Positions 1-64,000 of a stretch of DNA of 64,000 nt are shown in pieces. Under the pieces are notes generated by a model. The model was not told where the DNA came from. It did no database searches and saw only the letters and a list, made by a program, of their open reading frames with translations. Positions within the stretch are counted from its first letter, which is position 1. Every line of letters starts with the position of its first letter. The position numbers were made by a program, and so were the translations under genes. Origin of the DNA: Candidatus Solirubrobacter pratensis (GTDB lineage Bacteria; Actinomycetota; Thermoleophilia; Solirubrobacterales; Solirubrobacteraceae); NCBI RefSeq assembly GCF_000425945.1, contig NZ_AUEK01000006.1, positions 248,001-312,000 on the forward strand, in the 5' to 3' direction.

Positions 1-1374
1 CGGTCCCGACGAGTTGTGCCACGTCGCGCCGCCGTCGTTGGACTCGCGCAGGCTGACGTCGGCGTTGAAGAGGTGGTTCTCGTCCTTCGGATCGACGTAG
101 ATCCGACCGAACCACCACTGGTAGCCGCCGTTGGCGTAGGCGCGGCCCATCGTCTGGAAGCTGTCGCCGTAGTCGTTGGAGACGTAGGAGCCCTTGTCCG
201 GGCCGTACGGCGCGCCGGTCACGACGTAGACGCGCTTCGGGTCGTTCGGGGCGATCGCGATGCCGATGCGGCCGAGGCTCGCGTCGGCCTTCAGGCCGGT
301 CTGGGCGGTGTCGTAGGTGGGGAGCGGCGTCGTGATGTTCTCGAGCCGCTTCCACGTCGCGCCGCCGTCGTCGGAGCGGAACAGGCCCGAGCCGATGCCG
401 CCGTAGACGCGCGCGCCGTTGTTGCGCTTGTGATCCCACAGGGCGGCGTAGACGCGCTGCGGGTTCGACGGGTCGATCGCGACGTCCACCGCGCCGGTCG
501 TGGCGTTCGGCGGGGCGAGGACCTGGGTCCACGTCTTGCCGCCGTCGCTGGTCTTGTACAGGCCGCGCTGGCCGGCGCTGCGCGAGACGGCGCCCGTCGC
601 GGCCGCGTAGACCACGTCGGGGTTGGTCGGGTCGACGACGATGCGGCCGATCGAGGCGCTCTGCTCGAGGCCGATGTGGCTCCAGTGGGCGCCGCCGTCG
701 GTCGACTTGTACATGCCGTCGCCGAAGTAGGTGAGGCCGCCGCCGGGCGGGTTCGCCTCGCCGGTGCCGGTGTACAGCGTGCCGTCGGACGCCTGCGCGA
801 TCGCGCCGATCGTCTGGACGGTCGTCGCCGGCCACACCGACGTGTACGTCATGCCGGCGTCGGTGCTCTTCCACACGCCGCCGCCCGAGGCGGCGACGTA
901 CAGGCTGTCCGGCGCCTGGTTGTCGACGACGAGGTCGGTGACGCGGCCGCCGACGTTCGTCGGGCCGGTCAGCTGCCACGGGCTCGCGCCCGGCGCCGAC
1001 GGGACGGCGTCGGCCTGCGCCTGCGCCCGCGCGAGCTGCGCGGTGCTGACGTCCTGGCCGGAGCTGTCCTTGAAGTCCTGGTACTGATCCGGCGCGTCCG
1101 GCGTCTTGCCGGCCTCGTTCTCGATCGCCGGCGGCGTCCCCGTCACCGCGCTCGCCGTGAGCGTCTGCGACGTGCCTGACGTCGAGCGCGCCGTCGCGAT
1201 CACGAGCGCCAGCGCCGCCAGCGCGACCACCGCGCCGGCGAGCCGCGCCCGCCCCATCCACTGCCACTTAGGCATCCGAGCCATCCCTCCTTCGTGCCGC
1301 GGCGGTGCCGCGGCTTCCGACAGGCGGCGACCGAACTCGTCCGTGAACCGCTCGTAGCGGTCCTCCTCGCTCAT
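1..1374 (-). CDS. BNR/sortilin-type beta-propeller secreted protein, 3' end outside window
   Basis: The frame runs off the left edge, so the C-terminus is missing; 458 codons are visible. The ATG at 1374 is preceded by AGGAGG at 9 nt. A short charged cytoplasmic stretch is followed by one hydrophobic segment (about residues 42-58, ARLAGAVVALAALALVIA), giving a signal anchor. The rest is repeated Asp-box/BNR blades: STDAGMTYT, STDGGAHWS, TSDGGKTWT, RSDDGGATW, SNDYGDSFQ and SNDGGATWH can be read. The family (VPS10/sortilin-like, WD40/YVTN/BNR) is exported and usually annotated glycosyl hydrolase without proof of activity. No catalytic residues can be assigned. The decayed gene at 43612-44052 carries the C-terminal domain typical of the same family. 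Confidence 0.85.
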   Translation of the reverse strand, partial: MSEEDRYERFTDEFGRRLSEAAAPPRHEGGMARMPKWQWMGRARLAGAVVALAALALVIATARSTSGTSQTLTASAVTGTPPAIENEAGKTPDAPDQYQDFKDSSGQDVSTAQLARAQAQADAVPSAPGASPWQLTGPTNVGGRVTDLVVDNQAPDSLYVAASGGGVWKSTDAGMTYTSVWPATTVQTIGAIAQASDGTLYTGTGEANPPGGGLTYFGDGMYKSTDGGAHWSHIGLEQSASIGRIVVDPTNPDVVYAAATGAVSRSAGQRGLYKTSDGGKTWTQVLAPPNATTGAVDVAIDPSNPQRVYAALWDHKRNNGARVYGGIGSGLFRSDDGGATWKRLENITTPLPTYDTAQTGLKADASLGRIGIAIAPNDPKRVYVVTGAPYGPDKGSYVSNDYGDSFQTMGRAYANGGYQWWFGRIYVDPKDENHLFNADVSLRESNDGGATWHNSSGP

Positions 1375-1480
1375 GCCCTCGTCGCCTCCTGAACCTCGCA
1401 TTTGCGAGCCTCAGTTCCGCGGGCGCCGCGGATGTGACATGAGAGGAACCGGCGCCTCGAGGCCGAAGAGGGTCCCGCCC

Positions 1481-2092
1481 GTGCGCCGCCTCGCCGCCGT
1501 CATCCTGCTGCTGCCGGCGCTCGCCGGCTCGTCAGCGTGGGCGGCGCCGCCGGCGCCGCCGAGCGCCGGGCGCTCCGTCGTGGCGCTGGCGCGTCTGAGG
1601 GTCGCGGCCCCCGGCCCGCGTAGCGGCTACACGCGGGCGAAGTTCGGGGGCTGGGACAGCGTGGGCGACCGCTGCGACACGCGCGAGGAGGTCCTGCGCC
1701 GCGACGGCAGCCACGTCATGACCGACGCCCAGTGCCATCCGATCGCCGGCCGCTGGCGCAGCTACTACGACGGCACGATCATCCGCAGCTCGAGCAAGCT
1801 CGACATCGATCACGTCGTCCCGCTCGCCAACGCCTGGATCTCAGGCGCGCGCACGTGGACCGCCGCGCGCCGCGACGCGTTCGCGAACGACCTCGACGAT
1901 CCGCAGCTGATCGCCGTCAGCGCGAGCTCGAACCGCTCCAAGGGCGACCGCAGCCCGGACGAGTGGCGGCCGCCGCTGAGGTCCTCCTGGTGCTCCTACG
2001 CGCGCTGGTGGGTCGACGTCAAGTCCACCTGGAAGCTCACCATCACCGCGCCCGAGCACGACGCGCTCGCGGCGATGCTCGGCACCTGCTAG
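1481..2092 (+). CDS. Secreted HNH endonuclease-like protein (DUF1524/GmrSD C-terminal type)
   Basis: A 203-residue protein whose N-terminus is a signal peptide (VRRLAAVILLLPALAGSSAWAAP). The mature part has the DUF1524 His-Me finger signature: DIDHVVPLANAW with H111 as general base, then LIAVSASSNRSKGDRSPDEW with N151, and a CSYARWW tail. Such secreted nucleases probably degrade extracellular DNA; no experimental role is claimed. The GTG start at 1481 is chosen because it begins the signal peptide and has GAAGAGGG 8 nt upstream; an in-frame ATG at 1439 would add a charged leader without a good ribosome site. It is transcribed divergently from the BNR gene. Confidence 0.8.
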   Translation: MRRLAAVILLLPALAGSSAWAAPPAPPSAGRSVVALARLRVAAPGPRSGYTRAKFGGWDSVGDRCDTREEVLRRDGSHVMTDAQCHPIAGRWRSYYDGTIIRSSSKLDIDHVVPLANAWISGARTWTAARRDAFANDLDDPQLIAVSASSNRSKGDRSPDEWRPPLRSSWCSYARWWVDVKSTWKLTITAPEHDALAAMLGTC

Positions 2093-2096
2093 CCGC

Positions 2097-2115
2097 GCGC
2101 CGGCGGCGCCGGCGC
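2097..2115. terminator. GC hairpin between convergent genes
   Basis: Perfect 8-bp inverted repeat (GCGCCGGC, spacer GGC, GCCGGCGC) directly after the nuclease stop and before the convergent small secreted gene ends at 2139. No T-tract follows, as is usual for high-GC actinobacterial terminators; it could serve both strands. Confidence 0.45.
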
Positions 2116-2138
2116 CGGCGCGGGCGCCGGTACTGCGA

Positions 2139-2441
2139 TCAGCCGTTGCCGATGGCCGTTCCGCTGGCCTGGCCGCCCGACCACGCGCCGCCGGCCGTGA
2201 CCTGGTTGCTCGTGTTGATGAACGTCGCCGGGGCGGTGGTGATGATCGACGGGCCGATGACGGCCGCGGTCTGCCCGACCAACGGGCCGCCGGTCCCGAC
2301 CAGCAGCCCGGGAGTGCCGCCCCAGCCGGCGGCCGCGATGCCATCGGCGCGTGCGGCGCCCGCGCCCGCCAGCGGTGCGGCGATGGCGAGCGTGCCCAGC
2401 GCGGCGGCCAGCGCCGCGCGACGTCTCCGGATCGGGTTCAT
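2139..2441 (-). CDS. Small secreted protein of unknown function
   Basis: 100 residues. It starts with a clear signal peptide (positively charged MNPIRRRR, then ALAAALGTLAIAAPLAGAGAARA). The mature part is about 65 residues, rich in Gly, Ala and Thr, with no Cys and no recognisable motif (GPLVGQTAAVIGPSIITTAP). AAAGGAG lies 9 nt before the ATG. Its leader resembles that of another small secreted protein at 47846-48181 (both contain LAIAAP-AGA). A 23-bp dyad sits just upstream of the ribosome site (2459-2481). Function unknown. Confidence 0.6.
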   Translation of the reverse strand: MNPIRRRRAALAAALGTLAIAAPLAGAGAARADGIAAAGWGGTPGLLVGTGGPLVGQTAAVIGPSIITTAPATFINTSNQVTAGGAWSGGQASGTAIGNG

Positions 2442-2458
2442 GGTCCGTCACTCCTTTG

Positions 2459-2481
2459 CCCAGGTGAGCGGCTCACCTGGG
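2459..2481. promoter_or_regulatory. Dyad in 5' region of small secreted gene
   Basis: Perfect 10-bp arms (CCCAGGTGAG and CTCACCTGGG) around a CGG centre, placed upstream of the AAAGGAG ribosome site of the minus-strand gene starting at 2441. A -10-like TAGAGAT follows upstream at about 2491-2497, which would put the dyad at or just after the transcription start. It may be a repressor site or an mRNA hairpin. Confidence 0.5.
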
Positions 2482-2555
2482 GATCGCCTATCTCTAAGGA
2501 CCGTACGCCCGGAGGGATGGCGGATCGCTGGCCCGCGGAACCGTTGCGTCTGGCC

Positions 2556-3443
2556 TCACGGATTCGCGAGACCAGACGTGCTCGCCTGCCGCAGGAGCTC
2601 GGCGTCGCGGCTCGGCGGGACGCCGAAGCGGCGCCGGTACTCGCGGCTGAACTGCGACGCGCTCTCGTAGCCGACGGCGAACCCGACGCCGGCGACGTCG
2701 CCCGGCTGCGCGATCAGGCGGGCGCGCGCCTCCTGCAGGCGGACCTGCTTCTGATACTGGATCGGCGTCATCGCCGTCACCGCGCGGAAGTGGCGGTGGA
2801 AGGACGACACGCTCATGCCAACCAGGCGCGCGAGGTCGTCGACGCGGATGGTCTCGTCGTAGTGGTGCCGGATCCAGCCCACCGCGCGGCCGATCAGCGA
2901 CAGCCGGCTGTCGGCGAGTCCGATCTGCCGGACCATCGCGCCCTGCTCACCGGTGATCAGCCGCCAGAGGATCTCGCGCTCGAACACCGGCGCGAGCGCG
3001 CGGGCGTCGGCGGGACGGTCGAGCAGGCGCAGCAGGCGCGCGGTCGCATCCAGCAGGTCGGCGTCCGCCGCGCTGACGGCGATCCCGGCCGTGCCGCCGC
3101 CGCCCGGGCCGCCCGGCGGCGCGTCGAGCAGCAGCTCGGCGATCGCCGCGGGCCGCAGGACGAGGCCGAAGGCCACGAACGGGGCCCGGATGATGTGGGC
3201 GGTGACGGGAAGGTCGACCGACACGATCAGGTACTCGCCCGCGCCGTACTCGAACACGGTGTCGCCGAGCACCGTCCGCTTCGTGCCACTGACCACGACG
3301 GCGAGCGCGGGCTCGGCCACGCTGCCGATCGGCGCGGTCGTCGCGCCGGACGCCATCAGGCTCACGCCCGCCAGCGGCGCCCGCGTGACGCCCTCGCCGG
3401 CGTGACGGGCGATCAGGGCGCCGAGCTCGCCGAGGCGGTCCAT
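2556..3443 (-). CDS. AraC-family transcriptional regulator
   Basis: 295 residues. The N-terminal half matches the AraC_N type ligand-binding cupin domain (LAVVVSGTKRTVLGDTVFEYGAGEYLIVS). The C-terminal ~100 residues hold two helix-turn-helix motifs: DLARLVGMSVSSFHRHFRAV, and VGYESASQFSREYRRRFG as the second recognition region. The start at 3443 (MDRLGEL) is preferred to an upstream TTG at 3500, which would cover the promoter region. It is divergent from the aldo/keto reductase at 3556, its probable target. A pair of 10-bp direct repeats with 21-bp period, the spacing of AraC half sites, lies between them (3486-3516). Confidence 0.88.
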   Translation of the reverse strand: MDRLGELGALIARHAGEGVTRAPLAGVSLMASGATTAPIGSVAEPALAVVVSGTKRTVLGDTVFEYGAGEYLIVSVDLPVTAHIIRAPFVAFGLVLRPAAIAELLLDAPPGGPGGGGTAGIAVSAADADLLDATARLLRLLDRPADARALAPVFEREILWRLITGEQGAMVRQIGLADSRLSLIGRAVGWIRHHYDETIRVDDLARLVGMSVSSFHRHFRAVTAMTPIQYQKQVRLQEARARLIAQPGDVAGVGFAVGYESASQFSREYRRRFGVPPSRDAELLRQASTSGLANP

Positions 3444-3485
3444 GCCCTCAACTGTGGCACGCGATCGCGCCGGAGTCGCACGGAT

Positions 3486-3516
3486 GGCAGGATCGGGCAA
3501 GGACGCGGCAGGATCG
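3486..3516. promoter_or_regulatory. Direct repeat with 21-bp period, candidate AraC-type operator
   Basis: GGCAGGATCG occurs identically at 3486-3495 and 3507-3516. A 21-bp period is the known spacing of AraC half sites on one face of DNA. It sits in the divergent promoter region, 39 bp before the reductase ATG and 43 bp before the regulator ATG. Confidence 0.5.
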
Positions 3517-3555
3517 ATCTACCGCTCCGGACGCCGCCGGTGGTCTCCTTGAGTC

Positions 3556-4638
3556 ATGCCACTCGACTCCTACATCACCCTCGGCCGCTCAGGCCTGCGG
3601 GTCAGCCCGTTCTGCCTTGGCACGATGACGTTCGGCGAAGACCACGGCTGGGGCGCGAGCGTCGCCGAGTCCGAGGCCATGCTCGACGAGTACCTCGACC
3701 GCGGAGGCAACTTCATCGACACGGCCAACGTCTACACCAACGGCCACGCCGAGGCGATCGTCGGCGACTACTTCGCCGGGCGCTCGGCGCGGCGCGACGG
3801 CGTCGTGATCGGGACCAAGTTCTTCTGCAACCTGTATCCCGGCGACCCCAACGGCGGCGGCGCGGGCCGCAAGGCGATCGTGCAGCAGTGCGAGCAATCG
3901 CTGCGGCGGCTGCGGACCGACTACGTCGACATCTACTGGCTGCACAACTGGGACCGCCGCACGCCGGTGGAGGAGACGCTGCGCGCGCTCGACGACCTCG
4001 TGCGCGCCGGCAAGGTCCGCTACGTCGGCTTCTCCGACATCCCCGCGTGGAAGGCGGCCGAGGCGCAGACGATCGCCCACTTCCGCGGGCTGGCCCCGAT
4101 CATCGCGCTCCAGCTCGAGTACTCGCTGCTCGAGCGCACGGCCGAGGGCGAGCTGATCCCGATGGCGCAGGAGCTCGGCCTGGGCGTGATGCCGTGGGGC
4201 CCGCTCAAGAGCGGCTTCCTCTCCGGCAAGTACTCGCGCGCCCGCACGGACGCCGTCGACGCGCGCCGCAACGCGGTCGTCGGAGAGCCCTCGGAACGCG
4301 ACCACGGCGTGATCGACCGGCTCGACGCGGTGGCCGCGGAGGCCGGCGCGAGTCCCGCCGCGGTGGCGCTCGCGTGGGTGCAGAGCCGGCCCGGCGTGGC
4401 CGCGACGCTGATCGGCGCCCGGCGGCTCGACCAGCTGCGCACGAACCTCGACGCGATCGACGTCGCGCTCAGCGAGGCCCAGATCGCCGCGCTCGACGAG
4501 GTCTCCACGCCCGCGCTGAACTTCCCGGCCGAGAACAACCGCGTGCTGGCGCCGATGCTCCAGTTCGCCGGCCTGACGGTCGACGGGCAGGCGACGCAGG
4601 CGGTGCCGTGGATGAGCGAGAGCGCCGTGCGCTATTGA
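3556..4638 (+). CDS. Aldo/keto reductase
   Basis: 360 residues, cytoplasmic NADPH-dependent reductase of the YajO/PerR-like aldo/keto reductase group. The (beta/alpha)8 signature is complete: GRSGLRVSPFCLGTMTFG at the start, and the catalytic tetrad D55, Y60 (FIDTANVY), K88 (GTKFF) and H130 (IYWLHNWD). The NADPH-binding end reads IGARRLDQLRTNLDAID. The substrate cannot be told from sequence; such enzymes reduce aldehydes and ketones. It is transcribed away from the AraC-family gene and is its likely target. Confidence 0.92.
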   Translation: MPLDSYITLGRSGLRVSPFCLGTMTFGEDHGWGASVAESEAMLDEYLDRGGNFIDTANVYTNGHAEAIVGDYFAGRSARRDGVVIGTKFFCNLYPGDPNGGGAGRKAIVQQCEQSLRRLRTDYVDIYWLHNWDRRTPVEETLRALDDLVRAGKVRYVGFSDIPAWKAAEAQTIAHFRGLAPIIALQLEYSLLERTAEGELIPMAQELGLGVMPWGPLKSGFLSGKYSRARTDAVDARRNAVVGEPSERDHGVIDRLDAVAAEAGASPAAVALAWVQSRPGVAATLIGARRLDQLRTNLDAIDVALSEAQIAALDEVSTPALNFPAENNRVLAPMLQFAGLTVDGQATQAVPWMSESAVRY

Positions 4639-4715
4639 GGCAGGATGGTGCGGCTCCCCGTAAGGGCGGTGACGGCCACGAGTGACGCGCCGGCGCACCG
4701 GGAATCCCCACCCAT

Positions 4716-5033
4716 GTGGGCGGTCGCGATTTCAGCCTCACGTCCGGCGTCCGGGAAGGCGCGGTCGACGTGGTGATCGCCGGGGACCTCGACATGGCGG
4801 CGGCGTTCAGGCTCGAGCCCGAGATCGACCGGCTCATCGCGCTCCCGGGCATCGACGCGCTCGTGCTCGACGTGGGCGGGATCGAGTTCGTCGACTCGAC
4901 GGGGCTCAGCGCGCTGCTGGCGATCCGCGAGCGGGCCACGCAGCTCGGGATCGAGTTCACGCTCGCCCGCCCGTCGGAGGCCGTCCGGCGCATCCTCGCG
5001 CTGACGGGCACCCGCAGCGCGCTGGGCGGCTGA
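4716..5033 (+). CDS. STAS-domain anti-sigma factor antagonist
   Basis: 105 residues, a single STAS domain. The phosphorylatable serine is S61 in FVDSTGLSALL, the classical SpoIIAA/RsbV DSTG motif. Such proteins release a sigma factor by binding its anti-sigma kinase when dephosphorylated. No kinase or sigma gene is adjacent, so it is an orphan. The GTG start at 4716 has only a weak ribosome site; no better in-frame start is visible. Confidence 0.85.
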   Translation: MGGRDFSLTSGVREGAVDVVIAGDLDMAAAFRLEPEIDRLIALPGIDALVLDVGGIEFVDSTGLSALLAIRERATQLGIEFTLARPSEAVRRILALTGTRSALGG

Positions 5034-5051
5034 TCAGTCCGCCTCGCCGGC

Positions 5052-5072
5052 GATCGGCCGTCGCCGCCGATC
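5052..5072 (+). terminator. Possible hairpin after STAS gene
   Basis: Inverted repeat GATCGGC and GCCGATC (7-bp arms, 7-nt loop) 18 bp after the STAS stop codon. No T-tract follows. Confidence 0.3.
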
Positions 5073-5151
5073 AGCTCGTCGATCGGCAAGAGCGAGGCGA
5101 ACATGGGCAGTGGCCCGCACGGCGGCGACGCCGCTAGCTTGGGAGCCGGCC

Positions 5152-6984
5152 ATGCGAATCGCGGCGCGCGACAGCCTGCGCCGCGCGGTGGCGGCGGCGC
5201 TCCTCGGACTCCTCGCCGCCGGTTGCGCCGGCGCTTCGGCGAGCGCGCCGGGCGCCGCGCCGGTGGGCTGGGGCGGCCCGGCGGGACGGCAGTCGCTGGA
5301 CCGCGGCTGGACGGTCCGGCCGGATCCCCACGACCGCGGCATCGCGCGCGGCTACTCGGCCGGGCGCTTCGGCGGCCGCGCGATCGACGTCCCCTACTCG
5401 CCGAACTCCGGCCGGATCGCCACGCTGGCGAGCTACCGCGGCTCGGTCGCGTGGTTCCGCCGGACGATCGCGGTCGGCGGCGGCGACTATGCGCTGCGCT
5501 TCGAGTCCGTCAACCACCGCGCCCGGATCTGGATCGACGGGCGCCCCGCGGGCGGGCACACCGGCGCCTACCTGCCGTTCGAGGTGCGCCGGCGGCTGTC
5601 GCCCGGCCGGCACCGCCTGGTGCTGCGGGTGGACTGGCGCTCGCCCGAGCGCATGCGCGCCGACGGCTGGTTCCGCAGCTGGTTCAACTTCGGCGGGATC
5701 AACCGGGAGGTCACGATCCGCCGGCTCGGGCCGAGCGAGCTCGACGCCCCGGGCATCGTCACGCGGCTGCGCGGTGGCGCGGCCGACGTCGCGGTCACCG
5801 TGCGCGTCCGCAACCGCGGCCGCCCGCGCACGGTCCGCGTCACCGGGACGCTCGGCACGCGGCCGTTCGCGTTCGCGCCCGTGCGCCTCCGAGCGGGGCG
5901 CGCGGCATGGGTTCAGACCACCGTCCGGATCCCGCGCCCGCAGCTCTGGGCGCCCGGCCATCCCGCCTTGACGGCGCTCCGGCTCGCGGTCGGAGGCGAG
6001 ACGGGATACCGCGCGCGCGTGGGCCTGCGCGAGCTGCGCTGGACAGGTGGCCGGCTGCTCCTCAACGGCCGCCGGCTGCGGCTGCGCGGCGCCGCGCTGC
6101 AGGAGGACGCGCGCGGCCGCGGCGACGCGCTCACCCCCACGGAGATGGACGCGATCGTCGCCCGCCTGAAGGCGATCGGCGCGAACGCGACGCGCGCGCA
6201 GCACGGGCTCAGCCAGCCGCTGCTCGAGCGGCTCGACCGCGCCGGCATCCTCGTCTGGCAGGGCGTCGGGCCGTTCGACGTCCCCGGCCGCTGGGCCGCG
6301 CGCAGCAAGGCGGCGCAGGCGCTGGCGATCCGGCGCGCGCGGCTGGACATCCTCGGCGCCCGCGCGCATCCCAGCGTGCTGACGTGGAACCTGATCAACG
6401 AGGTCGCGTCCAACGGCGACCCGCACGGGCAGCGGGCCTACGTCCGGCGCGCGGCGCGGCTGGCGCGGCGGCTGGACCCGGGCCGCCCGGTCGCGATCGA
6501 CGTCTGGGGCACCCACCTGCCGGCGCGCGCGGGGAGCATCTACCGCGCCGTCGACGCGGTCGGCGCCACGAACTACGAGGGCTGGTACGACGACGTCTGG
6601 GCGCCGGCAGGGACGATCGACGCCCGCATCCGCGGCTGGACCGCTCGCCTGCAGGCGCTGTTCGCCGGCAAGGTGCTCGTCGTCACCGAGTTCGGCGCCG
6701 AGAGCAACGCCGGCAACCCGCCCGACGCACCGGGCGGCCTGCGCTTCCAGGCCCGCCTGCTCGCGCGCCACATCCGCGCCTACCAGGCCGATCCCCACCT
6801 GAGCGGGATGCTCGCCTGGACGCTGCAGGACTTCGCGCTGCGGCCGAACTTCCTCGGCGGCTCCGTGCGCGGGCACGCGCCGGGGATCCGGCTGCGGCGC
6901 GGCATCAATGCGAAGGGGCTGTACACGTACGGCGGGCGCCCGAAGCCCGCCGTCGCGACGGTCAGCCGGCTGTTCGCGCGCTAA
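5152..6984 (+). CDS. Glycoside hydrolase family 2 lipoprotein
   Basis: 610 residues. A lipoprotein signal ends in LLAAGC (lipobox), so it is probably anchored to the outer face of the membrane. Domain order follows GH2: N-terminal jelly-roll sugar-binding domain (RFGGRAIDVPYSPNSG), Ig-like domain, then a TIM barrel. E417 in TWNLINEV is the predicted acid/base and E513 in VVTEFGAE the predicted nucleophile. Exact specificity (galactosidase, glucuronidase, mannosidase) cannot be read. The ATG at 5152 has GGGAG 7 nt upstream and a TAGCTT -10-like box at 5136-5141; a GTG 42 nt upstream would spoil the signal peptide. Its stop overlaps by 4 nt the end of the convergent oxidoreductase gene. Confidence 0.87.
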   Translation: MRIAARDSLRRAVAAALLGLLAAGCAGASASAPGAAPVGWGGPAGRQSLDRGWTVRPDPHDRGIARGYSAGRFGGRAIDVPYSPNSGRIATLASYRGSVAWFRRTIAVGGGDYALRFESVNHRARIWIDGRPAGGHTGAYLPFEVRRRLSPGRHRLVLRVDWRSPERMRADGWFRSWFNFGGINREVTIRRLGPSELDAPGIVTRLRGGAADVAVTVRVRNRGRPRTVRVTGTLGTRPFAFAPVRLRAGRAAWVQTTVRIPRPQLWAPGHPALTALRLAVGGETGYRARVGLRELRWTGGRLLLNGRRLRLRGAALQEDARGRGDALTPTEMDAIVARLKAIGANATRAQHGLSQPLLERLDRAGILVWQGVGPFDVPGRWAARSKAAQALAIRRARLDILGARAHPSVLTWNLINEVASNGDPHGQRAYVRRAARLARRLDPGRPVAIDVWGTHLPARAGSIYRAVDAVGATNYEGWYDDVWAPAGTIDARIRGWTARLQALFAGKVLVVTEFGAESNAGNPPDAPGGLRFQARLLARHIRAYQADPHLSGMLAWTLQDFALRPNFLGGSVRGHAPGIRLRRGINAKGLYTYGGRPKPAVATVSRLFAR

Positions 6985-9035
6985 GCGCGCTCGAGCGCGT
7001 CGAGCACGCGATCGGGCCGCAGCGGCAGCGAGCGGAATCGGATCCCGGTCGCGTCGTGCACCGCGTTGGCGACCGCGGCGGCCGCGCCTACAATGCCGAT
7101 CTCGCCGATCCCCTTGGAACCCATGGGGTTCAGGTGCGGGTCCTCCTCCTCGAGCCAGACGGCGTCGACGTCGCGGATGTCGGCGTGCACCGGCACGTGG
7201 TACTGCGAGAGGTCGTGGTTGAGATAGTCGCCGAACTCGAGGTCGAGCACGCTCTCCTCGAACAGCGCCATGCCGACGCCCATCGTCATCGCGCCGACGA
7301 ACTGCGAGTGGGCGGTGCGCGGGTTGAGGATGTGCCCGGCGGCGAACGCGCCGAGCATGCGCTCCACCCGGACCTCGCCGGTGTAGGTGTCGACGCGCGC
7401 CTCGACGAACTGCGCGCCGAACGCGTGGCGGGCGTACTTCTCCTCCGCCTCGATCTCGGCGGCCGTGTCGTGCACCGCCTCGCCGCCGCGCTGCTCACGC
7501 AGGACGCGGCACGCGCCGGCGACGGCCGAACCCCATGACGCGGTGCCGGCTGAGCCGCCGGCGACCGGCGCCGGCCCGAATGCGCTGTCGCCGATCTGCA
7601 TCGTCACCGCGCCCGCGTCGACGCCGAGCGCATCGGCGGCGATCTGCGTCAGCACCGTGCGCGCCCCCGTGCCGATGTCAGCGGCGGCGACCCGCACCTC
7701 GTAGCGGCCGTCGCCCAGCTCGCGCGCCGTCGCCCGCGCGGGACGGCGCATCGCCGGGTAGGTGGACGCCGCGACGCCGCTGCCGTACAGGTACGGCCCC
7801 CGCCGCCGTCGCGCGCGCGAGGCCCAGCCGAAGCGCGCCGCGCCCTCGCGCAGGCATGCGACGAGGTGGCGCGAGCTGAACGGCACGTCCTCCTCCGGCG
7901 CGCGCTCCGGCTCGTTGCGGATGCGCAGCTCGACCGGATCGATCCCGCAGGCGGCGGCGAGTTCGTCGATCGCCGACTCGAGCGCGAACATGCCGGGGCA
8001 TTCGCCGGGCGCACGCATCCACGAGGGCGTCGGGACGTCGAGGCGGACGAGCCGGTGCGCGGTGCGGCGGTTGGCGCCCGCGTACATCATCCGCGTGGCG
8101 ACGGCGGTCTGCTCGGCGAACTCGCGCAGCGTCGAGGACTGCTCGGCGACCTCGTGCGCGATCGCCTTCAGGCGCCCGTCGGCACTCGCGCCGAGCCGCA
8201 GTCGCTGGATCGTCGGGGTGCGATAGCCGGTCAGCTTGAACATCTGCTGGCGGGTCACGGCGAGCTTCACCGGCCGGCCGGTGGCCTTGGCCGCAAGCGC
8301 GGCGAGCACGGCGTTCGGCCGCGGCGTGCCCTTGGAGCCGAAGCCGCCGCCGACGTGGGGAGCGATCACGCGCACCTGCTCCGGCTCCAGCCCGAGCACG
8401 TCCGCGAGCGGCCCGCGCGCCGCGGCGGCGCCCTGCGTCGCGTCGTAGAGCGTGACGCCGCCGCCGTCCCACATCGCGGTCGTGGCGTGCGGCTCGATCG
8501 GGTTGTTGTGCAGCGCCGGCGTCTCGTAGGTCGCGTCGACGCGCACGTCCGCCGCCGCGAACGCCGCGTCGAAGTCGCCGTGCTCGGTGTCGGTCGGGTA
8601 GGCCGGGTTGACCTTGTCGGGCTTGTAGAGCTTCGGGTGGTCGGGCCGCAGCAGCACGTCGTGGGGTTCGGCGTCGTACTCCACCCGCACCAGCCGGGCC
8701 GCCTCGCGCGCCTCCTCGAGGCTTTCGGCGACGACCAGCGCGACGACCTGGCCCCGGTAGGCCACGGCGGGGGACTGCAGGACCAGCAGCTCGGGGTCGC
8801 CGCCGGGCCGCAGGACGGGCGCGTTGGAGTGGCTGAGCACCGCGATCAGGCCGGGCGAGGACGGGGCATGGACGGCGCGGACGCTGCCGCGCGCGACCGT
8901 CGCGCCGACGATCCACGCGTAGGCGAGGTCGTCGCCGCCGTACTCGTAGGCGTAGCGCGCCTCGCCCGCCACCTTCTCGCGGCTCTCGACGCGCTCGAGC
9001 GGCGCGCCGAGCGCGGGCGCGGGGGTGACGGTCAT
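6981..9035 (-). CDS. Aldehyde oxidoreductase molybdenum-binding subunit (PaoC/XdhA type)
   Basis: 684 residues. Large subunit of a xanthine-oxidase-family hydroxylase carrying the molybdopterin cytosine dinucleotide cofactor. Visible signatures are [31 protein letters not shown] and, at the C-terminus, [20 protein letters not shown], where the Glu of KGIGE matches the family's active-site Glu. The ATG at 9035 overlaps the stop of the FAD subunit (ATGA), indicating translational coupling. With the two upstream subunits it forms a three-subunit complex. No XdhC/PaoD-type cofactor chaperone gene lies nearby. Confidence 0.9.
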
Positions 9036-9997
9036 GCCGCCAGCTCCAGCAGCGTCCGCACGATCGCGTTGCGCGCGAGCGGAACCTTGAAGGCGTTGTC
9101 GCGCAGCGGCTCGGCCGCGCTCAGCTCCGCGCCGGCGGCCTCGCGGAACGCGGTCTCGGTCGCGGGCGCGCCGCGCAGTACCGCCTCCGCCCGCTCCGCC
9201 CGCCACGGCACGTGGGCGACCCCGCCCAGCGCGATCCGGCAGTCGCGCACCGTCCCGTCGCCGACGTCGAGCACCGCCGCCACCGAAACGAGCGCGAATG
9301 CGAACGACGCCCGCTCGCGCACCTTGCGATACGCCCCGCGGCCCGCCACGGGCCCGAGCGTGACCGCCGTGATCAGCTCGCCCGGCTCGAGCACCGTGTC
9401 GCGGTCGGGACGGTCGCCGGGGAGGCGGTGCAGCCCCGGGATCGGGATCGTCCGCTCCCCGTCGCGCCCGTGCACGTGCACCTGGGCGCCGAGCGCGGCG
9501 AGCGCCACCGCCATGTCCGACGGGTGCGTGGCGACGCACGCATCGGAGTGGCCGAGGATGGCGAGGTTGCGGTGCGCGCCTTCGCGTGCCGGGCAGCCCG
9601 ACCCCGGCCGGCGCTTGTTGCACGGCTTCGTGACGTCCTGGAAGTACGGGCAGCGCGTGCGCTGAAGCAGGTTGCCGCCGATCGTCGCGAGGTTGCGCAG
9701 CTGGCCCGACGCGCCCGACAGCAGCGCCTGCGAGAGCACGGGATAGCGCTCGCGCACGAGCGAGTGGGCCGCCACGTCGCTGTTGCGCGCGGTCGCGCCG
9801 ATCCGCAGGCCGTCGGGAGTCTCCTCGACGGCCGCGTACGGGAGCCGCGTGACGTCGACGAGGTGGCGCGGGCGCGCGACGCCGAGGCGCATGAGGTCGA
9901 CGAGGTTGGTGCCGCCGCCGAGGAACATCGTCTCGCCGTCGATCGCGGCGACCGCGCCCGCGGCGTCCCTCGCCCGCTCGTACGTGAACGGCCTCAT
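9032..9997 (-). CDS. Aldehyde oxidoreductase FAD-binding subunit with extra Cys cluster (PaoB type)
   Basis: 321 residues, CO-dehydrogenase flavoprotein-type FAD subunit ([31 protein letters not shown]). It contains the Cys-rich insertion [20 protein letters not shown] followed by C-P-A, which in E. coli PaoB binds an extra [4Fe-4S] cluster. This separates the complex from ordinary xanthine dehydrogenases and points to PaoABC-type aldehyde oxidation. It overlaps both neighbours by 4 nt (ATGA). The start at 9997 is the ATG coupled to the preceding gene's stop. Confidence 0.9.
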
Positions 9998-10506
9998 CGC
10001 CCGGCCTCCAGGATCGCCGCGACGATGCCGGGGTAGGCGCCGCAGCGGCAGATGTTGCCGCTCATGCGCTCGCGAACCTCGTCCGCCCCGAGCTCGTCGC
10101 CGCCGGCGAAGCTGGGCCAGCCGCGGGCCAGCTCGTCGAGCATCCCGACCGCCGAGCAGATCTGCCCGGGCGTGCAGTACCCGCACTGGAACCCGTCGTG
10201 CTCGACGAACGCGGCCTGGACGGGATGCAGGTCCTCGCCCGCGAGCCCTTCGATCGTCCTCACCTCCGCGCCGTCATGCGCGACCGCGAACGCCAGGCAC
10301 GCGTTGGCCCGGCGCCCGTCAAGCAGCACCGTGCAGGCGCCGCACTGGCCGTGGTCGCAGCCCTTCTTGGCGCCCGTCAGGCCGAGCTGCTCGCGCAGCA
10401 CGTCCAGCAGCGAGGCGCGCGTGTCGACGTCGATGCGGTGGTCTTCGCCGTTCACCCGCAGGCCGACGACGGCCCGCTGCGACGGCTCAGGGTGCTCGCC
10501 GGGCAT
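9994..10506 (-). CDS. Aldehyde oxidoreductase [2Fe-2S] subunit (PaoA type)
   Basis: 170 residues with two ferredoxin-like clusters. C50, C55, C58 and C70 ([16 protein letters not shown]) form the plant-type cluster; C108, C111, C153 and C155 (CGYCTPGQ and NICRCGAY) form the second. Electrons pass from the Mo site through these to FAD. No twin-arginine signal is present, unlike E. coli PaoA, so the enzyme is probably cytoplasmic. It is the first oxidoreductase gene, 17 bp after the ferritin-like gene. Confidence 0.92.
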
Positions 10507-10523
10507 ATGCTCGGGCCTGCGGA

Positions 10524-11039
10524 TCAGGCGCGCCCTTCGGCCTCGTACTCGCGCAGGAAGCCCTCGAACAGCCGCCGGTGGCCCTCCTCGTCGCGGAGGA
10601 TGGCGATCACCATGTCGTTCGTGACCGGGTCGACGCCCTCGGTGTACTGGATGATCCGGTTGTAGTGCTCGATCGCGCCGGTCTCGGCCTCGATCACGCC
10701 CTTGATCACATGCACGATGTCGGTCTGGTGCTCGGGCGGCGCCAGGTAGACCTGCTCGGGCGTGAAGTCGACCGAGGACGGGACGACGCCGTAGAGCTCC
10801 TTGATCCGGGTCGCGAACTGCTGCGCGTGCCCGAGCTCCTCCTGGATGTCCTCCTGGAGCGACTCGATGATCTCCTGCGCGCGCACGCCGTCCGGATTGG
10901 TCGAGTTCGTGACGTAGTTGATGACGGTCTCGAGCTCCATCCAGTACGCCCTGGTGAGCATCGCGACGATCTCCTCGCGCTGCCGGCTGCGATCGTCGGA
11001 GAGGATGCCCTGGGAGCTGTTGCGGGTCTGGGTGGCCAT
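10524..11039 (-). CDS. Ferritin-like di-iron protein
   Basis: 171 residues, four-helix ferritin-like fold. Two ExxH motifs (E68/H71 in EELGHAQQF and E151-E152/H154 in DEEGHRRLF) plus Glu in helix 1 (ELETVINY) and helix 3 (VIEAETGAIEHY) give a full carboxylate di-iron site. Length and pattern fit bacterioferritin/ferritin-like proteins rather than Dps. It lies first in a run with the iron-sulphur aldehyde oxidoreductase, suggesting iron handling for or alongside that enzyme, which is inference. Confidence 0.82.
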   Translation of the reverse strand: MATQTRNSSQGILSDDRSRQREEIVAMLTRAYWMELETVINYVTNSTNPDGVRAQEIIESLQEDIQEELGHAQQFATRIKELYGVVPSSVDFTPEQVYLAPPEHQTDIVHVIKGVIEAETGAIEHYNRIIQYTEGVDPVTNDMVIAILRDEEGHRRLFEGFLREYEAEGRA

Positions 11040-11125
11040 GGTCCCAGGCCTACCCGAACCGCGGGTCGTGCTTGCGCGCGATCCGAGCGGTCAGAATCCA
11101 GAGCGGTACGGGCAGTAGTCCAACG

Positions 11126-12757
11126 ATGGAGCGAGAGGTGGGTTCGCGACCTCGATCCCCAGCATTGCCCCGCATCGCGCCGTTCGCGGCGGCGGGCGTG
11201 GTCGTCCTGGTGGCGCGCGCGCTCGCCATGCGCCGGCGGGCGCAGCACGAACTCGAGCGCATCTTCGAGCTCTCGCTCGACCCGCTCGTCGTCGTCGGGT
11301 TCGACGGCTACTGCAAGCGCGTCAACCCGGCGTTCGAGCGGACGCTCGGCTACTCGAACGAGGAGTTGCTGTCGCGGCCGTACGAGGAGCTCGTCCACCC
11401 GGACGACCTGGAGGCGGCCCGGGAGATGTTCACCGAGCTGGCGGACGGGCGCGACGTCGTCCAGTTCGAGAGCCGCTTCATCTGCGCCGACGGCTCCGAG
11501 CGCTGGCTCCAATGGAGCGCCCGGGCCGTGCCGCAGCAGAACGTGATCTACGGCATCGCGCGCGACGTGAGCGATCGCCGGCGCGTCGACGCCGAGCTGC
11601 TCGAGGCCCGGCGGACCGCCGAGGCGCGCGGCGCCGAGCTGCGCGTGCGCGTCGACGAGCAGGCGGCGCTGCGGCGCGTGGCGACGCTGGTCGCGAGCGG
11701 CGTGGCGGCGGCCGAGATCTTCTCGGCGGTCGCGGAGGAGATCGCCGTGATCGCCCCGACGGACGCCGTCCACATCTTCCGCTACGAGCCCGACGGCACC
11801 GCGGTCGCGGTGGCGACGTGGAGCAAGCTGCCCGAACGGCTCGAGGTCGGCACGCGGTCCCCGCCGGGCGGACACAACATCCCGACGATCGTGCTGCGGA
11901 CCGGCAGGGCGGCGCGCATCGACGATGCCACGCGGACCACCGGCGGCCCCATCGCGTACGTCCGCCGCCTCGGCCTGCGGTCCGGGGTCGGCAGCCCGAT
12001 CGTCGTCGAGGACCGGCTCTGGGGCGTGGTGATCGCCGCGACGGCGCAGCCGCAGCCGATCCCGCCCGACACCGAGCAGCGCATCGCGGGGTTCACCGAG
12101 CTCGTCGCCACCGCGATCGCCAACGCCGACAGCCGCGCCCAGCTCGCCGCCTCGCGCAACCGCGTCGTCGCCGCCGCCACCGACGAGCGGCGCCGGATCG
12201 TGCGCGACCTGCACGACGGCGCGCAGCAGCGCCTCGTGAACGCCGTGATCACGCTCAAGCTCGCGCTGCGCGAGCTCGGGCCGGGCAACGCCACGTTGGA
12301 GCCGCTGTTGCGCGAGGCGCTCGACCAGGCGAGCGACGCGAACGCCGAGCTGCGCAAGCTTGTGCACGGGATCCTCCCCGGCGTCCTCACCAGCGGGGGC
12401 CTGCGCTCCGGCGTCGACGCGCTCGTGTCGCGCAACTCGCTCCCGGTCACCGCGGAGGTGACCCCGGAGCGGTTCCCGCCGGCGGTCGAGGCGACCGCCT
12501 ACTTCGTCATCAGCGAGGCGCTGACGAACGCCGTCAAGCACGCGGGTGCGCGGCAAGCCGAGGTGAAGGCCGCGGTCGAGGACGGCGTGCTGCGGCTCGA
12601 GGTCCGCGACGACGGCGCGGGCGGCGCCGATCCCGGCCTCGGCTCCGGGCTCACCGGCCTGCGGGATCGCGTCGAGGCGCTCAACGGGACGATCGAGATC
12701 GCGAGCGCCCCCGGCGCCGGCACCTCGCTGGTCGCGCGGATCCCGATCGACGGCTGA
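11126..12757 (+). CDS. PAS-GAF sensor histidine kinase (HisKA_3 type)
   Basis: 543 residues. One N-terminal membrane segment (PFAAAGVVVLVARALAM), a PAS domain (about 35-155: GYSNEELLSRPYEELVHPDD), a GAF domain (about 175-335), then a HisKA_3 dimerisation domain with phospho-acceptor H363 in VRDLHDGAQQRL, and a NarL-type ATPase domain (SEALTNAVKHAGA, DDGAGG). No response regulator gene is adjacent, so its partner, expected to be LuxR-type, is elsewhere. The ATG at 11126 is used; an upstream in-frame start at 11072 would overlap the divergent promoter. Confidence 0.88.
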   Translation: MEREVGSRPRSPALPRIAPFAAAGVVVLVARALAMRRRAQHELERIFELSLDPLVVVGFDGYCKRVNPAFERTLGYSNEELLSRPYEELVHPDDLEAAREMFTELADGRDVVQFESRFICADGSERWLQWSARAVPQQNVIYGIARDVSDRRRVDAELLEARRTAEARGAELRVRVDEQAALRRVATLVASGVAAAEIFSAVAEEIAVIAPTDAVHIFRYEPDGTAVAVATWSKLPERLEVGTRSPPGGHNIPTIVLRTGRAARIDDATRTTGGPIAYVRRLGLRSGVGSPIVVEDRLWGVVIAATAQPQPIPPDTEQRIAGFTELVATAIANADSRAQLAASRNRVVAAATDERRRIVRDLHDGAQQRLVNAVITLKLALRELGPGNATLEPLLREALDQASDANAELRKLVHGILPGVLTSGGLRSGVDALVSRNSLPVTAEVTPERFPPAVEATAYFVISEALTNAVKHAGARQAEVKAAVEDGVLRLEVRDDGAGGADPGLGSGLTGLRDRVEALNGTIEIASAPGAGTSLVARIPIDG

Positions 12758-12764
12758 GCCGCGA

Positions 12765-13355
12765 TCACCGGTGCGGCGCCGGCGACACCAGCCGCATCAG
12801 GGCGGGACCGATCTCGTCCAGCGGCAGCACATGGTCGACGTCGCCGGTGTCGATCGCCGCCTCGGGCATCCCGAACTCGCGCGAGCTGGCCCGATCCGAC
12901 GCAATCAACGTGCCGCCGAAGCGCTTGACCGCGGTGACGCCGGCGGCGCCGTCGCTGCCGAACCCGGTGAGCACCACCGCGATCGCGTCCGTGCCCACCG
13001 AGATCGCGAGCGACGTCAGCAGCAGGTCTCCCGACGGCCGCAGCGGAGGCCGCGGGCCGGAGCGGACGAGCGCGAGCGTGCGGTCGCGCCCGATCAGCGT
13101 GTGGAAGCCGCTCGGGGCGACGAACACGCGCCCCGGCTCCAGCCGGTCGCCGTCGCGGGCGTCGGCGACCGGCAGCGGCGCCACGCGTTCGAGCAGCCCG
13201 GCCAGCCGGCTCACCTGATCGGGATTGTGGTGCTGCAGGACCACCACCGCCGCGGGAAGTGCGGCCGGCAGGCACGCGAGCACGCGCGTGAGCGCATCGA
13301 GCCCGCCCGCGGAGGAGATGAGCACGATGATGGGGCCGCGCGGGATGCCGGACAC
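12765..13355 (-). CDS. Stand-alone CheB methylesterase domain
   Basis: 196 residues. The catalytic triad of the CheB protein-glutamate methylesterase/deamidase is present: S15 (ISSAGGL), H42 (VVLQHH) and D135 (LTGFGSDGAAG). The receiver domain of canonical CheB is missing and no chemotaxis genes are nearby, so it may act on a non-chemotaxis receptor or a sensor kinase. The GTG at 13355 begins the conserved fold; upstream in-frame sequence is low-complexity and unlikely to be coding. It converges on the histidine kinase with 7 bp between stops. Confidence 0.82.
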   Translation of the reverse strand: MSGIPRGPIIVLISSAGGLDALTRVLACLPAALPAAVVVLQHHNPDQVSRLAGLLERVAPLPVADARDGDRLEPGRVFVAPSGFHTLIGRDRTLALVRSGPRPPLRPSGDLLLTSLAISVGTDAIAVVLTGFGSDGAAGVTAVKRFGGTLIASDRASSREFGMPEAAIDTGDVDHVLPLDEIGPALMRLVSPAPHR

Positions 13356-13421
13356 GAACCAAGCGTCGCACGCCTGGTCGCCGTGCGCGCGTACGGGCCG
13401 GCGGTAGACCTCGGACGGCGC

Positions 13422-13445
13422 GGGGCCCGGCGGGCGCCGGGCCCC
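13422..13445 (-). terminator. Strong GC hairpin downstream of DUF892 gene
   Basis: Perfect 10-bp stem (GGGGCCCGGC and GCCGGGCCCC) with a GGGC loop, 8 bp after the stop of the minus-strand gene ending at 13453. No T-tract. Confidence 0.6.
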
Positions 13446-13452
13446 GGGTGAG

Positions 13453-14475
13453 TCACGCGGTCGCGCGCTCGCGCTCGGCGGCCTGGAGGACGCCGGCGCG
13501 GTTCTTGTGGGCGCGCTCGTAGGCGCGGACCCTCTGAGCGCGATCGTCGCCGCCCGCGCCGATGGCCGCCTCGATCTCCCCGACGGTGAGCTCGTCGTAG
13601 CCGGGCCATGGCTCATCGCCGCGCAGCGTGCTGATGCGGCTGAGTATCGTCGCGCGGTTCTCGTGGCGCCGCTCATAGGCGTCGACCTTGGCCAGGTCGA
13701 TCTGCGAGAGCTCGCGCAGCCGGCCTGCGACCTCGTCGGCGGTCAGCTCGTCGTAGCGTGGGATCGCGAGGTCGCCGGAGGACGCCACGGCGCCCTTCGC
13801 CCGGCCCTCGACCTGCGCGACGCCGGGCGCCTTGCGCGCCTGCCGCGCGGTCCGCTTCGCGCGCGACGTCGTCCGCCGGGCGGCGCCCTTGGCGGTCCTG
13901 CCCGCCGCGCGCGTGGCGTCGGCGGCGCCCGTCTTGGTCACGTCATAGGACGGGCTGCCCTCGACCTCCGCGCGCGCGACCGCGTCGGTCAGCTTGGGGA
14001 TCTCACGCATGACGCGGGCGAGCATCTTCTCCTCGTCGCCGCGGATCGACACCGCCAGCCGCGCGGTCTCCGTGTCGCCGACGTCCTGGGCCAGACGCTC
14101 GATCGCCGTGTACGTCGCGATCTCCAGCGCCTCGGTGGCGGCCGCGTCCTTGGCGTTCTTGAGCACCTTCTCCTCGCCGCCCGACCCGCGCAGCAGATCC
14201 AGCGGCGTCTTGCCGACCGCGAGCACCTGGCCGACGACGCTCTCGACCGCGCCGACGGCGGTCCCGAGCGCGCTGCCGGCGCCGCCGAGCTCGCTGATGC
14301 GGTCATCCACGCGCGTCGCGTGATCGCGGGTCTGGCGCAGATGCTGCTCGAGCGCCGTCCGGTAGGTACCGCGAGGCGTCATCGCGATCTGCGACTGCAG
14401 CACGCGGATGAGCGCCTGCTCACTGGCCCGGGCCTCGCCCAGGTACTGCACGACCTTCTGCTGAGAAGCTTGCAT
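13453..14475 (-). CDS. DUF892 ferritin-like protein with C-terminal YDELT repeats
   Basis: 340 residues. Residues 1-170 resemble the DUF892/YciF ferritin-like helical bundle (EQHLRQTRDHATRVDDRISEL; IATYTAIERLAQDVGD; GDEEKMLARVMREI). A basic Ala/Lys/Arg linker follows (GRTAKGAARRTTSRAKRTAR), then two copies of a ~45-residue unit (YDELTADEVAGRL with YERRHENR, and YDELTVGEIEAAI with YERAHKNR) like the actinobacterial DUF8129 repeat. The basic linker could bind DNA. The family is stress-linked in other bacteria. The ATG at 14475 is the first good start; its ribosome site is weak. Confidence 0.75.
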   Translation of the reverse strand: MQASQQKVVQYLGEARASEQALIRVLQSQIAMTPRGTYRTALEQHLRQTRDHATRVDDRISELGGAGSALGTAVGAVESVVGQVLAVGKTPLDLLRGSGGEEKVLKNAKDAAATEALEIATYTAIERLAQDVGDTETARLAVSIRGDEEKMLARVMREIPKLTDAVARAEVEGSPSYDVTKTGAADATRAAGRTAKGAARRTTSRAKRTARQARKAPGVAQVEGRAKGAVASSGDLAIPRYDELTADEVAGRLRELSQIDLAKVDAYERRHENRATILSRISTLRGDEPWPGYDELTVGEIEAAIGAGGDDRAQRVRAYERAHKNRAGVLQAAERERATA

Positions 14476-14561
14476 ACACCGTCCAATCGCTAGGGGGCCC
14501 ATAGGGGCTACCCGGGCGCAGGCCCCGGCGAGCGTTATTGGCGCCTCACCGCGCGCGAGCG

Positions 14562-15071
14562 CTACCCGCCGCCGCAGGCGTCCTCGATCGCCTTCGCGGC
14601 CGCGAGCATGCGATCGACGGTGGGCTTGTCGGTCATGGCCTGGACGGCGGCCTGGAAGTCGCCGCGCTTGGCGGGCGCCTTGGCGCGGCCGAAGTCGCGC
14701 GCGTACGTGCGCAGCGCCGCGACCAGCCGGCGGTTGGCGCCGGTCAGCGGCGCGGGGACGACGGCCGCATCCATCAGCTGCGCGGAGCGCTGGAGCTGCT
14801 GCTGCTCGGTCGCGATCCGGCCGCTCAGATCGCCTTGGTTCTCGGACTGCGCGATCAGCTCCGAGCTGCTGCTCAGCGCGACGGTGACGCGCTGCAGCCG
14901 CGCGAACAGGGCCGTGCACGCCGGCTGGTCCGCCGGCGCGATCGCGGCCCCGGCGGGCGTCGCGGTCGCCGTCGCGGTCGCGGTCGCGGTCGCCGACGGC
15001 GTCTCACCCGGCGCCTTCGCGCCGCCGCAGGCCGCGAGCGCGAGCGCGACCAGCGCGATCGCCCGCCTCAC
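14562..15071 (-). CDS. Small lipoprotein, unknown function
   Basis: 169 residues. Lipoprotein signal with lipobox ALAAC near residue 15, then a low-complexity Ala-Thr tract (ATATATATATAT, coded by a short codon repeat near 14960-14995) as a spacer. The rest is a helical domain with one Cys near each end (PACTAL and EDACGGG). The ATG overlaps the stop of the upstream DUF4232 lipoprotein by 4 nt, so the two are co-translated. Function not recognised. Confidence 0.7.
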   Translation of the reverse strand: MRRAIALVALALAACGGAKAPGETPSATATATATATATPAGAAIAPADQPACTALFARLQRVTVALSSSSELIAQSENQGDLSGRIATEQQQLQRSAQLMDAAVVPAPLTGANRRLVAALRTYARDFGRAKAPAKRGDFQAAVQAMTDKPTVDRMLAAAKAIEDACGGG

Positions 15072-16069
15072 GGCGCCACCACGACCCGCGCCACGACCTG
15101 GGGCGCGAACTCGCCCTCCGGGTCGAGCCGCCAGAAGAGCCCGTTGGCGCCCAGCGGCGCCTTCGCCGGCACGCGCACCCGCATCTCGAACCAGCGGGCC
15201 TGCTTCGGCTTGATCGGAGCGGCCGCCGCGCAGTTGAGCTGATGCGCCTCCGTCGCCCCCACCGGCGCGAACTTCTCCGCCACCAGCGGGCAGCGGCCGA
15301 AGGAGACGGTCTCGGTCCTGGAGGCGTTGCGCAGCTCGACGGCGAACCGCAGGACCTGCCCGCGGCGCCCGCGCAGCGCGCCCTTCCCGCCGCCCAGGGG
15401 ATGCACCGACGCGGTCATCGGCGCCGTCGTGAAGCCGCTGCTCTCGGCGAGCGGCTCAGGCGCGAACGGCCGCACGCCGATCACCGACGGGCGATCCTGG
15501 TGGTCGCAGGAGACGACCGCGTTGTACTTCACGTCGACGCTGCCCCGGCCCCCGGGGAGCGTGACGCGCAAGGCCTTCGGGGGCTGCAGGTTCGCGCGCT
15601 CGCGCGACTGCGGGCACCAGTTCTCCCAGTCGATGGTCAGCGCGGCGGACTGGCCCGGCTGGAGCGCCAGCAGCGACGCGGCCGGCGGCGCGACCTTCGG
15701 GAACGCGGGCGCGTCCGGCGCGAGCGCCCGCTGGCGCTGGCGCGGAGGCGCCGTGCCGCCGACGAAGCGGACCTCCGGCCGGCCGGTGAGCCGGCACGGC
15801 CGCGTGCCGCCGTTGCGCACGACGACGCTTCCGATCCCGCCCTGCTGGGTGCCCGGGACGAATTGCACGCCGTTGCCGGCGACCTTCAACTGCGAAGCGC
15901 GGCAGGCCGGCGCCGGCGCCGGCGGGCGCCGGGTCAGCGCGGCGGGCAGCGCGTCCTCGAACGGGACCAGCTCGGGGCTGCCCTTCACGGCCGGAGCGGG
16001 GCCACCGCCGCCACCGCCGCCGCATCCGGCGAGCACCAGCGCCGCCGCCGCCACGATCCGTCTCGTCAT
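15068..16069 (-). CDS. DUF4232-like lipoprotein
   Basis: 333 residues. Lipobox LVLAGC followed by a Gly run. The domain with CRASQLKVAGNGVQ, GGIGSVVVRNGGTRPCRLTG matches DUF4232, a beta-sandwich found in actinobacterial exported proteins; a second beta domain follows (LRFAVELRNASRTETVSF). GGAGG lies 9 nt before the ATG at 16069. It forms a two-gene unit with the next lipoprotein. A TTACAGT -10-like element lies near 16118-16124, which would give a leader containing the hairpin at 16096-16119. Confidence 0.75.
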   Translation of the reverse strand: MTRRIVAAAALVLAGCGGGGGGGPAPAVKGSPELVPFEDALPAALTRRPPAPAPACRASQLKVAGNGVQFVPGTQQGGIGSVVVRNGGTRPCRLTGRPEVRFVGGTAPPRQRQRALAPDAPAFPKVAPPAASLLALQPGQSAALTIDWENWCPQSRERANLQPPKALRVTLPGGRGSVDVKYNAVVSCDHQDRPSVIGVRPFAPEPLAESSGFTTAPMTASVHPLGGGKGALRGRRGQVLRFAVELRNASRTETVSFGRCPLVAEKFAPVGATEAHQLNCAAAAPIKPKQARWFEMRVRVPAKAPLGANGLFWRLDPEGEFAPQVVARVVVAP

Positions 16070-16095
16070 CCGTTGTTCCCTCCTCGTCCGGCGTG

Positions 16096-16119
16096 TGCCC
16101 CGGGCCGGAGCCCGGGGCA
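16096..16119. other. Perfect 10-bp hairpin, terminator or 5' UTR stem
   Basis: TGCCCCGGGC, loop CGGA, GCCCGGGGCA. It lies between the M28 peptidase stop (16183) and the DUF4232 lipoprotein start (16069). It can be a second terminator for the peptidase operon or a stem in the lipoprotein leader; the -10-like TTACAGT just upstream favours the second. Confidence 0.5.
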
Positions 16120-16134
16120 CTGTAACGTCGCCGA

Positions 16135-16164
16135 AGGCGAGCGACGGCGAACCGTCGCTCGCCT
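16135..16164 (-). terminator. 13-bp perfect hairpin terminator of the M28 peptidase operon
   Basis: Arms AGGCGAGCGACGG and CCGTCGCTCGCCT with a CGAA tetraloop, 18 bp after the peptidase stop. Among the longest perfect stems seen in the window. No T-tract. Confidence 0.65.
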
Positions 16165-16182
16165 GGCAGGCGAAGCCCTGCT

Positions 16183-18954
16183 CTATGGCGTGGTCGTGGA
16201 CAGCGTGAACGTCAGCGTCCGCGAGTAGCTCCCCGTCCGGAGCGCATCGGCGGCGCCGATGTGCTGGCTGAACCCGATCGCGACCCCGCCATTGGAGACG
16301 GGTGCCGACCACGAGGACGGGTTCACCGTCACCTGCAGCGGGTCGGGCAGTGAGAACGCCCCGTTCGCGAGGTGACCGGGGTCGCTCACGCTCAGCGTCG
16401 CGTCACCCGCGGTCGAGATCACGTTCGCGGTCGTCGACGCGCTGTAGGTCTTGTCGACGCCCGGCGTGAACGCGCCGAACGACGCCGGCGCACCCAGCGT
16501 CAGCGACAGCGTCGCGGGCACCGTGCCCCCGACATCGCCGCTGGTGTAGGTGCCGTCGACCTCCGACGCGCCGCCGCCGAGCTGCCCGAACCCGATCTTC
16601 GCCAGGCCGGCGATCGAGGACTGCTCGGTCGCCGTCAGGCTCCCGCACGGATCCGTCGCCGGCGGGGTCGGCTCGCTCGCCGGCGGGGTCGCCGGGGAGA
16701 GCGTCGGCTGGAACTCGACCGGCAGCGCCTGCCGGTAGTAGCCCTCGTGGCCGCCGCCGTCGAGCGTGTAGAGCTTGACGTCGTAGTAGTGCGGCGCCGT
16801 GCTCGCGTACGTGTGGGTCACCTTCTGGTTGGCGGTGGCGGCCGTGTGGCCGTCGCCGAAGTCCCAGAAGTACTTCAGCCCGCTCGTCGAGCCGTCCGGC
16901 GTGCGGCTGAACGATGCGTCGAACGTGACGGTGTTCGTCGTCGTCGGCTTGGCCGGGTCGGTCTCGAAGTACGAGACGTTGCCGTTGCCCTTCGGCACCG
17001 CTCCCGCGTACTGGTCGCGCTGGATCAGGTAGTCCGTCCAGGTCGCCGGCAGCTCGAGCGCTCGCTTGAGGCCCTCCGACGGCGTCTGGACGCCCCCCGG
17101 TCCGTGCGTGGTGCCGGACGCGAAGTAGTTCAGGTGCTGGATGTAGTCGTCGATGGTGTCCTGGCCCGCGAACGCGCTCAGGCCTGGCTTGCTGGTGTAG
17201 GACGCCGGATACGGGTTCTCGTTGCCGCCGACCGCCTGGCTGCTGCTCGAGTCGTAGGCGCCGACGATGCCGTAGCCGGGGATGCCCCGGTTGATGAACG
17301 ACACCTGGTCGGTGCGGCCGAGGCCGTCGTCGAGGACCGGCGAGTACTTCTGCTGGTCCTCCGGCGAGTATGCCGGGACGGTCTGGGTCGTCGGGTCGAC
17401 CGGCGTCGAGCCGACCTGGTCCAGCCGCAGCGGGTTCTCCAGCGGCATGCTGAAGTTGTACTTCTGGCCCAGGACCTGGAAGGCCTGGGAGACGGAGTCG
17501 GCAATGGCGCCGCGGAACGCGACCTCCGCCGGCATGTTGGCCTGGATCCGCGCCCACGCGGCCGACGTGGCCGGGTAGATGTTGTTCGCGGCGAGCGGGC
17601 TCGCGTTGATGTTCGTGTACCACGGCCCGACGCCGCCGCCCACGATGTTGTTGAGGTAGTGCTGGGTGCCCCAGTGGTAGGCGGGGTACTCCATGCCGTT
17701 CTGGTCCATGTTGGCGACCATCACGTACTGGCCCTGCGGACCGTCGGGGATCAGGCCGAGCGCCGTGCGCGTCACGGTGGTGCCGGACGGGTAGGCCTTG
17801 GCGAGCGGGCTCGTCAGCGTCAGACCGCTGCCGAGGTCCTGCGCGGCGACGCCGCTCGCGTGCGCGCCGGTCAGCGCGCCGGCGAGCGTCACGCCGGTGC
17901 CGGTGGCGCCGGACGTGCCGACCGTCTTGATCGTGCCCAGCTCCTGGTTGGCGCCGGTGTCGACGCTGATCCGCTCGCCGGCGACCATGTTGCTGACGCT
18001 GGCGACCTTGATGTTCGTGTCGCCGGCCGCCGCGGCCGCCGACAGGGTGGTCGCCGTGCGCACGGCCGTGCCGGCCGTCTTGATCGTCTTGACCTCGTGG
18101 TTGCCGGCCTGGTCGACGACGATGTCCGAGCCGGCCCCGATGCCGTTGGCGGACGCGACGTTGATCGTCGTCGCGCCCGCCGGGACCGGCACGGCGAGCG
18201 TCGTCGGCGTGTCGGTCTGCGAGTACTCGCCCGAGCCGACCAGTCCGGTCTCCTCGGCGTCGAACAGGCCGGTCTTGATCGTGCGCTTCGGATACGTGCC
18301 GTTCAACTGGTACCAGCGCATGAGCCCTTGCAACTCGGCCATGCCCATGGTTATCCCGGTGTCGGCGTCATATGGGGAGCCGTTGCCCCAGTTGCCTCCT
18401 CTGATTCCGCTCATCGGCGTGGCGGTGCCGGTCTGCGCTCCGTTGGCCACGCTCGTCGACGTCGGCGTCGAGTCGTTGTGGCCGGCGATCAGGACGACCT
18501 GGCCCGGACACGACTGGCCGGGGATCGTGACGGTCGCGTTGTCGAGCTGGTACGGGTACGTCTGGTTGCCGCTCGAGCTGCAGCACGCGCTGAAGTGGTC
18601 CTTGGCCGTGAGGAACTTGCCCATCGGGCCCATGTGCGAGTCGTCGGTGTTCGTCGACTCGCTCTTCCACCAGCCGTAGAACTCGTTCGCGCCGTTGTAG
18701 TTCGGCGGCAGGTTGTTGCTGTTGGCGGGATCGACCGGCGAGCCGTCGGCGCCGGCGACGCGGGACACGAACTGCGACTGCGAGAACCATTCCTCGTGGT
18801 AGAGGAAGTCGTTGTCGATCACCGGGTGCTCGGCGGTGGCCAGCAGCGCCTTGGCGTGCGGGGCGCCATGGCCGTCCGGAGCGCCGCTCGCGGTCGAGAC
18901 CGCGACCGGGATCGCCGCCGCGATGACGGCGAGCACCAGCACCAGCCGCCTCAT
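16183..18954 (-). CDS. Secreted M28-family peptidase with internal beta modules and PKD domain
   Basis: 923 residues with signal peptide (MRRLVLVLAVIAAAIPVAVSTASG). The zinc aminopeptidase core shows metal ligands and base: H159 and D161 (IAGHNDSTP), D196 or D198 (SPYDADTG), E234-E235 (FDAEETG), D417 (VANMDQNG) and a late His in DDYIQHLNYF. Between EETG and D417, about residues 252-402, two beta-rich modules are inserted (GATTINVASANGIGAGSDIV; GDTNIKVASVSNMVAGERIS). A PKD domain (FWDFGDG) and a C-terminal beta domain follow. The ATG at 18954 has GGAGGTG and overlaps the stop of the upstream paralogue (ATGA). Confidence 0.85.
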   Translation of the reverse strand: MRRLVLVLAVIAAAIPVAVSTASGAPDGHGAPHAKALLATAEHPVIDNDFLYHEEWFSQSQFVSRVAGADGSPVDPANSNNLPPNYNGANEFYGWWKSESTNTDDSHMGPMGKFLTAKDHFSACCSSSGNQTYPYQLDNATVTIPGQSCPGQVVLIAGHNDSTPTSTSVANGAQTGTATPMSGIRGGNWGNGSPYDADTGITMGMAELQGLMRWYQLNGTYPKRTIKTGLFDAEETGLVGSGEYSQTDTPTTLAVPVPAGATTINVASANGIGAGSDIVVDQAGNHEVKTIKTAGTAVRTATTLSAAAAAGDTNIKVASVSNMVAGERISVDTGANQELGTIKTVGTSGATGTGVTLAGALTGAHASGVAAQDLGSGLTLTSPLAKAYPSGTTVTRTALGLIPDGPQGQYVMVANMDQNGMEYPAYHWGTQHYLNNIVGGGVGPWYTNINASPLAANNIYPATSAAWARIQANMPAEVAFRGAIADSVSQAFQVLGQKYNFSMPLENPLRLDQVGSTPVDPTTQTVPAYSPEDQQKYSPVLDDGLGRTDQVSFINRGIPGYGIVGAYDSSSSQAVGGNENPYPASYTSKPGLSAFAGQDTIDDYIQHLNYFASGTTHGPGGVQTPSEGLKRALELPATWTDYLIQRDQYAGAVPKGNGNVSYFETDPAKPTTTNTVTFDASFSRTPDGSTSGLKYFWDFGDGHTAATANQKVTHTYASTAPHYYDVKLYTLDGGGHEGYYRQALPVEFQPTLSPATPPASEPTPPATDPCGSLTATEQSSIAGLAKIGFGQLGGGASEVDGTYTSGDVGGTVPATLSLTLGAPASFGAFTPGVDKTYSASTTANVISTAGDATLSVSDPGHLANGAFSLPDPLQVTVNPSSWSAPVSNGGVAIGFSQHIGAADALRTGSYSRTLTFTLSTTTP

Positions 18955-21140
18955 CGCGACACCTCCTCTGCCTTGGCGGCGGGGCCGCCGTTCTGCGCGG
19001 CCTGGATCAGCGCGGCCGACTCGCCGGGCGTGAACGTGCCGCAGGGGTTGGTGGCCGGCGCGGGTCCGGCCGGGCTGTCGACCGGCAGTGCCTGCCGGTA
19101 CAGGCCCCACGAGCCGCCCTTGCCGACCGCCAGCTTGACGTCGGCGTAGACCGGGCCGGAGAACGTGTGCGACACGGTCTTGCCGGTCGCGTGCGTCCCG
19201 TCGCCGAAGTCCCAGTAGTAGGTCAGCCCGTCGCTGCTGCCGTCCGCGGCACGGGCGAAGCCCGCGTCGAAGGTGACGGTGAGCGTCGACGCCGGCTTGG
19301 CCGGGGTGGTCTCGAAGTACGCGACCGGGGTGGTCGGCTTCGCCGTCGAGCCGGCGTAGTCGTCGCCGGCGAGCAGCATGCTCGTCCACTGGGCCGGCAG
19401 CTCGAGCGCCCGCTTGAGCTCCTCGGTCGGCTGGCTTGCGCCGTCGGGGCCGTGCGGCGCCCCACCGGCGAAGTAGTTCAGGTGGTCGATCGTGTCGCCG
19501 GTGAAGCCGATCGGCTGGACCTGGTTGACGTTGAACGGCACGCCGCTCGCGTGCGCGGCCTTCAGCGGGGTGGCGAGCGTCACGCCGGTGCCCGTGGCGC
19601 CCGCGGTCCCGATCGCCGTGATCTGGTCGTACTCGATGTCGGAGCCGCGGTCGATGAAGATCGCGTTGCCGACGGCGAGGTTGACCACCGCGGCGACCTT
19701 CACGTTCGTGTCGCCCGCGGCCACCGGGGCGGCCGTCGTCGTCATGCCCGCGACGGGCGTGCCGCCGCCGAGCTGGAACGTGGTCTGGTTGCCGGCGTAG
19801 CCGATGACCGGGGTCGCCTTGACGGCGTCGCTGACCGACGCGGCGTAGGGGTTCTCGTCGACGTTGGTGTTCTTGACGCCCGAGACGGTGAATCCCGGGA
19901 TGCCCTTGGCGAAGAACGCCTGCTCGTCCTCGAGCGCGTCCGTGTCGTCGCGGACCGGCGAGAACTTCGCCTGGTCGGCCGCCGAGTAGGCCGGCAGGAC
20001 CGGGGCGGAGCCGCTGTACGGGTTCGGCGCCTGGCCGGTCTGGTTGTACTTGAGCGGGTTCTCCGCCGGAGAGGAGAACGCGTACTTGGCGCCCTGCTCG
20101 GCGAAGCCGGCGGAGACGGCGCTCTGGAGGTTCGTATGCAGCTGCGAGATCGCCGCCGCGTTGCCGGTGATCGCGCCGCTCGCGTCGTGGTACGCCGAGT
20201 TCGGCGCAGACGGGGTCGCCTTGATGAAGGTGAACCACGGCGGCACGCCGCCGCCCGTGATGTTGTTCCAGTAGTACTGGGTGCCGAGGTGATACGCCGG
20301 GTAGTCGAGCCCGAGCGAGTCCATGTTCGCGAACAGGACGTACTGGCCCTGGGGACCGGCGGGCAGCAGGTTGTCGGCGTAGTACTTCGAGCCCTCACGG
20401 CTGAACAGCCCGTCCGGCGTCTTGCCGCGCGACGCGTCGAGCAGCGCGACCTTCAGCGTGCGCTTCGGGTAGGTGCCGTTCTCGTCGTACCAGCGCAGCA
20501 GCGCCTGGTACTCGGCCTCGGTGACCGCGACGCCCGAGAGGCCGTCGTAGGCGCCCTCGTTGCCGAGGTTGGAGTCGGTGATCTCGCGCCGCGCCGCGCC
20601 GAAGCCCGTCACGCCGTTCGTCGAGCCGGTGTTGATCTCATCGACGACGTCCGGGTTCACCGGCGCCTCGTCGGGATGCGCGGCGAGCAGCACGCGCTGG
20701 CCCGGGCACGTCGCGCCGGGGATCGTGACCTCGGCGTCGTCGGAGTCGAAGCGGTAGCCGCCCGTGCGGCGGAAGTAGTGATCGGAGGCGGTGGCGAACG
20801 ACGCCAGCGGCCCGTTGACGGTGGTGCTCGTCAGCTGGCCCTTCCAGTGCGCGAAGAGCTCCTGCCACCCGTTCACCGTCGGCGCGACGTTGAACGGGTT
20901 CGACGGATCGTCCGGCGGCCCGTCGGCGCCGGAGATGCGGTAGCTGTAGCTGGAGGACATCCCGTACAGCTCCTGATAAAGGTGGTCGACGTCGACCACC
21001 GGCGTCTCGTGCGCGCTCGGGCTCGCCGACGCGCGTGACGCGACGGTCGACGTGAGCGCGACCGCGACAGCCGCGGTGCTGAGCGCCGCTGTCAACAGCA
21101 GCAACGCGGAGCGACGCCGTAACCGGCGTGGTTCATCCAT
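18951..21140 (-). CDS. M28-like secreted paralogue, catalytic Glu pair missing
   Basis: 729 residues; tandem paralogue of the downstream gene (compare GPQGQYVLFANMDSLGLDYP with GPQGQYVMVANMDQNGMEYP). H155, D157 (AAHPDEAP), D199 (GAYDGLSG), the NMD aspartate and the final His (IDHLNYF) are kept. At the EE position it reads LLDASRGKTP: S237-R238 replace both the catalytic base and a zinc ligand, so it is probably inactive or altered. One beta module (GDTNVKVAAVVNLAVGNAIF) is inserted late, just before the final His, and a PKD domain (YWDFGDGTH) follows. Of two adjacent in-frame ATGs, 21140 is 8 nt from AGGAGG; 21146 is too close. Confidence 0.83.
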   Translation of the reverse strand: MDEPRRLRRRSALLLLTAALSTAAVAVALTSTVASRASASPSAHETPVVDVDHLYQELYGMSSSYSYRISGADGPPDDPSNPFNVAPTVNGWQELFAHWKGQLTSTTVNGPLASFATASDHYFRRTGGYRFDSDDAEVTIPGATCPGQRVLLAAHPDEAPVNPDVVDEINTGSTNGVTGFGAARREITDSNLGNEGAYDGLSGVAVTEAEYQALLRWYDENGTYPKRTLKVALLDASRGKTPDGLFSREGSKYYADNLLPAGPQGQYVLFANMDSLGLDYPAYHLGTQYYWNNITGGGVPPWFTFIKATPSAPNSAYHDASGAITGNAAAISQLHTNLQSAVSAGFAEQGAKYAFSSPAENPLKYNQTGQAPNPYSGSAPVLPAYSAADQAKFSPVRDDTDALEDEQAFFAKGIPGFTVSGVKNTNVDENPYAASVSDAVKATPVIGYAGNQTTFQLGGGTPVAGMTTTAAPVAAGDTNVKVAAVVNLAVGNAIFIDRGSDIEYDQITAIGTAGATGTGVTLATPLKAAHASGVPFNVNQVQPIGFTGDTIDHLNYFAGGAPHGPDGASQPTEELKRALELPAQWTSMLLAGDDYAGSTAKPTTPVAYFETTPAKPASTLTVTFDAGFARAADGSSDGLTYYWDFGDGTHATGKTVSHTFSGPVYADVKLAVGKGGSWGLYRQALPVDSPAGPAPATNPCGTFTPGESAALIQAAQNGGPAAKAEEVSR

Positions 21141-21188
21141 ATCCATCCCCTCCTACGACCTGGACTCAAACTGCACCCTCGATGCCGG

Positions 21189-22430
21189 TCACAGCTCACC
21201 CTCTGACCCGTGAGCTCGTGGACGCGGGATCAAGATCTCGAAGCGGGCCGGGCGCGGGGAGGCGAGCACGAGGCGCCCGCCCTCGGCCTCGACCAGCGCA
21301 CGCGCGAGGGGGAGCCCGAGCCCGGTCGACCCGGCGGTCGAGACCGCGCGGTCGAAGATCTCGAGCTCCATCCCCTTCGGCACGCCTGGCCCGTCGTCCT
21401 CGACGGCGAGCACGCTGCGGCCGTCGGCCTCGGACGCGGTCAGGCGCGTCGTGCCGCCGCCGTGCGCGATCGCGTTCTCGAGCAGGACGTCGAGCGCCTG
21501 CGCCACGCCGCCGGGGCTCACCCGCGCCGGCAGCGGCGTCTCCGCGCTCGTCTGCAGCCGCCGTCCGACGCGCGCGTACAGCGGCGCCCAGCCGGCGGCG
21601 TGCTCGCGCGCGAGGTCGGCCAGATCGACGTCGCGCGGCTGCCCGATGTCGCCGGCGCGCGCGAGCGCCAGCAGGTCCGCGACGGTGCGCTCGAGCCGGT
21701 CGGCGACGCGCTGCGTCGACGTGATCACGTCGCGTGCGGCGACCGGATCGTCGAGCGTCGCCAGCTCGTCGAGCCAGAGCCGCATCGCCGTCAGCGGCGT
21801 CCGCAGCTGGTGCGAGACGTTCGCCGCGAACTCCCGCTGGCGGCCGACGAGCTGGGCGATCTGGACCGCCGCGCCGTCCAGCGCAACGGCGACGCGGTCG
21901 AGCTCGGGCTGCTCGATCCGGCCGGCGCGGGCCGAGAAGTCGCCCGCCCCCAGGCGGTCCGACGTGGCGACGAGCCGCTCGAGCGGCCGGATCAGGCGCC
22001 GGGCCTGCAAGATCGCGAGCCCGGCCGCCGCCGCCGTGCCGGCGATCGCCAGCACGGCGATGAGCAGCCACACGTTGCGGCGGCCGGCGGCCGCCTCGGC
22101 GGCCGGCGCGAAGATCGTGACGTGCACGCCCTGCGCCGCTCCGGAGCGGGTCGACAGCAGCTCGCCTGCCGGCATCCGCCCGATCCGGAACGTCTGGCCG
22201 CCGTCGGCGACGAGCGCGGCGTGCCCGTGGTGCAGCCACGCCGCCAGCTGATCCGGGTGCGCCTTCGTCGTGACGTCGACGGCGGCCGCGATCGTGTCCG
22301 CCTCGCGCTCCAGGTGCTCGATCGCGTCGTTGCGCGCGCGTGTGCTCTCGACCGTTCCCAGCGGGATGCCGAGCACCAAGATCGCCGCGAGCGCGATCAG
22401 CGCCGTCGTCGCGATCAGCTGCCGTCGCAT
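21189..22430 (-). CDS. Sensor histidine kinase (EnvZ/BaeS type)
   Basis: 413 residues. Two membrane segments (about 7-25 and 118-140) enclose a ~90-residue extracytoplasmic sensor; a HAMP segment (ARRLIRPLERLVATSDRLG) follows. H207 in ANVSHQLRTPL is the phospho-acceptor; the ATPase domain has N (LLENAIAHGGG), DDGPGVP and GLGLPLARALVEAEGG. Its ATG overlaps the response regulator stop by one base (TGATG). 48 bp downstream lies the M28-like pair in the same direction, so kinase, regulator and peptidases probably form one transcription unit. Confidence 0.93.
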   Translation of the reverse strand: MRRQLIATTALIALAAILVLGIPLGTVESTRARNDAIEHLEREADTIAAAVDVTTKAHPDQLAAWLHHGHAALVADGGQTFRIGRMPAGELLSTRSGAAQGVHVTIFAPAAEAAAGRRNVWLLIAVLAIAGTAAAAGLAILQARRLIRPLERLVATSDRLGAGDFSARAGRIEQPELDRVAVALDGAAVQIAQLVGRQREFAANVSHQLRTPLTAMRLWLDELATLDDPVAARDVITSTQRVADRLERTVADLLALARAGDIGQPRDVDLADLAREHAAGWAPLYARVGRRLQTSAETPLPARVSPGGVAQALDVLLENAIAHGGGTTRLTASEADGRSVLAVEDDGPGVPKGMELEIFDRAVSTAGSTGLGLPLARALVEAEGGRLVLASPRPARFEILIPRPRAHGSEGEL

Positions 22431-23083
22431 CAGGTCTCTAACCGGAAGCCGACGCGCCGCACGGTCGCGATCAGCGGCGGCTCGCCGAGCTTGCGTCGCA
22501 GCCACGACATATGCATGTCGAGCGTCTTGGTGGACCCGAACCAGGTCGCGTCCCAGACCTCCTGCATGATGTGGTCGCGGGCGACCGCCCGGCCGGCCTC
22601 GCGCACCAGCAGCGCGAGCAGGTCGAACTCCTTCGGCGACAGCTCCAGCTCGCGGTCGCCGCGCCAGGCGCGGCGCGCCCTCCCGTCGACGCGGACGTCG
22701 CCGGCCACGAGCGCGGCGGGCGGGGTCCGCCGGAGCATCGCCCGCACGCGCGCGAGCAGGACCGAGACGCGGAACGGCTTGGTCACGTAGTCGTCGGCCC
22801 CGGCGTCCAGCCCCGCGATCGTATCCTGCTCGCCGTCGCGGGCGGTCAGGACGAGGATCGGCAGCTGCGGCCGGGCCTCGCGGACGTGCCGGCAGACGTC
22901 GAGCCCGCTCATCCCCGGAAGGCCGATGTCGAGGATGATCAGGTCCGGCGGGGCGCCGAGGACGGCGTCGAGCGCGACCATCCCGTCGCCGGCCTCCGAT
23001 ACGTCGTACCCCTCGCGCGCGAGGGCGCGGACGAGCGGCTCCGCGATGTCGCGGTCATCCTCCACGAGCAGGACCCGAGCCAC
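22430..23083 (-). CDS. OmpR-family response regulator
   Basis: 217 residues. Receiver domain with acidic pocket E8-D10, phospho-acceptor D52 (LIILDIGLPG) and the switch Lys in DDYVTKPF; then an OmpR winged helix (LSPKEFDLLALLV; TKTLDMHMSWLRRKLG; VRRVGFRLE). The GTG start at 23083 follows a TAGGAT -10-like box (23091-23096) by exactly 7 nt, so the mRNA is probably leaderless. An 11-bp-period direct repeat (23114-23131) is positioned as its own control site. Confidence 0.93.
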   Translation of the reverse strand: MARVLLVEDDRDIAEPLVRALAREGYDVSEAGDGMVALDAVLGAPPDLIILDIGLPGMSGLDVCRHVREARPQLPILVLTARDGEQDTIAGLDAGADDYVTKPFRVSVLLARVRAMLRRTPPAALVAGDVRVDGRARRAWRGDRELELSPKEFDLLALLVREAGRAVARDHIMQEVWDATWFGSTKTLDMHMSWLRRKLGEPPLIATVRRVGFRLET

Positions 23084-23090
23084 GGGCGTG

Positions 23091-23131
23091 ATCCTAAGTC
23101 GCCGCCTGCCGATCTTTACCAAAGCTTTGCC
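23091..23131 (-). promoter_or_regulatory. Promoter and candidate autoregulatory box of the OmpR-type regulator
   Basis: On the minus strand GGCAAAG (23131-23125), four bases, GGTAAAG (23120-23114): direct repeats with an 11-bp period, as bound by OmpR/PhoB-family dimers. TAGGAT (23096-23091) lies 17 bp further, then 7 nt to the GTG. The box therefore takes the -35 position. The GYD gene at 23210 reads the other way from the same region. Confidence 0.55.
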
Positions 23132-23209
23132 TGCGCGCGGCGATCAACCCGCCTTGCACCGACTTTTGGGTAGTGAGAAGCTCGCGATCAAACGAGCCCA
23201 GGAGGCGAC

Positions 23210-23530
23210 ATGCCTAAGTACCTCATCGAGGCGGCGTACACGCTCGAGGGCGTCAAAGGTGTCCGCAGTGCCGGCGGCAGCGCGAGACGCGACGCCGTGG
23301 CGAAGGTCGCCGAGAGCGCCGGCGGCCGTCTCGAGACCTTCTACTTCGCGTTCGGCGACCGTGACGTGCACACGATCGTCGATCTCCCCGACAACGAGAG
23401 CGCCGCCGCGGTCGCGCTCACGGTCAACGCGTCGGGCGCTGTCAAGGTGTCGACGACCGTCCTGCTGACGCCGGAGGAGGTCGACGCGGCCGCGGAGCGC
23501 TCGGTCGACTACCAGCCGCCCGGCGGCTGA
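23210..23530 (+). CDS. GYD-domain protein
   Basis: 106 residues, almost entirely a GYD domain (PKYLIEAAYTLEGVKGVR; FYFAFGDRDVHTIVDLPDN), a ferredoxin-like dimeric alpha/beta barrel fold of unknown role common in actinobacteria and proteobacteria. AGGAGG lies 5 nt before the ATG. Divergent from the response regulator and possibly under the same control region. Confidence 0.85.
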   Translation: MPKYLIEAAYTLEGVKGVRSAGGSARRDAVAKVAESAGGRLETFYFAFGDRDVHTIVDLPDNESAAAVALTVNASGAVKVSTTVLLTPEEVDAAAERSVDYQPPGG

Positions 23531-24015
23531 CCGGTCGCATCAGCCCTGTGTCATGCGCTCGCGCTCCGGCGGGTAGCCGTAGGCGGCCTCGGCGGCGAAC
23601 TGCTCGCGGGTAACGGAGGCGGGTCAGATCGGCGCGCGATCCGCGACCCGCGCGGGGTCTCAGCGCCCCCGGTCTCCGCGCGCCCGCGTCGTCGCGCCGG
23701 CGCACCGAAGCCGCCCCCGGAGACTGCCGTCGGGGCCGCGCTGCTCGCCGAGCTCGCCGGTCGGGACCTCCCAGGCGACCTCGTGCGAGACCCGCTCGGC
23801 CGGGAGGTCGCGGGCCGGCTCGCGGGCCAGCTCCTCGGCCACGCCCGTGGCGGTCAACAGGCCCGGCGCCGGCCCCGCAACCGCGCGGGCGTCGCGGTCT
23901 CGTGGATGGGCGTCTCCCCCGGCCGTGGCACTGGGTCTGCCAGTTGCACGCGCGCGCGTGCCTGCGTCGGGACGGGATCAGGTCGCGTTCACGCGCCGTG
24001 CGCCATCCTGGTTCG
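23531..24015. other. Gene-poor interval with short doubtful frames
   Basis: No convincing gene. On the minus strand a 65-codon frame (23660-23857, starting MTATGVAEELAREPARDLPA and containing VSHEVAWEVPTGELGEQ) has protein-like composition but no family. Between about 23545 and 23620 a second short minus-strand frame ends REQFAAEAAYGYPPERERMT, cut off by a stop just upstream. Both may be remains of a decayed gene. Confidence 0.35.
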
Positions 24016-25002
24016 GTGCCCCGACGGCAGCTCATCACCGGCGCACTCTTCGCCGCACTGGCGTGCGGCTGCGGCTCCGGCCACGCCGCGGCGCCCCGCT
24101 CCTCGCCGGCGCCGGCGTCGCCTGCCCGGGCGGCCTCGCCGGCCCGAGCCGCCGCACCGCCGACCGCACTGCGGGTGGTCGCGTCGCGGCGCCTGCCGGC
24201 CGGCGTGCAGCTGCCCGCGCTCGCGCTGCGGGGCCGCGAGGTGCTCGCGCTCGGCGGCCTGGACGCCGCCGACGCCTCGGTCGCCGGCGTCGTGCGCGTC
24301 GCGCCCGGAAGCGCTCGCTCCCTCGCCACGCTGCCCCAGGCGGTCCACGACGCCGGCGCCGCCGCGCTCGGCGGCCGCGTCTACCTCTTCGGCGGCGGCA
24401 CGGCGGCCGGACCGACGGGTGACATCGTCGAGCTCGGCCACGGCGCCATCGGGCATCTGCCGGAGCCCTCCTCGGACCTCGAGGCCGTGCGCGTCGGCTC
24501 CAGGATCCTCGTGATCGGGGGGTACACGGGCGTCCAGCCGCTCGCGTCGGTGCTGGCCTTCACGCCCGGCCGTCCGCTCCGGCGCGTGGCGACGCTCCCC
24601 TATGGCGTGCGCTACGCGGCCGCGGCCGCGGCGGGGAAGGCGGTGCTCGTCGCCGGCGGGACGGACGGCGCCCACGCGCGCGACGAGATCGTCCGCGTCG
24701 ACCCGGCCGCGCATCGGGCGCGGCGGATCGGCCGGCTCCCGGCGCCGCTGTCGCACCTGACCGGCGCCGTGCTCGGCGGCACGCTGTTCCTCTTCGGCGG
24801 CCGTGGCGACCAGGGCGCGCAGGCGCGCCGCGGGATCTGGGCCGTCGACGTGCGGACCGGCCGCGTGCGGCCGGCGGGCCGGCTGCCGGTCGCGCTGTCG
24901 GACGCGTCCGCGATCGCGGCCGGCGGGCGGATCGTGCTTGTCGGCGGGCGCACGGCCTCCGGCCGCGTCTCCGATCGCGTGTGGGAGCTGGCGGCGCGCT
25001 GA
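24016..25002 (+). CDS. Kelch-like beta-propeller lipoprotein
   Basis: 328 residues. Lipoprotein signal with lipobox in FAALACGCGS, an Ala/Pro spacer, then about six kelch-like repeats with the GG doublets (ALAGG-like: VLALGGLDAADAS, VYLFGGGTAAGP, ILVIGGYTGVQP, VLVAGGTDGAHA, LFLFGGRGDQGA, IVLVGGRTASG). A six-bladed surface propeller that probably binds a ligand; no enzyme motif. The GTG at 24016 is inferred from the signal peptide. Its stop overlaps the next gene's ATG by one base. Confidence 0.78.
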   Translation: MPRRQLITGALFAALACGCGSGHAAAPRSSPAPASPARAASPARAAAPPTALRVVASRRLPAGVQLPALALRGREVLALGGLDAADASVAGVVRVAPGSARSLATLPQAVHDAGAAALGGRVYLFGGGTAAGPTGDIVELGHGAIGHLPEPSSDLEAVRVGSRILVIGGYTGVQPLASVLAFTPGRPLRRVATLPYGVRYAAAAAAGKAVLVAGGTDGAHARDEIVRVDPAAHRARRIGRLPAPLSHLTGAVLGGTLFLFGGRGDQGAQARRGIWAVDVRTGRVRPAGRLPVALSDASAIAAGGRIVLVGGRTASGRVSDRVWELAAR

Positions 25003-26162
25003 TGGCACGGCGCGCGCGATGGCTGCTGCTCGGACCGGCGCTGCTCGCCGCGGCGTGCGGGGGCGGCGGCGCGCATTCTCGCCCGGATCCGCGCCCGGCC
25101 GCACCGTCGCCCACGCCGAGCGCGCGACCGGCCGCGCGACCGGCCGCGCGAGCCGCGCCACGGCACCTGGACGTCTACGCGGCCGGCCGGCCCGGGCGGC
25201 TCTCCCCGGTCGTCGCGCACGACCCGGCCCGCGTCTACGTGCCGAACTCGGAGTCGAACACGATCGACGTGCTCTCGCAGCGCTCCGGCCGCGTGCTCGC
25301 GCACTACGCGACCGGCACCCTGCCGCAGCACGTCACCCCGTCGTGGGACCTGCGCACGCTGTGGGTGAGCAACGACGAGGCGAACGAGCTGACGCCGATC
25401 GATCCGCGCACGGGCCGGCCGGGGGAGCCGGTGCCGGTCGCAGACCCGTACAACCTGTACTTCACGGCGGACGGCCGCCGCGCGATCGTCGTCGCGGAGG
25501 CGCTGCGGCGGCTCGACTTCCGCGACCCGCACACGATGCGCCTGCGCCACTCGCTGCGCGTGCCGCAGTGCGCCGGCGTCGACCACATGGACTACACGGC
25601 CGACGGGCGGCTCGCGCTCGTCTCGTGCGAGTTCGGCGGGAACATGATCGTCGTCGACCTCCGGCGCGAGCGCGTGCAGCGGAGCATTCCCCTGCGAAGC
25701 GGGGCGATGCCGCAAGACGTCAAGCTCTCCCCCGACGGCCGCACGTTCTACGTCGCCGACATGGCCGCCGGCGGCGTGTGGCTGATCGACGCGCGCAGCT
25801 GGCGCCGGATCCGCCTGCAGCCGACGGGTCAGGGCGCCCATGGGCTCTATCCGAGCCGCGACTCGCGGCGGCTGTTCGTCTCCAACCGCGACGAGGGGAC
25901 GATCAGCGTGCTCTCGCTGCGAACGCGACGGCCGATCGCCAAGTGGCGGATCCCCGGGCCCGCCTCGCCCGACATGGGCGGCGTCTCGGCCAGCGGCCGC
26001 GTATTGTGGCTGAGCGGCCGCTACAACGGCGAGGTCTACGCGCTGAGCACGCGCTCGGGCCGCCTCCTGCACCGCACACGCGTCGGCGCCGGCCCGCACG
26101 GGATGTGCGTCTGGCCGCAGCCCGGGCGCTACTCGATCGGTCACACCGGGATCCTGCGCTGA
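25002..26162 (+). CDS. YVTN-type beta-propeller lipoprotein
   Basis: 386 residues. Lipobox LLAAAC, then a linker with a short tandem repeat (ARPAARPAARAA; DNA repeat near 25127-25156), then YVTN/SMP-30-like seven-bladed propeller repeats (VYVPNSESNTIDVLSQRSG; LWVSNDEANELTPIDPRTG; LFVSNRDEGTISVLSLRT). Exported surface protein of unknown ligand. It is translationally coupled (TGATG) to the kelch lipoprotein, so the two propellers are probably made together. Confidence 0.82.
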   Translation: MARRARWLLLGPALLAAACGGGGAHSRPDPRPAAPSPTPSARPAARPAARAAPRHLDVYAAGRPGRLSPVVAHDPARVYVPNSESNTIDVLSQRSGRVLAHYATGTLPQHVTPSWDLRTLWVSNDEANELTPIDPRTGRPGEPVPVADPYNLYFTADGRRAIVVAEALRRLDFRDPHTMRLRHSLRVPQCAGVDHMDYTADGRLALVSCEFGGNMIVVDLRRERVQRSIPLRSGAMPQDVKLSPDGRTFYVADMAAGGVWLIDARSWRRIRLQPTGQGAHGLYPSRDSRRLFVSNRDEGTISVLSLRTRRPIAKWRIPGPASPDMGGVSASGRVLWLSGRYNGEVYALSTRSGRLLHRTRVGAGPHGMCVWPQPGRYSIGHTGILR

Positions 26163-26163
26163 T

Positions 26164-26197
26164 GTTCAGGTCGCGTTCAGGTTGCCGCTGCCACGCT
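26164..26197 (+). promoter_or_regulatory. 11-bp direct-repeat promoter element (site a) before the DedA operon
   Basis: GTTCAGG at 26164-26170 and 26175-26181 (four-base gap). Ten bases later CACGCT (26192-26197) takes the -10 position; the DedA ATG is 8 nt further, so the transcript would be nearly leaderless. The same element occurs at 29888, 31095, 34796 and 41009. Confidence 0.6.
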
Positions 26198-26205
26198 TTC
26201 GGCGG

Positions 26206-26811
26206 ATGACGGCGCACCTCACCAGCTGGATCGCCGACCACGGATTGGTGGCGGTCTTCGTGCTGATGGCCGTGGACGCCGTCCTGCCGGCGGGCGGCGA
26301 GCTGGTGATGCTGTTCGCCGGCGCGCTCGCGGCCGGGGCCATCGCCGGCCACACGGGTCCGACCCTGCCCTCCGCGGTACTCGCGGGGACGCTCGGCTAC
26401 CTGGCCGGCTCGCTTGCGGGCTGGGGCATCGGACGGGCCGGCGGCCGCGCGTTCGTGGAGCGCCGCGGGCGTTGGCTGCACATCGGTCCCGAGCGCTTCG
26501 AGCGCGCCGAGCGCTGGTTCGGCGCGTACGGGTCCGCGTTCGTGCTCGTCGGGCGGCTGACGCCGCTGGTGCGCTCGTTCGTCTCGATCCCCGCCGGCGT
26601 GCTCGAGTACCCGCTGGGCCGCTACATCGTCCTGTCGGCGATCGCCTCGCTGGTCTGGTGCGTCGCGTTCGGCGTGGCCGGCCACGCGCTCGGCTCCAAC
26701 TGGGACCAGGTCCACCACGCCTTCCGCTACGCCGACTACGCCGCGATCGTCGCGGTCGTCGCGCTGGCCGCCGCACTCTTGGTCCGCCGTCGACGCGCGA
26801 GCGGTGCGTAG
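26206..26811 (+). CDS. DedA-family membrane protein
   Basis: 201 residues, about five membrane segments. DedA/SNARE-associated signature: PAGGELVMLFAGALAAG near the N-terminus and FVLVGRLTPLVRSFVSIPAGVLEYPLGRY in the middle, containing the conserved Arg residues. Members flip polyprenyl-phosphate carriers or phospholipids and maintain membrane potential. The ATG at 26206 is chosen over one at 26182 that lies inside the repeat element. It is followed directly (TAG then GTG) by the undecaprenyl-diphosphatase gene, consistent with a shared role in carrier-lipid recycling. Confidence 0.87.
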   Translation: MTAHLTSWIADHGLVAVFVLMAVDAVLPAGGELVMLFAGALAAGAIAGHTGPTLPSAVLAGTLGYLAGSLAGWGIGRAGGRAFVERRGRWLHIGPERFERAERWFGAYGSAFVLVGRLTPLVRSFVSIPAGVLEYPLGRYIVLSAIASLVWCVAFGVAGHALGSNWDQVHHAFRYADYAAIVAVVALAAALLVRRRRASGA

Positions 26812-27681
26812 GTGCATCCGATCTCCTATGCGCAGGCGATCGTGCTCGGCCTGCTCCAGGGTGCGGCCGAGCTGTTTCCGATCTCGAGCCTCGGCCACAG
26901 CGTGATCGCGCCGCGCCTGCTCGGCTGGGACATCCACCAGTCCGACGACTACTTCCTCACATTCCTGGTCGCGACCCACCTGGCGACCGCCCTCGTGCTG
27001 CTCGGGTTCTTCTGGCGCGACTGGGTCAGGATCGTGCGCGGGCTCGGGCGGTCGCTGCGCGATCGCGAGATCGCCGACGGCGACACGGACGCCTACCTCG
27101 GCTGGCTGCTCGTCATCGGCACGATCCCGGCCGGCCTGCTGGGGCTCGCGCTCGAGCACCCGCTGCGCAGCGTCTTCGCCTCGCCCACAGCGGCGGCGGT
27201 GTTCCTGCTCTGCAACGGGCTGATGCTGTTCGGCGCCGAGCGCCTGCGCCGCCACGCCCCGGTGCGCCAGGACGCGCAATTCAGCGACGAGCGGATGGCT
27301 CGTGAGCTCAACGTCCGCAAGGCGATCGGGATCGGCGCCGCACAGGCGCTCGCCCTGCTGCCGGGGTTCTCCCGCTCGGGCGCGACGATGGCGGGCGGCC
27401 TGCTCGCGGGACTCTCCAACGAGGACTCCGCGCGCTTCGCGTTCCTGCTCGCCACGCCCGTGATCGGCGCCGCCGCCCTGCTCAAGCTTCCCGACCTCTT
27501 CGGCCCGCAAGGCGACGGCGTACGCGGTCCCGCGCTCGCCGGCGCCCTGTGCGCCGCGCTCACCGCCTATCTGTCCGTGCGCTTCCTCGTCCGCTTCTTC
27601 GAGACCAACCGCCTCACCCCGTTCGCGATCTACTGCACCGTCGCGGGCGCCCTCTGCCTCCTCGTCTTCGCCATCACATGA
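26812..27681 (+). CDS. uppP: Undecaprenyl-diphosphatase UppP (BacA)
   Basis: 289 residues, multi-pass membrane enzyme that dephosphorylates undecaprenyl diphosphate so the lipid carrier can be reused for wall and glycan export. Both family motifs are present: [16 protein letters not shown] near residue 15 (QG-x2-E-x2-PISS-x2-H) and [14 protein letters not shown] (PGxSRSG). Length is usual. GTG start at the base after the DedA stop; the end overlaps the next gene by 4 nt. Many uppP genes confer bacitracin tolerance. Confidence 0.93.
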
Positions 27682-27911
27682 CCAAGCGCCGCAATCTCAT
27701 CCTTCCCGCCGTGCTCCTCGGCGTCGTGCTGCTCGCACTTGCCATCCTCTACATCGTGGACTCGGCGAGCGCGCTTCCCTCGTTCGTGCCCGGCCATCAA
27801 GCGGGCTCCGGGCACCATCACGTCAAGCACGGAATCGCCGCGTTCCTGCTCGGCCTCGCGTGCTTGGTCTTCGCCTGGTTCCAGACCGGGCCCGCCGCCG
27901 CCAGGCGATGA
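27678..27911 (+). CDS. Small two-segment membrane protein
   Basis: 77 residues: two hydrophobic helices ([21 protein letters not shown] and [18 protein letters not shown]) around a short His-rich loop (GHHHVKHG) that could bind a metal. ATGA overlap with uppP and ATGA overlap with the next gene. No family recognised. Confidence 0.72.
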
Positions 27912-28627
27912 CGTTCCTGCTGGTGGCGCTCGGCGCCGCCGTCGCGGTCGCCGTCGAGCTGCTGGAGGCGCTGGCGATCGTGCTCGCCGTCGGCGTCAGC
28001 CGGCGCTGGTCGGACGCGGCGCTCGGCGCGGCCGCGGCCGTGGTCGCCTGCGCGCTGCTTGCCGGGCTGCTGGGGCCGGTGCTGCTCGCCTCGGTCCCGA
28101 TCGACACGCTGCGGGTGGTGATCGGGGTGCTGTTGCTCCTGTACGGCCTCGAGTGGCTGCGCAAGGGCACCTTGCGGCGCGCCGGGCGCCGGGCGCGCGC
28201 GTCCTCGGTCGCGGAGTACGACGAGACCGTGCACGAGCTCGAGGAAGAGCCGGTCCCTGAGGGGCGGCCGGACTGGCCGGCGCGGCTGGTCGCGTTCAAG
28301 GGCGTCCTGCTCGAGGGCGTCGAGGTCGTGCTGATCGTCAGCGCGCTCGCCACCCGCCCGGGCGGCGCGGCGCCGGCGCTCGTCGGCGCGGGCTTCGCCG
28401 CCGTCGCGGTGCTCGCGGCCGGCGCGTGGCTGCGCAAGCCGCTCGCCCGGCTGCCCGAGACCGAGCTCAAATGGGGCGTGGGCGCGCTGCTCAGCGCGTT
28501 CGGCGTCTTCTTCCTCGCGGAAGGCATGCACGTCCAGTGGCCCGGCGGCGATCTCGCGATCCTCTACGTGCTCGCGGCGCTCGCCGGCGCGAGCCAGCTC
28601 CAGGTGCAGCGGCTGTGCAGGCGCTGA
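27908..28627 (+). CDS. COG4280-like multi-pass membrane protein
   Basis: 239 residues, about six to seven membrane segments with internal two-fold similarity ([19 protein letters not shown] and [19 protein letters not shown]). Each half has an intramembrane Glu in an E-x2-E pattern, as in transporters of the LysE/UPF0016-like fold. The acidic loop [15 protein letters not shown] lies between. I assign it to the COG4280 group from memory; substrate unknown. Coupled by 4-nt overlap to the preceding gene. Confidence 0.65.
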
Positions 28628-28797
28628 AGAAGCTGCTGCTCGGCGAGACGTGGGTGCTGCCGCTCGGGCTCGCCGCGCTGGTGCTGCTCGCGTTCGTCCT
28701 GCGGGACGTGCTGGGCGACGCGTGGCGGCACGCCGGCGGCTTCATCCTGCTCGCCGGCGTGGTCGGGCTGCTGCTCGCCGGCGTCGCCCGCTCCTAG
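28615..28797 (+). CDS. Small two-segment membrane protein
   Basis: 60 residues with GTG start 13 nt inside the end of the previous gene: [13 protein letters not shown] then two hydrophobic helices. Overlap and composition support a real last gene of the DedA-UppP operon. Family unknown. Confidence 0.6.
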
Positions 28798-28799
28798 GC

Positions 28800-28905
28800 C
28801 TGAGCCTCGAACGACGACGGCGGCAATGCCGATGATCGCGATCGACAGCGCGAACGCGAGGGATCGCCGGCCAGTAGAACGCCTCCCGTCGCGTGGCGAT
28901 CACAT
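28800..28905 (-). pseudogene. Possible frameshifted relic of a small membrane protein
   Basis: Minus strand just after the COG4705 stop: a frame reading VIATRREAFYWPAI breaks at about 28861, and in the next frame LAFALSIAIIGIAAVVVRG follows. TRREAFYW is also found in COG4705 proteins (TTRREAFYWLTI in the gene at 34861), so this may be a fragment of a third copy. Short and uncertain. Confidence 0.25.
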
Positions 28906-28922
28906 GCCGGCCGGCCGCATAC

Positions 28923-29753
28923 TCAGCTCTCGGCCGGCTGGGCCTCCACGCCGAGCTTGCGGCCCATGTGCGGCGCCGGGCGGCGGTCCTGGATGTCGCG
29001 CTTGGTCACCGCGGCGTACGCCACGAGCGCGATGAACGCCACGAGCGCGATCGCGCTGACGGTGCCGTCGCCCAGCCCGAGGCCGGTCTGCGGATGCGGC
29101 TTGCCGAACCAGTCGGCGAACGACGCGCCGAGCGGGCGGGTGATCACATACGCGGCCCAGAACGCGACGATCGGGTTCAGCCTCCCGCGCCACCAGGCCA
29201 GCGCCGGGATCGCGATCAGCGCGCCGAACAGCACGGCCGAGCCGAAGAAGCCGAGGTTGAGCGTCATCGCCGTCATGTCGCCGGCCGCCGTCCCGAGCGC
29301 GAACGTCGCAAGCACGGCACACCAGTAGTAGGTCTCCCGCCGGCGGGTCGTGATGCTGTGGATCGACAGCGTGCCCTCGCTGCGATGCCACCGCCAGAAG
29401 ATCACCGCGACGACCGCCGCGAAGAACGGCGTCGTGACGGCGTAGGACAGGCCGGCGCCGTCCTTGACGCCGTCGGCGGCCATCGTGCCGAAGACCGCGA
29501 CCATCATCACCGCGAACCAGTAGACCGGTGCGCGGTACTCGGTCGCCCGCAGCTGCAGCCGCAGCGCGTACCAGATCCCCACCACGCCGATCAGGCCGGC
29601 GATCGGGACGCTCTTCTGGCCCAGGAAGTCCGACATGGCCTCGCCCATGCCGGTGGTCAGCACCTTGATCACCCAGAACAGCAGCGTGATCTCGGGTACC
29701 TTCGCCGCCAGGGGCTCTCGGGGCCCGCGGGACCGGGCGGTTGACCGCACCAT
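28923..29753 (-). CDS. COG4705 membrane protein
   Basis: 276 residues, about eight membrane segments. It belongs to the COG4705 uncharacterised membrane-anchored proteins: KVPEITLLFWVIKVLTTGMGEA, GTLSIHSITTRRRETYYWCAVLATFALGTAAGD, YVITRPLGASFADW. The conserved Glu, Asp and Arg within segments suggest transport. AAAGGA lies 8 nt before the ATG at 29753. Paralogue of the C-terminal half of the gene at 34861. Confidence 0.85.
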   Translation of the reverse strand: MVRSTARSRGPREPLAAKVPEITLLFWVIKVLTTGMGEAMSDFLGQKSVPIAGLIGVVGIWYALRLQLRATEYRAPVYWFAVMMVAVFGTMAADGVKDGAGLSYAVTTPFFAAVVAVIFWRWHRSEGTLSIHSITTRRRETYYWCAVLATFALGTAAGDMTAMTLNLGFFGSAVLFGALIAIPALAWWRGRLNPIVAFWAAYVITRPLGASFADWFGKPHPQTGLGLGDGTVSAIALVAFIALVAYAAVTKRDIQDRRPAPHMGRKLGVEAQPAES

Positions 29754-30068
29754 GGCGAATCCTTTCGTCTCAACGGCGCGCGCCGTCAGTTGCCGGTTCG
29801 TCACGGCGAGGGTCCCCCCGCCGCAGCCGAAGACGGTGGCCGCCGGGTCTGAGTCCGGCATTAGATCGGGGGCCTTTGGCGAGAGCTGTTCAGGGTCCCG
29901 TCAGGTTCTCGATGCACGCGTCACGAGGCCACCCGCTGAAACGGCGCGGTAATGGAAGCGAGGCGCCGAAACGACCGCGGCGCGCGGGGGTGCGCGACGT
30001 TCCTTCGAGCTACCGCGCAGTTGACGTCCGCCGCGAGAGCGAGGGGCCGCCGTAGGGACCCTCGGCCC
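29754..30068. other. Intergenic region with direct-repeat element (site b)
   Basis: No gene supported. It holds GTTCAGG (29888-29894) and CGTCAGG (29899-29905), the same 11-bp repeat as the other sites, with ACGCGT at the -10 position. The element points to the plus strand, away from the COG4705 gene whose start is 135 bp away, and no plus-strand gene follows before 31228. Confidence 0.45.
29888..29905 (+). promoter_or_regulatory. 11-bp direct-repeat element (site b)
   Basis: GTTCAGG-N4-CGTCAGG. Identical geometry to sites a, c, d and e, but without a recognisable gene at the expected distance. It may control the divergent COG4705 gene or an undetected small RNA. Confidence 0.45.
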
Positions 30069-31010
30069 TCAGCAGCCGGCGCGCCGGAGACCGAGCTCAG
30101 CGGCGACCGCCGGGAGCCCGAGCACGATCGCGGTCGCCAGCTCGGCCGCCTGCAGCAGCAGCCCGTAGGACAGCCCGAGCCCGGAGCCGACGCCCGCGAC
30201 GGCGAGCACGCCGATGCACGCGGCCTGGAAGATGCCGATGTTCGACGGGGTCAGCGGGACGGCGGCGGTGACGTTGACCGCCACCAGGATCGCCGCGGCG
30301 GTCGCGAGCGGCGCCGGGACGTGCACGTCGAGCGCGCGCAGCAGCGCGTACGCGGCGAGCGCCTGCAGGCCCCAGGCGGTCAGCTGGAGCGTCGTGATCG
30401 CCACCCCGCGTCGCAGCGGGCGGAACACCGAGAGGCCCTTGCGCACGGAGGCGAGCTGCCGCGCGACGAAGCCCCGGGGCGCAAGCCGCGCGCCGGCGAG
30501 GACGGCGACCACCGCCGCCGCCGGCCAGCCCACGGCGAGCAGCGTGGCGGTCCGCCCGCCGATCGCGAACCCGCCCGGGAGCGCCACGAGCGCGAGCATG
30601 ACCAGCGCGACGAGATTCAGGATCGTCTGCGTGACGAGCGTGCCGACGACGGTCGCGAGCCGCTCGCGCCGCGCGAGGCCGCGCGCGATCACCCACGCCC
30701 GCAGCGGCTCGCCGACGCGGCCGGGAGCCACGGCCGAGCCGAGCACACCGATCATCGTCGCGCGGACCACGCGGCCCGCGCCGATCCGCTCGGCCGGAAG
30801 CGCCGCGTGCAGCATGCCCGTCCAGGCGAGCGCCCGCATCAGCATCGCCGCGGAGTTGAGCGCGAGCGCGGCGAGGACCCACCCGGGCGTCGCGGCGGCG
30901 AGCGCGCTGAGATCGAGCCGCCGGCACGCCACCACCGTCGCCGCGAGCGCGGCGGTCGTCGCGAGGGCGTATCCGACCCGCCGGCCGGTCAGCGTGAACG
31001 TGCGCGCCAC
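30069..31010 (-). CDS. Flippase-like membrane protein (UPF0104/AglD, LPG-synthase membrane-domain type)
   Basis: 313 residues, about eight membrane segments. Signatures of the lysylphosphatidylglycerol synthase/UPF0104 membrane domain: ALAWTGMLHAALP, VVRATMIGVLGSAVAPGRVGEPLRAWV, AAVPLTPSNIGIFQAACIGVL. No synthase domain is attached, so it is a stand-alone lipid or glycolipid translocase candidate. The GTG at 31010 lies inside the end of a 27-codon hydrophobic ORF (30989-31072), implying coupled translation. It is controlled by the repeat element at 31095-31112. Confidence 0.8.
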   Translation of the reverse strand: MARTFTLTGRRVGYALATTAALAATVVACRRLDLSALAAATPGWVLAALALNSAAMLMRALAWTGMLHAALPAERIGAGRVVRATMIGVLGSAVAPGRVGEPLRAWVIARGLARRERLATVVGTLVTQTILNLVALVMLALVALPGGFAIGGRTATLLAVGWPAAAVVAVLAGARLAPRGFVARQLASVRKGLSVFRPLRRGVAITTLQLTAWGLQALAAYALLRALDVHVPAPLATAAAILVAVNVTAAVPLTPSNIGIFQAACIGVLAVAGVGSGLGLSYGLLLQAAELATAIVLGLPAVAAELGLRRAGC

Positions 31011-31072
31011 CAGAACTCGATCAGGATCACCACCACGAGGGCGAACAGCACGGCGCCCGGGTCGATGGGCAT
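30989..31072 (-). CDS. Leaderless mini-ORF encoding a single-span membrane peptide
   Basis: 27 residues: MPIDPGAV, then a hydrophobic helix (LFALVVVILIEFWW), then RARSR. Its ATG is exactly 6 nt after the TACAAC -10 box, so the mRNA would start at or near this ATG. The stop lies 22 nt inside the flippase-like gene. Could be a real small membrane protein or a translational leader. Confidence 0.5.
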   Translation of the reverse strand: MPIDPGAVLFALVVVILIEFWWRARSR

Positions 31073-31078
31073 ATGAAC

Positions 31079-31112
31079 GTTGTACGCCTGCGCGCCTGAC
31101 GACATCCTGAAC
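31079..31112 (-). promoter_or_regulatory. 11-bp direct-repeat promoter (site c) of the flippase-like gene
   Basis: Minus strand: GTTCAGG (31112-31106), N4, CGTCAGG (31101-31095), N10, TACAAC (31084-31079), 6 nt, ATG. Same spacing base for base as site e. Confidence 0.65.
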
Positions 31113-31122
31113 GAGAGCCCGG

Positions 31123-31179
31123 GCTGATCTGCTCCCGCGTACGACTCGAGTCGTACGCGCCGGCGCGCCGAAGATCAGC
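31123..31179. promoter_or_regulatory. Long palindrome between divergent genes
   Basis: A perfect 24-bp palindrome spans 31136-31159 (centre GACTCGAGTC). It is enclosed by an outer inverted repeat GCTGATCT (31123-31130) and AGATCAGC (31172-31179), with a 10-bp palindrome CGGCGCGCCG between. The flanking genes are divergent, so it is not a terminator; an operator for the ABC exporter operon at 31228 is the simplest reading. Confidence 0.5.
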
Positions 31180-31213
31180 CTCGCGGGCGTTGCCCGCGAC
31201 GGCACCCGGCGCC

Positions 31214-31219
31214 TAGCTT
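31214..31219 (+). promoter_or_regulatory. TAGCTT -10 element of the ABC exporter operon
   Basis: TAGCTT 8 nt before the ATG at 31228, suggesting a leaderless transcript. Similar boxes precede other genes here (TAGGAT at 23091, TAGCTT at 48793, TAGGCT at 61211). Confidence 0.45.
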
Positions 31220-31227
31220 GCCTGGCG

Positions 31228-32133
31228 ATGATCCAAGCCAGCGAACTGACGAAGCGCTACGGCGCGAAGACGGCCGTGGACGAGCTGTCGTTCACGGTGC
31301 AGCCGGGCGTCGTGACGGGCTTCCTCGGCCCCAACGGGGCCGGGAAGTCGACCACGATGCGCATGATCCTCGGGCTGGACGCTCCGTCCGCAGGCGAGGT
31401 CACCGTCAACGGCCGCCGCTATCGCGACCTGCCCGCGCCGTTGCATCAGGTCGGCGCGCTGCTCGAGGCACGCTCGATCCACACGGGCCGCTCGGCGGCC
31501 AACCACCTCCTGGCGCTCGCCCAGACGCACGGGATCCCGCGCCGGCGGGTCGAGGAGGTGATCGACCTCGTCGGGCTGCGGTCGGTCGCGCGCAAGCGGG
31601 CGGGCACGTTCTCGCTCGGGATGGGCCAGCGGCTCGGGATCGCGTCGGCGCTGCTCGGCGACCCCGCCACCGTCGTGCTCGACGAGCCGGTCAACGGGCT
31701 CGATCCGGAGGGCATCCACTGGATCCGCAACCTGCTGCGCGGACTGGCGGCCGAGGGGCGCACCGTCTTCGTCTCGTCGCACCTGATGAGCGAGATGGCG
31801 CTGACCGCGGACCACCTGATCGTCGTCGGGCGGGGCCGCCTGCTCGCCGACATGACGACCGGCGAGTTCATCGCCCAGGCCTCGCCCGCGCTGGTCCGCG
31901 TCCGCTCCCCCCATGCGACGCGGCTGCGCGAGCTGCTGCTCGGCGACGGCGTGACGGTCCGCAGCGACGGGCCCGGCATCCTCGAGGTGGGAGGGCTGGC
32001 GATCGAGGAGATCGGCGACCGCGCCGCCACCGAAGGCCTGACGCTGCATGAGCTCTCGGCCCACCAGGCGTCACTGGAGGCCGCGTTCATGGAGATGACA
32101 CGCGACGCCGTCGAGTACGAGGCCGCGGCATGA
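31228..32133 (+). CDS. ABC exporter ATP-binding protein
   Basis: 301 residues. Walker A GPNGAGKST (about 34-42), signature FSLGMGQRLGIA, Walker B TVVLDEPVNGLD, H-loop FVSSHLMSEM. The group is DrrA/BcrA-like, with a ~80-residue C-terminal extension. With the permease at 32130 it forms an exporter, possibly for an antibiotic or lipid. The whole four-gene run (ATPase, permease, kinase, regulator) is linked by 4-nt overlaps, the arrangement of antibiotic-sensing export modules. Confidence 0.9.
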   Translation: MIQASELTKRYGAKTAVDELSFTVQPGVVTGFLGPNGAGKSTTMRMILGLDAPSAGEVTVNGRRYRDLPAPLHQVGALLEARSIHTGRSAANHLLALAQTHGIPRRRVEEVIDLVGLRSVARKRAGTFSLGMGQRLGIASALLGDPATVVLDEPVNGLDPEGIHWIRNLLRGLAAEGRTVFVSSHLMSEMALTADHLIVVGRGRLLADMTTGEFIAQASPALVRVRSPHATRLRELLLGDGVTVRSDGPGILEVGGLAIEEIGDRAATEGLTLHELSAHQASLEAAFMEMTRDAVEYEAAA

Positions 32134-32906
32134 GCGCGGTCACGCAACCTCGGGTCGTGCTCTCGGAGTGGACCAAGCTGCGCTCGCTGCGCTCCAGCCG
32201 CCTCTCGCTGATCGTCGCGGTCGGCCTCGTCATCGGCCTCGGCCTGCTGATCCCGTTCGTGAGCGTGAGCAACTGGGCCGCCGGCACTCCGACCGCGGGC
32301 TACAACGCCGTCGAGCGCAGCCTCGGCGGCATCTACCTCGCCCAGCTCGCCTTCGGCGTGCTCGGCGTGATGCTCGTCACCGGCGAGTACTCGACCGGCA
32401 TGATCCGCGCGACGTTCACGGCCGTCCCGCGCCGCCTGCCGGTGCTGTGGGCCAAGCTCGCGGTGTTCCTGGCGGTGACGCTCGCGCTCGGCACGATCTC
32501 CTGCGTCGTCGCGTTCCTCGGCGGCCAGGCGATCTTCGCGAGCAAGCACGTCGACGCCTCCTTCGGCGATCCGCACGTCGCCCGCGCGGTGCTCGGCGCC
32601 GGGCTGTTCCTCGCGGCGATCGGCGCGCTCGGCGTCGCCATCGGCGCGCTGCTGCGCAACACGGCGGCGGCGATCGCCACGCTGACCGGGCTGCTGTTCG
32701 TGCTGCCGGTGATCGTCCAGGTGCTCCCCCGCTCCTGGTCGGACGCGATCGGCCCGTACCTCCCCGGCGACGCCGGCACGGCGATCATCGCGATGCACCC
32801 GGACCCGCACCAGCTCGCGCCGTGGACCGGGCTCGGCGTGCTGTGCGTCTACGCTGCCGTCGCGACGATGCTCGCCACCGTCATGCTGGTCCGACGCGAC
32901 GTGTGA
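32130..32906 (+). CDS. ABC-2 type exporter permease
   Basis: 258 residues, six membrane segments. N-terminal SEWTKLRSLRSSRLSL is typical of ABC-2 permeases next to BcrA-like ATPases, and VTGEYSTGMIRATFTAVPRR is the conserved cytoplasmic coupling loop. ATGA overlap upstream and GTGA overlap downstream. Confidence 0.87.
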   Translation: MSAVTQPRVVLSEWTKLRSLRSSRLSLIVAVGLVIGLGLLIPFVSVSNWAAGTPTAGYNAVERSLGGIYLAQLAFGVLGVMLVTGEYSTGMIRATFTAVPRRLPVLWAKLAVFLAVTLALGTISCVVAFLGGQAIFASKHVDASFGDPHVARAVLGAGLFLAAIGALGVAIGALLRNTAAAIATLTGLLFVLPVIVQVLPRSWSDAIGPYLPGDAGTAIIAMHPDPHQLAPWTGLGVLCVYAAVATMLATVMLVRRDV

Positions 32907-34030
32907 ACGCTCCCGACCGACAGCTCCAGCGCCACCCGCTCGCGACCGACGTACTGCTCGCGCTGATCGTGCTCGCGATCAGCGCGACGGGCGCGGTGGC
33001 TCGCGAGCGGCCGGAGTCGCTGCTCTTCACGGTCGCGCTGGTCGCGCCGCTCGTGTGGCGCCGACGCGCCCCGCTGCCCGTGTTCCTCACCATCGCGGGC
33101 GTCGCGCTCGCGCAGTGGCTGGCGGACATCCGCCTGCTCGCCGACATCGCGCTGCTGGTCGCGATCTACACCGTGGCGGTGCACGAATCGCGCCCGCGCC
33201 TCGCACTCGCGGCCGCCGTCCTCGAGACCGGCATCGTCCTCGCCACGCTGCGGTGGACGCTCGGCTCCGGCGCGCCGGTCTTCGTCTTCCTCACCGGGAT
33301 GGCGACGGCCGCCGCGGTCCTCGGCGTGAACGTGCGCACGCGGCGCGCCTACCTGGCTTCGCTCGAGGAGCGCGCCGCGCAGCTCGAGCGCGAGCGCGAC
33401 CAGCAGGGCCGGCTGGCCGCGGCGGCCGAGCGGGCGCGGATCGCGCGCGAGATGCACGACGTCGTCGCGCACAACCTGTCGGTCATGGTCGCGCTCGCCG
33501 ACGGCGCCGGCTTCATGGCCGGCAGCGATCCGGCCCGCTCCGCCGATGCGATCGAGCAGGTGTCCCGGACCGGCCGCCACGCGCTGCGCGAGATGCGGCT
33601 GTTGCTCGGCGTGCTGCGCGACGACGAGGCCGCCGCGCTCGCGCCCCAGCCCGGCCTCGCCGACCTCGACGCGCTGCTCGAGCAGGTCCGGGCGGCCGGG
33701 CTGCGCGTGACGCTCGAGACGTCAGGGACGCCGGTGGCGCTCGGCTCGGGCGCCGAGCTGACCGTCTACCGGCTTGTGCAGGAGGCGCTGACCAACACGC
33801 TCAAGCACGCCGGCGCGAACGCGCAGGCGACGGTCCGGCTGCGCTACGACGGCGACGGGATCGACGTCGAGGTCGCCGACGACGGCCGCGGGGGCTCGCG
33901 CGTCGCGGCCGGCGGTCAGGGCCTCAGCGGGATGCGCGAGCGCGCGGCGGTCTACGGCGGCGACATCGAGGTGGGGCCCGCACCGGCCGGCGGCTGGCGC
34001 GTCCACACACGGCTCGGGAGCGCGGCATGA
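32903..34030 (+). CDS. Sensor histidine kinase (DesK/HisKA_3 type)
   Basis: 375 residues. N-terminal membrane domain of about five segments without a large extracellular loop, coiled linker (SLEERAAQLERERDQQGRLA), phospho-acceptor His in AREMHDVVAHNLSVMV, and ATPase motifs QEALTNTLKHAGA and DDGRGG. Such intramembrane-sensing kinases respond to membrane or drug stress. GTG start overlaps the permease stop; ATGA overlap with the regulator. Confidence 0.9.
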   Translation: MNAPDRQLQRHPLATDVLLALIVLAISATGAVARERPESLLFTVALVAPLVWRRRAPLPVFLTIAGVALAQWLADIRLLADIALLVAIYTVAVHESRPRLALAAAVLETGIVLATLRWTLGSGAPVFVFLTGMATAAAVLGVNVRTRRAYLASLEERAAQLERERDQQGRLAAAAERARIAREMHDVVAHNLSVMVALADGAGFMAGSDPARSADAIEQVSRTGRHALREMRLLLGVLRDDEAAALAPQPGLADLDALLEQVRAAGLRVTLETSGTPVALGSGAELTVYRLVQEALTNTLKHAGANAQATVRLRYDGDGIDVEVADDGRGGSRVAAGGQGLSGMRERAAVYGGDIEVGPAPAGGWRVHTRLGSAA

Positions 34031-34698
34031 GCATCGCCGTGCTGCTCGCCGACGACCAGCCGCTGCTGCGGATGGGCTTCCGCATGATCCTCGACGCCCA
34101 GCCCGACATGACCGTCGCCGGCGAGGCGGCGGACGGAGACGAGGCGGTCGAGCGCGCCGCCGCGCTGGCGCCCGACGTCGTGCTGATGGACGTTCGCATG
34201 CCGGGCACCGACGGGATCGAGGCAACGCGCAGGATCGTCGCGTCCGGGAGCCGCACGCGGGTGCTGATCCTGACCACGTTCGACCTCGACGAGTACGCGT
34301 TCGCGGGGCTGCGCGCCGGCGCCGGCGGCTTCCTGCTCAAGGACGCCCCGCCGGACGACCTGCTGTCCGGGATCCGCGCCGTCGCCGCCGGCGACGCCGT
34401 CGTCGCGCCGAGCGTCACCCGCCGGTTGCTCGACGCCTACGCGCACCGGCTGCCCGACGGGCACGCGCCGGCGACGCGCGCGGCGCGGCTGGACCCGCTG
34501 ACCGAGCGCGAGCGCGAGGTCCTGCTCGCCGTGGCGGGCGGCCTCTCCAACGCGGAGATCGCCGCCCGCCTCGTGGTCTCCGAGGCCACCGTGAAGACGC
34601 ACGTCGGCCGGATCCTCACCAAGCTCGGTCTGCGCGACCGCGTCCAGGCGGTGATCCTCGCCTACGAGACCGGGCTCGTGCAGGCCTCGCAGCGCTAG
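34027..34698 (+). CDS. NarL/LuxR-family response regulator
   Basis: 223 residues. Receiver with D9-D10, phospho-acceptor D55 (VVLMDVRMPG), Lys in FLLKDAPP; C-terminal LuxR helix-turn-helix (LTEREREVLLAVAGGLSNAE, ATVKTHVGRILTKLGLRDRV). Last gene of the exporter operon and probably its regulator, acting at the 31.1-31.2 kb region. Confidence 0.93.
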   Translation: MSIAVLLADDQPLLRMGFRMILDAQPDMTVAGEAADGDEAVERAAALAPDVVLMDVRMPGTDGIEATRRIVASGSRTRVLILTTFDLDEYAFAGLRAGAGGFLLKDAPPDDLLSGIRAVAAGDAVVAPSVTRRLLDAYAHRLPDGHAPATRAARLDPLTEREREVLLAVAGGLSNAEIAARLVVSEATVKTHVGRILTKLGLRDRVQAVILAYETGLVQASQR

Positions 34699-34795
34699 TC
34701 GCGAGGACGACGCGTTCTCGGAGAAGACGCCGCGCGTGCTCGGGCCGACGCCGGTCTCGGCGAGCGTCTTGGGATCGTTGCGTTCCGGGTGGGCC

Positions 34796-34829
34796 GTTCA
34801 GGAATCGATCAGGCGCTCTGCACGACGCT
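34796..34829 (+). promoter_or_regulatory. 11-bp direct-repeat promoter element (site d)
   Basis: GTTCAGG (34796-34802), N4, GATCAGG (34807-34813), N10, GACGCT (34824-34829). It lies upstream of the UspA-COG4705/glycosyltransferase pair whose ATG is at 34861. Confidence 0.55.
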
Positions 34830-34860
34830 GCTGTGGCCAGTCGTCCACCCAGGATTGCCA

Positions 34861-36102
34861 ATGACCGATCCCATCAGCGTTCTCGTCGTCACCGACCGGA
34901 TCGCCGTCTCACCTGAGCTGCTCGGCGCGATCCGGGAGCGCGCGGCCCGCGCCCCGATCCAGGTGCGCCTGCTCGTGCCGAACCCCGCACCGGCCGAGTG
35001 GCACCCGACGCACCCCGAGCGCCACATGAAGGCGGAGGCCGCTCGCGGCGTGCTCGGGAAGACCCTGCCGGCGCTGCAGGAGGCCGCCGGCGTGCCGGTC
35101 GAAGGGTTCGTCTCGACGCGGCACGACCCGATCGACGCGATCGAGGAGATCCTCCATGACGAGCAGATCGACGAGCTGATCGTCGCGACGACGCCCCATC
35201 ACATCGAGGGGTGGCTGCACGTCGACGTGCCCCATCGCGCCGCTCATCTCGGACTTCCCGTGACGGCGATCGCCGGGACACACGCGCTGGAGATCGTCGA
35301 CCCGCGTGCGCGCCCGCGGATCGGTCCGACGCTCGGCCGCCGGATGCTGAACAAGGTGCCGGAGGTGACCCTCTACTTCTGGGTGATCAAGATCATGTGC
35401 ACGACCGTCGGGGAGACCGCGGCGGACTACCTGAACATGAACCTCGGGTTCGGGCTGACCAACACGACCTACGTCGCCGGTGCGCTGCTGATCGCCCTGC
35501 TGGCCGCGCAGTTGCGCGCCGACCGCTACATCCCCGGCCTGTACTGGTCGGTCGTCGTGGTGATCTCGGTGTTCGGCACGCTGATCACCGACAACATGAC
35601 CGACGGTTACAACGTGCCGCTCACCACCAGCACGGGACTCTTCGGCGTGGTCCTGGCGATCGTGTTCGCGATCTGGTGGGGCGTCGAGCGCACGCTGTCG
35701 ATCCACACGATCTTCACGACCCGCCGCGAGGCGTTCTATTGGCTCACGATCCTCTTCACGTTCGCGCTCGGCACCGCCGCCGGCGACCTCGTCGCCGAGA
35801 AGCTGAGCCTCGGCTACGGCGTCTCGATCGCCATCTTCGGTGGCATCATCGCCCTCATCACCGTCGCCCACTTCATGCTCGAGCTCAACGCCGTGCTGTC
35901 GTTCTGGCTCGTCTACATCCTGACGCGGCCGCTCGGGGCCTCGATCGGCGACTTCATGTCCCAGCACAGCAAGAAGTACGGCGGCCTGGGCCTCGGTACG
36001 ACCGGCACGAGCTACATCTTCCTCGGCTGCATCCTCGCGCTCGTGGTGTACCTCACGGTGACCCGCCGCGACGCGACCGAGCTGCAACCTGAGCCGACCT
36101 GA
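34861..36102 (+). CDS. UspA-like domain fused to COG4705 membrane protein
   Basis: 413 residues. Residues 1-140 form a universal-stress-protein-like alpha/beta domain (ISVLVVTDRIAVSPELLGAI; IDELIVATTPHHIEGWLHVD; HLGLPVTAI) without the G-x2-G-x9-G(S/T) ATP signature. Residues ~155-405 are a complete COG4705 domain (NKVPEVTLYFWVIKIMCTTVGE; TTRREAFYWLTILFTFALGTAAGD; YILTRPLGASIGDF), the same family as 28923-29753. The soluble domain probably regulates or senses for the membrane domain. AGGA lies 7 nt before the ATG. The glycosyltransferase gene follows after 3 nt. Confidence 0.83.
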   Translation: MTDPISVLVVTDRIAVSPELLGAIRERAARAPIQVRLLVPNPAPAEWHPTHPERHMKAEAARGVLGKTLPALQEAAGVPVEGFVSTRHDPIDAIEEILHDEQIDELIVATTPHHIEGWLHVDVPHRAAHLGLPVTAIAGTHALEIVDPRARPRIGPTLGRRMLNKVPEVTLYFWVIKIMCTTVGETAADYLNMNLGFGLTNTTYVAGALLIALLAAQLRADRYIPGLYWSVVVVISVFGTLITDNMTDGYNVPLTTSTGLFGVVLAIVFAIWWGVERTLSIHTIFTTRREAFYWLTILFTFALGTAAGDLVAEKLSLGYGVSIAIFGGIIALITVAHFMLELNAVLSFWLVYILTRPLGASIGDFMSQHSKKYGGLGLGTTGTSYIFLGCILALVVYLTVTRRDATELQPEPT

Positions 36103-36105
36103 GCG

Positions 36106-37170
36106 ATGCCGCGGGCGCTGATCCTGTCGGCCGACATCGGCGCCGGGCACGACCTGCCGGCGGAGCTGCTCGCGCACGCCTTGCGCGAGCGCTCCGCCGA
36201 GGCGGTGATCGCGGACGGGCTGTCGGAGATGGGCCGCCTCACGCACGTGCTCGGGCGCCGGGGGGTCGAGACGATCCTGCGCGGCGCGCCGTGGGTGTTC
36301 GACGCCCAGTACTGGCTGATCCAGCGCTTCGCGCCGACACGGCGGCTTGCGGCCGCGGCGCTCGAGCGGATCGGCCGCGACGGCCTGCTGCGCCTGATCG
36401 CGCGCGAGCGGCCGGACGTGATCGTGTCGACCTACCCGGGCACGACCGAGGTGCTCGGCCGCCTGCGCGGGGCCGGGCGGGTGACGGTGCCGTGCGTCGC
36501 GGCGATCACCGACCTGGCGGCGCTGCGCTACTGGGCGCACCCGGGCATCGACATGCACCTGACGATCCACGCCGAGTCGCGCGCCGAGGTCCAGGCGATC
36601 GCCGGGCCGCACGCTGAGATCCGCCACGTGCGCGGGTTCTCGCGGCCCGAGTTCGACGACCCCCCGGCGCGGGCGCAGGCGCGGGCGGCGCTCGGCCTGG
36701 CGCCTGGCCCGCTGGCGCTGATCTCGGGCGGCGGCTGGGGCGTGGGCGACCTCCGCCGCGCGGCGCGGGCGGCGCTCGCGGCCGGCGCGACGCCGGTCTG
36801 CCTGTGCGGCACCAACGACGCGCTGCGCGCTCGGCTGCAGCGCGACGGCATCCGCACCGAGGGCTTCACCACGAGGATCTGCGAGTGGATCGCCGCCGCC
36901 GACGTGCTCGTGCACTCGACCGCCGGACTGACGGTCCTGGAGGCCGAGCTGTGCGGAACCTGGGCGATCTCCTACGGCTGGGGCTTCGGCCACATCCGCA
37001 TCAACAACGAGGCCTACCGCCGCTTCGCGCTCGCCGCCGTCGCGACGACCCCGGAGCTGCTCGAGACCGAGCTGCGCCGCGCGCTCGCCTTCCCGCGCCG
37101 GCGACCGCAGAACGGCACGGCGCTGCCCACGGCCGCCGACGCGGTGCTCGAGCTGGTCAATGGGCGATGA
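36106..37170 (+). CDS. MGDG-synthase/MurG-like glycosyltransferase (GT28 type)
   Basis: 354 residues, GT-B fold. The N-terminus LILSADIGAGHDLPAELLAHAL is the lipid-acceptor motif of monogalactosyldiacylglycerol synthases and MurG relatives. The C-terminal donor site reads LISGGGWGVGDL, CEWIAAADVLVHSTAGLTVLEAELCG. Likely makes a membrane glycolipid on the cytoplasmic face; the sugar donor is unknown. It follows the UspA-COG4705 gene by 3 nt and shares its repeat-element promoter, which would fit glycolipid-for-phospholipid exchange. Its 3' end overlaps the convergent transporter gene by 14 nt. Confidence 0.82.
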   Translation: MPRALILSADIGAGHDLPAELLAHALRERSAEAVIADGLSEMGRLTHVLGRRGVETILRGAPWVFDAQYWLIQRFAPTRRLAAAALERIGRDGLLRLIARERPDVIVSTYPGTTEVLGRLRGAGRVTVPCVAAITDLAALRYWAHPGIDMHLTIHAESRAEVQAIAGPHAEIRHVRGFSRPEFDDPPARAQARAALGLAPGPLALISGGGWGVGDLRRAARAALAAGATPVCLCGTNDALRARLQRDGIRTEGFTTRICEWIAAADVLVHSTAGLTVLEAELCGTWAISYGWGFGHIRINNEAYRRFALAAVATTPELLETELRRALAFPRRRPQNGTALPTAADAVLELVNGR

Positions 37171-37960
37171 GCCGGCGCACCGGCGCGGCGGCGCCGAGCT
37201 GCAGCGAGGCGCCCACCACGAGCGCGAGGCCGGCGATGATCGCCACCGGGTGGCTCCAGCGCTCGCCGGTGACCGTGGGGGCGAGCAGCACCGGCACGGC
37301 GGTCTGCAGCGCGAACGCGCCGGCGGCGACGCGCGCCGCGCCGCTGCGCTGGAGCGCCGCCATCTCGTCGGCGAGCGCGAGGCCCGCCACCGCGGCCGTC
37401 GGCAACGCCCAGACCAGGCCGCTCTCGGTCAGCAGCTTGCTCCCGAGCCCCGACGCCGCGTAGCCGCAGCCGGCGGCGGCGACAAGCGCCCAGCCCGGCA
37501 GCCGGCCGCCCCTCAGCCACGGCACGGCGGCGATCGCCGCCAGCCCGCCGACCGCGAGCGCCGCCGCGCCGGCGTCGGCGGAGCGCTCCGCGGGCGCCGT
37601 CCAAGCCAGCAGCGCCAGCCCGGCGACGATCGTCCCAACCGCCGCGAAGTCGCGCGCGCGGACCGGCTCATGGAGCAGCCGCGCGCCCAGCACGAGCAGG
37701 AGCACGAGCCCGATCGCCAGCGCGGGCTGCACGACGGTCAACGGGGCGATCGCCAGCGCGGCGATCTGCAGCGGCCAGCCGGCGATCGCGAGCCCGGTGG
37801 CCGCAAGCCAGCGCGGCCGCCGGAGCAGCTGCGTGAGCCGCGCCGGCGAGCTGTCCGGCAGCGCCCGCGCCTCCAGCGCCTGCAGCGCGACCGCGCCGTC
37901 GAAGCAGCACGCCGCCGCGGCGCCCAGTGCGATCCCACCCGCGACGGCGCCCGCGCTCAT
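37157..37960 (-). CDS. DMT-superfamily (EamA/NIPA-like) transporter
   Basis: 267 residues, about nine hydrophobic segments with two-fold repeat (WPLQIAALAIAPLTVVQPALAIGLVLLLVLG). The ALAIAPLTVVQP segment resembles the NIPA/DMT group. Substrate unknown. Divergent from the CE4 gene with 17 bp between start codons. Confidence 0.75.
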   Translation of the reverse strand: MSAGAVAGGIALGAAAACCFDGAVALQALEARALPDSSPARLTQLLRRPRWLAATGLAIAGWPLQIAALAIAPLTVVQPALAIGLVLLLVLGARLLHEPVRARDFAAVGTIVAGLALLAWTAPAERSADAGAAALAVGGLAAIAAVPWLRGGRLPGWALVAAAGCGYAASGLGSKLLTESGLVWALPTAAVAGLALADEMAALQRSGAARVAAGAFALQTAVPVLLAPTVTGERWSHPVAIIAGLALVVGASLQLGAAAPVRRLIAH

Positions 37961-37977
37961 GGCGTCATGATCCCCGG

Positions 37978-38655
37978 ATGCGGGCGATCCTGACGGCCGC
38001 CGCCGCGGGCTGGGCGCTCCCCGCGCTCGCGCCGGTGTCGCCGCGCCTCGCCGCGGCGCTCGCCATCCCGCGCCGGCTCGACGTCCCCGGCGTGGCGCTG
38101 ACCTTCGACGACGGCCCGCATCCCGAGGGCACGCCGGCGATCCTGGACGTGCTCGACGCCGCCGGGGCGAAGGCGACCTTCTTCATGGTCGGCGAGCGTG
38201 TGCTCGCGGCGCCGGACGTCGCGGCGGAGGTCGCCGCGCGCGGCCACGCGATCGCGCTCCACGGCCACCGGCATCGCAACCTCCTGCGCCTCGCGCCCGC
38301 GGCGATCGCGCGCGACCTCGAAACCGGGCGGCAGGCGGTCGCGACCGCCACCGGCGTCGACCCGGTGCTGCACCGTCCGCCGTACGGCATCTACTCCTGG
38401 CCGGCGCTGCGGCTCGTCCGCGCGCGCGGCTGGACGCCGCTGCTGTGGTCGCGCTGGGGCCACGACTGGCGCCGCCGGACGACGGCGGCGAAGATCGCGG
38501 CCGAGGTCACCGAGGACCTGCGCGCGGGCGACGTGCTGCTGCTGCACGACGCCGACGACTACAGCGCCGCCGGGAGCTGGCGCCGCACGGCGGCCGCCCT
38601 GCCGCGCGTGCTGGAGGCGATCGCGGCAGCCGGCCTGGAGGTTCAGGGGCGGTAG
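37978..38655 (+). CDS. Polysaccharide deacetylase (CE4, NodB domain)
   Basis: 225 residues. NodB motifs: TFDDGPHPEG with catalytic D44 and metal ligand D45; metal ligands H95 and H99 in ALHGHRHRNL; RPPYG (motif 3); LLLHDAD (motif 5). N-terminal hydrophobic stretch may anchor or export it. Such enzymes deacetylate peptidoglycan or exported N-acetyl-hexosamine glycans, or act on polyprenyl-linked sugars. It converges on the aminotransferase gene with a 13-bp overlap. Confidence 0.88.
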   Translation: MRAILTAAAAGWALPALAPVSPRLAAALAIPRRLDVPGVALTFDDGPHPEGTPAILDVLDAAGAKATFFMVGERVLAAPDVAAEVAARGHAIALHGHRHRNLLRLAPAAIARDLETGRQAVATATGVDPVLHRPPYGIYSWPALRLVRARGWTPLLWSRWGHDWRRRTTAAKIAAEVTEDLRAGDVLLLHDADDYSAAGSWRRTAAALPRVLEAIAAAGLEVQGR

Positions 38656-39620
38656 TAGAGCGGCACGCACCAGTGGTTCTCGGCGACCCAGTCGGCGTTC
38701 GGCAGCACCGCGTGGGAGCCCATGATGCGATGGCACGGCACGTCGTAGACCTTGCCCGTGGAGCGCTCGACCGGGTCGAAGACGATGTACTTGTAGAGCC
38801 CGGAGACCATTCCTTCCGGCAGCTCGAGCCGTCCCGGGTGCGCCGGATCGAGATGGCGCCGTGCGGCGGCGTTCTTCCACGCGACGATCTCCTCCATCCG
38901 CTCGGTCTGGACGACGCCGAGCGCCGCCGTGAACTCGCTCAGGCGGAAGTTCAGGCCGGCGACCTCGTGCTCGGGCTTGCCGTAGTTGCGGAAGGCGCGC
39001 GCGAACGCGAGCAGCTCGGGGTCGCGCGCCACGAGCATCCCGCCCTCGCCCGTCGAGACCGTCTTGGTCGCGTAGAACGACCACGCGCCGGCGTCGCCAT
39101 AGGTCCCCGGCCGGCGCCCGTTCCACGAGGCGCCGTGCGCATGCGCGCAGTCCTCGAGCAGGAAGATGCCCTCGGCGCGGCAGAGCTCGGCGATCCGCTC
39201 GGCGTCGAACGCGATGTGGCCGCCGATGTGCACGAGGATCACGGCGCGCGGGCGATGCTCGGCCACCGCCGCCTCCAGCGAGGCGAACGACATGCACAGG
39301 TCCTCGCGGTTGCAGTCGACGAACTCGACGCGCGCGCCCGCGTGCACCGCCGCCAGCGGCGTCGCCATGAAGGTGTTGGACGGCACGAGCACCGTTTCCC
39401 CCCGGACGCCCGCGAACTCCAGCGCCGCCAGCGCCGCGCCGGTCCAGCCCCCGAACGCGACCGATCCGATCCCGTTCCAGGCCGACCACGCCTCCTCGAA
39501 GCGCGCCGTCAGCGTCCCTTCCGACCAGCGCTGCGACGCGATCGCCTCGTCCCAGAGCGCGTGCAGGCGCTGGCGGTCGCGCTCGTCGAACCCGATCGCG
39601 AAGCGATCGAGCTCCGGCAT
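38643..39620 (-). CDS. DegT/DnrJ/EryC1/StrS aminotransferase
   Basis: 325 residues, PLP-dependent sugar aminotransferase fold. K186 in FYATKTVSTGEGGML is the PLP lysine; EDCAHAHGA holds the cofactor Asp and the family's His; FRNYGK and NFRLSEFTAALG are typical. Acts on nucleotide-linked keto-sugars. The ATG at 39620 overlaps the epimerase stop by one base (TGATG); another in-frame ATG lies at 39635. It pairs with the epimerase in making a modified sugar. Confidence 0.88.
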   Translation of the reverse strand: MPELDRFAIGFDERDRQRLHALWDEAIASQRWSEGTLTARFEEAWSAWNGIGSVAFGGWTGAALAALEFAGVRGETVLVPSNTFMATPLAAVHAGARVEFVDCNREDLCMSFASLEAAVAEHRPRAVILVHIGGHIAFDAERIAELCRAEGIFLLEDCAHAHGASWNGRRPGTYGDAGAWSFYATKTVSTGEGGMLVARDPELLAFARAFRNYGKPEHEVAGLNFRLSEFTAALGVVQTERMEEIVAWKNAAARRHLDPAHPGRLELPEGMVSGLYKYIVFDPVERSTGKVYDVPCHRIMGSHAVLPNADWVAENHWCVPLYYRP

Positions 39621-40927
39621 CACTCGTTCAGCCATGCCGGCAGCGCGCGCGGGAGCGTCGTGAGGCGGGCGGCGACGCCCGCGGAGAGGGCGAGCAGCAC
39701 CAGCAGCGTCGCGTGCCCGTGGCGCAGGTGGTGGAGCTCATCCGGCCATGGGAGGAGCGCGATCGCGAGGCACGCGCCCGCGGCCGTGGTCAACCCGGCG
39801 CTGATCTGCCGGCCCGCGGGTCCGTCCCACTCGAACCCGCCGGCCAGCACGAGCGGCAGCATCAGCAGCAGCGCGCCGACGAAGGTGCCGTAGATGTTCA
39901 TGTCGGAGTCGATCGGCGCAAGCGTCGCGAGGCCGACGATCACGACCGCCGTCAGCAGCGCGCCGGCCAGCGACAGCGCCGCGCGGCGGGCGAGCGCGCC
40001 GATCACGCGCGGCGGCTCGGAGCGGACCGGCACGGCGGCGCGATGCCAGTCGACGTAGCGGCGCACGCCTTCGGCGAACGTCGTCGTCGCGGTCCATCCG
40101 AGCTCCTGCGCGGCGCGCGCGCCGCTCACCGGCGCGCCCGCGAAGTCGCCCGTCCGGCCGGGTCCGTGGACGATCTCGACCTCGCCGACGGCGTCGCGGA
40201 CCGCCAGGGCGATCTCCTTGACCGTGGTGTCCTCGCTCCCCACGAGGTTGTACGTCCGGTTCGCCGCCACCGGCGCCAGCGCGCGCACGACGCCGTCGGC
40301 CAGGTCCTCGACATAGACGAATCGGCGCGACTGCAGGCCGTCGCCCGCGATCGTGAGCGGCTCACCGGCGAGCGCCCGCGCGGTGAACGCCGGGACGACG
40401 GCCGCCGGCCGCGCGCGCGGACCGTAGGGGATGCCGAAGCGCAGGATCGTGTGCTCGAGGCCATACAGCTGGCCGTACGAATGGCAGTAGAGCTCGCCTG
40501 CCAGCTTGGTCGCCGTGTAGAGGTGCGCCGGCGGGTGCAGCGGCAGCGACTCCTCGTGACACTCGGCGGGCGTGTCTGAGTAGGTCCAGATCGTCGAGGC
40601 GTAGACGACGCGCGAGACGCCCGTGCGCCGCGCCGCCTCCAGCACCTGCAGCGTGCCGCGCGCGTTGCGCCGCTCGGCCTCGACCGGATCGGCCAGCACC
40701 TCGTTGACGTCCGCCGCGGCGGCGAGGTGGATCACCGCCTCGCAGCCGGCCATCGCCTCGCTCAGGCGTTCGAGCTCGCTCAGGTCGCCGAGCACCGCAT
40801 CCACGTCGGGATGCCATGGTGACGGCCGCAGGTCGTAGATCCGGGGCTGGTCTCGCGCGGCGAGCAGGCGGTCCACGACGTGCGACCCGATGAACCCCGA
40901 GCCGCCGGTGACGAGGACCCTCGTCAC
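39620..40927 (-). CDS. NAD-dependent epimerase fused to C-terminal membrane domain
   Basis: 435 residues. Residues 1-310 are an extended SDR nucleotide-sugar epimerase/dehydratase: VTGGSGFIGSH (NAD site), HLAAAADVNE, active-site Y-x3-K in YTATKLAGE. Residues ~320-430 add four hydrophobic helices (LAGALLTAVVIVGLATLAP; ALLLMLPLVLAGGFEW; ATLLVLLALSAGVAARL), which ordinary epimerases lack. The membrane part may tether sugar synthesis to glycan assembly. The GTG at 40927 overlaps a 20-residue leaderless ORF. Confidence 0.85.
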   Translation of the reverse strand: MTRVLVTGGSGFIGSHVVDRLLAARDQPRIYDLRPSPWHPDVDAVLGDLSELERLSEAMAGCEAVIHLAAAADVNEVLADPVEAERRNARGTLQVLEAARRTGVSRVVYASTIWTYSDTPAECHEESLPLHPPAHLYTATKLAGELYCHSYGQLYGLEHTILRFGIPYGPRARPAAVVPAFTARALAGEPLTIAGDGLQSRRFVYVEDLADGVVRALAPVAANRTYNLVGSEDTTVKEIALAVRDAVGEVEIVHGPGRTGDFAGAPVSGARAAQELGWTATTTFAEGVRRYVDWHRAAVPVRSEPPRVIGALARRAALSLAGALLTAVVIVGLATLAPIDSDMNIYGTFVGALLLMLPLVLAGGFEWDGPAGRQISAGLTTAAGACLAIALLPWPDELHHLRHGHATLLVLLALSAGVAARLTTLPRALPAWLNE

Positions 40928-40986
40928 GTGCGACCCCGCGGCCGGCGAGGCCGGCCGCGCTCGACTACGCCCACGTCGGTCGTCAT
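40924..40986 (-). CDS. Leaderless 20-residue leader ORF before the epimerase
   Basis: Starts MTTDVGVVERG and ends in an Arg/Pro-rich tail. Its ATG is 6 nt after the TACAAC -10 box of site e, and its TGA overlaps the epimerase GTG (GTGA). Probably a translational leader that lets a leaderless mRNA express a gene with no ribosome site. Confidence 0.45.
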   Translation of the reverse strand: MTTDVGVVERGRPRRPRGRT

Positions 40987-40992
40987 AGAGCC

Positions 40993-41026
40993 GTTGTACG
41001 CGCCGCTGCCTGACTGCTTCCTGAAC
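40993..41026 (-). promoter_or_regulatory. 11-bp direct-repeat promoter (site e) of the epimerase operon
   Basis: Minus strand: GTTCAGG (41026-41020), N4, AGTCAGG (41015-41009), N10, TACAAC (40998-40993), 6 nt, ATG. Geometry identical to site c. Confidence 0.65.
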
Positions 41027-41156
41027 GCCCGTCCGGAGCGCATGAAGCCGATCCTCCGTTTCGCGAGCATGCCGTGGCTTGAGGCTGCATCGTAGGGCGC
41101 GGCCAGCGTCTCGGCGGCGCGAGTGCGTCAGCGCGGCACTTCGGCGCGGTCACGCG

Positions 41157-41408
41157 TCAGCGCGGCGGGGTCGCCTGCACGGCAAGGCGCCGGGGCTCGG
41201 CATGGGCGGGCGCCGAAACGTGCGCGGTGGCGGCCGCCCGGGGCGCGACCGGACCGTGGTCGGCGAGCGCGACGGCGGCCGCGACGGCGACGGCGATCAG
41301 CAGCCCGGCCGCGGCGTCGCGCCCGGATCGTCGTGGCGACCGGGCGGCGGCGAGCTGGCGGGCGAACGCCTCGAAGAGTTCATCCAAGCGGGTCACGTAC
41401 CGCCCCAT
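41157..41408 (-). CDS. Small single-span membrane protein
   Basis: 83 residues. A charged N-terminal helix (VTRLDELFEAFARQLAAARS) precedes one membrane segment (AAGLLIAVAVAAAVALA), then an Ala/Pro-rich outer tail. AGAGGGAA lies 3-4 nt before the ATG. Its layout (short soluble helix, one span) resembles the N-terminal part of the BNR protein at the left edge. Function unknown. Confidence 0.55.
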   Translation of the reverse strand: MGRYVTRLDELFEAFARQLAAARSPRRSGRDAAAGLLIAVAVAAAVALADHGPVAPRAAATAHVSAPAHAEPRRLAVQATPPR

Positions 41409-41437
41409 CGGTTCCCTCTGCGCGTCGTCCGTGACAC

Positions 41438-41465
41438 GGCCCGGGCGGCAGGCGCCGCCCGGGCC
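41438..41465 (-). terminator. 12-bp perfect GC hairpin
   Basis: GGCCCGGGCGGC, loop AGGC, GCCGCCCGGGCC, 10 bp after the stop of the Asp-box protein gene. No T-tract. Confidence 0.6.
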
Positions 41466-41475
41466 CGGCCGCGGG

Positions 41476-43449
41476 TCACTTCAGCGGGATGCCCAGCGAC
41501 TCGCTGTAGACGTTCTGGTCATTGGCCTGCGCCGCGTTGGGCGCCCCGGCCGTGCAGGCGCTCGGGGGCTGCGTCACGTTGCCGGCCGAGTCGCGGCACA
41601 CGAGCAGGTCCGGGTCGCGCGTGTCCATCCATGCGGGATGCGCGACGTCGCCGGCGCTCAGGCCGCTGTAGTCGCCGAAGAACGCGCCCTCGAACTGCGT
41701 CGCGGGCGGCATCGAGGACGTGGTGACGCGCGTCGTCCCGAAGCTCGAGCCGTCCTGCGTCCCGGACAGGCTGACGTCCGAGAAGCCGGTCTGCTCGTCG
41801 CTGCCGTAGGCGCGGTCGTAGAACGAGACCGCGAGCCTGCCGCGCGGGTCGAACGCGGCCCACTGCCAGAACTGGTCGGCCTGGCTGTCGCCGTCGCGCG
41901 CCGCCGGCAGTTCGCGGACGTCGCTCGAGCCGCCGCTGAACGTCCTGCCGCCGTCGGTGGAGCGGCTGATCAGGATGTCGTTGTTGCAGGCGCCCGCGGT
42001 CTTGACCCCGGTGTAGAGCGGCTGGAACGTGTCGGGGTTGTAGCCCTGCGGCACGCAGGGGTTGCGCAGGCGCTCGTTGGAGTGGCGGTTGATGTAGGAG
42101 CCGAACGTCACGTCGATCTCGCGCGGGTCGCGCGGGTTGGCGGCGGCCGACGGATAGTTCGTCGCGCGGAAGTACGAGTTGGCGGTCTCGCCCTTCTCCG
42201 GCACGCACGCGACGCCGGGATCCTGGCCCTGGTAGGTCTCGCAGTCGGGCAGGTCGTAGTAGTCGGCGACCTTCACCGGCGCCGAGAACGTGTTGCCGCC
42301 GTCGGTCGACTTCGCGAGCAGCACCTGCGCGCGGTTGTCGATGCCGGTGGGCGGTGCCGCGGACCGGTCGGCGCCGCCCTCGTCGTCGCCCTCGCCCGGA
42401 CGCACGCCGGTCACGTTGTAGTTGTCCCACACGACGTAGAGCGCGCCGTCCGGACCGGTGAACGGCTGCGAGAACTGGTTCGCGTTGCACGTGCCCTGCG
42501 GCGTCGGGCCGCCGAGCGGGTTCGAGCACAGCGCGCTCGTGGTGCTGACCAGCTTCGGCGCGCTGAAGCTCTCGCCGTAGTCGCGCGAGTAGGCCTCGTA
42601 GATGTAGGCGGTGCCGTCGGGGGCGAACAACGTCCAGGTGACGTAGATGCGGTCCTGGAACGGGCTCCCGCGCTGGGCGTCGATCGTCATGTACTGCTTG
42701 TCCAGCAGCGCGTTCCCGGCTCCTACGACGTCGTTGAGCTCGACCACCGGCCGGGCCGGGAAGTTCCACGACGCGCCGCCGCTGCCGGTCGAGCGGAAGA
42801 CGTAGAACGCGCTCGACTGATCGGGGTTGTTGGAGACCGCGGCGCCGCGCATGAACATCTGGCACGACAGGTACGCGTTGCCCTTGGTGTCCCACGCCAC
42901 CGACGTATCCCCGCCGGCCTGCCAGTACTGGCGCGCGGCGCCGCCGAAGCTCGTCCCGCGCGTGAAGCCCATCGGCGGCGTCGAGTCCTGCCAGCTGCGG
43001 CCGCCGTCGCCGGAGTAGTACGAGTAGCAGTTGCCGTCGCCGCGGCGATAGTCGTTCGAGGACGCGACCACGCGGCGCGGCGCGTTCGGATCCTGCGCGA
43101 TCGCGGTCTCGTTCTGCGCCTGGCCGCGTCCCTGCAGATCAGGGTCGGTCAGGTTCAGGCAGTTCTGGTTGACGCGCACGTTCGCGCCCCGGTCGACGGG
43201 ACACCCCGTCTGGGCGCTCTTCTGCAGCGCCTGCGCCGGCTGCTTGCCGAGGGCGTTCGGCGCGAGGCCCGCGCGCCGCTCGATCGCCCCGCGCGCGAAC
43301 CCCGAGACGAGACGCTGCTGGACCGGCGTCAGCGCGCTCAGCGGCGCGGCCTGCGCGGACGGTGCCGAGCCGCCGGACACCAGCCCGGCCTGAGCCGCCG
43401 CACCTCCGGCGATCGCCACGGCCAAGGCCGGGAACAGGAAACGCCGCAT
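41476..43449 (-). CDS. Secreted Asp-box (sialidase-like fold) protein
   Basis: 657 residues with signal peptide (MRRFLFPALAVAIAGGAAAQ). Four Asp-boxes (S-x-D-x-G-x-[ST]-[WF]) can be read: SGDGGRSWQ, SRDYGESFS, STDGGNTFS, STDGGRTFS, giving a six-bladed propeller. The Arg triad of true sialidases cannot be assigned, so binding rather than hydrolysis is possible. Cys pairs suggest an oxidised exported fold. GGAGGA lies 4 nt before the ATG at 43449. Confidence 0.82.
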   Translation of the reverse strand: MRRFLFPALAVAIAGGAAAQAGLVSGGSAPSAQAAPLSALTPVQQRLVSGFARGAIERRAGLAPNALGKQPAQALQKSAQTGCPVDRGANVRVNQNCLNLTDPDLQGRGQAQNETAIAQDPNAPRRVVASSNDYRRGDGNCYSYYSGDGGRSWQDSTPPMGFTRGTSFGGAARQYWQAGGDTSVAWDTKGNAYLSCQMFMRGAAVSNNPDQSSAFYVFRSTGSGGASWNFPARPVVELNDVVGAGNALLDKQYMTIDAQRGSPFQDRIYVTWTLFAPDGTAYIYEAYSRDYGESFSAPKLVSTTSALCSNPLGGPTPQGTCNANQFSQPFTGPDGALYVVWDNYNVTGVRPGEGDDEGGADRSAAPPTGIDNRAQVLLAKSTDGGNTFSAPVKVADYYDLPDCETYQGQDPGVACVPEKGETANSYFRATNYPSAAANPRDPREIDVTFGSYINRHSNERLRNPCVPQGYNPDTFQPLYTGVKTAGACNNDILISRSTDGGRTFSGGSSDVRELPAARDGDSQADQFWQWAAFDPRGRLAVSFYDRAYGSDEQTGFSDVSLSGTQDGSSFGTTRVTTSSMPPATQFEGAFFGDYSGLSAGDVAHPAWMDTRDPDLLVCRDSAGNVTQPPSACTAGAPNAAQANDQNVYSESLGIPLK

Positions 43450-43611
43450 GCAGTCCTCCTCCGTAGAAACCGCGCCCACCGCCGGACCCCGGAGGCGGGC
43501 TACGACATGGCGAGCACAAGCTACGCCCCGCGCAGCCGGCGCGCGCCATTTCGAGAGGTCCGAGCACTGACCCTACGGTGAATGCACCACGTGTCCGGAC
43601 CGGCGAACGCG

Positions 43612-44052
43612 TCATGGCCTGCCGGCCTGGCTGATCGCCGCGTCGTTCGCGGCGGCCACGCGATCATCGACCTGGGCGGTGCACGCGCGGATGTTGATGA
43701 CGCCCTGGTTGGCGTCGCTCGTGCGGTCGCGCACCTTCAGCGCGAGATCGAACTCCGCCTGGATGTCGGCCGCGGTCACATACGTCCAGGCGCGCGTCCT
43801 TGAGGATGTCGAAGGACTGCTGGAGCGCCTGGCCGTCCACGTTGAGCCGGACCGCGTACGTGCCGAGCGGAGCCTTCGGCCCCGTGTTGCTGCCGGCCCA
43901 GTAGATCAGGCCGGGGAAGCTGACCGCGTTGTCGTCCGCGGAGGCGTAGCGCTGCGCGGCGACGTAAGCCGTCTGCGTGTCCTTGCCGTCACGGCCGTCA
44001 CCGCCAGCGCGAGCAGCAGCACTCTCCGCCGTCGCTCGGACAACCAGCTCAT
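43612..44052 (-). pseudogene. Decayed BNR/sortilin-type protein, C-terminal remnant with frameshifts
   Basis: A signal-like start (MSWLSERRRRVLLLALAVTAVT) runs out of frame near 43985. In the next frame QRYASADDNAVSFPGLIYWA, GPKAPLGTYAVRLNVDGQAL and SFDILKDARL can be read, then at about 43780 the frame shifts again to VTAADIQAEFDLALKVRDRT and GVINIRACTAQVDDRVA before the stop. These are the recognisable C-terminal segments of exported VPS10/BNR propellers like the gene at 1-1374. The propeller itself is gone. At least two frameshifts make sequencing error unlikely. Confidence 0.7.
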
Positions 44053-44356
44053 TGCTTCCGTCCGTTCTCCCTCCGCCGGCGCGCCTGCGTGCCGGCGCTG
44101 CCTTGACCGCCTCAGCCGCCGAACCGCAGCGTCCTCATGACCGCGCTCGCGAGCCGGCGACGAATCGCGCCTCCACTTCCGCGACGGGCGCGGTCGTGAC
44201 ACGCGCGCCGTATCCCGCCGGATCGGTCAGCGCGCGGACGCCGGTGCCTGAGCCGCGTGCCGGTCAGGTTCTGACCCCCTGGCACGCTCATCCGGGCTCG
44301 ATGGGTTAGCGTGACCGGACGAGGTCGGGGACAAGGATGAGGGACGGCGAGCAGGC
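44053..44356. other. Intergenic region with a small dyad
   Basis: No gene seen. A dyad GGTCAG-GTT-CTGACC (44262-44276) lies 29 bp upstream of a -10-like TTAGCG (44306-44311), in front of the glyoxalase-fold gene; it could be an operator. Confidence 0.35.
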
Positions 44357-45289
44357 ATGGATCGAGCGTCCGGGGGAGCGCCCCGGATGATCTTCAAGCC
44401 GCCGCCGGACCCGGAGGAGCTCGGCGTCTCGCTCGAGCCGATCCCCGCGGAGCTCTCACCGGGGACCGTGATGGGTCCGGTGCATCTGACGGTGTCGAAC
44501 CTGGAGCGGGCGCTGGTGTACTACGGCGGCTCCGTCGGCCTCACGGTCCTCGCCCAGGTCGACGGCGGCGCGACGCTGGGCACGCCCGAGCGCGAGCTCG
44601 TGGTCCTCGTCGAGGAGCGAGGCGCCCGGCCGGCGATCGGCTACACGGGCCTGTATCACTTCGCGCTGCTGGTCCCGGAGCGGCCGGACCTCGCGCGCTG
44701 GCTGGCGCACGCCGCCCGCGATCACGTGCGGCTGGTGGGGCTCTCCGACCACGTCGTCAGCGAGGCGCTGTACCTGAGCGACCCCGACGGGCACGGCATC
44801 GAGATCTATTGGGACCGGCCGCGGGAGACGTGGGACGGCCAGGTCGCCGCGAAGCTGACGACGCTGCCGCTCGATGCCGCCGACCTGCTCACCGAGCTCG
44901 AGGATCCGCGAACGGCGCCGTTCGACGGCCTGCCGGAGGGTACGCGCATGGGCCACGTGCACTTCAAGGTCGCCGCCATCCCCGAGACCGTCGAGTTCTA
45001 TCGCGACGTGCTCGGCTTCGGCCTGATGGCCCGGCTCGGGTCCGACGCCGCGTTCCTGGCCGCCGGCGGCTACCACCACCACGTGGGCGCCAACGTGTGG
45101 GAGAGCGCGGGCGCGCCGCCGCCGCCGCCGGGATGCGCGGCGTTGCGACACGCCACGATCGTCCTCGAGGACGATGGCGAGCGCGACCGGCTGCTCGCGC
45201 GCGTCGAGCATGGGGGCGGCAGGGTGGACGACAGCCCGTTCGGCCCGCTGATCCGCGATCCCTCGGGCAACGCGCTGTCGCTCGCCTGA
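44357..45289 (+). CDS. Two-domain glyoxalase-fold (VOC) protein, catechol-dioxygenase-like
   Basis: 310 residues with two tandem VOC domains. In the first, H43 (GPVHLTV), H101 (LYHFALLV) and E149 (DGHGIEIYWDRP) form a plausible metal triad, and the LSDPDGHGIEIYWDRP run is typical of CatE/YfiE-type catechol-2,3-dioxygenases. The second (GHVHFKV, YHHHVGANVW) keeps two His but shows DPSGNALSLA where the Glu would be. Ring cleavage is plausible but not shown. Start could be 44357 or the ATG at 44387, which has GGGGGAG upstream. Confidence 0.82.
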   Translation: MDRASGGAPRMIFKPPPDPEELGVSLEPIPAELSPGTVMGPVHLTVSNLERALVYYGGSVGLTVLAQVDGGATLGTPERELVVLVEERGARPAIGYTGLYHFALLVPERPDLARWLAHAARDHVRLVGLSDHVVSEALYLSDPDGHGIEIYWDRPRETWDGQVAAKLTTLPLDAADLLTELEDPRTAPFDGLPEGTRMGHVHFKVAAIPETVEFYRDVLGFGLMARLGSDAAFLAAGGYHHHVGANVWESAGAPPPPPGCAALRHATIVLEDDGERDRLLARVEHGGGRVDDSPFGPLIRDPSGNALSLA

Positions 45290-45629
45290 CCGCTCCGGCG
45301 CCGGGCCGACGGGTCGTCACGCGGGGGCCGCGAGGCGCCCGAAAGCGCCTCGCAGCCCGCCCGGCGTGTCAGGACACCGCGCCGTCGTGGGCGAAGTGCG
45401 CACGTGACCGCGATCCGAGCGGGGAACGGGCGCTTTGCGGACCGGGACCGTACGCGCTCACGACGACCGCGCTTGGTCAGGGCGCGATACGCGGCGTTGA
45501 TACGCGAACATCTAGTGCGACTCCGAGGCCGGGCGAACCGCGGCGGTCGGGATCAGGACCGCGGCGCGGCGGTGCTCGTCAGGGGCACGACACCGCGCCG
45601 TCCACAGCGACAACCGAGAAGAGAGCCCG
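45290..45629. other. Intergenic region, hairpin only
   Basis: No gene supported. It contains the hairpin at 45330-45353; nothing else stands out. Confidence 0.5.
45330..45353 (+). terminator. 9-bp hairpin terminator after VOC gene
   Basis: GCGAGGCGC, loop CCGAAA, GCGCCTCGC, 40 bp downstream of the stop codon. No T-tract. Confidence 0.55.
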
Positions 45630-46031
45630 ATGACCGAGACCCAGCATGAGGACCCCCGCCAGACCGACCGCGACCACGTCGCCGGCCGGTCGCTGCCGGT
45701 TGTCACGGACGACGCGATGCGCGAGCGACTCGGCAAGTCCCGGCCGTACACGCTGGTGATGCTGCGCAGGACCGCCAGGTTCATCCGGCCCGATGTCGAC
45801 GCCACGATCTGGGAGCACGGACGCCGCAACATGGCGCTCGCCGAGGACGGCGTCCTCGCGGTCGTGTGTCCGATCACCGATGAGAGCGAATGGTCCGGAG
45901 TCGGCATCTTCGCCGCCTCCGAGCAGGAGGCCGACGAGATCATGGCCCACGATCCGGGCGTGCTGGCCGGCATCTTCACGTACGAGATCCACCCGGTCCG
46001 CGGCTTCCCCGGCGCGAGCCTGCCCGCCTAG
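45630..46031 (+). CDS. YCII-domain-like protein
   Basis: 133 residues. After a charged N-terminus, YTLVMLRRTARFIRPDV starts a ferredoxin-like fold, and the C-terminal half (EQEADEIMAHDPGVLAGIFTYEIHPVRGF) has the YciI/YCII pattern with the conserved His-Asp-Pro. Family members are dimeric alpha/beta-barrel proteins, some acting as isomerases or dehalogenases. GAGAAGAGAG precedes the ATG. Confidence 0.68.
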   Translation: MTETQHEDPRQTDRDHVAGRSLPVVTDDAMRERLGKSRPYTLVMLRRTARFIRPDVDATIWEHGRRNMALAEDGVLAVVCPITDESEWSGVGIFAASEQEADEIMAHDPGVLAGIFTYEIHPVRGFPGASLPA

Positions 46032-46043
46032 CGAGCGACGGCG

Positions 46044-47522
46044 CTACGCGGACGGCGGCAATGAGCGGCCGTCGCGTGCGGGCGGCTCCGGCGAGCGCGA
46101 GAGACCGTCGCGCGCGGGCACGGGCGGAGGCGCGGGCTCCGGCTGTGGCGAGACGCGTTCGGGCGCGGGCTCGGGCGGCGCGCACCACGGCGCCGTTCCC
46201 GCGCCGGAGCCGTTGCCGCCGCTGCGCCGACCAGCGGCCAGGAGGTTCGAACCGGCGGCCGATCGCCGCCGCAGCGCCGCGCGGGGGGCGAGGAGGCCGC
46301 CGTAGGGCACAGCGGCCGTCGCCAGGCGCGGCGGCCGCCCGCCCCAGATCAACATGGCGATCGCTCCCGCTGCGAACACGGCTCCCGCGAGCAGCAGCGC
46401 GATCGCGATGAGATCGCCGTCCGTCCCGCCGGCCTGCGCCGACGCGGCGATCGCTCCCGGCATCGCGAACCAGTACATCGGCGCGCGATGCGCCGCCGGG
46501 TCGTGACGAGCCACGGCGGACGAGGCGTCGCTCCGATCAGGCGCCGCCGTGGATGCCGGGACGGGGGTGAACGCGGCGGTCGCGAAGGGGCGTACCGCCT
46601 CGACCGCCGGAGCGCTGCGAGGCGCGAAGGTGCGCGTCGCCACGGTCCTCTCCTTCACCGGGGAGATGGGCGCAACCGGCGTGCCGGCCGGCGCCGGCCT
46701 GGCGGCCGCCGGGGGACTCTCGGCGCCTCCCGTGCCGTGGCGCCTTGCCGTCGCGCGCCGGTCACGATGGCCGCTGCCGCCCGGCTGAGTTGCGGGTTGG
46801 GGCCTGCCGCCGGAGCCGGTTGCCGGCGCGGCTCCGTCACGATGGCCGCCGCGCGCAGCGTGCCGGTCCGGCCAGGCGCGCCGGCTCGGCGCGGGCTGCT
46901 GAACCGGCTGCTGGGACCCGGCACCGCCATGCTTGTCAGGCTTCCCGCGCCCGCCCCCGTGCTGCCGGCCTCCACCACCCTGCCCGCCACCGGCACCATG
47001 CTTGTCAGGCGTTCCGCCCCCAGCACCCTGGCCGGCGCTCCCACCGTCGTTGCCGGCCGGCGCGGACCCGTCACCCTGACCGCCCGCCCCATCATGCTTG
47101 TTCCCTTGCGCCGACCCGTCGCCCGGGCCGCCCTGCTGCTGCCCCTGCCCTGATCCGTCGCCAGGGCCACCCGTCGACCCTTGTTGGTCCGGCGGCGGGG
47201 ACCCGTCACCACCGTTGCCCGCGGACCCGTGACCGCGGCCGCCTCCCTGACCGCCCTGGTCCGGCGGCGGCGATCCGTCACCGCCCTTGCCCTTGCCGCC
47301 ACCCTGCTGCGCCGCGCCCCACCCGTTGCCGTTCCCGCCGCCACCCTTGTGGTCCGCAGGCGCTGACCCGTCGGCCGCGGCAAGCATCGCGATCCGGTCG
47401 CCTCGGGTCGGCGTGCCGGTGGTCGATGCGGCGTCGGCGCGCGCCCATGCGACGGACACGAGCCCGAGGGCCGCGCAGATCGCTGCGACGCCGCCACTTC
47501 TCGTTGACGAGAACCTTCCCAC
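46044..47522 (-). CDS. Exported Gly/Pro/Gln-rich low-complexity protein with C-terminal membrane segment
   Basis: About 492 residues if started at the GTG at 47522, which gives a signal-like GGVAAICAALGLVSVAWARADA. Residues ~45-250 are disordered repeats of G, N, D, P, Q, K built on GDGSPPPDQ, GDGSAPA and PDKHGGAG units. One strong membrane helix follows near residue 375 (LIAIALLLAGAVFAAGAIAMLIW), then a basic and Pro-rich tail. It looks like a wall-spanning or surface protein. The start is uncertain, and the third-position GC of the repeat part makes strand choice less sure than usual. Confidence 0.55.
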   Translation of the reverse strand: MGRFSSTRSGGVAAICAALGLVSVAWARADAASTTGTPTRGDRIAMLAAADGSAPADHKGGGGNGNGWGAAQQGGGKGKGGDGSPPPDQGGQGGGRGHGSAGNGGDGSPPPDQQGSTGGPGDGSGQGQQQGGPGDGSAQGNKHDGAGGQGDGSAPAGNDGGSAGQGAGGGTPDKHGAGGGQGGGGRQHGGGRGKPDKHGGAGSQQPVQQPAPSRRAWPDRHAARGGHRDGAAPATGSGGRPQPATQPGGSGHRDRRATARRHGTGGAESPPAAARPAPAGTPVAPISPVKERTVATRTFAPRSAPAVEAVRPFATAAFTPVPASTAAPDRSDASSAVARHDPAAHRAPMYWFAMPGAIAASAQAGGTDGDLIAIALLLAGAVFAAGAIAMLIWGGRPPRLATAAVPYGGLLAPRAALRRRSAAGSNLLAAGRRSGGNGSGAGTAPWCAPPEPAPERVSPQPEPAPPPVPARDGLSRSPEPPARDGRSLPPSA

Positions 47523-47845
47523 GCGGAGCTGTGGCCCCGCTCCGCGCCCCGGTGGAGACGGGGTCCGACTCGACTTCCTGTCTGAGGCGCACGCCGACCA
47601 TACGCCCGGATCTCGATCATCGAGATCGCCCGACGCGCGCAGAATGCGCCCACTGTCCCCACTTCTCGCAGCAGTCCGCGACACACCGGAATCCAGGTGC
47701 CCGCTGGCGGGGGCACTTTCGGGCTAGTCGCACGCCGTGAGGTCTCAAAACTGACCCGCCCGCGGTCACGGACCGGGCCGTCGGCCAGTGACGACCGACC
47801 GGCGGACCATCGCATTGCGCTCCGGGATCGCCGACCGTACCGGCC
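47523..47845. other. Divergent intergenic region with palindrome
   Basis: No gene seen. GATCTCGAT-C-ATCGAGATC, a perfect odd palindrome, lies at 47609-47627, 87 bp upstream of the minus-strand gene; candidate operator. Confidence 0.4.
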
Positions 47846-48181
47846 ATGCTCCTGCGCACTCTGCTCGCCCCGACGACCGCCTTCCTCGGGGCGCTCGCCA
47901 TCGCGGCGCCGGTCGCCGGCGCGACCGGCACCCCTGTCGCCGCCACCACCGCCGCTCCGCCGGCCGACGCGTGCGCCGCCGTGCGCAGCGCGGGTCCGAT
48001 GGCCGTCCTCGGCCCGTACGGGCCGCTCGGCGACTACGGCCCGAACGGCGCGCTCGCCGGGCAGCCCAACCCCGGCGCGGGCTGCGGCGGGGCGATCAGC
48101 TTCGCGCTGCCCGGCTTCACGGTCGGTTCGTTCGTCAACGCGAACCTCTCGCTCGCCGGACAGGCTCCGATCGGGCAGTAG
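47846..48181 (+). CDS. Small secreted protein of unknown function
   Basis: 111 residues. Signal peptide (LAPTTAFLGALAIAAPVAGA), then a Gly/Pro-rich stretch with a repeat-like GPYGPLGDYGPNGALAG and two Cys (ADACAAV and GAGCGGA). Similar in size and leader to 2139-2441. No ribosome site is obvious. Confidence 0.55.
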   Translation: MLLRTLLAPTTAFLGALAIAAPVAGATGTPVAATTAAPPADACAAVRSAGPMAVLGPYGPLGDYGPNGALAGQPNPGAGCGGAISFALPGFTVGSFVNANLSLAGQAPIGQ

Positions 48182-48259
48182 CACCACCGGCGGGGGGCGG
48201 GTCGCGGTGACCAGCCCCTCGATCGCGCGGCTCAGCTCGGGGAGGGTTGCCGACGCTCG

Positions 48260-48770
48260 TCAGAAGCCGGCCTGGGCCAACCGCTCGAACCGACGCGCGG
48301 TGAGGCGCACGTGGTCGAGGTAGTCCACGAGCACCGTGCGCCCGGGCCCCGCGCCGATCAGCACCGGGTAGCCGCCCTCGCCGGCACCGAGCCGACGCCG
48401 TCGGGCCGACGATCATCTGCGACACCGACAGGGCGGGCGCGAACACCAGCCCCTGCCGCCACTCCGCGTCGTCGCCCGGCCAGTATGGGCGGACGCCCGG
48501 GCGCGCGACGGCCGCCGTCGGCAGTGGGATCCGGGCCGCCGCCGCGACCTGCGGGCACATGGGTGCCCGCACTCCGTCGTGGAAGCCCGCGACGGCGACC
48601 GTGCCGCGCTCGTCGGTCAGCGACGCGATCGCGCGCATCAGCTCCAGCGGCGCCGCGCGCACGATCGGCGCGAACGCTGTGTGCTGGTCGGCCTGAAGCG
48701 GCTCCAGCGACAGCGTGAGCTCGAGCGAGCCGCGGCACCCGAATCCTGGCCGCTTCGCCGACGGCACGCT
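48260..48770 (-). pseudogene. Fragmented M20-family metallopeptidase
   Basis: The frame from about 48770 reads GSLELTLSLEPLQADQHTAF, LELMRAIASLTDERGTVAVA, GFHDGVRAP and PALSVSQMIVGPT, the dimerisation-domain region of M20 peptidases. It breaks near 48395. A different frame then reads GEGGYPVLIGAGPGRTVLVD up to a stop at 48260, resembling the M20 N-terminal segment normally found before, not after. The metal-binding half is missing. A rearranged, dead copy. Confidence 0.6.
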
Positions 48771-48792
48771 GACGCCGGAGCTGCAGGTCGTC

Positions 48793-48798
48793 TAGCTT
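48793..48798 (+). promoter_or_regulatory. TAGCTT -10 element of the XRE-cupin gene
   Basis: TAGCTT exactly 7 nt before the ATG at 48806; no ribosome site, so probably leaderless. Confidence 0.45.
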
Positions 48799-48805
48799 GC
48801 CCCCG

Positions 48806-49378
48806 ATGAACGACTTGAGGCCGTCCTCGCCGCCACCCGCCCTCGGCAGCGGGCTGCGGACGCTGCGGCGGGCACGCCGCCTGTCGCTCAGCGACGTCGC
48901 CGATGCCACGGGCATCTCGGCGTCGTTCCTGTCACTCGTCGAGACCGGCCGCAGCGACATCACGATCGGCCGGCTCACGCGGCTGGTCGACTTCTACGGC
49001 GTGACGATCAACGACCTGCTCCCGGCCGTCGGAGACGACGCGGACGTCGTGCGCCGGGCCGACGCTCGCCAGCTGCACTCGCCGGACGAAGGCATCGACG
49101 TGTACCTGCTCACCTCCGGCACCGACCGGACGATGATGCCGATGCTGCTCGTGTTCGAGCCCGGCGCCGGGCTCGCCGAGCTCGGGCGCCACCGCGGCGA
49201 GGAGTTCGTGCACGTGCTCGCAGGCGTCCTGCGGCTCGAGGTCGAGGGGAGCGACCCGCGGGTGCTGCAGTCCGGCGACAGCGCGTACTACCCCGGCGAC
49301 CGGCCGCATCTCTTCCGCAACGGCAGCGATGAGCAGCGCCTGCGCCTCATCTGCGTCGACTCGCCGCCGCCGCTGTAG
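48806..49378 (+). CDS. XRE-family regulator with cupin sensor domain
   Basis: 190 residues. Helix-turn-helix at about 10-65 (LRTLRRARRLSLSDVADATG, SASFLSLVETGRSDITI), then a cupin_2 domain (GEEFVHVLAGVLRLEVEG; SAYYPGDRPHLFRN) that would bind a small effector. The group includes PuuR-like regulators of amine and amino-acid catabolism, which are often beside RidA-family genes; a truncated RidA-like frame follows on the opposite strand. Confidence 0.9.
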   Translation: MNDLRPSSPPPALGSGLRTLRRARRLSLSDVADATGISASFLSLVETGRSDITIGRLTRLVDFYGVTINDLLPAVGDDADVVRRADARQLHSPDEGIDVYLLTSGTDRTMMPMLLVFEPGAGLAELGRHRGEEFVHVLAGVLRLEVEGSDPRVLQSGDSAYYPGDRPHLFRNGSDEQRLRLICVDSPPPL

Positions 49379-49381
49379 CCA

Positions 49382-49471
49382 TCAGGCGGCGATCCGGTCC
49401 AGGGCGCCCGCGCGCGAATAGGACGCCAGCTTCTCGAACTTGCTGCTACTCCGTGCCCGCTTCGCCGCCAT
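49382..49471 (-). pseudogene. Truncated RidA-like N-terminal fragment
   Basis: 29 codons: start MAAKRARSSSKFEKLASYSR then AGALDRIAA and stop. RidA/YjgF-family proteins often have KLxGYSRAVRVGDRIAVSG near the N-terminus; here the sequence departs after YSRA and the gene is cut off by the XRE gene end. May alternatively be a real micro-ORF. Confidence 0.35.
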
Positions 49472-49597
49472 CCGTCCAGCATATTGAAGTCGCGTGCAAG
49501 ATACTGCGCGACCACGAACGCGCGACCGGCGCTTCGCCTGCGGCAGCCGAGGTAGACGAGTAGCCTCGAGGTCCCGGCCGACGTGGAGAAGCGCACG

Positions 49598-50971
49598 ATG
49601 CAAGGACGAACGAACCGGCAGCGTGCGGTCGTGCGGGCCGCGTGTGCGACCGCTGCCGCCCTGGCGTTGTCGGCGCCGATCGCGTCGGCGCAGCAGCCCG
49701 GTGGCGAGACGCAGCTCCGCTCGACGCTCGCGGCGCAGATGGCGCAGGGTCCGGCGGCCGCCGGGGCGTACGTCGTCGATCTCACGGACGGGCACGTGGT
49801 CTTCGACGATCGCAGCGGGGACAAGCGCCTCTCGGCGTCGGTCACGAAGCTCTACACGACGTCGACGGCGCTGATGGAGCTCGGCCCGCGCGCGCGCTTG
49901 GCGACGCGCGTCCTCGGCGCAGGCCGCCGCGCCGGAACCACCTGGGTCGGGGACCTCTACCTGCGGGGCGGCGGGGACTTCACCTTCGGCACCGCGGCGT
50001 TCGCCCGCAAGGCATACGGATCGAGCGCGAGCGTCGAGCGGCTCGCCACCGCGTTGCGCCGTTCCGGCCTGCGGCGGATCCACGGCTCCGTGTTCGGCGA
50101 CACGTCGCTCTTCCGCGACAACGGCGGCACGCCGTTCGGCCTCGTCCTCTGCAGCGATCCGCTGTTCGGGCGGCGCTGTCCATACGGCCCGGCCGGAAAG
50201 CTGGAGCGGCCGATGCCGAACGGTCCGCGGACCCCGATCGGCTTCGACCGCGGGCTCAGGAACGCGACGGGCGCCGAGCCGCAGCGCCGACCGGCCAGGT
50301 TCGCGGCACGCGGGCTCGTGCGCGCGCTGCGTGAGGCGCGCATCACGGTGGACGGGCGCGCGGGCGCGGCTCGGACGCCGGCGAGCGCACGCACGCTCGC
50401 GGCGACGCGATCTCCCACGGTCGCTCGGCTCGTTCAGCTGATCAACCGGCCGTCGGACAACTACGCGGCCGACACCATGCTCCGGGTACTCGGTGCGCGG
50501 GTCGCCCGGGACGGGTCGCGCGCGGGCGGAGCGCGCGTCGTCTCGCGCACGATCGCGCGCCGCTTCGGGCTCGCGCCGGAGATTCGGACGGGCTCGGGCG
50601 AGACCATCCTCGACCGCACGTCGCCTCGCGAGCTCGTCCAGCTGCTGATCCGCATGCGGGCGCGCCCCGAGGGCCGCGCCTTCGCGCGGTCGCTCTCGCT
50701 CGCAGGGGAGAGCGGCACGCTCCTGCGCCTCCACGGAACCGTCGCGGACGGCCGCTGCCAGCTCAAGGACGGGACGCGCGTCGACCCCGATCAGCCGAAC
50801 ACGACGCTCAACATCACCGGCTACTGCCACAGCCTGGGCGGGAGGACGTTCGCCTTCGCCGTGATGATGAACGGGATGCCGCTGGAGTTCGTCCCGCCGG
50901 ACCGGATCGTCTCGCCGGCGTACGCGCTCCAAGACGCGATCGTCGAGGCGCTCGCCGGCTATCCGGGCTGA
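49598..50971 (+). CDS. dacB: D-Ala-D-Ala carboxypeptidase/endopeptidase, PBP4 type (S13)
   Basis: 457 residues with signal peptide (AACATAAALALSAPIASAQ). Penicillin-binding motifs: S81-V-T-K84 (active-site Ser and Lys), S-D-N in RPSDNYAAD, and the KDG version of the KTG box in QLKDGTRVD. Between motifs 1 and 2 lies the large insertion typical of S13 enzymes. It trims peptidoglycan outside the membrane. GGAGAAG lies 6 nt before the ATG at 49598. Confidence 0.9.
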   Translation: MQGRTNRQRAVVRAACATAAALALSAPIASAQQPGGETQLRSTLAAQMAQGPAAAGAYVVDLTDGHVVFDDRSGDKRLSASVTKLYTTSTALMELGPRARLATRVLGAGRRAGTTWVGDLYLRGGGDFTFGTAAFARKAYGSSASVERLATALRRSGLRRIHGSVFGDTSLFRDNGGTPFGLVLCSDPLFGRRCPYGPAGKLERPMPNGPRTPIGFDRGLRNATGAEPQRRPARFAARGLVRALREARITVDGRAGAARTPASARTLAATRSPTVARLVQLINRPSDNYAADTMLRVLGARVARDGSRAGGARVVSRTIARRFGLAPEIRTGSGETILDRTSPRELVQLLIRMRARPEGRAFARSLSLAGESGTLLRLHGTVADGRCQLKDGTRVDPDQPNTTLNITGYCHSLGGRTFAFAVMMNGMPLEFVPPDRIVSPAYALQDAIVEALAGYPG

Positions 50972-51116
50972 CGGACGATCCGCGGCGCCGTTCGACTCAC
51001 GTCACGATCGCATCGCCGGGTGCGCGCAGCAACGTCGCACGCGTGGGCGCACCATTGCGCCGCGCGCCCGGCGGGAGCGATGCTGTAGTCGCGATCCGAA
51101 GAGGGAAGGCGGCGCC

Positions 51117-51668
51117 ATGAGCGAGATGATGTACGTGTTGGCCGCGTCCTATGACGACGTCGACCGCGCGCTGGCGGACTACCAGGCGATCGATGCGGCA
51201 TACCGCCACGTCGGCTCGACGCACGACTTCGACGCGACCGTGGTGGCGAGGGACTCGACCGGCGAGGTCCAGATCGTGCGAAGGCACGACGAGCCGACGC
51301 GTCACGCCACCGGCGCGGGCCTCGGATGGGGCCTTGCGGCCGGAGCGGTGGCGGCGCTGTTTCCCGCCGTGGGCATCCTCGGCGCGCTTGCCGCCGGCGG
51401 GGGCACGGGCGCTGCGCTCGGCGCCATGGCCGGGCATGCGGCGCGCGCGATGAGCCGCGACGATCTCAAGACGCTCGGCGAGGTCTTGGATCGCGGCGAC
51501 GCGGGCCTTGTCGTCGTCTACGGTCCGGACATGGCGGACCGGATCGCGACGAGCCTGTCCGGTGCGAAGCACAAGGTGCAGACGACCACCAGCGTCTCGC
51601 CAGAGGCGTTCGCGGCGAGGATCCGGTCGGCACAAGCGGAGGAGAGCGCCTCGCCGGACCGCGCGTGA
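51117..51668 (+). CDS. DUF1269-like protein
   Basis: 183 residues. MYVLAASYDDVDRALADYQA starts the DUF1269 pattern; a Gly/Ala-rich hydrophobic stretch (GLGWGLAAGAVAALFPAVGILGALAAGG) could form a membrane hairpin; GDAGLVVVYG closes the fold. GAGGGAAGG precedes the ATG by about 6 nt. The stop overlaps the PEBP gene's ATG by one base. Confidence 0.75.
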   Translation: MSEMMYVLAASYDDVDRALADYQAIDAAYRHVGSTHDFDATVVARDSTGEVQIVRRHDEPTRHATGAGLGWGLAAGAVAALFPAVGILGALAAGGGTGAALGAMAGHAARAMSRDDLKTLGEVLDRGDAGLVVVYGPDMADRIATSLSGAKHKVQTTTSVSPEAFAARIRSAQAEESASPDRA

Positions 51669-52213
51669 TGCCGATCGGCATGCGCTCGGCGCTCTGCGTC
51701 GTGGCAGCCGGCGCGCTCGCCGCAGGCTGCGGCGGCGGCGACCGGCTCTCCAGCTCCGACCTGCCGCGAGCGCCCGCCGCGCTGCACGTGTCGAGCCCGG
51801 CGTTCATCGACGGCTCGCGCCTGCCACAGCAGTACACGTGCGACGGCGCCGGCGACGAGCCGCCCGTCCAGGCTGGGACGGGCCCGCCGAGCACGCGTGA
51901 GCTCGTGCTCGTCGTCTCTGACCCCGATGCGCCCGGCGGGACCTACGTGCACGTGACCCGCTACGGCCTCGATCCGCGCGGCGACGGCTCCGTCGACCAC
52001 GGCGGCCGTGAGGGCCGCAACAGCGCCGGCAAGACCGGCTGGAGCGCGCCGTGCCCGCCGAAGGGCGACGACGCGCACCGGTACGTGTGGTCGGTCTATG
52101 CGCTGCGCGATCCGACGGGACTCCACGCCGGCGCCAAGCCCGGCGAGGTCGGCGACGCGGTGCATCAAGGCCTGCTCGCGAGCGGCACGATCACCGCGCG
52201 CTACGCGCGCTGA
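51668..52213 (+). CDS. PEBP-family (YbhB/YbcL-like) lipoprotein
   Basis: 181 residues. Lipobox LAAGC, then a phosphatidylethanolamine-binding-protein fold: SDPDAPGGTYVHVTRYG, REGRNSAGKTGWSAPCPPKG, and HRYVWSVYAL. The anion-binding pocket residues (DPDAP, H of YVHV) are kept. Bacterial members may bind lipid head groups or regulate kinases. Coupled by TGATG to the preceding gene. Confidence 0.87.
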   Translation: MPIGMRSALCVVAAGALAAGCGGGDRLSSSDLPRAPAALHVSSPAFIDGSRLPQQYTCDGAGDEPPVQAGTGPPSTRELVLVVSDPDAPGGTYVHVTRYGLDPRGDGSVDHGGREGRNSAGKTGWSAPCPPKGDDAHRYVWSVYALRDPTGLHAGAKPGEVGDAVHQGLLASGTITARYAR

Positions 52214-52431
52214 CGCGGCGATGCCGCCCCTGGCGATGCCTCGACATCGCCGTCATCTATGGGTATCGCGGCGGCCAAGGATGCGGGCATCCTCGACGGG
52301 CTCACGCGCACACCATTGTGAGACCGGCGCGCTTGACGAATGCTGCGGTCGTGGCGAAGACGACTCCCGCCCGCGAGTCGGCGCGGATCGCCCTCGAGCC
52401 CGCCGTCCACACGGGCTGAGAAAGGACTGAC

Positions 52432-55155
52432 ATGGCCACCACCGCACCGCCTCCGACGACGACCGAGGCTCCGACCTGGCATGTGCTGTCCGCCGAGGGC
52501 GCCGTCGAGGAGTTGCACGTCAAGCCCGACCGGGGCCTGACGAGCCAGGAGGCGGCCGAGCGGCTCGCTCGCTACGGGCCCAACCGCTTCGCCGAGGCGA
52601 AGGCCGAGCCGCGCTGGCACGCGTTCCTGCGCCAGTACCAGGATCCGATGCAGATCGTGCTGGTGGTGGCGGGCGTGATCTCGATCTACCCCGTCAAGCA
52701 ACCCGGCACGGGGATCGTGATCCTGCTGCTGACCCTGCTCAACGCGGTGCTCGGCCTCAACCAGGAGGGCAAGGCCGCGGCGGCGGTGGCGGCGCTCGCG
52801 AAGATGATGATCGTCAAGGCACGGGTGCGCCGCGACGGGGCGCTGGCGCAACTGCCCGCGGAGCAGCTCGTGCCCGGTGACGTCGTCGAGATCGAAGCCG
52901 GCGACGTGGTGCCGGCCGATGGGCGCGTCCTCGCAACGGCGACGCTGGAGGTCGCCGAGGCGGCGCTGACCGGGGAGAGCCTGCCGGTCGGCAAGGGCAT
53001 CGACGCCGTCGCGGCGGCCGATGCCGCGCTCGGCGACCGGACCGACATGGTCTACATGAACACCAACGTGACACGCGGCACCGGCAGGTTCGTCGTCACC
53101 GCGACCGGGATGGCCACCGAGGTCGGCCACATCTCGGGGATGCTCCAGCGTCAGGCCGAGTCGAAGTCCCCGCTGACGGGGCAGCTCGAGAGGCTGACCA
53201 AGCAGCTCGTCACGATCGCCGGGCTGGCGCTGGTCGCCTCGGTCGTCCTGAACATGGCGCGCGGACAGAGCTTCACCGAGGTCTTCACCGTGGCCGTCGC
53301 GTTCTCGATCGCGGCGATTCCGACGGGGCTCCCTGCGGTCGTCACGACGATCCTGTCGCGCGGCACGCGCCTGCTGGCCGACGCCGACGCGATCGTCAAG
53401 CGCCTGCGCTCGACCGAGACGCTCGGCGCCACGTCCGCGATCTGCTCGGACAAGACGGGCACGCTGACGCTCAACCAGATGACGGCGGTCGAGCTGACCC
53501 TCCCCGGCCGCCGCTACAAGGTCTCGGGCAGCGGCTATTCGACGGACGGGCAGATCAAGCGCGCCGGCGGCGAGCCCGACATCCCGCTCGAGCAGTTCAT
53601 GTTCCCGCTCGCGCTCGCGTGCGATGCCGTCCTCACCGACGCCGGCGAGATGATCGGCGATCCGACCGAGGGCGCGCTCGTCGTGCTGGCGGAGAAGGGC
53701 GGCCTGGACCTCGAGCTGACCCGCGAGCGCTATCCCCGCGTAGCCGAGCTTCCCTTCGACACCGCCTACAAGCTGATGGCCACGTTCCACCGCATGACCG
53801 ACGACTCGGGCCGGGACGTCATCCGCTGCTTCGTCAAGGGCGCGCCCGACCAGCTGCTCGCGCGCGCGTCGTCGCATCTCGACCCGAGCCTGGCGACGGT
53901 CGCCGTGGACGAGGACTTCAAGGCGCGCTACCTGGCGGAGAACGAGCGGCTCGCCGAGCAGGGCCTGCGGGTCATGGCGACCGCGCGCAGGGACTTCGAC
54001 CCGGCCGGCTTCGACCCCGGCGCAGACCTGCTGGAGCTGATGCGCGATCTCACGCTGCTGGCGCTCGTCGGCATCGTCGACCCGCCCCGGCCGGCGGCGA
54101 AGGCGGCGATCGCCACCGCGCACGCCGCAGGCATCCAGGTCCGCATGATCACCGGCGACCACGCGATCACGGCGGAGGCGATCGCGCGCGAGCTCGGGAT
54201 CGAGGGCCAAGCGATCACCGGCGCGCAGTTCGCGGAGCTGAGCGACGAGCAGGCCGATGCCGAGATCGACGGGATCGGGGTGATCGCACGTGTGACTCCC
54301 GAGCAGAAGGTCCGCCTCGTCGACATCCTCAAGCGCAAGGGGCACGTCGTCGGCATGACGGGCGACGGCGTGAACGACGCCCCCGCGCTCAAGCGGTCCG
54401 ACATCGGGATCGCGATGGGGATCACGGGGACCGAGGTCTCCAAGGAGGCCGCGGCGATGATCCTCACCGACGACAACTTCGCGACGATCGTGAAAGCCGT
54501 AGAGCTCGGGCGCGGGCTCTACGACAACCTCGTCAAGTACATCCGCTTCCAGATGGGCGCGCTGGCCGGCCTGATCATGACGTTCCTCGGCGCCAGTCTC
54601 CTCAACATCGTCTCCGGCATCCCGTTCCTGCCGCTGCAGACGCTGTGGCTCAACTTCACCACGCAGGTGTTCCAGTCGGTCGGACTGGGCTACGGACAGC
54701 CGAGCCATGGGCTGATGGAGCGCCGTCCGCGCAAGCCCGAGCAGCCGATCCTCAAGCGCGCAGACACGCGCTGGTTCGTCGTCGCCGGGCTCGTCATGGC
54801 GGTGGCCACGCTCGGCGTCGCGGCCGGGGCCGAGCACGCCGAAGGAGAAGCCCTCGCGCGCACGATGGCGCTGACGACGTTCGCGATCGCCAACCTGCTC
54901 TTCTCGTTCACGGCCCGCGACGAGCTCCGCTCCGTGTTCAGCCTCGACACGTTCAACGACCGGACGTTCCTCGTCGCGTCGCTGATGTCCGTCGGCGCGA
55001 TCGTGTTCGCGACCGAGCTGCGGTTCTTCCAGCGGATCCTCCACACCGTGGAGCTCACCGGCAACCAGTGGCTGATCTGCATCGGCGCGGGCCTGACGAT
55101 CATCGCCGCCTCGGAGATCCGCAAGCTCCTGCTGCGTCGCGGGCGCCGCCGGTGA
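52432..55155 (+). CDS. P2-type cation-transporting ATPase with atypical ion site
   Basis: 907 residues, all P-type domains: actuator (LTGESLPVGKG), phosphorylation D340 (SDKTGTLT), nucleotide domain (FVKGAPDQLL), hinge (MTGDGVNDAPALKRSDIG), about ten membrane segments. Overall closest to SERCA/PMCA-like P2 pumps, but M4 reads AAIPTGLPAVVT with T298 where Ca pumps have Glu. M6 reads LWLNFTTQVFQ with Gln in place of the conserved Asp, and M5 (RFQMGALAGLIM) lacks the Glu. The transported ion is therefore uncertain. Confidence 0.88.
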   Translation: MATTAPPPTTTEAPTWHVLSAEGAVEELHVKPDRGLTSQEAAERLARYGPNRFAEAKAEPRWHAFLRQYQDPMQIVLVVAGVISIYPVKQPGTGIVILLLTLLNAVLGLNQEGKAAAAVAALAKMMIVKARVRRDGALAQLPAEQLVPGDVVEIEAGDVVPADGRVLATATLEVAEAALTGESLPVGKGIDAVAAADAALGDRTDMVYMNTNVTRGTGRFVVTATGMATEVGHISGMLQRQAESKSPLTGQLERLTKQLVTIAGLALVASVVLNMARGQSFTEVFTVAVAFSIAAIPTGLPAVVTTILSRGTRLLADADAIVKRLRSTETLGATSAICSDKTGTLTLNQMTAVELTLPGRRYKVSGSGYSTDGQIKRAGGEPDIPLEQFMFPLALACDAVLTDAGEMIGDPTEGALVVLAEKGGLDLELTRERYPRVAELPFDTAYKLMATFHRMTDDSGRDVIRCFVKGAPDQLLARASSHLDPSLATVAVDEDFKARYLAENERLAEQGLRVMATARRDFDPAGFDPGADLLELMRDLTLLALVGIVDPPRPAAKAAIATAHAAGIQVRMITGDHAITAEAIARELGIEGQAITGAQFAELSDEQADAEIDGIGVIARVTPEQKVRLVDILKRKGHVVGMTGDGVNDAPALKRSDIGIAMGITGTEVSKEAAAMILTDDNFATIVKAVELGRGLYDNLVKYIRFQMGALAGLIMTFLGASLLNIVSGIPFLPLQTLWLNFTTQVFQSVGLGYGQPSHGLMERRPRKPEQPILKRADTRWFVVAGLVMAVATLGVAAGAEHAEGEALARTMALTTFAIANLLFSFTARDELRSVFSLDTFNDRTFLVASLMSVGAIVFATELRFFQRILHTVELTGNQWLICIGAGLTIIAASEIRKLLLRRGRRR

Positions 55156-55175
55156 ATCCGTCCGGCGCCGGCGTC

Positions 55176-55739
55176 TCACCGCCTCCGGCGCTCGATCGCG
55201 CGCGTCGCCGTGGCCGAGCACACGGTCCCCATCAGCGATCCCACCACCACGTCGGCCGGGAAGTGAACGCCGGTGTGCACGCGGGAGTAGGCGACGAGCG
55301 CGGCGAGCACCCGCAGTGCCGCGCTTTCGCGATGGAGCGCGTGGCCCGCGCCGGTCGCAAACGCGAATGCGCTCGCGGCGTGGCCGGAGGGGAGCGACCG
55401 CGACGCCGGCATCGGCACGTGCCGCGCGACGGGGACCTGGAGCGCGATCCGATCGGGGCGGCGCCGGCGCGCCAATGGCTTCGCCACGAGGTTCACCGCC
55501 GCGCTGGTGACGGCGATCGAGGCGAGTCCGGCGCCGGCGGCGCGCCGGCCGCGCGGGCCCCTGGCCACGGCCAGCGCGGAGGCGGTCGCGATCCACAGGA
55601 CGGACCCGTCCGCGGCATGCGAGAGCGCGATCATGAAGCGGTCCAGCGAGGGCGTCGGAGTCGCCGCGACGGCGGCGTAGATCGCGTGGTCGACGCGCTC
55701 GGCGTCGAGCAGCCACCGCGGCCGCCGGCGGGAAGTCAT
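55176..55739 (-). CDS. PAP2-family membrane phosphatase
   Basis: 187 residues. The three motifs of the phosphatidic acid phosphatase 2/vanadium haloperoxidase fold are present: KPLARRRRPDR, PSGHAAS, and SRVHTGVHFPADVVVG (nucleophilic His and Asp). Probable lipid phosphatase (undecaprenyl diphosphate or phosphatidate). The ATG at 55739 is chosen because upstream in-frame sequence overlaps the divergent gene. It converges on the P-type ATPase. Confidence 0.88.
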   Translation of the reverse strand: MTSRRRPRWLLDAERVDHAIYAAVAATPTPSLDRFMIALSHAADGSVLWIATASALAVARGPRGRRAAGAGLASIAVTSAAVNLVAKPLARRRRPDRIALQVPVARHVPMPASRSLPSGHAASAFAFATGAGHALHRESAALRVLAALVAYSRVHTGVHFPADVVVGSLMGTVCSATATRAIERRRR

Positions 55740-55872
55740 GAGCTCGGATCCTCTGTGGCCGTCACGTCGTCCCCGGGCCCGCGCCGGTGGCGCGGAGCGG
55801 GCGTCTCGGAGCCATGCTAATCGCGCCCGTCCCCGTCGAGGAGCTTGCGAGCCTGATCGAAAGGCGCTCACC

Positions 55873-57372
55873 GTGACGATCATCCCGCGCTGGGAGTGGC
55901 GGGCCTTCGGTGACAGCTTCGGGCCGGCGGAGCGCCGCTTCGAGTCGCTCTCACCGGAGCGGGTGGAGGAGAGCGACGAGGTCTACCTGCTCTCGCTCGA
56001 GAGCGACGCCTCCGTCAAGGTCCGCGCCGGGCTGATGGACGTCAAGCATCGGCTGGACACGAACGACGACGGGCTCGAGCAGTGGCGGCCGGTGCTGAAG
56101 GCGTCGTTCCCCCTCGCGGCTGCGGACGCCGGCTTCGTCCTCGAGACCCTACGCGCGGCCGCCCCGCGGCCCGATCGTCCCGCCGGCACGCTCGACGACC
56201 TGACGCGGGGGCGCGAGGACGTGCTGGCGCTCGAGGTCCACAAGCGCCGCGAGCGCTACACGATCGGCGGCTGCATGGCCGAGCGCACCGAGCTTCGGAC
56301 CGCCAAGGGCGCGACACGCACGATCGCCGTCGAGGCGGAGGATCAGGATCGCGTCAGCGCGGTCGTGCGCGAGCTCGGCTTGAGCTCTCGCCGCGTCGTC
56401 TGCGTCGCGCGCGGGCTCAAGGCGCTCGTCGGCTTCGGCTCCCGGCGCTACGCGGTCATCGACGTCGGGACCAACTCGGTCAAGTATCACCTGGGCGAGC
56501 GCCGTGCCGACGGCGAGTGGCGCAAGATCGCCGACCGCGCCGAGGTGACCCGGCTCGGCGAAGGCCTCGACGAGACCGGGCGGCTGGGCGCGGCGCCGAT
56601 CGAGCGGACGGTCGAGGCGATCGCCGGGATGGCCGGCGACGCGAGCCGGGACGGGGCCGAGGCGATCGCGGCGGTCGGGACCGCCGGGCTGCGCATCGCG
56701 CCCAACGCCGCGGAGCTCGTCGATGCCGTGCTCGCTCGCTGCGGCGTCCGGGTCGAGATCATCCCCGGCGAGGAGGAGGCACGCCTCGCGTACCTCGCGG
56801 CGACCGCGGGGCTGGGTCTCGCCGGCGGCTCGCTCGTGGTGTTCGACACCGGCGGCGGCAGCTCGCAGTTCACGTTCGGCGACGGCGAGCGCGTCGACGA
56901 GCGCTTCAGCGTGAACGTCGGCGCCGCGCGCTTCACCGAGCGCTACGGCCTCGACGGACTGGTCTCCGAGGACTCGCTGACGGCGGCGCTCGACGCGATC
57001 TCCGGCGAGCTTGCGCGGCTCGACGGCCGGTCGACGCCCGACGCCGTCGTCGCGATGGGCGGCGCCGTCACCAACCTCGCGGCGGTGAAGCACAGACTCG
57101 CGGCGTACGACCCGGACGTCGTGCAGGGCACCGTGCTCGACCGCGGCGAGATCGACCGGCAGATCGAGCTCTACCGCGCCCGCACGGCCGAGCAGCGCCG
57201 CGCGATCGTCGGCCTGCAACCCAACCGGGCCGAGGTCATCCTGGCCGGCGCCTGCATCGTCCGGACGGTGCTCACACAGCTCGGCCGGGAGTCGCTCACC
57301 GTGAGCGATCGCGGCCTGCGGCACGGCCTGCTCGCAGAGCGGTTCACGCCGTCGCGGCGCAATACCGGGTGA
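55873..57372 (+). CDS. CYTH-like domain fused to Ppx/GppA phosphatase
   Basis: 499 residues. Residues 1-190 look like a CYTH/triphosphate-tunnel domain: VEESDEVYLLSLESDASVKV, HRLDTNDDGLEQWRPVLKAS, HKRRERYTIGGCMAERTELR, RTIAVEAEDQDRVSAVVREL. Residues 193-499 are an exopolyphosphatase/GppA: AVIDVGTNSVKYHL with D197, GTAGLRIAPN, IPGEEEARLAY, VVFDTGGGSSQF, AMGGAVTNLAAV. Both halves act on polyphosphate or triphosphates, so this may be a polyphosphate-binding exopolyphosphatase. GTG start; divergent from the PAP2 gene. Confidence 0.8.
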   Translation: MTIIPRWEWRAFGDSFGPAERRFESLSPERVEESDEVYLLSLESDASVKVRAGLMDVKHRLDTNDDGLEQWRPVLKASFPLAAADAGFVLETLRAAAPRPDRPAGTLDDLTRGREDVLALEVHKRRERYTIGGCMAERTELRTAKGATRTIAVEAEDQDRVSAVVRELGLSSRRVVCVARGLKALVGFGSRRYAVIDVGTNSVKYHLGERRADGEWRKIADRAEVTRLGEGLDETGRLGAAPIERTVEAIAGMAGDASRDGAEAIAAVGTAGLRIAPNAAELVDAVLARCGVRVEIIPGEEEARLAYLAATAGLGLAGGSLVVFDTGGGSSQFTFGDGERVDERFSVNVGAARFTERYGLDGLVSEDSLTAALDAISGELARLDGRSTPDAVVAMGGAVTNLAAVKHRLAAYDPDVVQGTVLDRGEIDRQIELYRARTAEQRRAIVGLQPNRAEVILAGACIVRTVLTQLGRESLTVSDRGLRHGLLAERFTPSRRNTG

Positions 57373-57446
57373 CTGCTCGCCGGTGGGAGCGCGCCGGTGA
57401 CCAACGACCTCTACCGGCACGACGACGCACCACCTTCGGGTGTGTT

Positions 57447-57707
57447 CTAGCCGTCGGCCAGTCGCCGTGCGGTGCGCAGCCGGTCGTCGGCCGCTGTCGC
57501 GGCGTGCTCGAGCTCATGGAGGCGGACGAGGCTGGTCGGATGCGATCCCTGCATGCGAGCGCGGTACAGCGCGAGCCGATCGCGGTGGTAGCGCGCCTGC
57601 GCTTCCAGAGCACTCAGGTCCGCGGCCGCAGCCGCTCGGGCCGGGGGATCGTGGCGCACCGTCCTCGCCGGTAGCTGAGGCGCCCTACGACGCCGGGGGA
57701 TTCGCAT
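57447..57707 (-). CDS. Small coiled-coil hypothetical protein
   Basis: 86 residues, Arg/Ala-rich, helical (ALEAQARYHRDRLALYRARM; RLHELEHAATAADDRLRTAR). Weak ribosome site; could also start at the GTG at 57710. No family recognised. Confidence 0.5.
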   Translation of the reverse strand: MRIPRRRRAPQLPARTVRHDPPARAAAAADLSALEAQARYHRDRLALYRARMQGSHPTSLVRLHELEHAATAADDRLRTARRLADG

Positions 57708-57740
57708 CACATCCGAATCTAGTCCGTCTGGCCCGAACCC

Positions 57741-58718
57741 TTAGACGGTGATGACGAGCTTGCCGCGAGCGTGGCCTTGTTCCATGTATCGGATCGCCGC
57801 GGGAGCCTCGCCCAGCGGGTACGTCCGATCGATCGCCGGCGCGACCTTCCCGGCTTCGATGAGGTCCCGGAGGACGGTCAGGTCCTCGGCGTTCTCTCTC
57901 GCGACGAACGTCCCCAGCTTCTGGGTCACCAGCGGGGACAGCAGTTGCGCCCGCAACTGGCGGTCGACGCCTCCGAGCCAGCGTCCGCCGGTCTCGCCGC
58001 CGACGATGACGAGCCTTCCCCGAGGCGTGAGCGCCCGACGGAGATGTGACAGCCGGCGGTTGCCTCCGATGTCGAGGATCACGTCGTAGGGGTGGTTCCC
58101 CTCTGCGAAGTCCTCGTGCGTGTAGTCGACGACGTGGTCTGCGCCGAGGGCTCGCACCATGTCCGCCTTGCCCGCGCTGCACACGCCGGTGACTTCGGCT
58201 TCGAAGGCCTTGGCGATCTGCACCGCGAACGTCCCGACGCCCCCGGACGCACCCACCACCAGCAAGTTCTGACCCGCCTGGACCTGCCCGTGGTCGCGCA
58301 CGGCCTGGAGCGCTGCCTGGGCGGAGACGGGGACGGCTGCCGCATGCTCGAAGGAGAGGTTCGCCGGCTTGATCGCGAGCCTGCCGGGTTCGGCGCGTGC
58401 GTACTCGGCGAAGGAGCCGGCGCAGGTGCCGAATACCTCATCGCCGACTCGGAACTCGGTCACGTCATCACCGATGGACTCGATCGTTCCTGCAACGCTC
58501 CTGCCCGGGTTGAGGGCCTTCGGCGCGCGGAGCCCGAAGCCTGCGAAGCGGATGGGGTACGGCAGACCGGTCATCAGATGCCACGTGCCGCGGTCCACGC
58601 TGGCCGCGGTCACGCGCACGAGGACGTCGCCGTCTCGGATCGTCGGCCTGCCGACCTCCTCGACCCGGAGCACACGTCCAGCGTCGGTGCCGTATTCGTC
58701 TTGGACGATCGCCTTCAT
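57741..58718 (-). CDS. NAD(P)-dependent alcohol dehydrogenase/quinone oxidoreductase (MDR)
   Basis: 325 residues, medium-chain reductase fold without the zinc ligands. Motifs: GRSVAGTIESIGDDV (structural), GASGGVGTFAVQIAKAF (NADPH site), DYTHEDFAEG and DIGGNRRL. Resembles quinone oxidoreductases of the zeta-crystallin group. The ATG at 58718 (MKAIVQDEYG) is the usual family start; an in-frame ATG at 58793 adds 25 non-conserved residues. Confidence 0.9.
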   Translation of the reverse strand: MKAIVQDEYGTDAGRVLRVEEVGRPTIRDGDVLVRVTAASVDRGTWHLMTGLPYPIRFAGFGLRAPKALNPGRSVAGTIESIGDDVTEFRVGDEVFGTCAGSFAEYARAEPGRLAIKPANLSFEHAAAVPVSAQAALQAVRDHGQVQAGQNLLVVGASGGVGTFAVQIAKAFEAEVTGVCSAGKADMVRALGADHVVDYTHEDFAEGNHPYDVILDIGGNRRLSHLRRALTPRGRLVIVGGETGGRWLGGVDRQLRAQLLSPLVTQKLGTFVARENAEDLTVLRDLIEAGKVAPAIDRTYPLGEAPAAIRYMEQGHARGKLVITV

Positions 58719-59200
58719 CGAACTCACGCCCCGGGTCCCGCGCGCGGCGATCGATGCCGCATCGCGGGGCGCCATCGGAGAGGAGCTGGTCATCGTGGAC
58801 CTCCGTGCTTTCGGCCAGGGCGTGCGCGCGATCTCCGCGCGTCAGGAGCACTGGCGCATGGCGGGCCGAGCGACAGGACGCGAGCGACCGCGCTCCGTCG
58901 GGCCCGAGAGATATGGACCGGCCCCGCAGGCGCAGCCAATGGGCCCTCGCTCCCGGCCTCGCGGCGCTGTGCGCCGTCGGCGGCATTCGGGCTTGGGCTG
59001 AGGATGCCGGCTGCAGGGCCGGCTCAACGTCCACACTACTCCGATCGCGACGCCGCGAGCGCGATCTGCGGCAAGGGTGCTACGCGCTCTCGCGCAGCGC
59101 CCGCGCCCACGTGCGGCGCCGCGCTCGGGCGTCCCGGCAAGGGGGCGATCCCGGCAGTCGGATAGGATCAGGGTTCCAGGCGTCTACGGAAGGGGTCGGG
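58719..59200. other. Intergenic region without supported gene
   Basis: Several open frames exist but none has protein-like features that I can defend. A -10-like TAGGAT at 59163-59168 lies 32 nt before the zinc-ribbon gene. Confidence 0.4.
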
Positions 59201-59422
59201 ATGACCCACGTTTGCTGCCCAAGCTGCCGGCTGCGCTTCACGCGCGCCGCCGCGGCATACCTCGTGGCCTGCCCGACCTGCGGCGAGCCACCTCGACCAG
59301 TCGACACGGCAGACCGTGTCCTCGGATACCGCCTGCTCTCGGACGACGACCGCTCCGACACGCTGCCGCACGCGGTCGCCGTCGCGATGCCGATCGACCG
59401 GCCCGGCCCGAAGCCGTCCTAG
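59201..59422 (+). CDS. Small zinc-ribbon protein
   Basis: 73 residues: HVCCPSCRLRF and VACPTCGEP give a four-Cys zinc ribbon in the first 30 residues, followed by a short variable tail (VLGYRLLSDDD). AAGGGG precedes the ATG. Probably a nucleic-acid or protein-binding module. Confidence 0.65.
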   Translation: MTHVCCPSCRLRFTRAAAAYLVACPTCGEPPRPVDTADRVLGYRLLSDDDRSDTLPHAVAVAMPIDRPGPKPS

Positions 59423-59438
59423 GCATCAGTCCGGCGGG

Positions 59439-60044
59439 TCAGGATCGGCGCCCGACCGCGATCCGTTCCGCCGGCTGGATCTCGAAGCGGAAGTCGCATT
59501 CGCGCTCCCAGGCCTCCAGGACCCGTAGCTCGCCGCGACGGTCGATGTCGTCGAGCACCACGACGGCGTCAAGAGCGAGGCGCTCGGCGAGCGCCGGCAG
59601 CGCTGGATAGCGGCTGAGCTCGGTCTCGGGCTCGAACGCCGGCGGCCCGTCGACCAGAAGCAGGTCGATTCGCCGGGGAAGGAAACGCAGCGGGTGCTCG
59701 GCGTACCACGGCAGTCCGTCGCGGGCGAGCGGGTGCGGCTCCAAGGGTGCGAGCATGATCTGCGCGGTCTCGGCGAGTCCGGCGGCGGCGAGATTGCTGC
59801 GCACGCGCGTGGCCCACGTCTCGTCGTGCTCGAGCGAGACCAATCGTCCTCCACGCTGCTGTACGAGCTCGGCCAGCTTCAGCGTGCTGAAGCCCGATCC
59901 GCACTCGACGACCGACGGACGCTCACGCGAGGTCACCTCGGCGCAGACGACGGCAAACCCCGCTGCCGTCATCGCGCCTGTGGACCATGTCAGCGGCGCG
60001 TCGGGGTCGACCGTCGGCTCGGAGGTGATCTCGCCGGGGCTCAC
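59439..60044 (-). CDS. SAM-dependent methyltransferase-like protein
   Basis: 201 residues, Rossmann methyltransferase: VVECGSGFSTLKLAELV (SAM site, motif I), LVSLEHDETWATRVR (acidic end of strand 2), IDLLLVDGPPAF (motif with catalytic Asp), VVVLDDIDR. TylF/O-methyltransferase-like. GTG start overlaps the glycosyltransferase stop (GTGA), so it probably modifies the same glycan or metabolite. Confidence 0.82.
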   Translation of the reverse strand: MSPGEITSEPTVDPDAPLTWSTGAMTAAGFAVVCAEVTSRERPSVVECGSGFSTLKLAELVQQRGGRLVSLEHDETWATRVRSNLAAAGLAETAQIMLAPLEPHPLARDGLPWYAEHPLRFLPRRIDLLLVDGPPAFEPETELSRYPALPALAERLALDAVVVLDDIDRRGELRVLEAWERECDFRFEIQPAERIAVGRRS

Positions 60045-61126
60045 GCGACGATCTCCACAGCCGCCGGCTCGGGAGCGAGCAGGTCGCGGTAGGTGCTCTC
60101 GTAGACGTCGGCAACGCGAGTGGGCTCGTAGTGGTCGGTGAAGTCGCGCAGCCGCAGCGGCCGTGGCAGCTCGTCGTTCAGCACGAGGTCGAGCGCAGCG
60201 GCCAGGGCCTGCGGATCCTCGGGCGGTACGAGGATTCCGCGGCCGTCGCCGAGGGTGGCCGGGAAGCCGTCGACGTCCGTCCCGATCACGGGAACCCCGT
60301 GGGCCAGCCCGATGATCGCGGTCTGCGAGAACGACTCGTCGCGCGACGGGATCGCGAGCACGGTGGCGCCGGCGATGTATGAGCCGGGATCGGGGACCCA
60401 GCCGAGGAAGCTCACGCGCCCCCCGAGGCCGTACTCGCGGACCTGGTCCTCCAGGATCGGGCGCAGGTGGCCCTCGCCGAGGATGAGCGTCGGGGGCGGA
60501 TCGTGCAGCAGCCGGAGGGCTTCGATCAGGATGTCGGGGCCCTTATCGGCATGCAGGCGGCCGGCGAACACGATGCGCGGGCTGGGCAGTCCGGCGAGCG
60601 GATGGGCGTGGGTCCCCACGACGGGAGAGATGCCCTCGCGCATCCGCTCGAGCGGAAGGCCGTGCGCGAGCACCGTGTCGCGGGCACTCGGCCCGTGCGC
60701 GAAGAACACGTCGACGCGCTCGAGCGCTTCGCGCATCTCGGCGGTGTAGGGCCGATCGGGCCAGAGGTACTGGTTATGCTCGCTGGCGACCAACGGAGTG
60801 CCCGCCGACGTCGCGAGCGCGGCCGCCCACCATGCGCCGAACATGTGCGCGTGGACCAGGTCCGCCGCAGCCAGCCTGGGTGCGAGCCAGGCGGCAAAGC
60901 CCAGCGCCGGCGTCCACTGCAGGTTCCCGTCGTGCCCCCAGATCGCAGGCTCCGCGCCATGCCGGCGCGCGAGCTCGATCCCCTCCGGGCTCGCCCAGCC
61001 ACACAGCAGCTCAGACGTGATACCGCGACCGCGCAACTCGGCCATCACCCGCAGCATCGACAGCTGCGCCCCACCCGGTTCCAGCTTGGCCATGACTCGC
61101 GCGACGTTCACAATGTCGTAACCCAT
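60041..61126 (-). CDS. Family 4 glycosyltransferase
   Basis: 361 residues, GT-B. N-terminal EPGGAQLSMLRVMAELRGRG (acceptor loop), VHAHMFGAWWAAALA; C-terminal donor motifs IVFAGRLHADKGPDILIEAL, VSFLGWVPDPGSYIAGATVL, IPSRDESFSQTAIIGLAHGV (E-x7-E). Likely transfers a hexose from a nucleotide sugar during exported glycan synthesis. First gene of a pair with the methyltransferase. Confidence 0.88.
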   Translation of the reverse strand: MGYDIVNVARVMAKLEPGGAQLSMLRVMAELRGRGITSELLCGWASPEGIELARRHGAEPAIWGHDGNLQWTPALGFAAWLAPRLAAADLVHAHMFGAWWAAALATSAGTPLVASEHNQYLWPDRPYTAEMREALERVDVFFAHGPSARDTVLAHGLPLERMREGISPVVGTHAHPLAGLPSPRIVFAGRLHADKGPDILIEALRLLHDPPPTLILGEGHLRPILEDQVREYGLGGRVSFLGWVPDPGSYIAGATVLAIPSRDESFSQTAIIGLAHGVPVIGTDVDGFPATLGDGRGILVPPEDPQALAAALDLVLNDELPRPLRLRDFTDHYEPTRVADVYESTYRDLLAPEPAAVEIVA

Positions 61127-61210
61127 AGCACTCAGCCCACGAACATTTGTGAACGAGCAAGGACCACCGTCGTCGCGACTGCGCGGTGCGAGCCGTCCTG
61201 ACCTGAGCAG

Positions 61211-61216
61211 TAGGCT
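61211..61216 (+). promoter_or_regulatory. TAGGCT -10 element
   Basis: TAGGCT 7 nt before the ATG at 61224; leaderless arrangement as at 23091 and 48793. Confidence 0.4.
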
Positions 61217-61223
61217 CGCTCGC

Positions 61224-61541
61224 ATGGATTCCAGATCCGTAGGGGACCTCGTGAGCGTCGCGACCGGTGGTCCGGACGTCGACGGCATCGTCTTTGACGC
61301 GCCGAGCGCCACGAAGGTCGTGGTCGCCGTCGTCGACCGCGCTCGCGGGCCGGTGTTCCGCACGGTGCACCCGGACACGCTCAGCGATCGCACCGAGGTG
61401 GGCGCCGACGACAAGGCGCTGCGTCTGCTGCTCCGGCGGACCCCACCACCGGTCCACGGCGCGGCTCGCGATGGGTCGAGCGCCGGACGCCGGCGCGCCG
61501 GCCACACGCGCGCCGCGACGCACCGGACGACCGGCCGCTAG
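61224..61541 (+). CDS. Hypothetical protein
   Basis: 105 residues. A compact N-terminal part (VGDLVSVATGGPDVDGIVFD; KVVVAVVDRARGPVFRTVHP) resembles a small beta domain; the C-terminus is Arg-rich and disordered. No family recognised. The start is supported by the -10 element. Confidence 0.5.
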   Translation: MDSRSVGDLVSVATGGPDVDGIVFDAPSATKVVVAVVDRARGPVFRTVHPDTLSDRTEVGADDKALRLLLRRTPPPVHGAARDGSSAGRRRAGHTRAATHRTTGR

Positions 61542-61678
61542 TGATCGCCGGCGGCAGGCGGCCTTCACGCGGCTAAACTGTCGGTGAGACGCGCTGACAC
61601 CCGACGCGCCCCAAATGAGAGCTTCCAGCGAAGGGCGAGCAAGGTGATCCGCATGAGTGTGACCTCTAGTGCACCGGA

Positions 61679-62212
61679 GTGCTCTTGACGTCTGCCGGCG
61701 TCCAGCGGCGCCCGCGGCGTGGAGCGCGAGAACTGGCGCGGGCAGTCGATGGTGGCCGCCACGTGGGCGAGGCGCTGCGGCACCTCGACACGTACGGCTC
61801 AGAACCCGATGCGGTCGTTCTCGCGGAGGCGCTCGCGCGCTTCCTCGTCGCGCGCTGCGAGTCCCACCACGCGGGCTGGCGCGTCGTTCGCCAGGTCGTC
61901 GTGGACTCCGCCGCCGACGCCCCGTGGGAGAAGTGTGCACGACGCGCGGTCCCGCAGGTGGCGGCGGACTTGCTGGACCTTTCCGCCCAGGAAGGGCGCA
62001 CCCCGCTGCATCGCGCCCAGCACCTCGCGGCTCGCCGCCGCGCCGAGAAGATCGCCGGCCACCTCGACCACGCCGCGGTCCTCACCGACCTCGGGCTCGA
62101 GCCCGCCGTCGTGGACGAGGACCGCTGGCGCGAGGCCATCGGCGGTGCTGTCGTGGCGCGCTCGCGCGAGCAGGTCTCGCAAGCGATCGCGCGGTCCCTG
62201 GGCGCATGCTGA
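61679..62212 (+). CDS. Hypothetical helical protein
   Basis: 177 residues, mostly helical (DAVVLAEALARFLVARCESH; HRAQHLAARRRAEKIAGHLD). GTG start, no clear ribosome site. An overlapping minus-strand frame exists, but this strand gives the more protein-like composition. No family recognised. Confidence 0.45.
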   Translation: MLLTSAGVQRRPRRGARELARAVDGGRHVGEALRHLDTYGSEPDAVVLAEALARFLVARCESHHAGWRVVRQVVVDSAADAPWEKCARRAVPQVAADLLDLSAQEGRTPLHRAQHLAARRRAEKIAGHLDHAAVLTDLGLEPAVVDEDRWREAIGGAVVARSREQVSQAIARSLGAC

Positions 62213-62235
62213 CCCGCCGAGATGCCGGTACGCCG

Positions 62236-62436
62236 ATGCCTCAGCCGATGATCACCGCACTCCTCGACGACGGTCCGCTCAAAGGAGATCGCGTCGAGGT
62301 CGAGATGCTCGAGGGGCGTCCGCCAAGGACCCTCGACCTCCCCGCCCGCGACGACCACGGCGCATGCCGCTACTGCCTCGACGGCTTGGTCCAGAGCGGA
62401 GCGTCAGCGGTCTACACCTTCCTCTACCGCGTCTGA
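62236..62436 (+). CDS. Small hypothetical protein
   Basis: 66 residues: MITALLDDGPLKGDRVEVEM then a Cys pair (ACRYCLDG) and AVYTFLYRV, a likely small beta barrel. Starts at 62236 or at an in-frame ATG at 62206 that overlaps the preceding gene. Similar phage- or actinobacterial-type small proteins exist but I cannot name a family. Confidence 0.5.
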   Translation: MPQPMITALLDDGPLKGDRVEVEMLEGRPPRTLDLPARDDHGACRYCLDGLVQSGASAVYTFLYRV

Positions 62437-62489
62437 CGCCGAAGCGCTCGCCGGGCCGACCGACGGCCGTCCGCCGCGCGATCTTCAGC

Positions 62490-62990
62490 TCATGCGTCGC
62501 GTCGGCCCAGCGCTTGTCGCCACCGTCGCCAGACGTCCACGAGACGGTCCGCGAGGTCGTCGAGATCGGCTGCCGCCGGCGACCACGAGGCGTCTTCGAC
62601 ATCCGCCATGATCGTCTGCACGACGGCGCCGACGCGTGCGCTCGCCTCCAAGCTCGCCACCGCCTGAGCCACCTCATGCGGATCCACGCCCCCAGGCGTC
62701 AGCCGCTCCACCACACTCGCATCGGCTCCCCTGTCGAGCGCATCGTCGACGAGCGAAGCGTCGCCCCCGGTGAGCTCGACGAGCCGCTCGCGCGGCACGC
62801 CCGCCGCCGCCGCGCGAGTCAGCGTGAAGGCCAGCAGCTGCACGCCGCGAGCGAGCGCCGTCGCGGCGGCATGCCGGCCCTGATCGGGGCGGCCGGCGAC
62901 GGCGACCGCAGCCACGAGCTCGCGGTGGCGCTCGGCCGCGGCGGCCAGCTGCCGCTCGGCCTCCCGCGCTGCTGCCTCGGGCTCGGCCAT
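62490..62990 (-). CDS. Hypothetical helical protein
   Basis: 166 residues, Ala/Arg-rich, with long helices (AAREAERQLAAAAERHRELV) and a helix-turn-helix-like stretch (AAGVPRERLVELTGGDASLV). Start uncertain (62990, 63038 or 63059 in frame). Not recognised. Confidence 0.5.
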   Translation of the reverse strand: MAEPEAAAREAERQLAAAAERHRELVAAVAVAGRPDQGRHAAATALARGVQLLAFTLTRAAAAGVPRERLVELTGGDASLVDDALDRGADASVVERLTPGGVDPHEVAQAVASLEASARVGAVVQTIMADVEDASWSPAAADLDDLADRLVDVWRRWRQALGRRDA

Positions 62991-63188
62991 CCCGACATGC
63001 TGGCACCTCGGACGTCCAGCCGCTGCGATCGCGACCATCGTCGTGCCTTCGGGGACCATGCGGGCGTCAAGGGCTCAGAGCGATGCAGTAGGGTGGAGGT
63101 TGCCGTGGAACTCCCGCGGTGCTCCGCAGACGACCTCGCCCCGCCATAGCGATGCACGGCGCTGGCCGCTGCCCGACCAGGAGGGCAC

Positions 63189-63497
63189 ATGCCCACCAGC
63201 AGCTCGTGCGACACACGTCACTCCGAAGACGCCGTTCGCGCTGCGGTGATCCGCCTCTCGCGACCCGATGGTGACGGTGGCGCCGTCATCGAGCGAGCCG
63301 CGATCCTCGCCGAGGGCGCGCCGGCCGCCGCGATCGAGGCGTGGGTCGTCGGCCACGGCGGCCAGCCCGAGGCCCCGACGGTCGGCGCTCCCGCGCCCGG
63401 CCTGTACGCGCTCCGGCCGGACCGGGCGGCGACCGGCGGCGGACGCGCGCCACGGCGCTACGTGCTCCCTGTGACCGCCCTGGGGTCGAGCCGATGA
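63189..63497 (+). CDS. Hypothetical protein
   Basis: 102 residues (VIERAAILAEGAPAAAIEAW; LYALRPDRAATGGG). CAGGAGGG lies 4 nt before the ATG. The stop overlaps the next ATG by 4 nt. No family recognised. Confidence 0.55.
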   Translation: MPTSSSCDTRHSEDAVRAAVIRLSRPDGDGGAVIERAAILAEGAPAAAIEAWVVGHGGQPEAPTVGAPAPGLYALRPDRAATGGGRAPRRYVLPVTALGSSR

Positions 63498-63691
63498 AGG
63501 AAAAGGCGACAGAGCCACTGCGCGGCGACGCCGCCTGGCGCGCCGAAGTGCAGGAGATCGCGAAGCGCAACGACGCGGCGCGCGCCGCGGGCGCGCGCCG
63601 GCGCGCCGCAAAGGACGCGACGGTGGCCGACGAGGCCGCCCAGTCGGCCCGGCGCGAGATGCGAAGCCTGCGCGACCTACCCGGCGCCTGA
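63494..63691 (+). CDS. Small charged helical protein
   Basis: 65 residues, Lys/Arg/Glu/Ala-rich single helix (WRAEVQEIAKRNDAARAAGA). ATGA overlap with the previous gene supports expression. Function unknown. Confidence 0.5.
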   Translation: MKEKATEPLRGDAAWRAEVQEIAKRNDAARAAGARRRAAKDATVADEAAQSARREMRSLRDLPGA

Positions 63692-63848
63692 GCGGTCCAT
63701 AACCACCAACCTGCGCCCCTGGGCGTCCCCGCCGACGTCGCCTCGTCCACTCGGCTGGGTGCGCGGCCACGCCTCCACGCACAGCCGGCGCCATTTGCGA
63801 CGACCCTGATTCCGGTCGCCCAGCGTATTCTGTCAAGAGGAATCGTCG

Positions 63849-64000
63849 ATGCTCCGTACCCCATCACAGCCCCGGCCCGGGCGCTCCGGGGCCGATGGGG
63901 CGAGCGCCTCCGGCACGGTCCACGGCCGCCGGCTATCGCCCCTCGACGGCTCGTTTCTGCGCCTGGAGTCGCCGCACTCGCATATGCACGTCGGCTTCAG
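63849..64000 (+). CDS. Wax ester synthase/diacylglycerol acyltransferase, N-terminus only
   Basis: 50 codons before the right edge. After a short Gly/Ser-rich leader, RLSPLDGSFLRLESPHSHMH begins the WS/DGAT family (LSPLDxxFLxxE...MHVG). The active-site HHxxxDG lies beyond the window. These enzymes make triacylglycerol or wax esters as storage lipid. AGAGGAA lies 7 nt before the ATG, and TATTCT at about 63827 could be its -10. Confidence 0.85.
   Translation, partial: MLRTPSQPRPGRSGADGASASGTVHGRRLSPLDGSFLRLESPHSHMHVGF

Follow-up and report, generated by a model that had tools for sequence, protein, structure and literature searches.

A direct-repeat box, GTTCAGG-N4-NNTCAGG, occurs five times in the window (the whole 64-kb stretch of DNA analysed here), and, as judged from sequence, these sites are likely operators of RR2, an OmpR/PhoB-family regulator of a putative envelope-stress circuit. 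We observed the box itself, a frequent fixed register, enrichment at RR2 genes and occurrence at orthologous promoters, and we found similar targets again in several actinobacterial genera. Judged by its genes, the circuit may recycle undecaprenyl phosphate and alter glycans when metals or antimicrobials stress the cell, the signal itself being a guess on our part.

Five boxes and their genes in the window

All five exact matches fall within 14.9 kb, and 100 dinucleotide shuffles of the window gave none. Their coordinates and strands had been given correctly in an earlier note on this DNA, and the window holds no further exact match. The 6.64-Mb genome contains six exact copies, five of them in this same stretch, and no match to the reversed control pattern; sites with one mismatch number 17 elsewhere in the genome. 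When the gap between GTTCAGG and TCAGG was varied from 0 to 20 nt, 21 genomic matches were found, 6 at the observed spacing and 15 spread over the other 20 spacings. A weight matrix built from the five boxes themselves scored them at 24-28, the next match in the window reaching 15. An Rfam search of the window returned no match at the gathering threshold. The boxes and genes are listed below; where no annotated record was available, most gene calls come from a home-made codon score and their starts are approximate.

21189..22505, minus strand: sensor kinase HK1, partner of RR1 (Pfam)
22430..23122, minus strand: OmpR-family response regulator RR1, the rival regulator; no box upstream
23976..23993, plus strand: degenerate box GATCAGGTCGCGTTCACG with two mismatches; N10, CATCCT, then GTG at 24016
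24016 (GTG start): Kelch ORF, a probable lipoprotein, downstream of the degenerate box
26164..26181, plus strand: box 1; N10, CACGCT (26192-26197), ATG at 26206
26206..26811, plus strand: DedA/VTT-domain protein, UptA-like (Pfam VTT_dom); leaderless start predicted
26812..27681, plus strand: UppP/BacA undecaprenyl-diphosphatase (Pfam BacA)
28923..29861, minus strand: DUF347 (COG4705) membrane protein with four repeats (Pfam)
29888..29905, plus strand: box 2, 26 bp from the DUF347 gene; no -10 element or ATG in register on its own strand
30069..31010, minus strand: LPG_synthase_TM flippase-like protein (Pfam on 30069-31001); candidate GTG start at 31010
30989..31072, minus strand: hydrophobic 27-aa small ORF MPIDPGAVLFALVVVILIEFWWRARSR; 3' end overlaps the flippase ORF start
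31095..31112, minus strand: box 3; N10, TACAAC (31084-31079), ATG at 31072
34796..34813, plus strand: box 4; N10, GACGCT (34824-34829), ATG at 34861 (offset 47), hence a short leader
34861..36102, plus strand: N-terminal extension fused to DUF347 (UspDUF347; Pfam)
36106..37170, plus strand: MGDG-synthase-type glycosyltransferase (Pfam MGDG_synth); own box in Solirubrobacter soli
38643..39635, minus strand: DegT/DnrJ/EryC1 aminotransferase (Pfam)
39620..40927, minus strand: NAD-dependent epimerase/dehydratase (Pfam)
40924..40986, minus strand: 20-aa ORF MTTDVGVVERGRPRRPRGRT; stop overlaps the epimerase start (GTGA)
41009..41026, minus strand: box 5; N10, TACAAC (40998-40993), ATG at 40986
Outside the window, C10:138163-138831 of the same genome (G000:C10:138163; L069:8164-8835): RR2
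Outside the window, C21:16676: RR2 paralogue

As the earlier note had claimed, four of the five boxes face a gene start, the one at 29888 facing away from its DUF347 neighbour, and the -10-like hexamers of the boxes at 31112, 41026, 26164 and 34796 lie exactly 10 bp downstream. Three features had been overlooked: an ATG 22-24 nt past the box in three of the five cases, the small ORFs of 27 and 20 aa under two boxes, and the degenerate sixth site at 23976, spaced as at the strong sites. The target list proposed there stood as an envelope and glycan set; the flippase-like gene lost its place as first gene at 31112, where the small ORF precedes it. A relative of this 27-aa ORF also lies under a box in S. 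soli (L055:8899).

The DedA ORF scored 67 bits against VTT_dom (threshold 33.9), and its best NCBIfam model, UptA, gave 109.5, below the equivalog cut-off of 250. Similarly, the UppP/BacA ORF reached 240.3 bits against Pfam BacA (gathering score 33.4) and 363.7 against its top NCBIfam model, below the cut-off of 394. Four PF03988 stretches were found in each of the two DUF347 proteins of the window (159.8 and 208.5 bits). The N-terminal extension of 34861..36102, described before as UspA-like, had no Pfam match.

Box, -10 element and start codon

The strict layout box-N10-NANNNT-N3-9-ATG was present at 28 of 108 exact sites, and an ATG lay 22 or 23 nt past the box at 31 of 108. On their opposite side 0 of the 108 sites had the layout, and at random positions its rate was 0.12%. 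The strict layout was missed by 80 of the 108 sites and a relaxed one by 61. Within the window only box 1 fits the strict layout; boxes 3 and 5 carry TACAAC, the ATG of box 4 comes at offset 47, and box 2 lacks a register. Among 399 genomes drawn from the class, 25 matched the strict pattern and none the reversed control. At RR2 the first ATG belongs to a 6-aa ORF overlapping the start of RR2 itself, and therefore not every target starts directly at the ATG.

By our home-made gene calls, 74 of the 108 sites lie outside predicted genes, 19 inside near the start and 15 deeper inside; for random positions in these loci the corresponding shares were 23%, 16% and 61%. The frequency in coding sequence is thus not that in promoters, an equality that the earlier note had named as grounds for rejecting the motif. 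Its description of 11-bp direct repeats at the -35 position, as in OmpR/PhoB-type operators, agrees with the sequence layout. A dispersed repeat or chance occurrence, rather than operators, might be argued for from the position of some S. soli copies close to contig ends and within duplicated genes, but we regard this as hardly credible: the shuffles gave no match, boxed promoters share the half-sites, the ATG and a -10-like A and T but differ in their spacers, and neither identical flanks nor random-like placement was found. A mobile repeat was rejected because the flanks differ.

RR2 as the candidate regulator

The sixth genomic box lies 39 bp upstream of the gene for RR2, which is followed by a kinase gene. 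RR2 combines Response_reg (90.5 bits) and Trans_reg_C (75.6 bits) domains and so belongs to the OmpR/PhoB family. It was found in 36 of 146 family genomes (at least 198 bits; next match 171) when 20 candidates per genome were scored. Both RR2 and an exact box were present in 26 of these genomes, RR2 only in 10, the box only in 29 and neither in 81 (Fisher p 2.2e-6); some exact matches in the box-only genomes fall inside predicted genes (e.g., L032, L042, L048 and L049).

We also examined 30 RR2 loci fetched by protein alone. Using a matrix trained partly on boxes from such loci, 13 of the 30 held a box scoring at least 16 in the 315 bp around the RR2 start and 17 did not (14 of 30 at a cut-off of 15.5), whereas 1.75% of 1,200 control segments from the same loci reached 16. 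These loci replaced an earlier control set (24/54 for RR2, 10/35 for other OmpR-type regulators and 6.4% of random segments at a score of 16), which was biased because presence of the box had been the reason for fetching many of its loci.

The window's own RR1/HK1 pair, 3 kb from the first strong site, is an unlikely regulator of the boxes. RR1 is of the OmpR family and nearest to the boxes, and RR1-like genes adjoin UspDUF347 and RR2 in S. soli (L062:2960, L061:6451). However, RR1 lacks a box of its own, its recognition-helix region differs, and in other genera the boxes and targets neighbour RR2. RR1-like genes were also matched in all seven genus genomes, five of them without the exact box and without DUF347, although the best matches in those five, at an identity of only 54-56%, could be paralogues.

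The earlier note had proposed a single regulator of membrane-lipid or glycan remodelling, perhaps a PHO-type response under a PhoP homologue. The OmpR/PhoB-type regulator and the envelope and glycan targets were supported; the PHO part was not. Phosphate-limited binding of PhoP to the sites as PHO boxes, with ensuing remodelling of membrane lipids, would fit the MGDG-type transferase in the window, the phosphoesterase-family gene under a box in S. soli, and the identical 7+4 direct-repeat geometry with a shared GTTCA core (GTTCACC in the streptomycete half-site, in the available text of PMC4415409). We nevertheless consider it very improbable. Five pstS loci from four genus genomes were all free of the box (best score 11.0 at one, no score of at least 9 at the other four), no pst gene was identified among the boxed genes, the half-site is GTTCAGG, and RR2 scored 165.9 against PhoB (TIGR02154), its best NCBIfam model, whose equivalog cut-off is 296.2. 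RR2 also fell below the curated cut-offs for PmrA (NF007928; 145.9 vs 330) and for the heavy-metal regulators CzcR/SilR/CopR (TIGR01387; 149.7 vs 279.2).

The box and DUF347 in other bacteria

Conservation at orthologous promoters, another test set by the earlier note, was found in the sister species S. soli, where five boxes precede DedA, the small ORF, UspDUF347 (two copies) and the epimerase. In 80 named loci examined, the layout was seen immediately ahead of a DUF347 ORF 13 times, and RR2 at an identity of at least 51% was present in 14. DUF347 genes with the layout in front of them occur in Modestobacter, Nocardioides, Frankiales, Actinomadura and Streptomyces. On a Streptomyces plasmid, AGTCAGG-N4-GTTCAGG-N10-CACGGT-N8-ATG lies upstream of DUF347, with an RR2-type gene (52%) nearby. 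RR2 and DUF347 occur together in 22 of the 146 family genomes, RR2 only in 14 and DUF347 only in 20 (p 2.9e-6).

DUF347 accompanies DedA or UppP/PAP2, mostly together with two-component genes, also on plasmids, and ten plasmid loci span at least five phyla. Two of the ten, from Streptomyces, have 11/12 and 10/12 box matches in the layout before DUF347. The other eight (Deinococcus, Cryobacterium, Rhizobium, Bradyrhizobium, Azospirillum, Priestia, Hymenobacter and Brasilonema) have no 11/12 or 12/12 match anywhere in the locus, with 9-10/12 upstream in three, and the gene set is therefore wider than the box.

In eight Pseudomonas loci, GTTCAGG-N4-GTTCAGG precedes an OmpR-type regulator with 35-36% identity to RR2; many other proteobacterial pattern matches lack related genes and are probably due to chance.

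Proposed function and comparison with known systems

We propose that RR2, phosphorylated and as a dimer, would bind the two 11-bp repeats in place of a -35 element and contact RNA polymerase beside the -10 element. The spacing from -10 element to ATG suggests that transcription may begin at the ATG or beside it, so that the mRNAs of many targets would be leaderless. RR2 would also be autoregulated. An extracellular acidic patch, conserved in part, probably lets the kinase sense envelope or metal stress. DedA, UppP and PAP2 would recycle the C55 lipid carrier, the MGDG-type transferase, epimerase, aminotransferase and flippase would alter surface glycans and glycolipids, and DUF347 would move a substrate. 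More tentatively, RR2 and its kinase might correspond in actinobacteria to PmrAB/ColRS and protect the undecaprenyl-phosphate carrier, with DUF347 as core membrane transporter and the 27-30-aa hydrophobic protein as a dedicated part in Solirubrobacter.

Among the matches listed for TTCAGG direct repeats, DedA/UppP regulation, Solirubrobacter, DUF347/COG4705 and lead/undecaprenyl, the available text held no description of such a circuit. Five near-identical boxes beside envelope genes, and the same box at one type of regulator gene in related bacteria, suggest a so far undescribed control circuit for envelope stress. For this circuit, in a poorly studied class, the analysis supplies a putative operator, a promoter layout and a candidate for the regulator, and DUF347, a widespread family without an assigned function, is tied to lipid-carrier recycling genes by shared control and neighbourhood. 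Other actinobacterial genomes can be searched for regulon members with the specific pattern of box, 10 bp, NANNNT, about 6 nt and ATG, which also makes the circuit easy to test.

Antibiotic responses of the lipid II cycle, among them BceRS and SigM, place UppP/BcrC-type phosphatases and ABC exporters under envelope stress; they differ from the present system in regulators, boxes and targets. PmrAB is a metal-responsive lipid-remodelling two-component system that shares acidic sensor residues and surface-lipid and aminosugar enzymes with the present system. Unlike the hosts of PmrAB and ColRS, the actinobacterial host is not known to have lipid A; the present system differs further from both in its regulator, which is below the PmrA cut-off, and in a gene set built on DUF347, DedA and UppP. 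The likeness to ColRS, a metal-responsive lipid-remodelling system in the part of PMC8306577 available, lies in a two-component pair, acidic sensor residues, and surface-lipid and aminosugar enzymes. Lead-induced operons bring UppP and DUF347, the same two families, together under metal stress, with no regulator or box reported for them in the accessible text (PMC4531530). The S. coelicolor PHO box, as the available text of PMC4415409 describes it, is likewise made of two 7-nt direct repeats with 4-nt gaps and is bound by an OmpR/PhoB-type regulator of the PhoP-PhoB type; the present system is set apart from it by its half-site, the box-free pstS loci tested, the PhoB score of RR2 and the frequent leaderless register.

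Boxes in the window and in the host genome

The earlier note had placed a direct repeat, GTTCAGG-N4-NNTCAGG (hereafter the box), at five positions. The pattern GTTCAGG-N6-TCAGG occurs in the window exactly five times, all at those positions, and was absent from 100 shuffles. When the five boxes were turned into a weight matrix, they scored 24-28 and the next-best window match 15. The host genome (6.64 Mb) contains six exact boxes, five within the window stretch, and no exact match to a reversed control pattern. Allowing one mismatch gave 23 genome matches versus 5 for the control, and varying the gap from 0 to 20 gave 21, of which 6 have the spacing seen in the window. At four boxes a hexamer begins exactly 10 bp past the box, as had been claimed, and in three of the five sites an ATG follows at 22-24 nt.

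Box sites in the window
26164 (+): CACGCT; ATG at 26206 is the DedA start
29888 (+): without the hexamer/ATG register; directed away from a DUF347 gene starting 26 bp off
31112 (-): TACAAC; ATG at 31072 starts a 27-aa ORF
34796 (+): GACGCT; ATG 47 nt from the box
41026 (-): TACAAC; ATG at 40986 starts a 20-aa ORF
23976: degenerate sixth site, GATCAGG-N4-GTTCACG, N10, CATCCT; GTG at offset 22 begins a Kelch ORF

Both small ORFs run into the next gene, the 27-aa ORF overlapping the beginning of the flippase ORF (candidate GTG at 31010) and the 20-aa ORF overlapping the epimerase start with its stop codon. The distant ATG at box 34796 predicts a short mRNA leader there. Pfam families at the window genes are VTT/DedA, BacA, DUF347 (twice), LPG_synthase_TM, MGDG_synth, epimerase, DegT aminotransferase, polysaccharide deacetylase, Kelch and YncE-like. 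A P-type cation ATPase (52432-55155) is 81% identical to L064:3246, near a boxed cluster of family genome G011.

Conservation in Solirubrobacter soli

The proposal that the boxes define a regulon gains support from the sister species S. soli DSM 22325, where five boxes stand at promoters orthologous to those of the window.

Boxes in S. soli
L055:10180: orthologous DedA promoter
L055:8859: orthologous small-ORF promoter
L054:14627 and L062:1665: orthologous promoters of UspDUF347 (N-terminal extension fused to DUF347)
L056:7870: orthologous epimerase promoter
L054:6000: upstream of an MGDG-type gene
L176:7525: one-mismatch box, upstream of a further DedA copy
Second epimerase copy: weaker box, score 16.0

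The small ORF and the nearby flippase gene of S. soli are encoded on opposite strands; the shared target is therefore the small ORF, not the flippase. This hydrophobic ORF of 27-30 aa (M.IDPGAV) lies directly under the box (window 30989-31072; S. soli L055:8899), and a search of 146 family genomes for its pattern, with at most one mismatch, gave matches in the host and S. soli only. Boxes at L057:4973 and L056:9942 precede Phosphoesterase-family (PF04185) proteins, the former assigned by scanning and the latter as a look-alike.

Promoter layout

Fifty-five of the 146 family genomes carry at least one exact box, and the loci analysed contain 108 distinct exact sites. In agreement with the claimed intergenic placement, 74 sites lie outside genes, 19 inside near the start and 15 deeper inside by home-made gene calls, against 23%, 16% and 61% of random positions. 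The strict layout box-N10-NANNNT-N3-9-ATG is present at 28/108 sites and a relaxed form at 47/108. On the opposite side of these sites the counts are 0 and 1 of 108, and random positions fit at rates of 0.12% and 0.97%; most exact sites (80/108) miss the strict layout. An ATG starts 22 or 23 nt past the box at 31/108 sites, offsets 21, 24 and 25 account for four sites each, and every remaining offset up to 49 for four at most. Where the ATG lies at offset 19-27 (46 sites), 35 sites have A at position 11 and 31 have T at position 15. Family genome G018 carries nine copies of GTTCAGG-N8-TCAGG, plus one with N9, on contigs C17 and C163; these are either a 13-bp-spaced relative of the box or an unrelated repeat.

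A candidate regulator

The sixth exact box of the host genome, at C10:138106, lies 39 bp upstream of the gene for an OmpR-family response regulator (RR2); a kinase gene and an FTR1-family gene come next. As at the window epimerase, a tiny ORF precedes the gene: it has 6 aa, begins at the first ATG past the -10 and ends with a stop that overlaps the start of RR2. A second RR2, on contig C21, sits in a cluster of Usp-like, RR2, kinase and DUF347 genes with two degenerate boxes.

Searching the 146 family genomes, with 20 candidates scored per genome so that misses are possible, placed RR2 in a clearly separate group of 36 genomes (at least 198 bits; next match 171). RR2 and exact boxes co-occur in 26 genomes, with RR2 only in 10, box only in 29 and neither in 81 (Fisher p 2.2e-6), and the RR2 genomes contain 66/108 exact box matches. 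Among 30 RR2 loci (of the 36 genomes), fetched by protein alone, 13 have a box scoring at least 16 around the RR2 start; the rate in 1,200 control segments drawn from those loci is 1.75%. A DedA, UppP, DUF347 or FTR1 relative stands beside RR2 in 9 of these 30 short loci. Among the 7 genomes of the genus, only the host and S. soli (G137) have exact boxes, and only they have DUF347; RR2 is present in both and also in G135. The regulator of the regulon likely lies outside the window. The RR2-adjacent kinases (44 aligned, at least one in the wrong frame at its start) share the sensor-part consensus pdd..lD...WVf (capitals at least 70%, small letters at least 45%).

An 11-aa ORF, MESHSIAQPPS, identical in L204, L205 and L207 (L234, L240, L272), begins right past the -10 of a box promoter, with an RR2-type gene (52-54%) downstream in the longer named loci; it is possibly a leader peptide.

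Spread beyond the genus

The strict pattern with -10 and ATG matched 25 of 399 genomes drawn from the class (11 in this family, 14 in others), and its reversed control none of the 399. A survey of named genomes reported 81 stretches, and 80 loci were read. In 13 of these loci, from Modestobacter, Nocardioides, Actinoallomurus, Actinomadura, Frankiales, Solirubrobacterales MAGs and S. soli, the layout lies immediately upstream of a DUF347 ORF; RR2 is present at 51% or more in 14 loci. Two Streptomyces plasmids carry the layout with one and two half-site changes and RR2-type genes (52% and 56%).

Other arrangements were also seen. The sequence GTTCAGGGGGAGTTCAGG is identical in eight Pseudomonas loci (L226, L238, L247, L273, L275, L276, L289, L293), upstream of a distantly related OmpR-type regulator. 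In other genera (L155, L157, L160, L163, L185, L186) the box precedes a probable lipoprotein of ~200-225 aa, then an ABC ATPase and at times a ~900-aa protein; L185 and L186 have this box divergent from RR2. Three genomes of one genus (L066, L072, L140) have a box ahead of operons that resemble one another, with a ~110-120-aa protein without a match in a Pfam scan, then one of ~326 aa and, in two, another of ~195 aa.

Function and comparison with known systems

The evidence counts against the phosphate (PHO) response suggested in the earlier note. UptA-type DedA proteins and UppP/PAP2 phosphatases act on the undecaprenyl carrier; the window DedA scored under the UptA cut-off. DUF347 stands alongside DedA, UppP or PAP2 on plasmids of Deinococcus, Cryobacterium, Azospirillum, Priestia and Brasilonema, with two-component genes in all but the Deinococcus stretch and FTR1 in those of Azospirillum and Priestia. 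A Bradyrhizobium DUF347 stretch contains PAP2, an iron exporter and ChrB. The box is absent from these six stretches, and the Hymenobacter and Rhizobium tropici DUF347 stretches are without DedA, UppP and PAP2. In passages of a Frankia study, paralogous UppP and DUF347 operons are among the lead-up-regulated genes, and metal export is proposed (PMC4531530). From this lead response and the plasmid neighbours of DUF347, we infer that the signal is metal or lipid-carrier stress.

We judge the regulon marked by the boxes to be real and conserved, and of a general kind already known; its promoter layout is distinctive and usable as a search pattern. A class-II OmpR-type promoter that yields a leaderless mRNA would be expected to have this layout.
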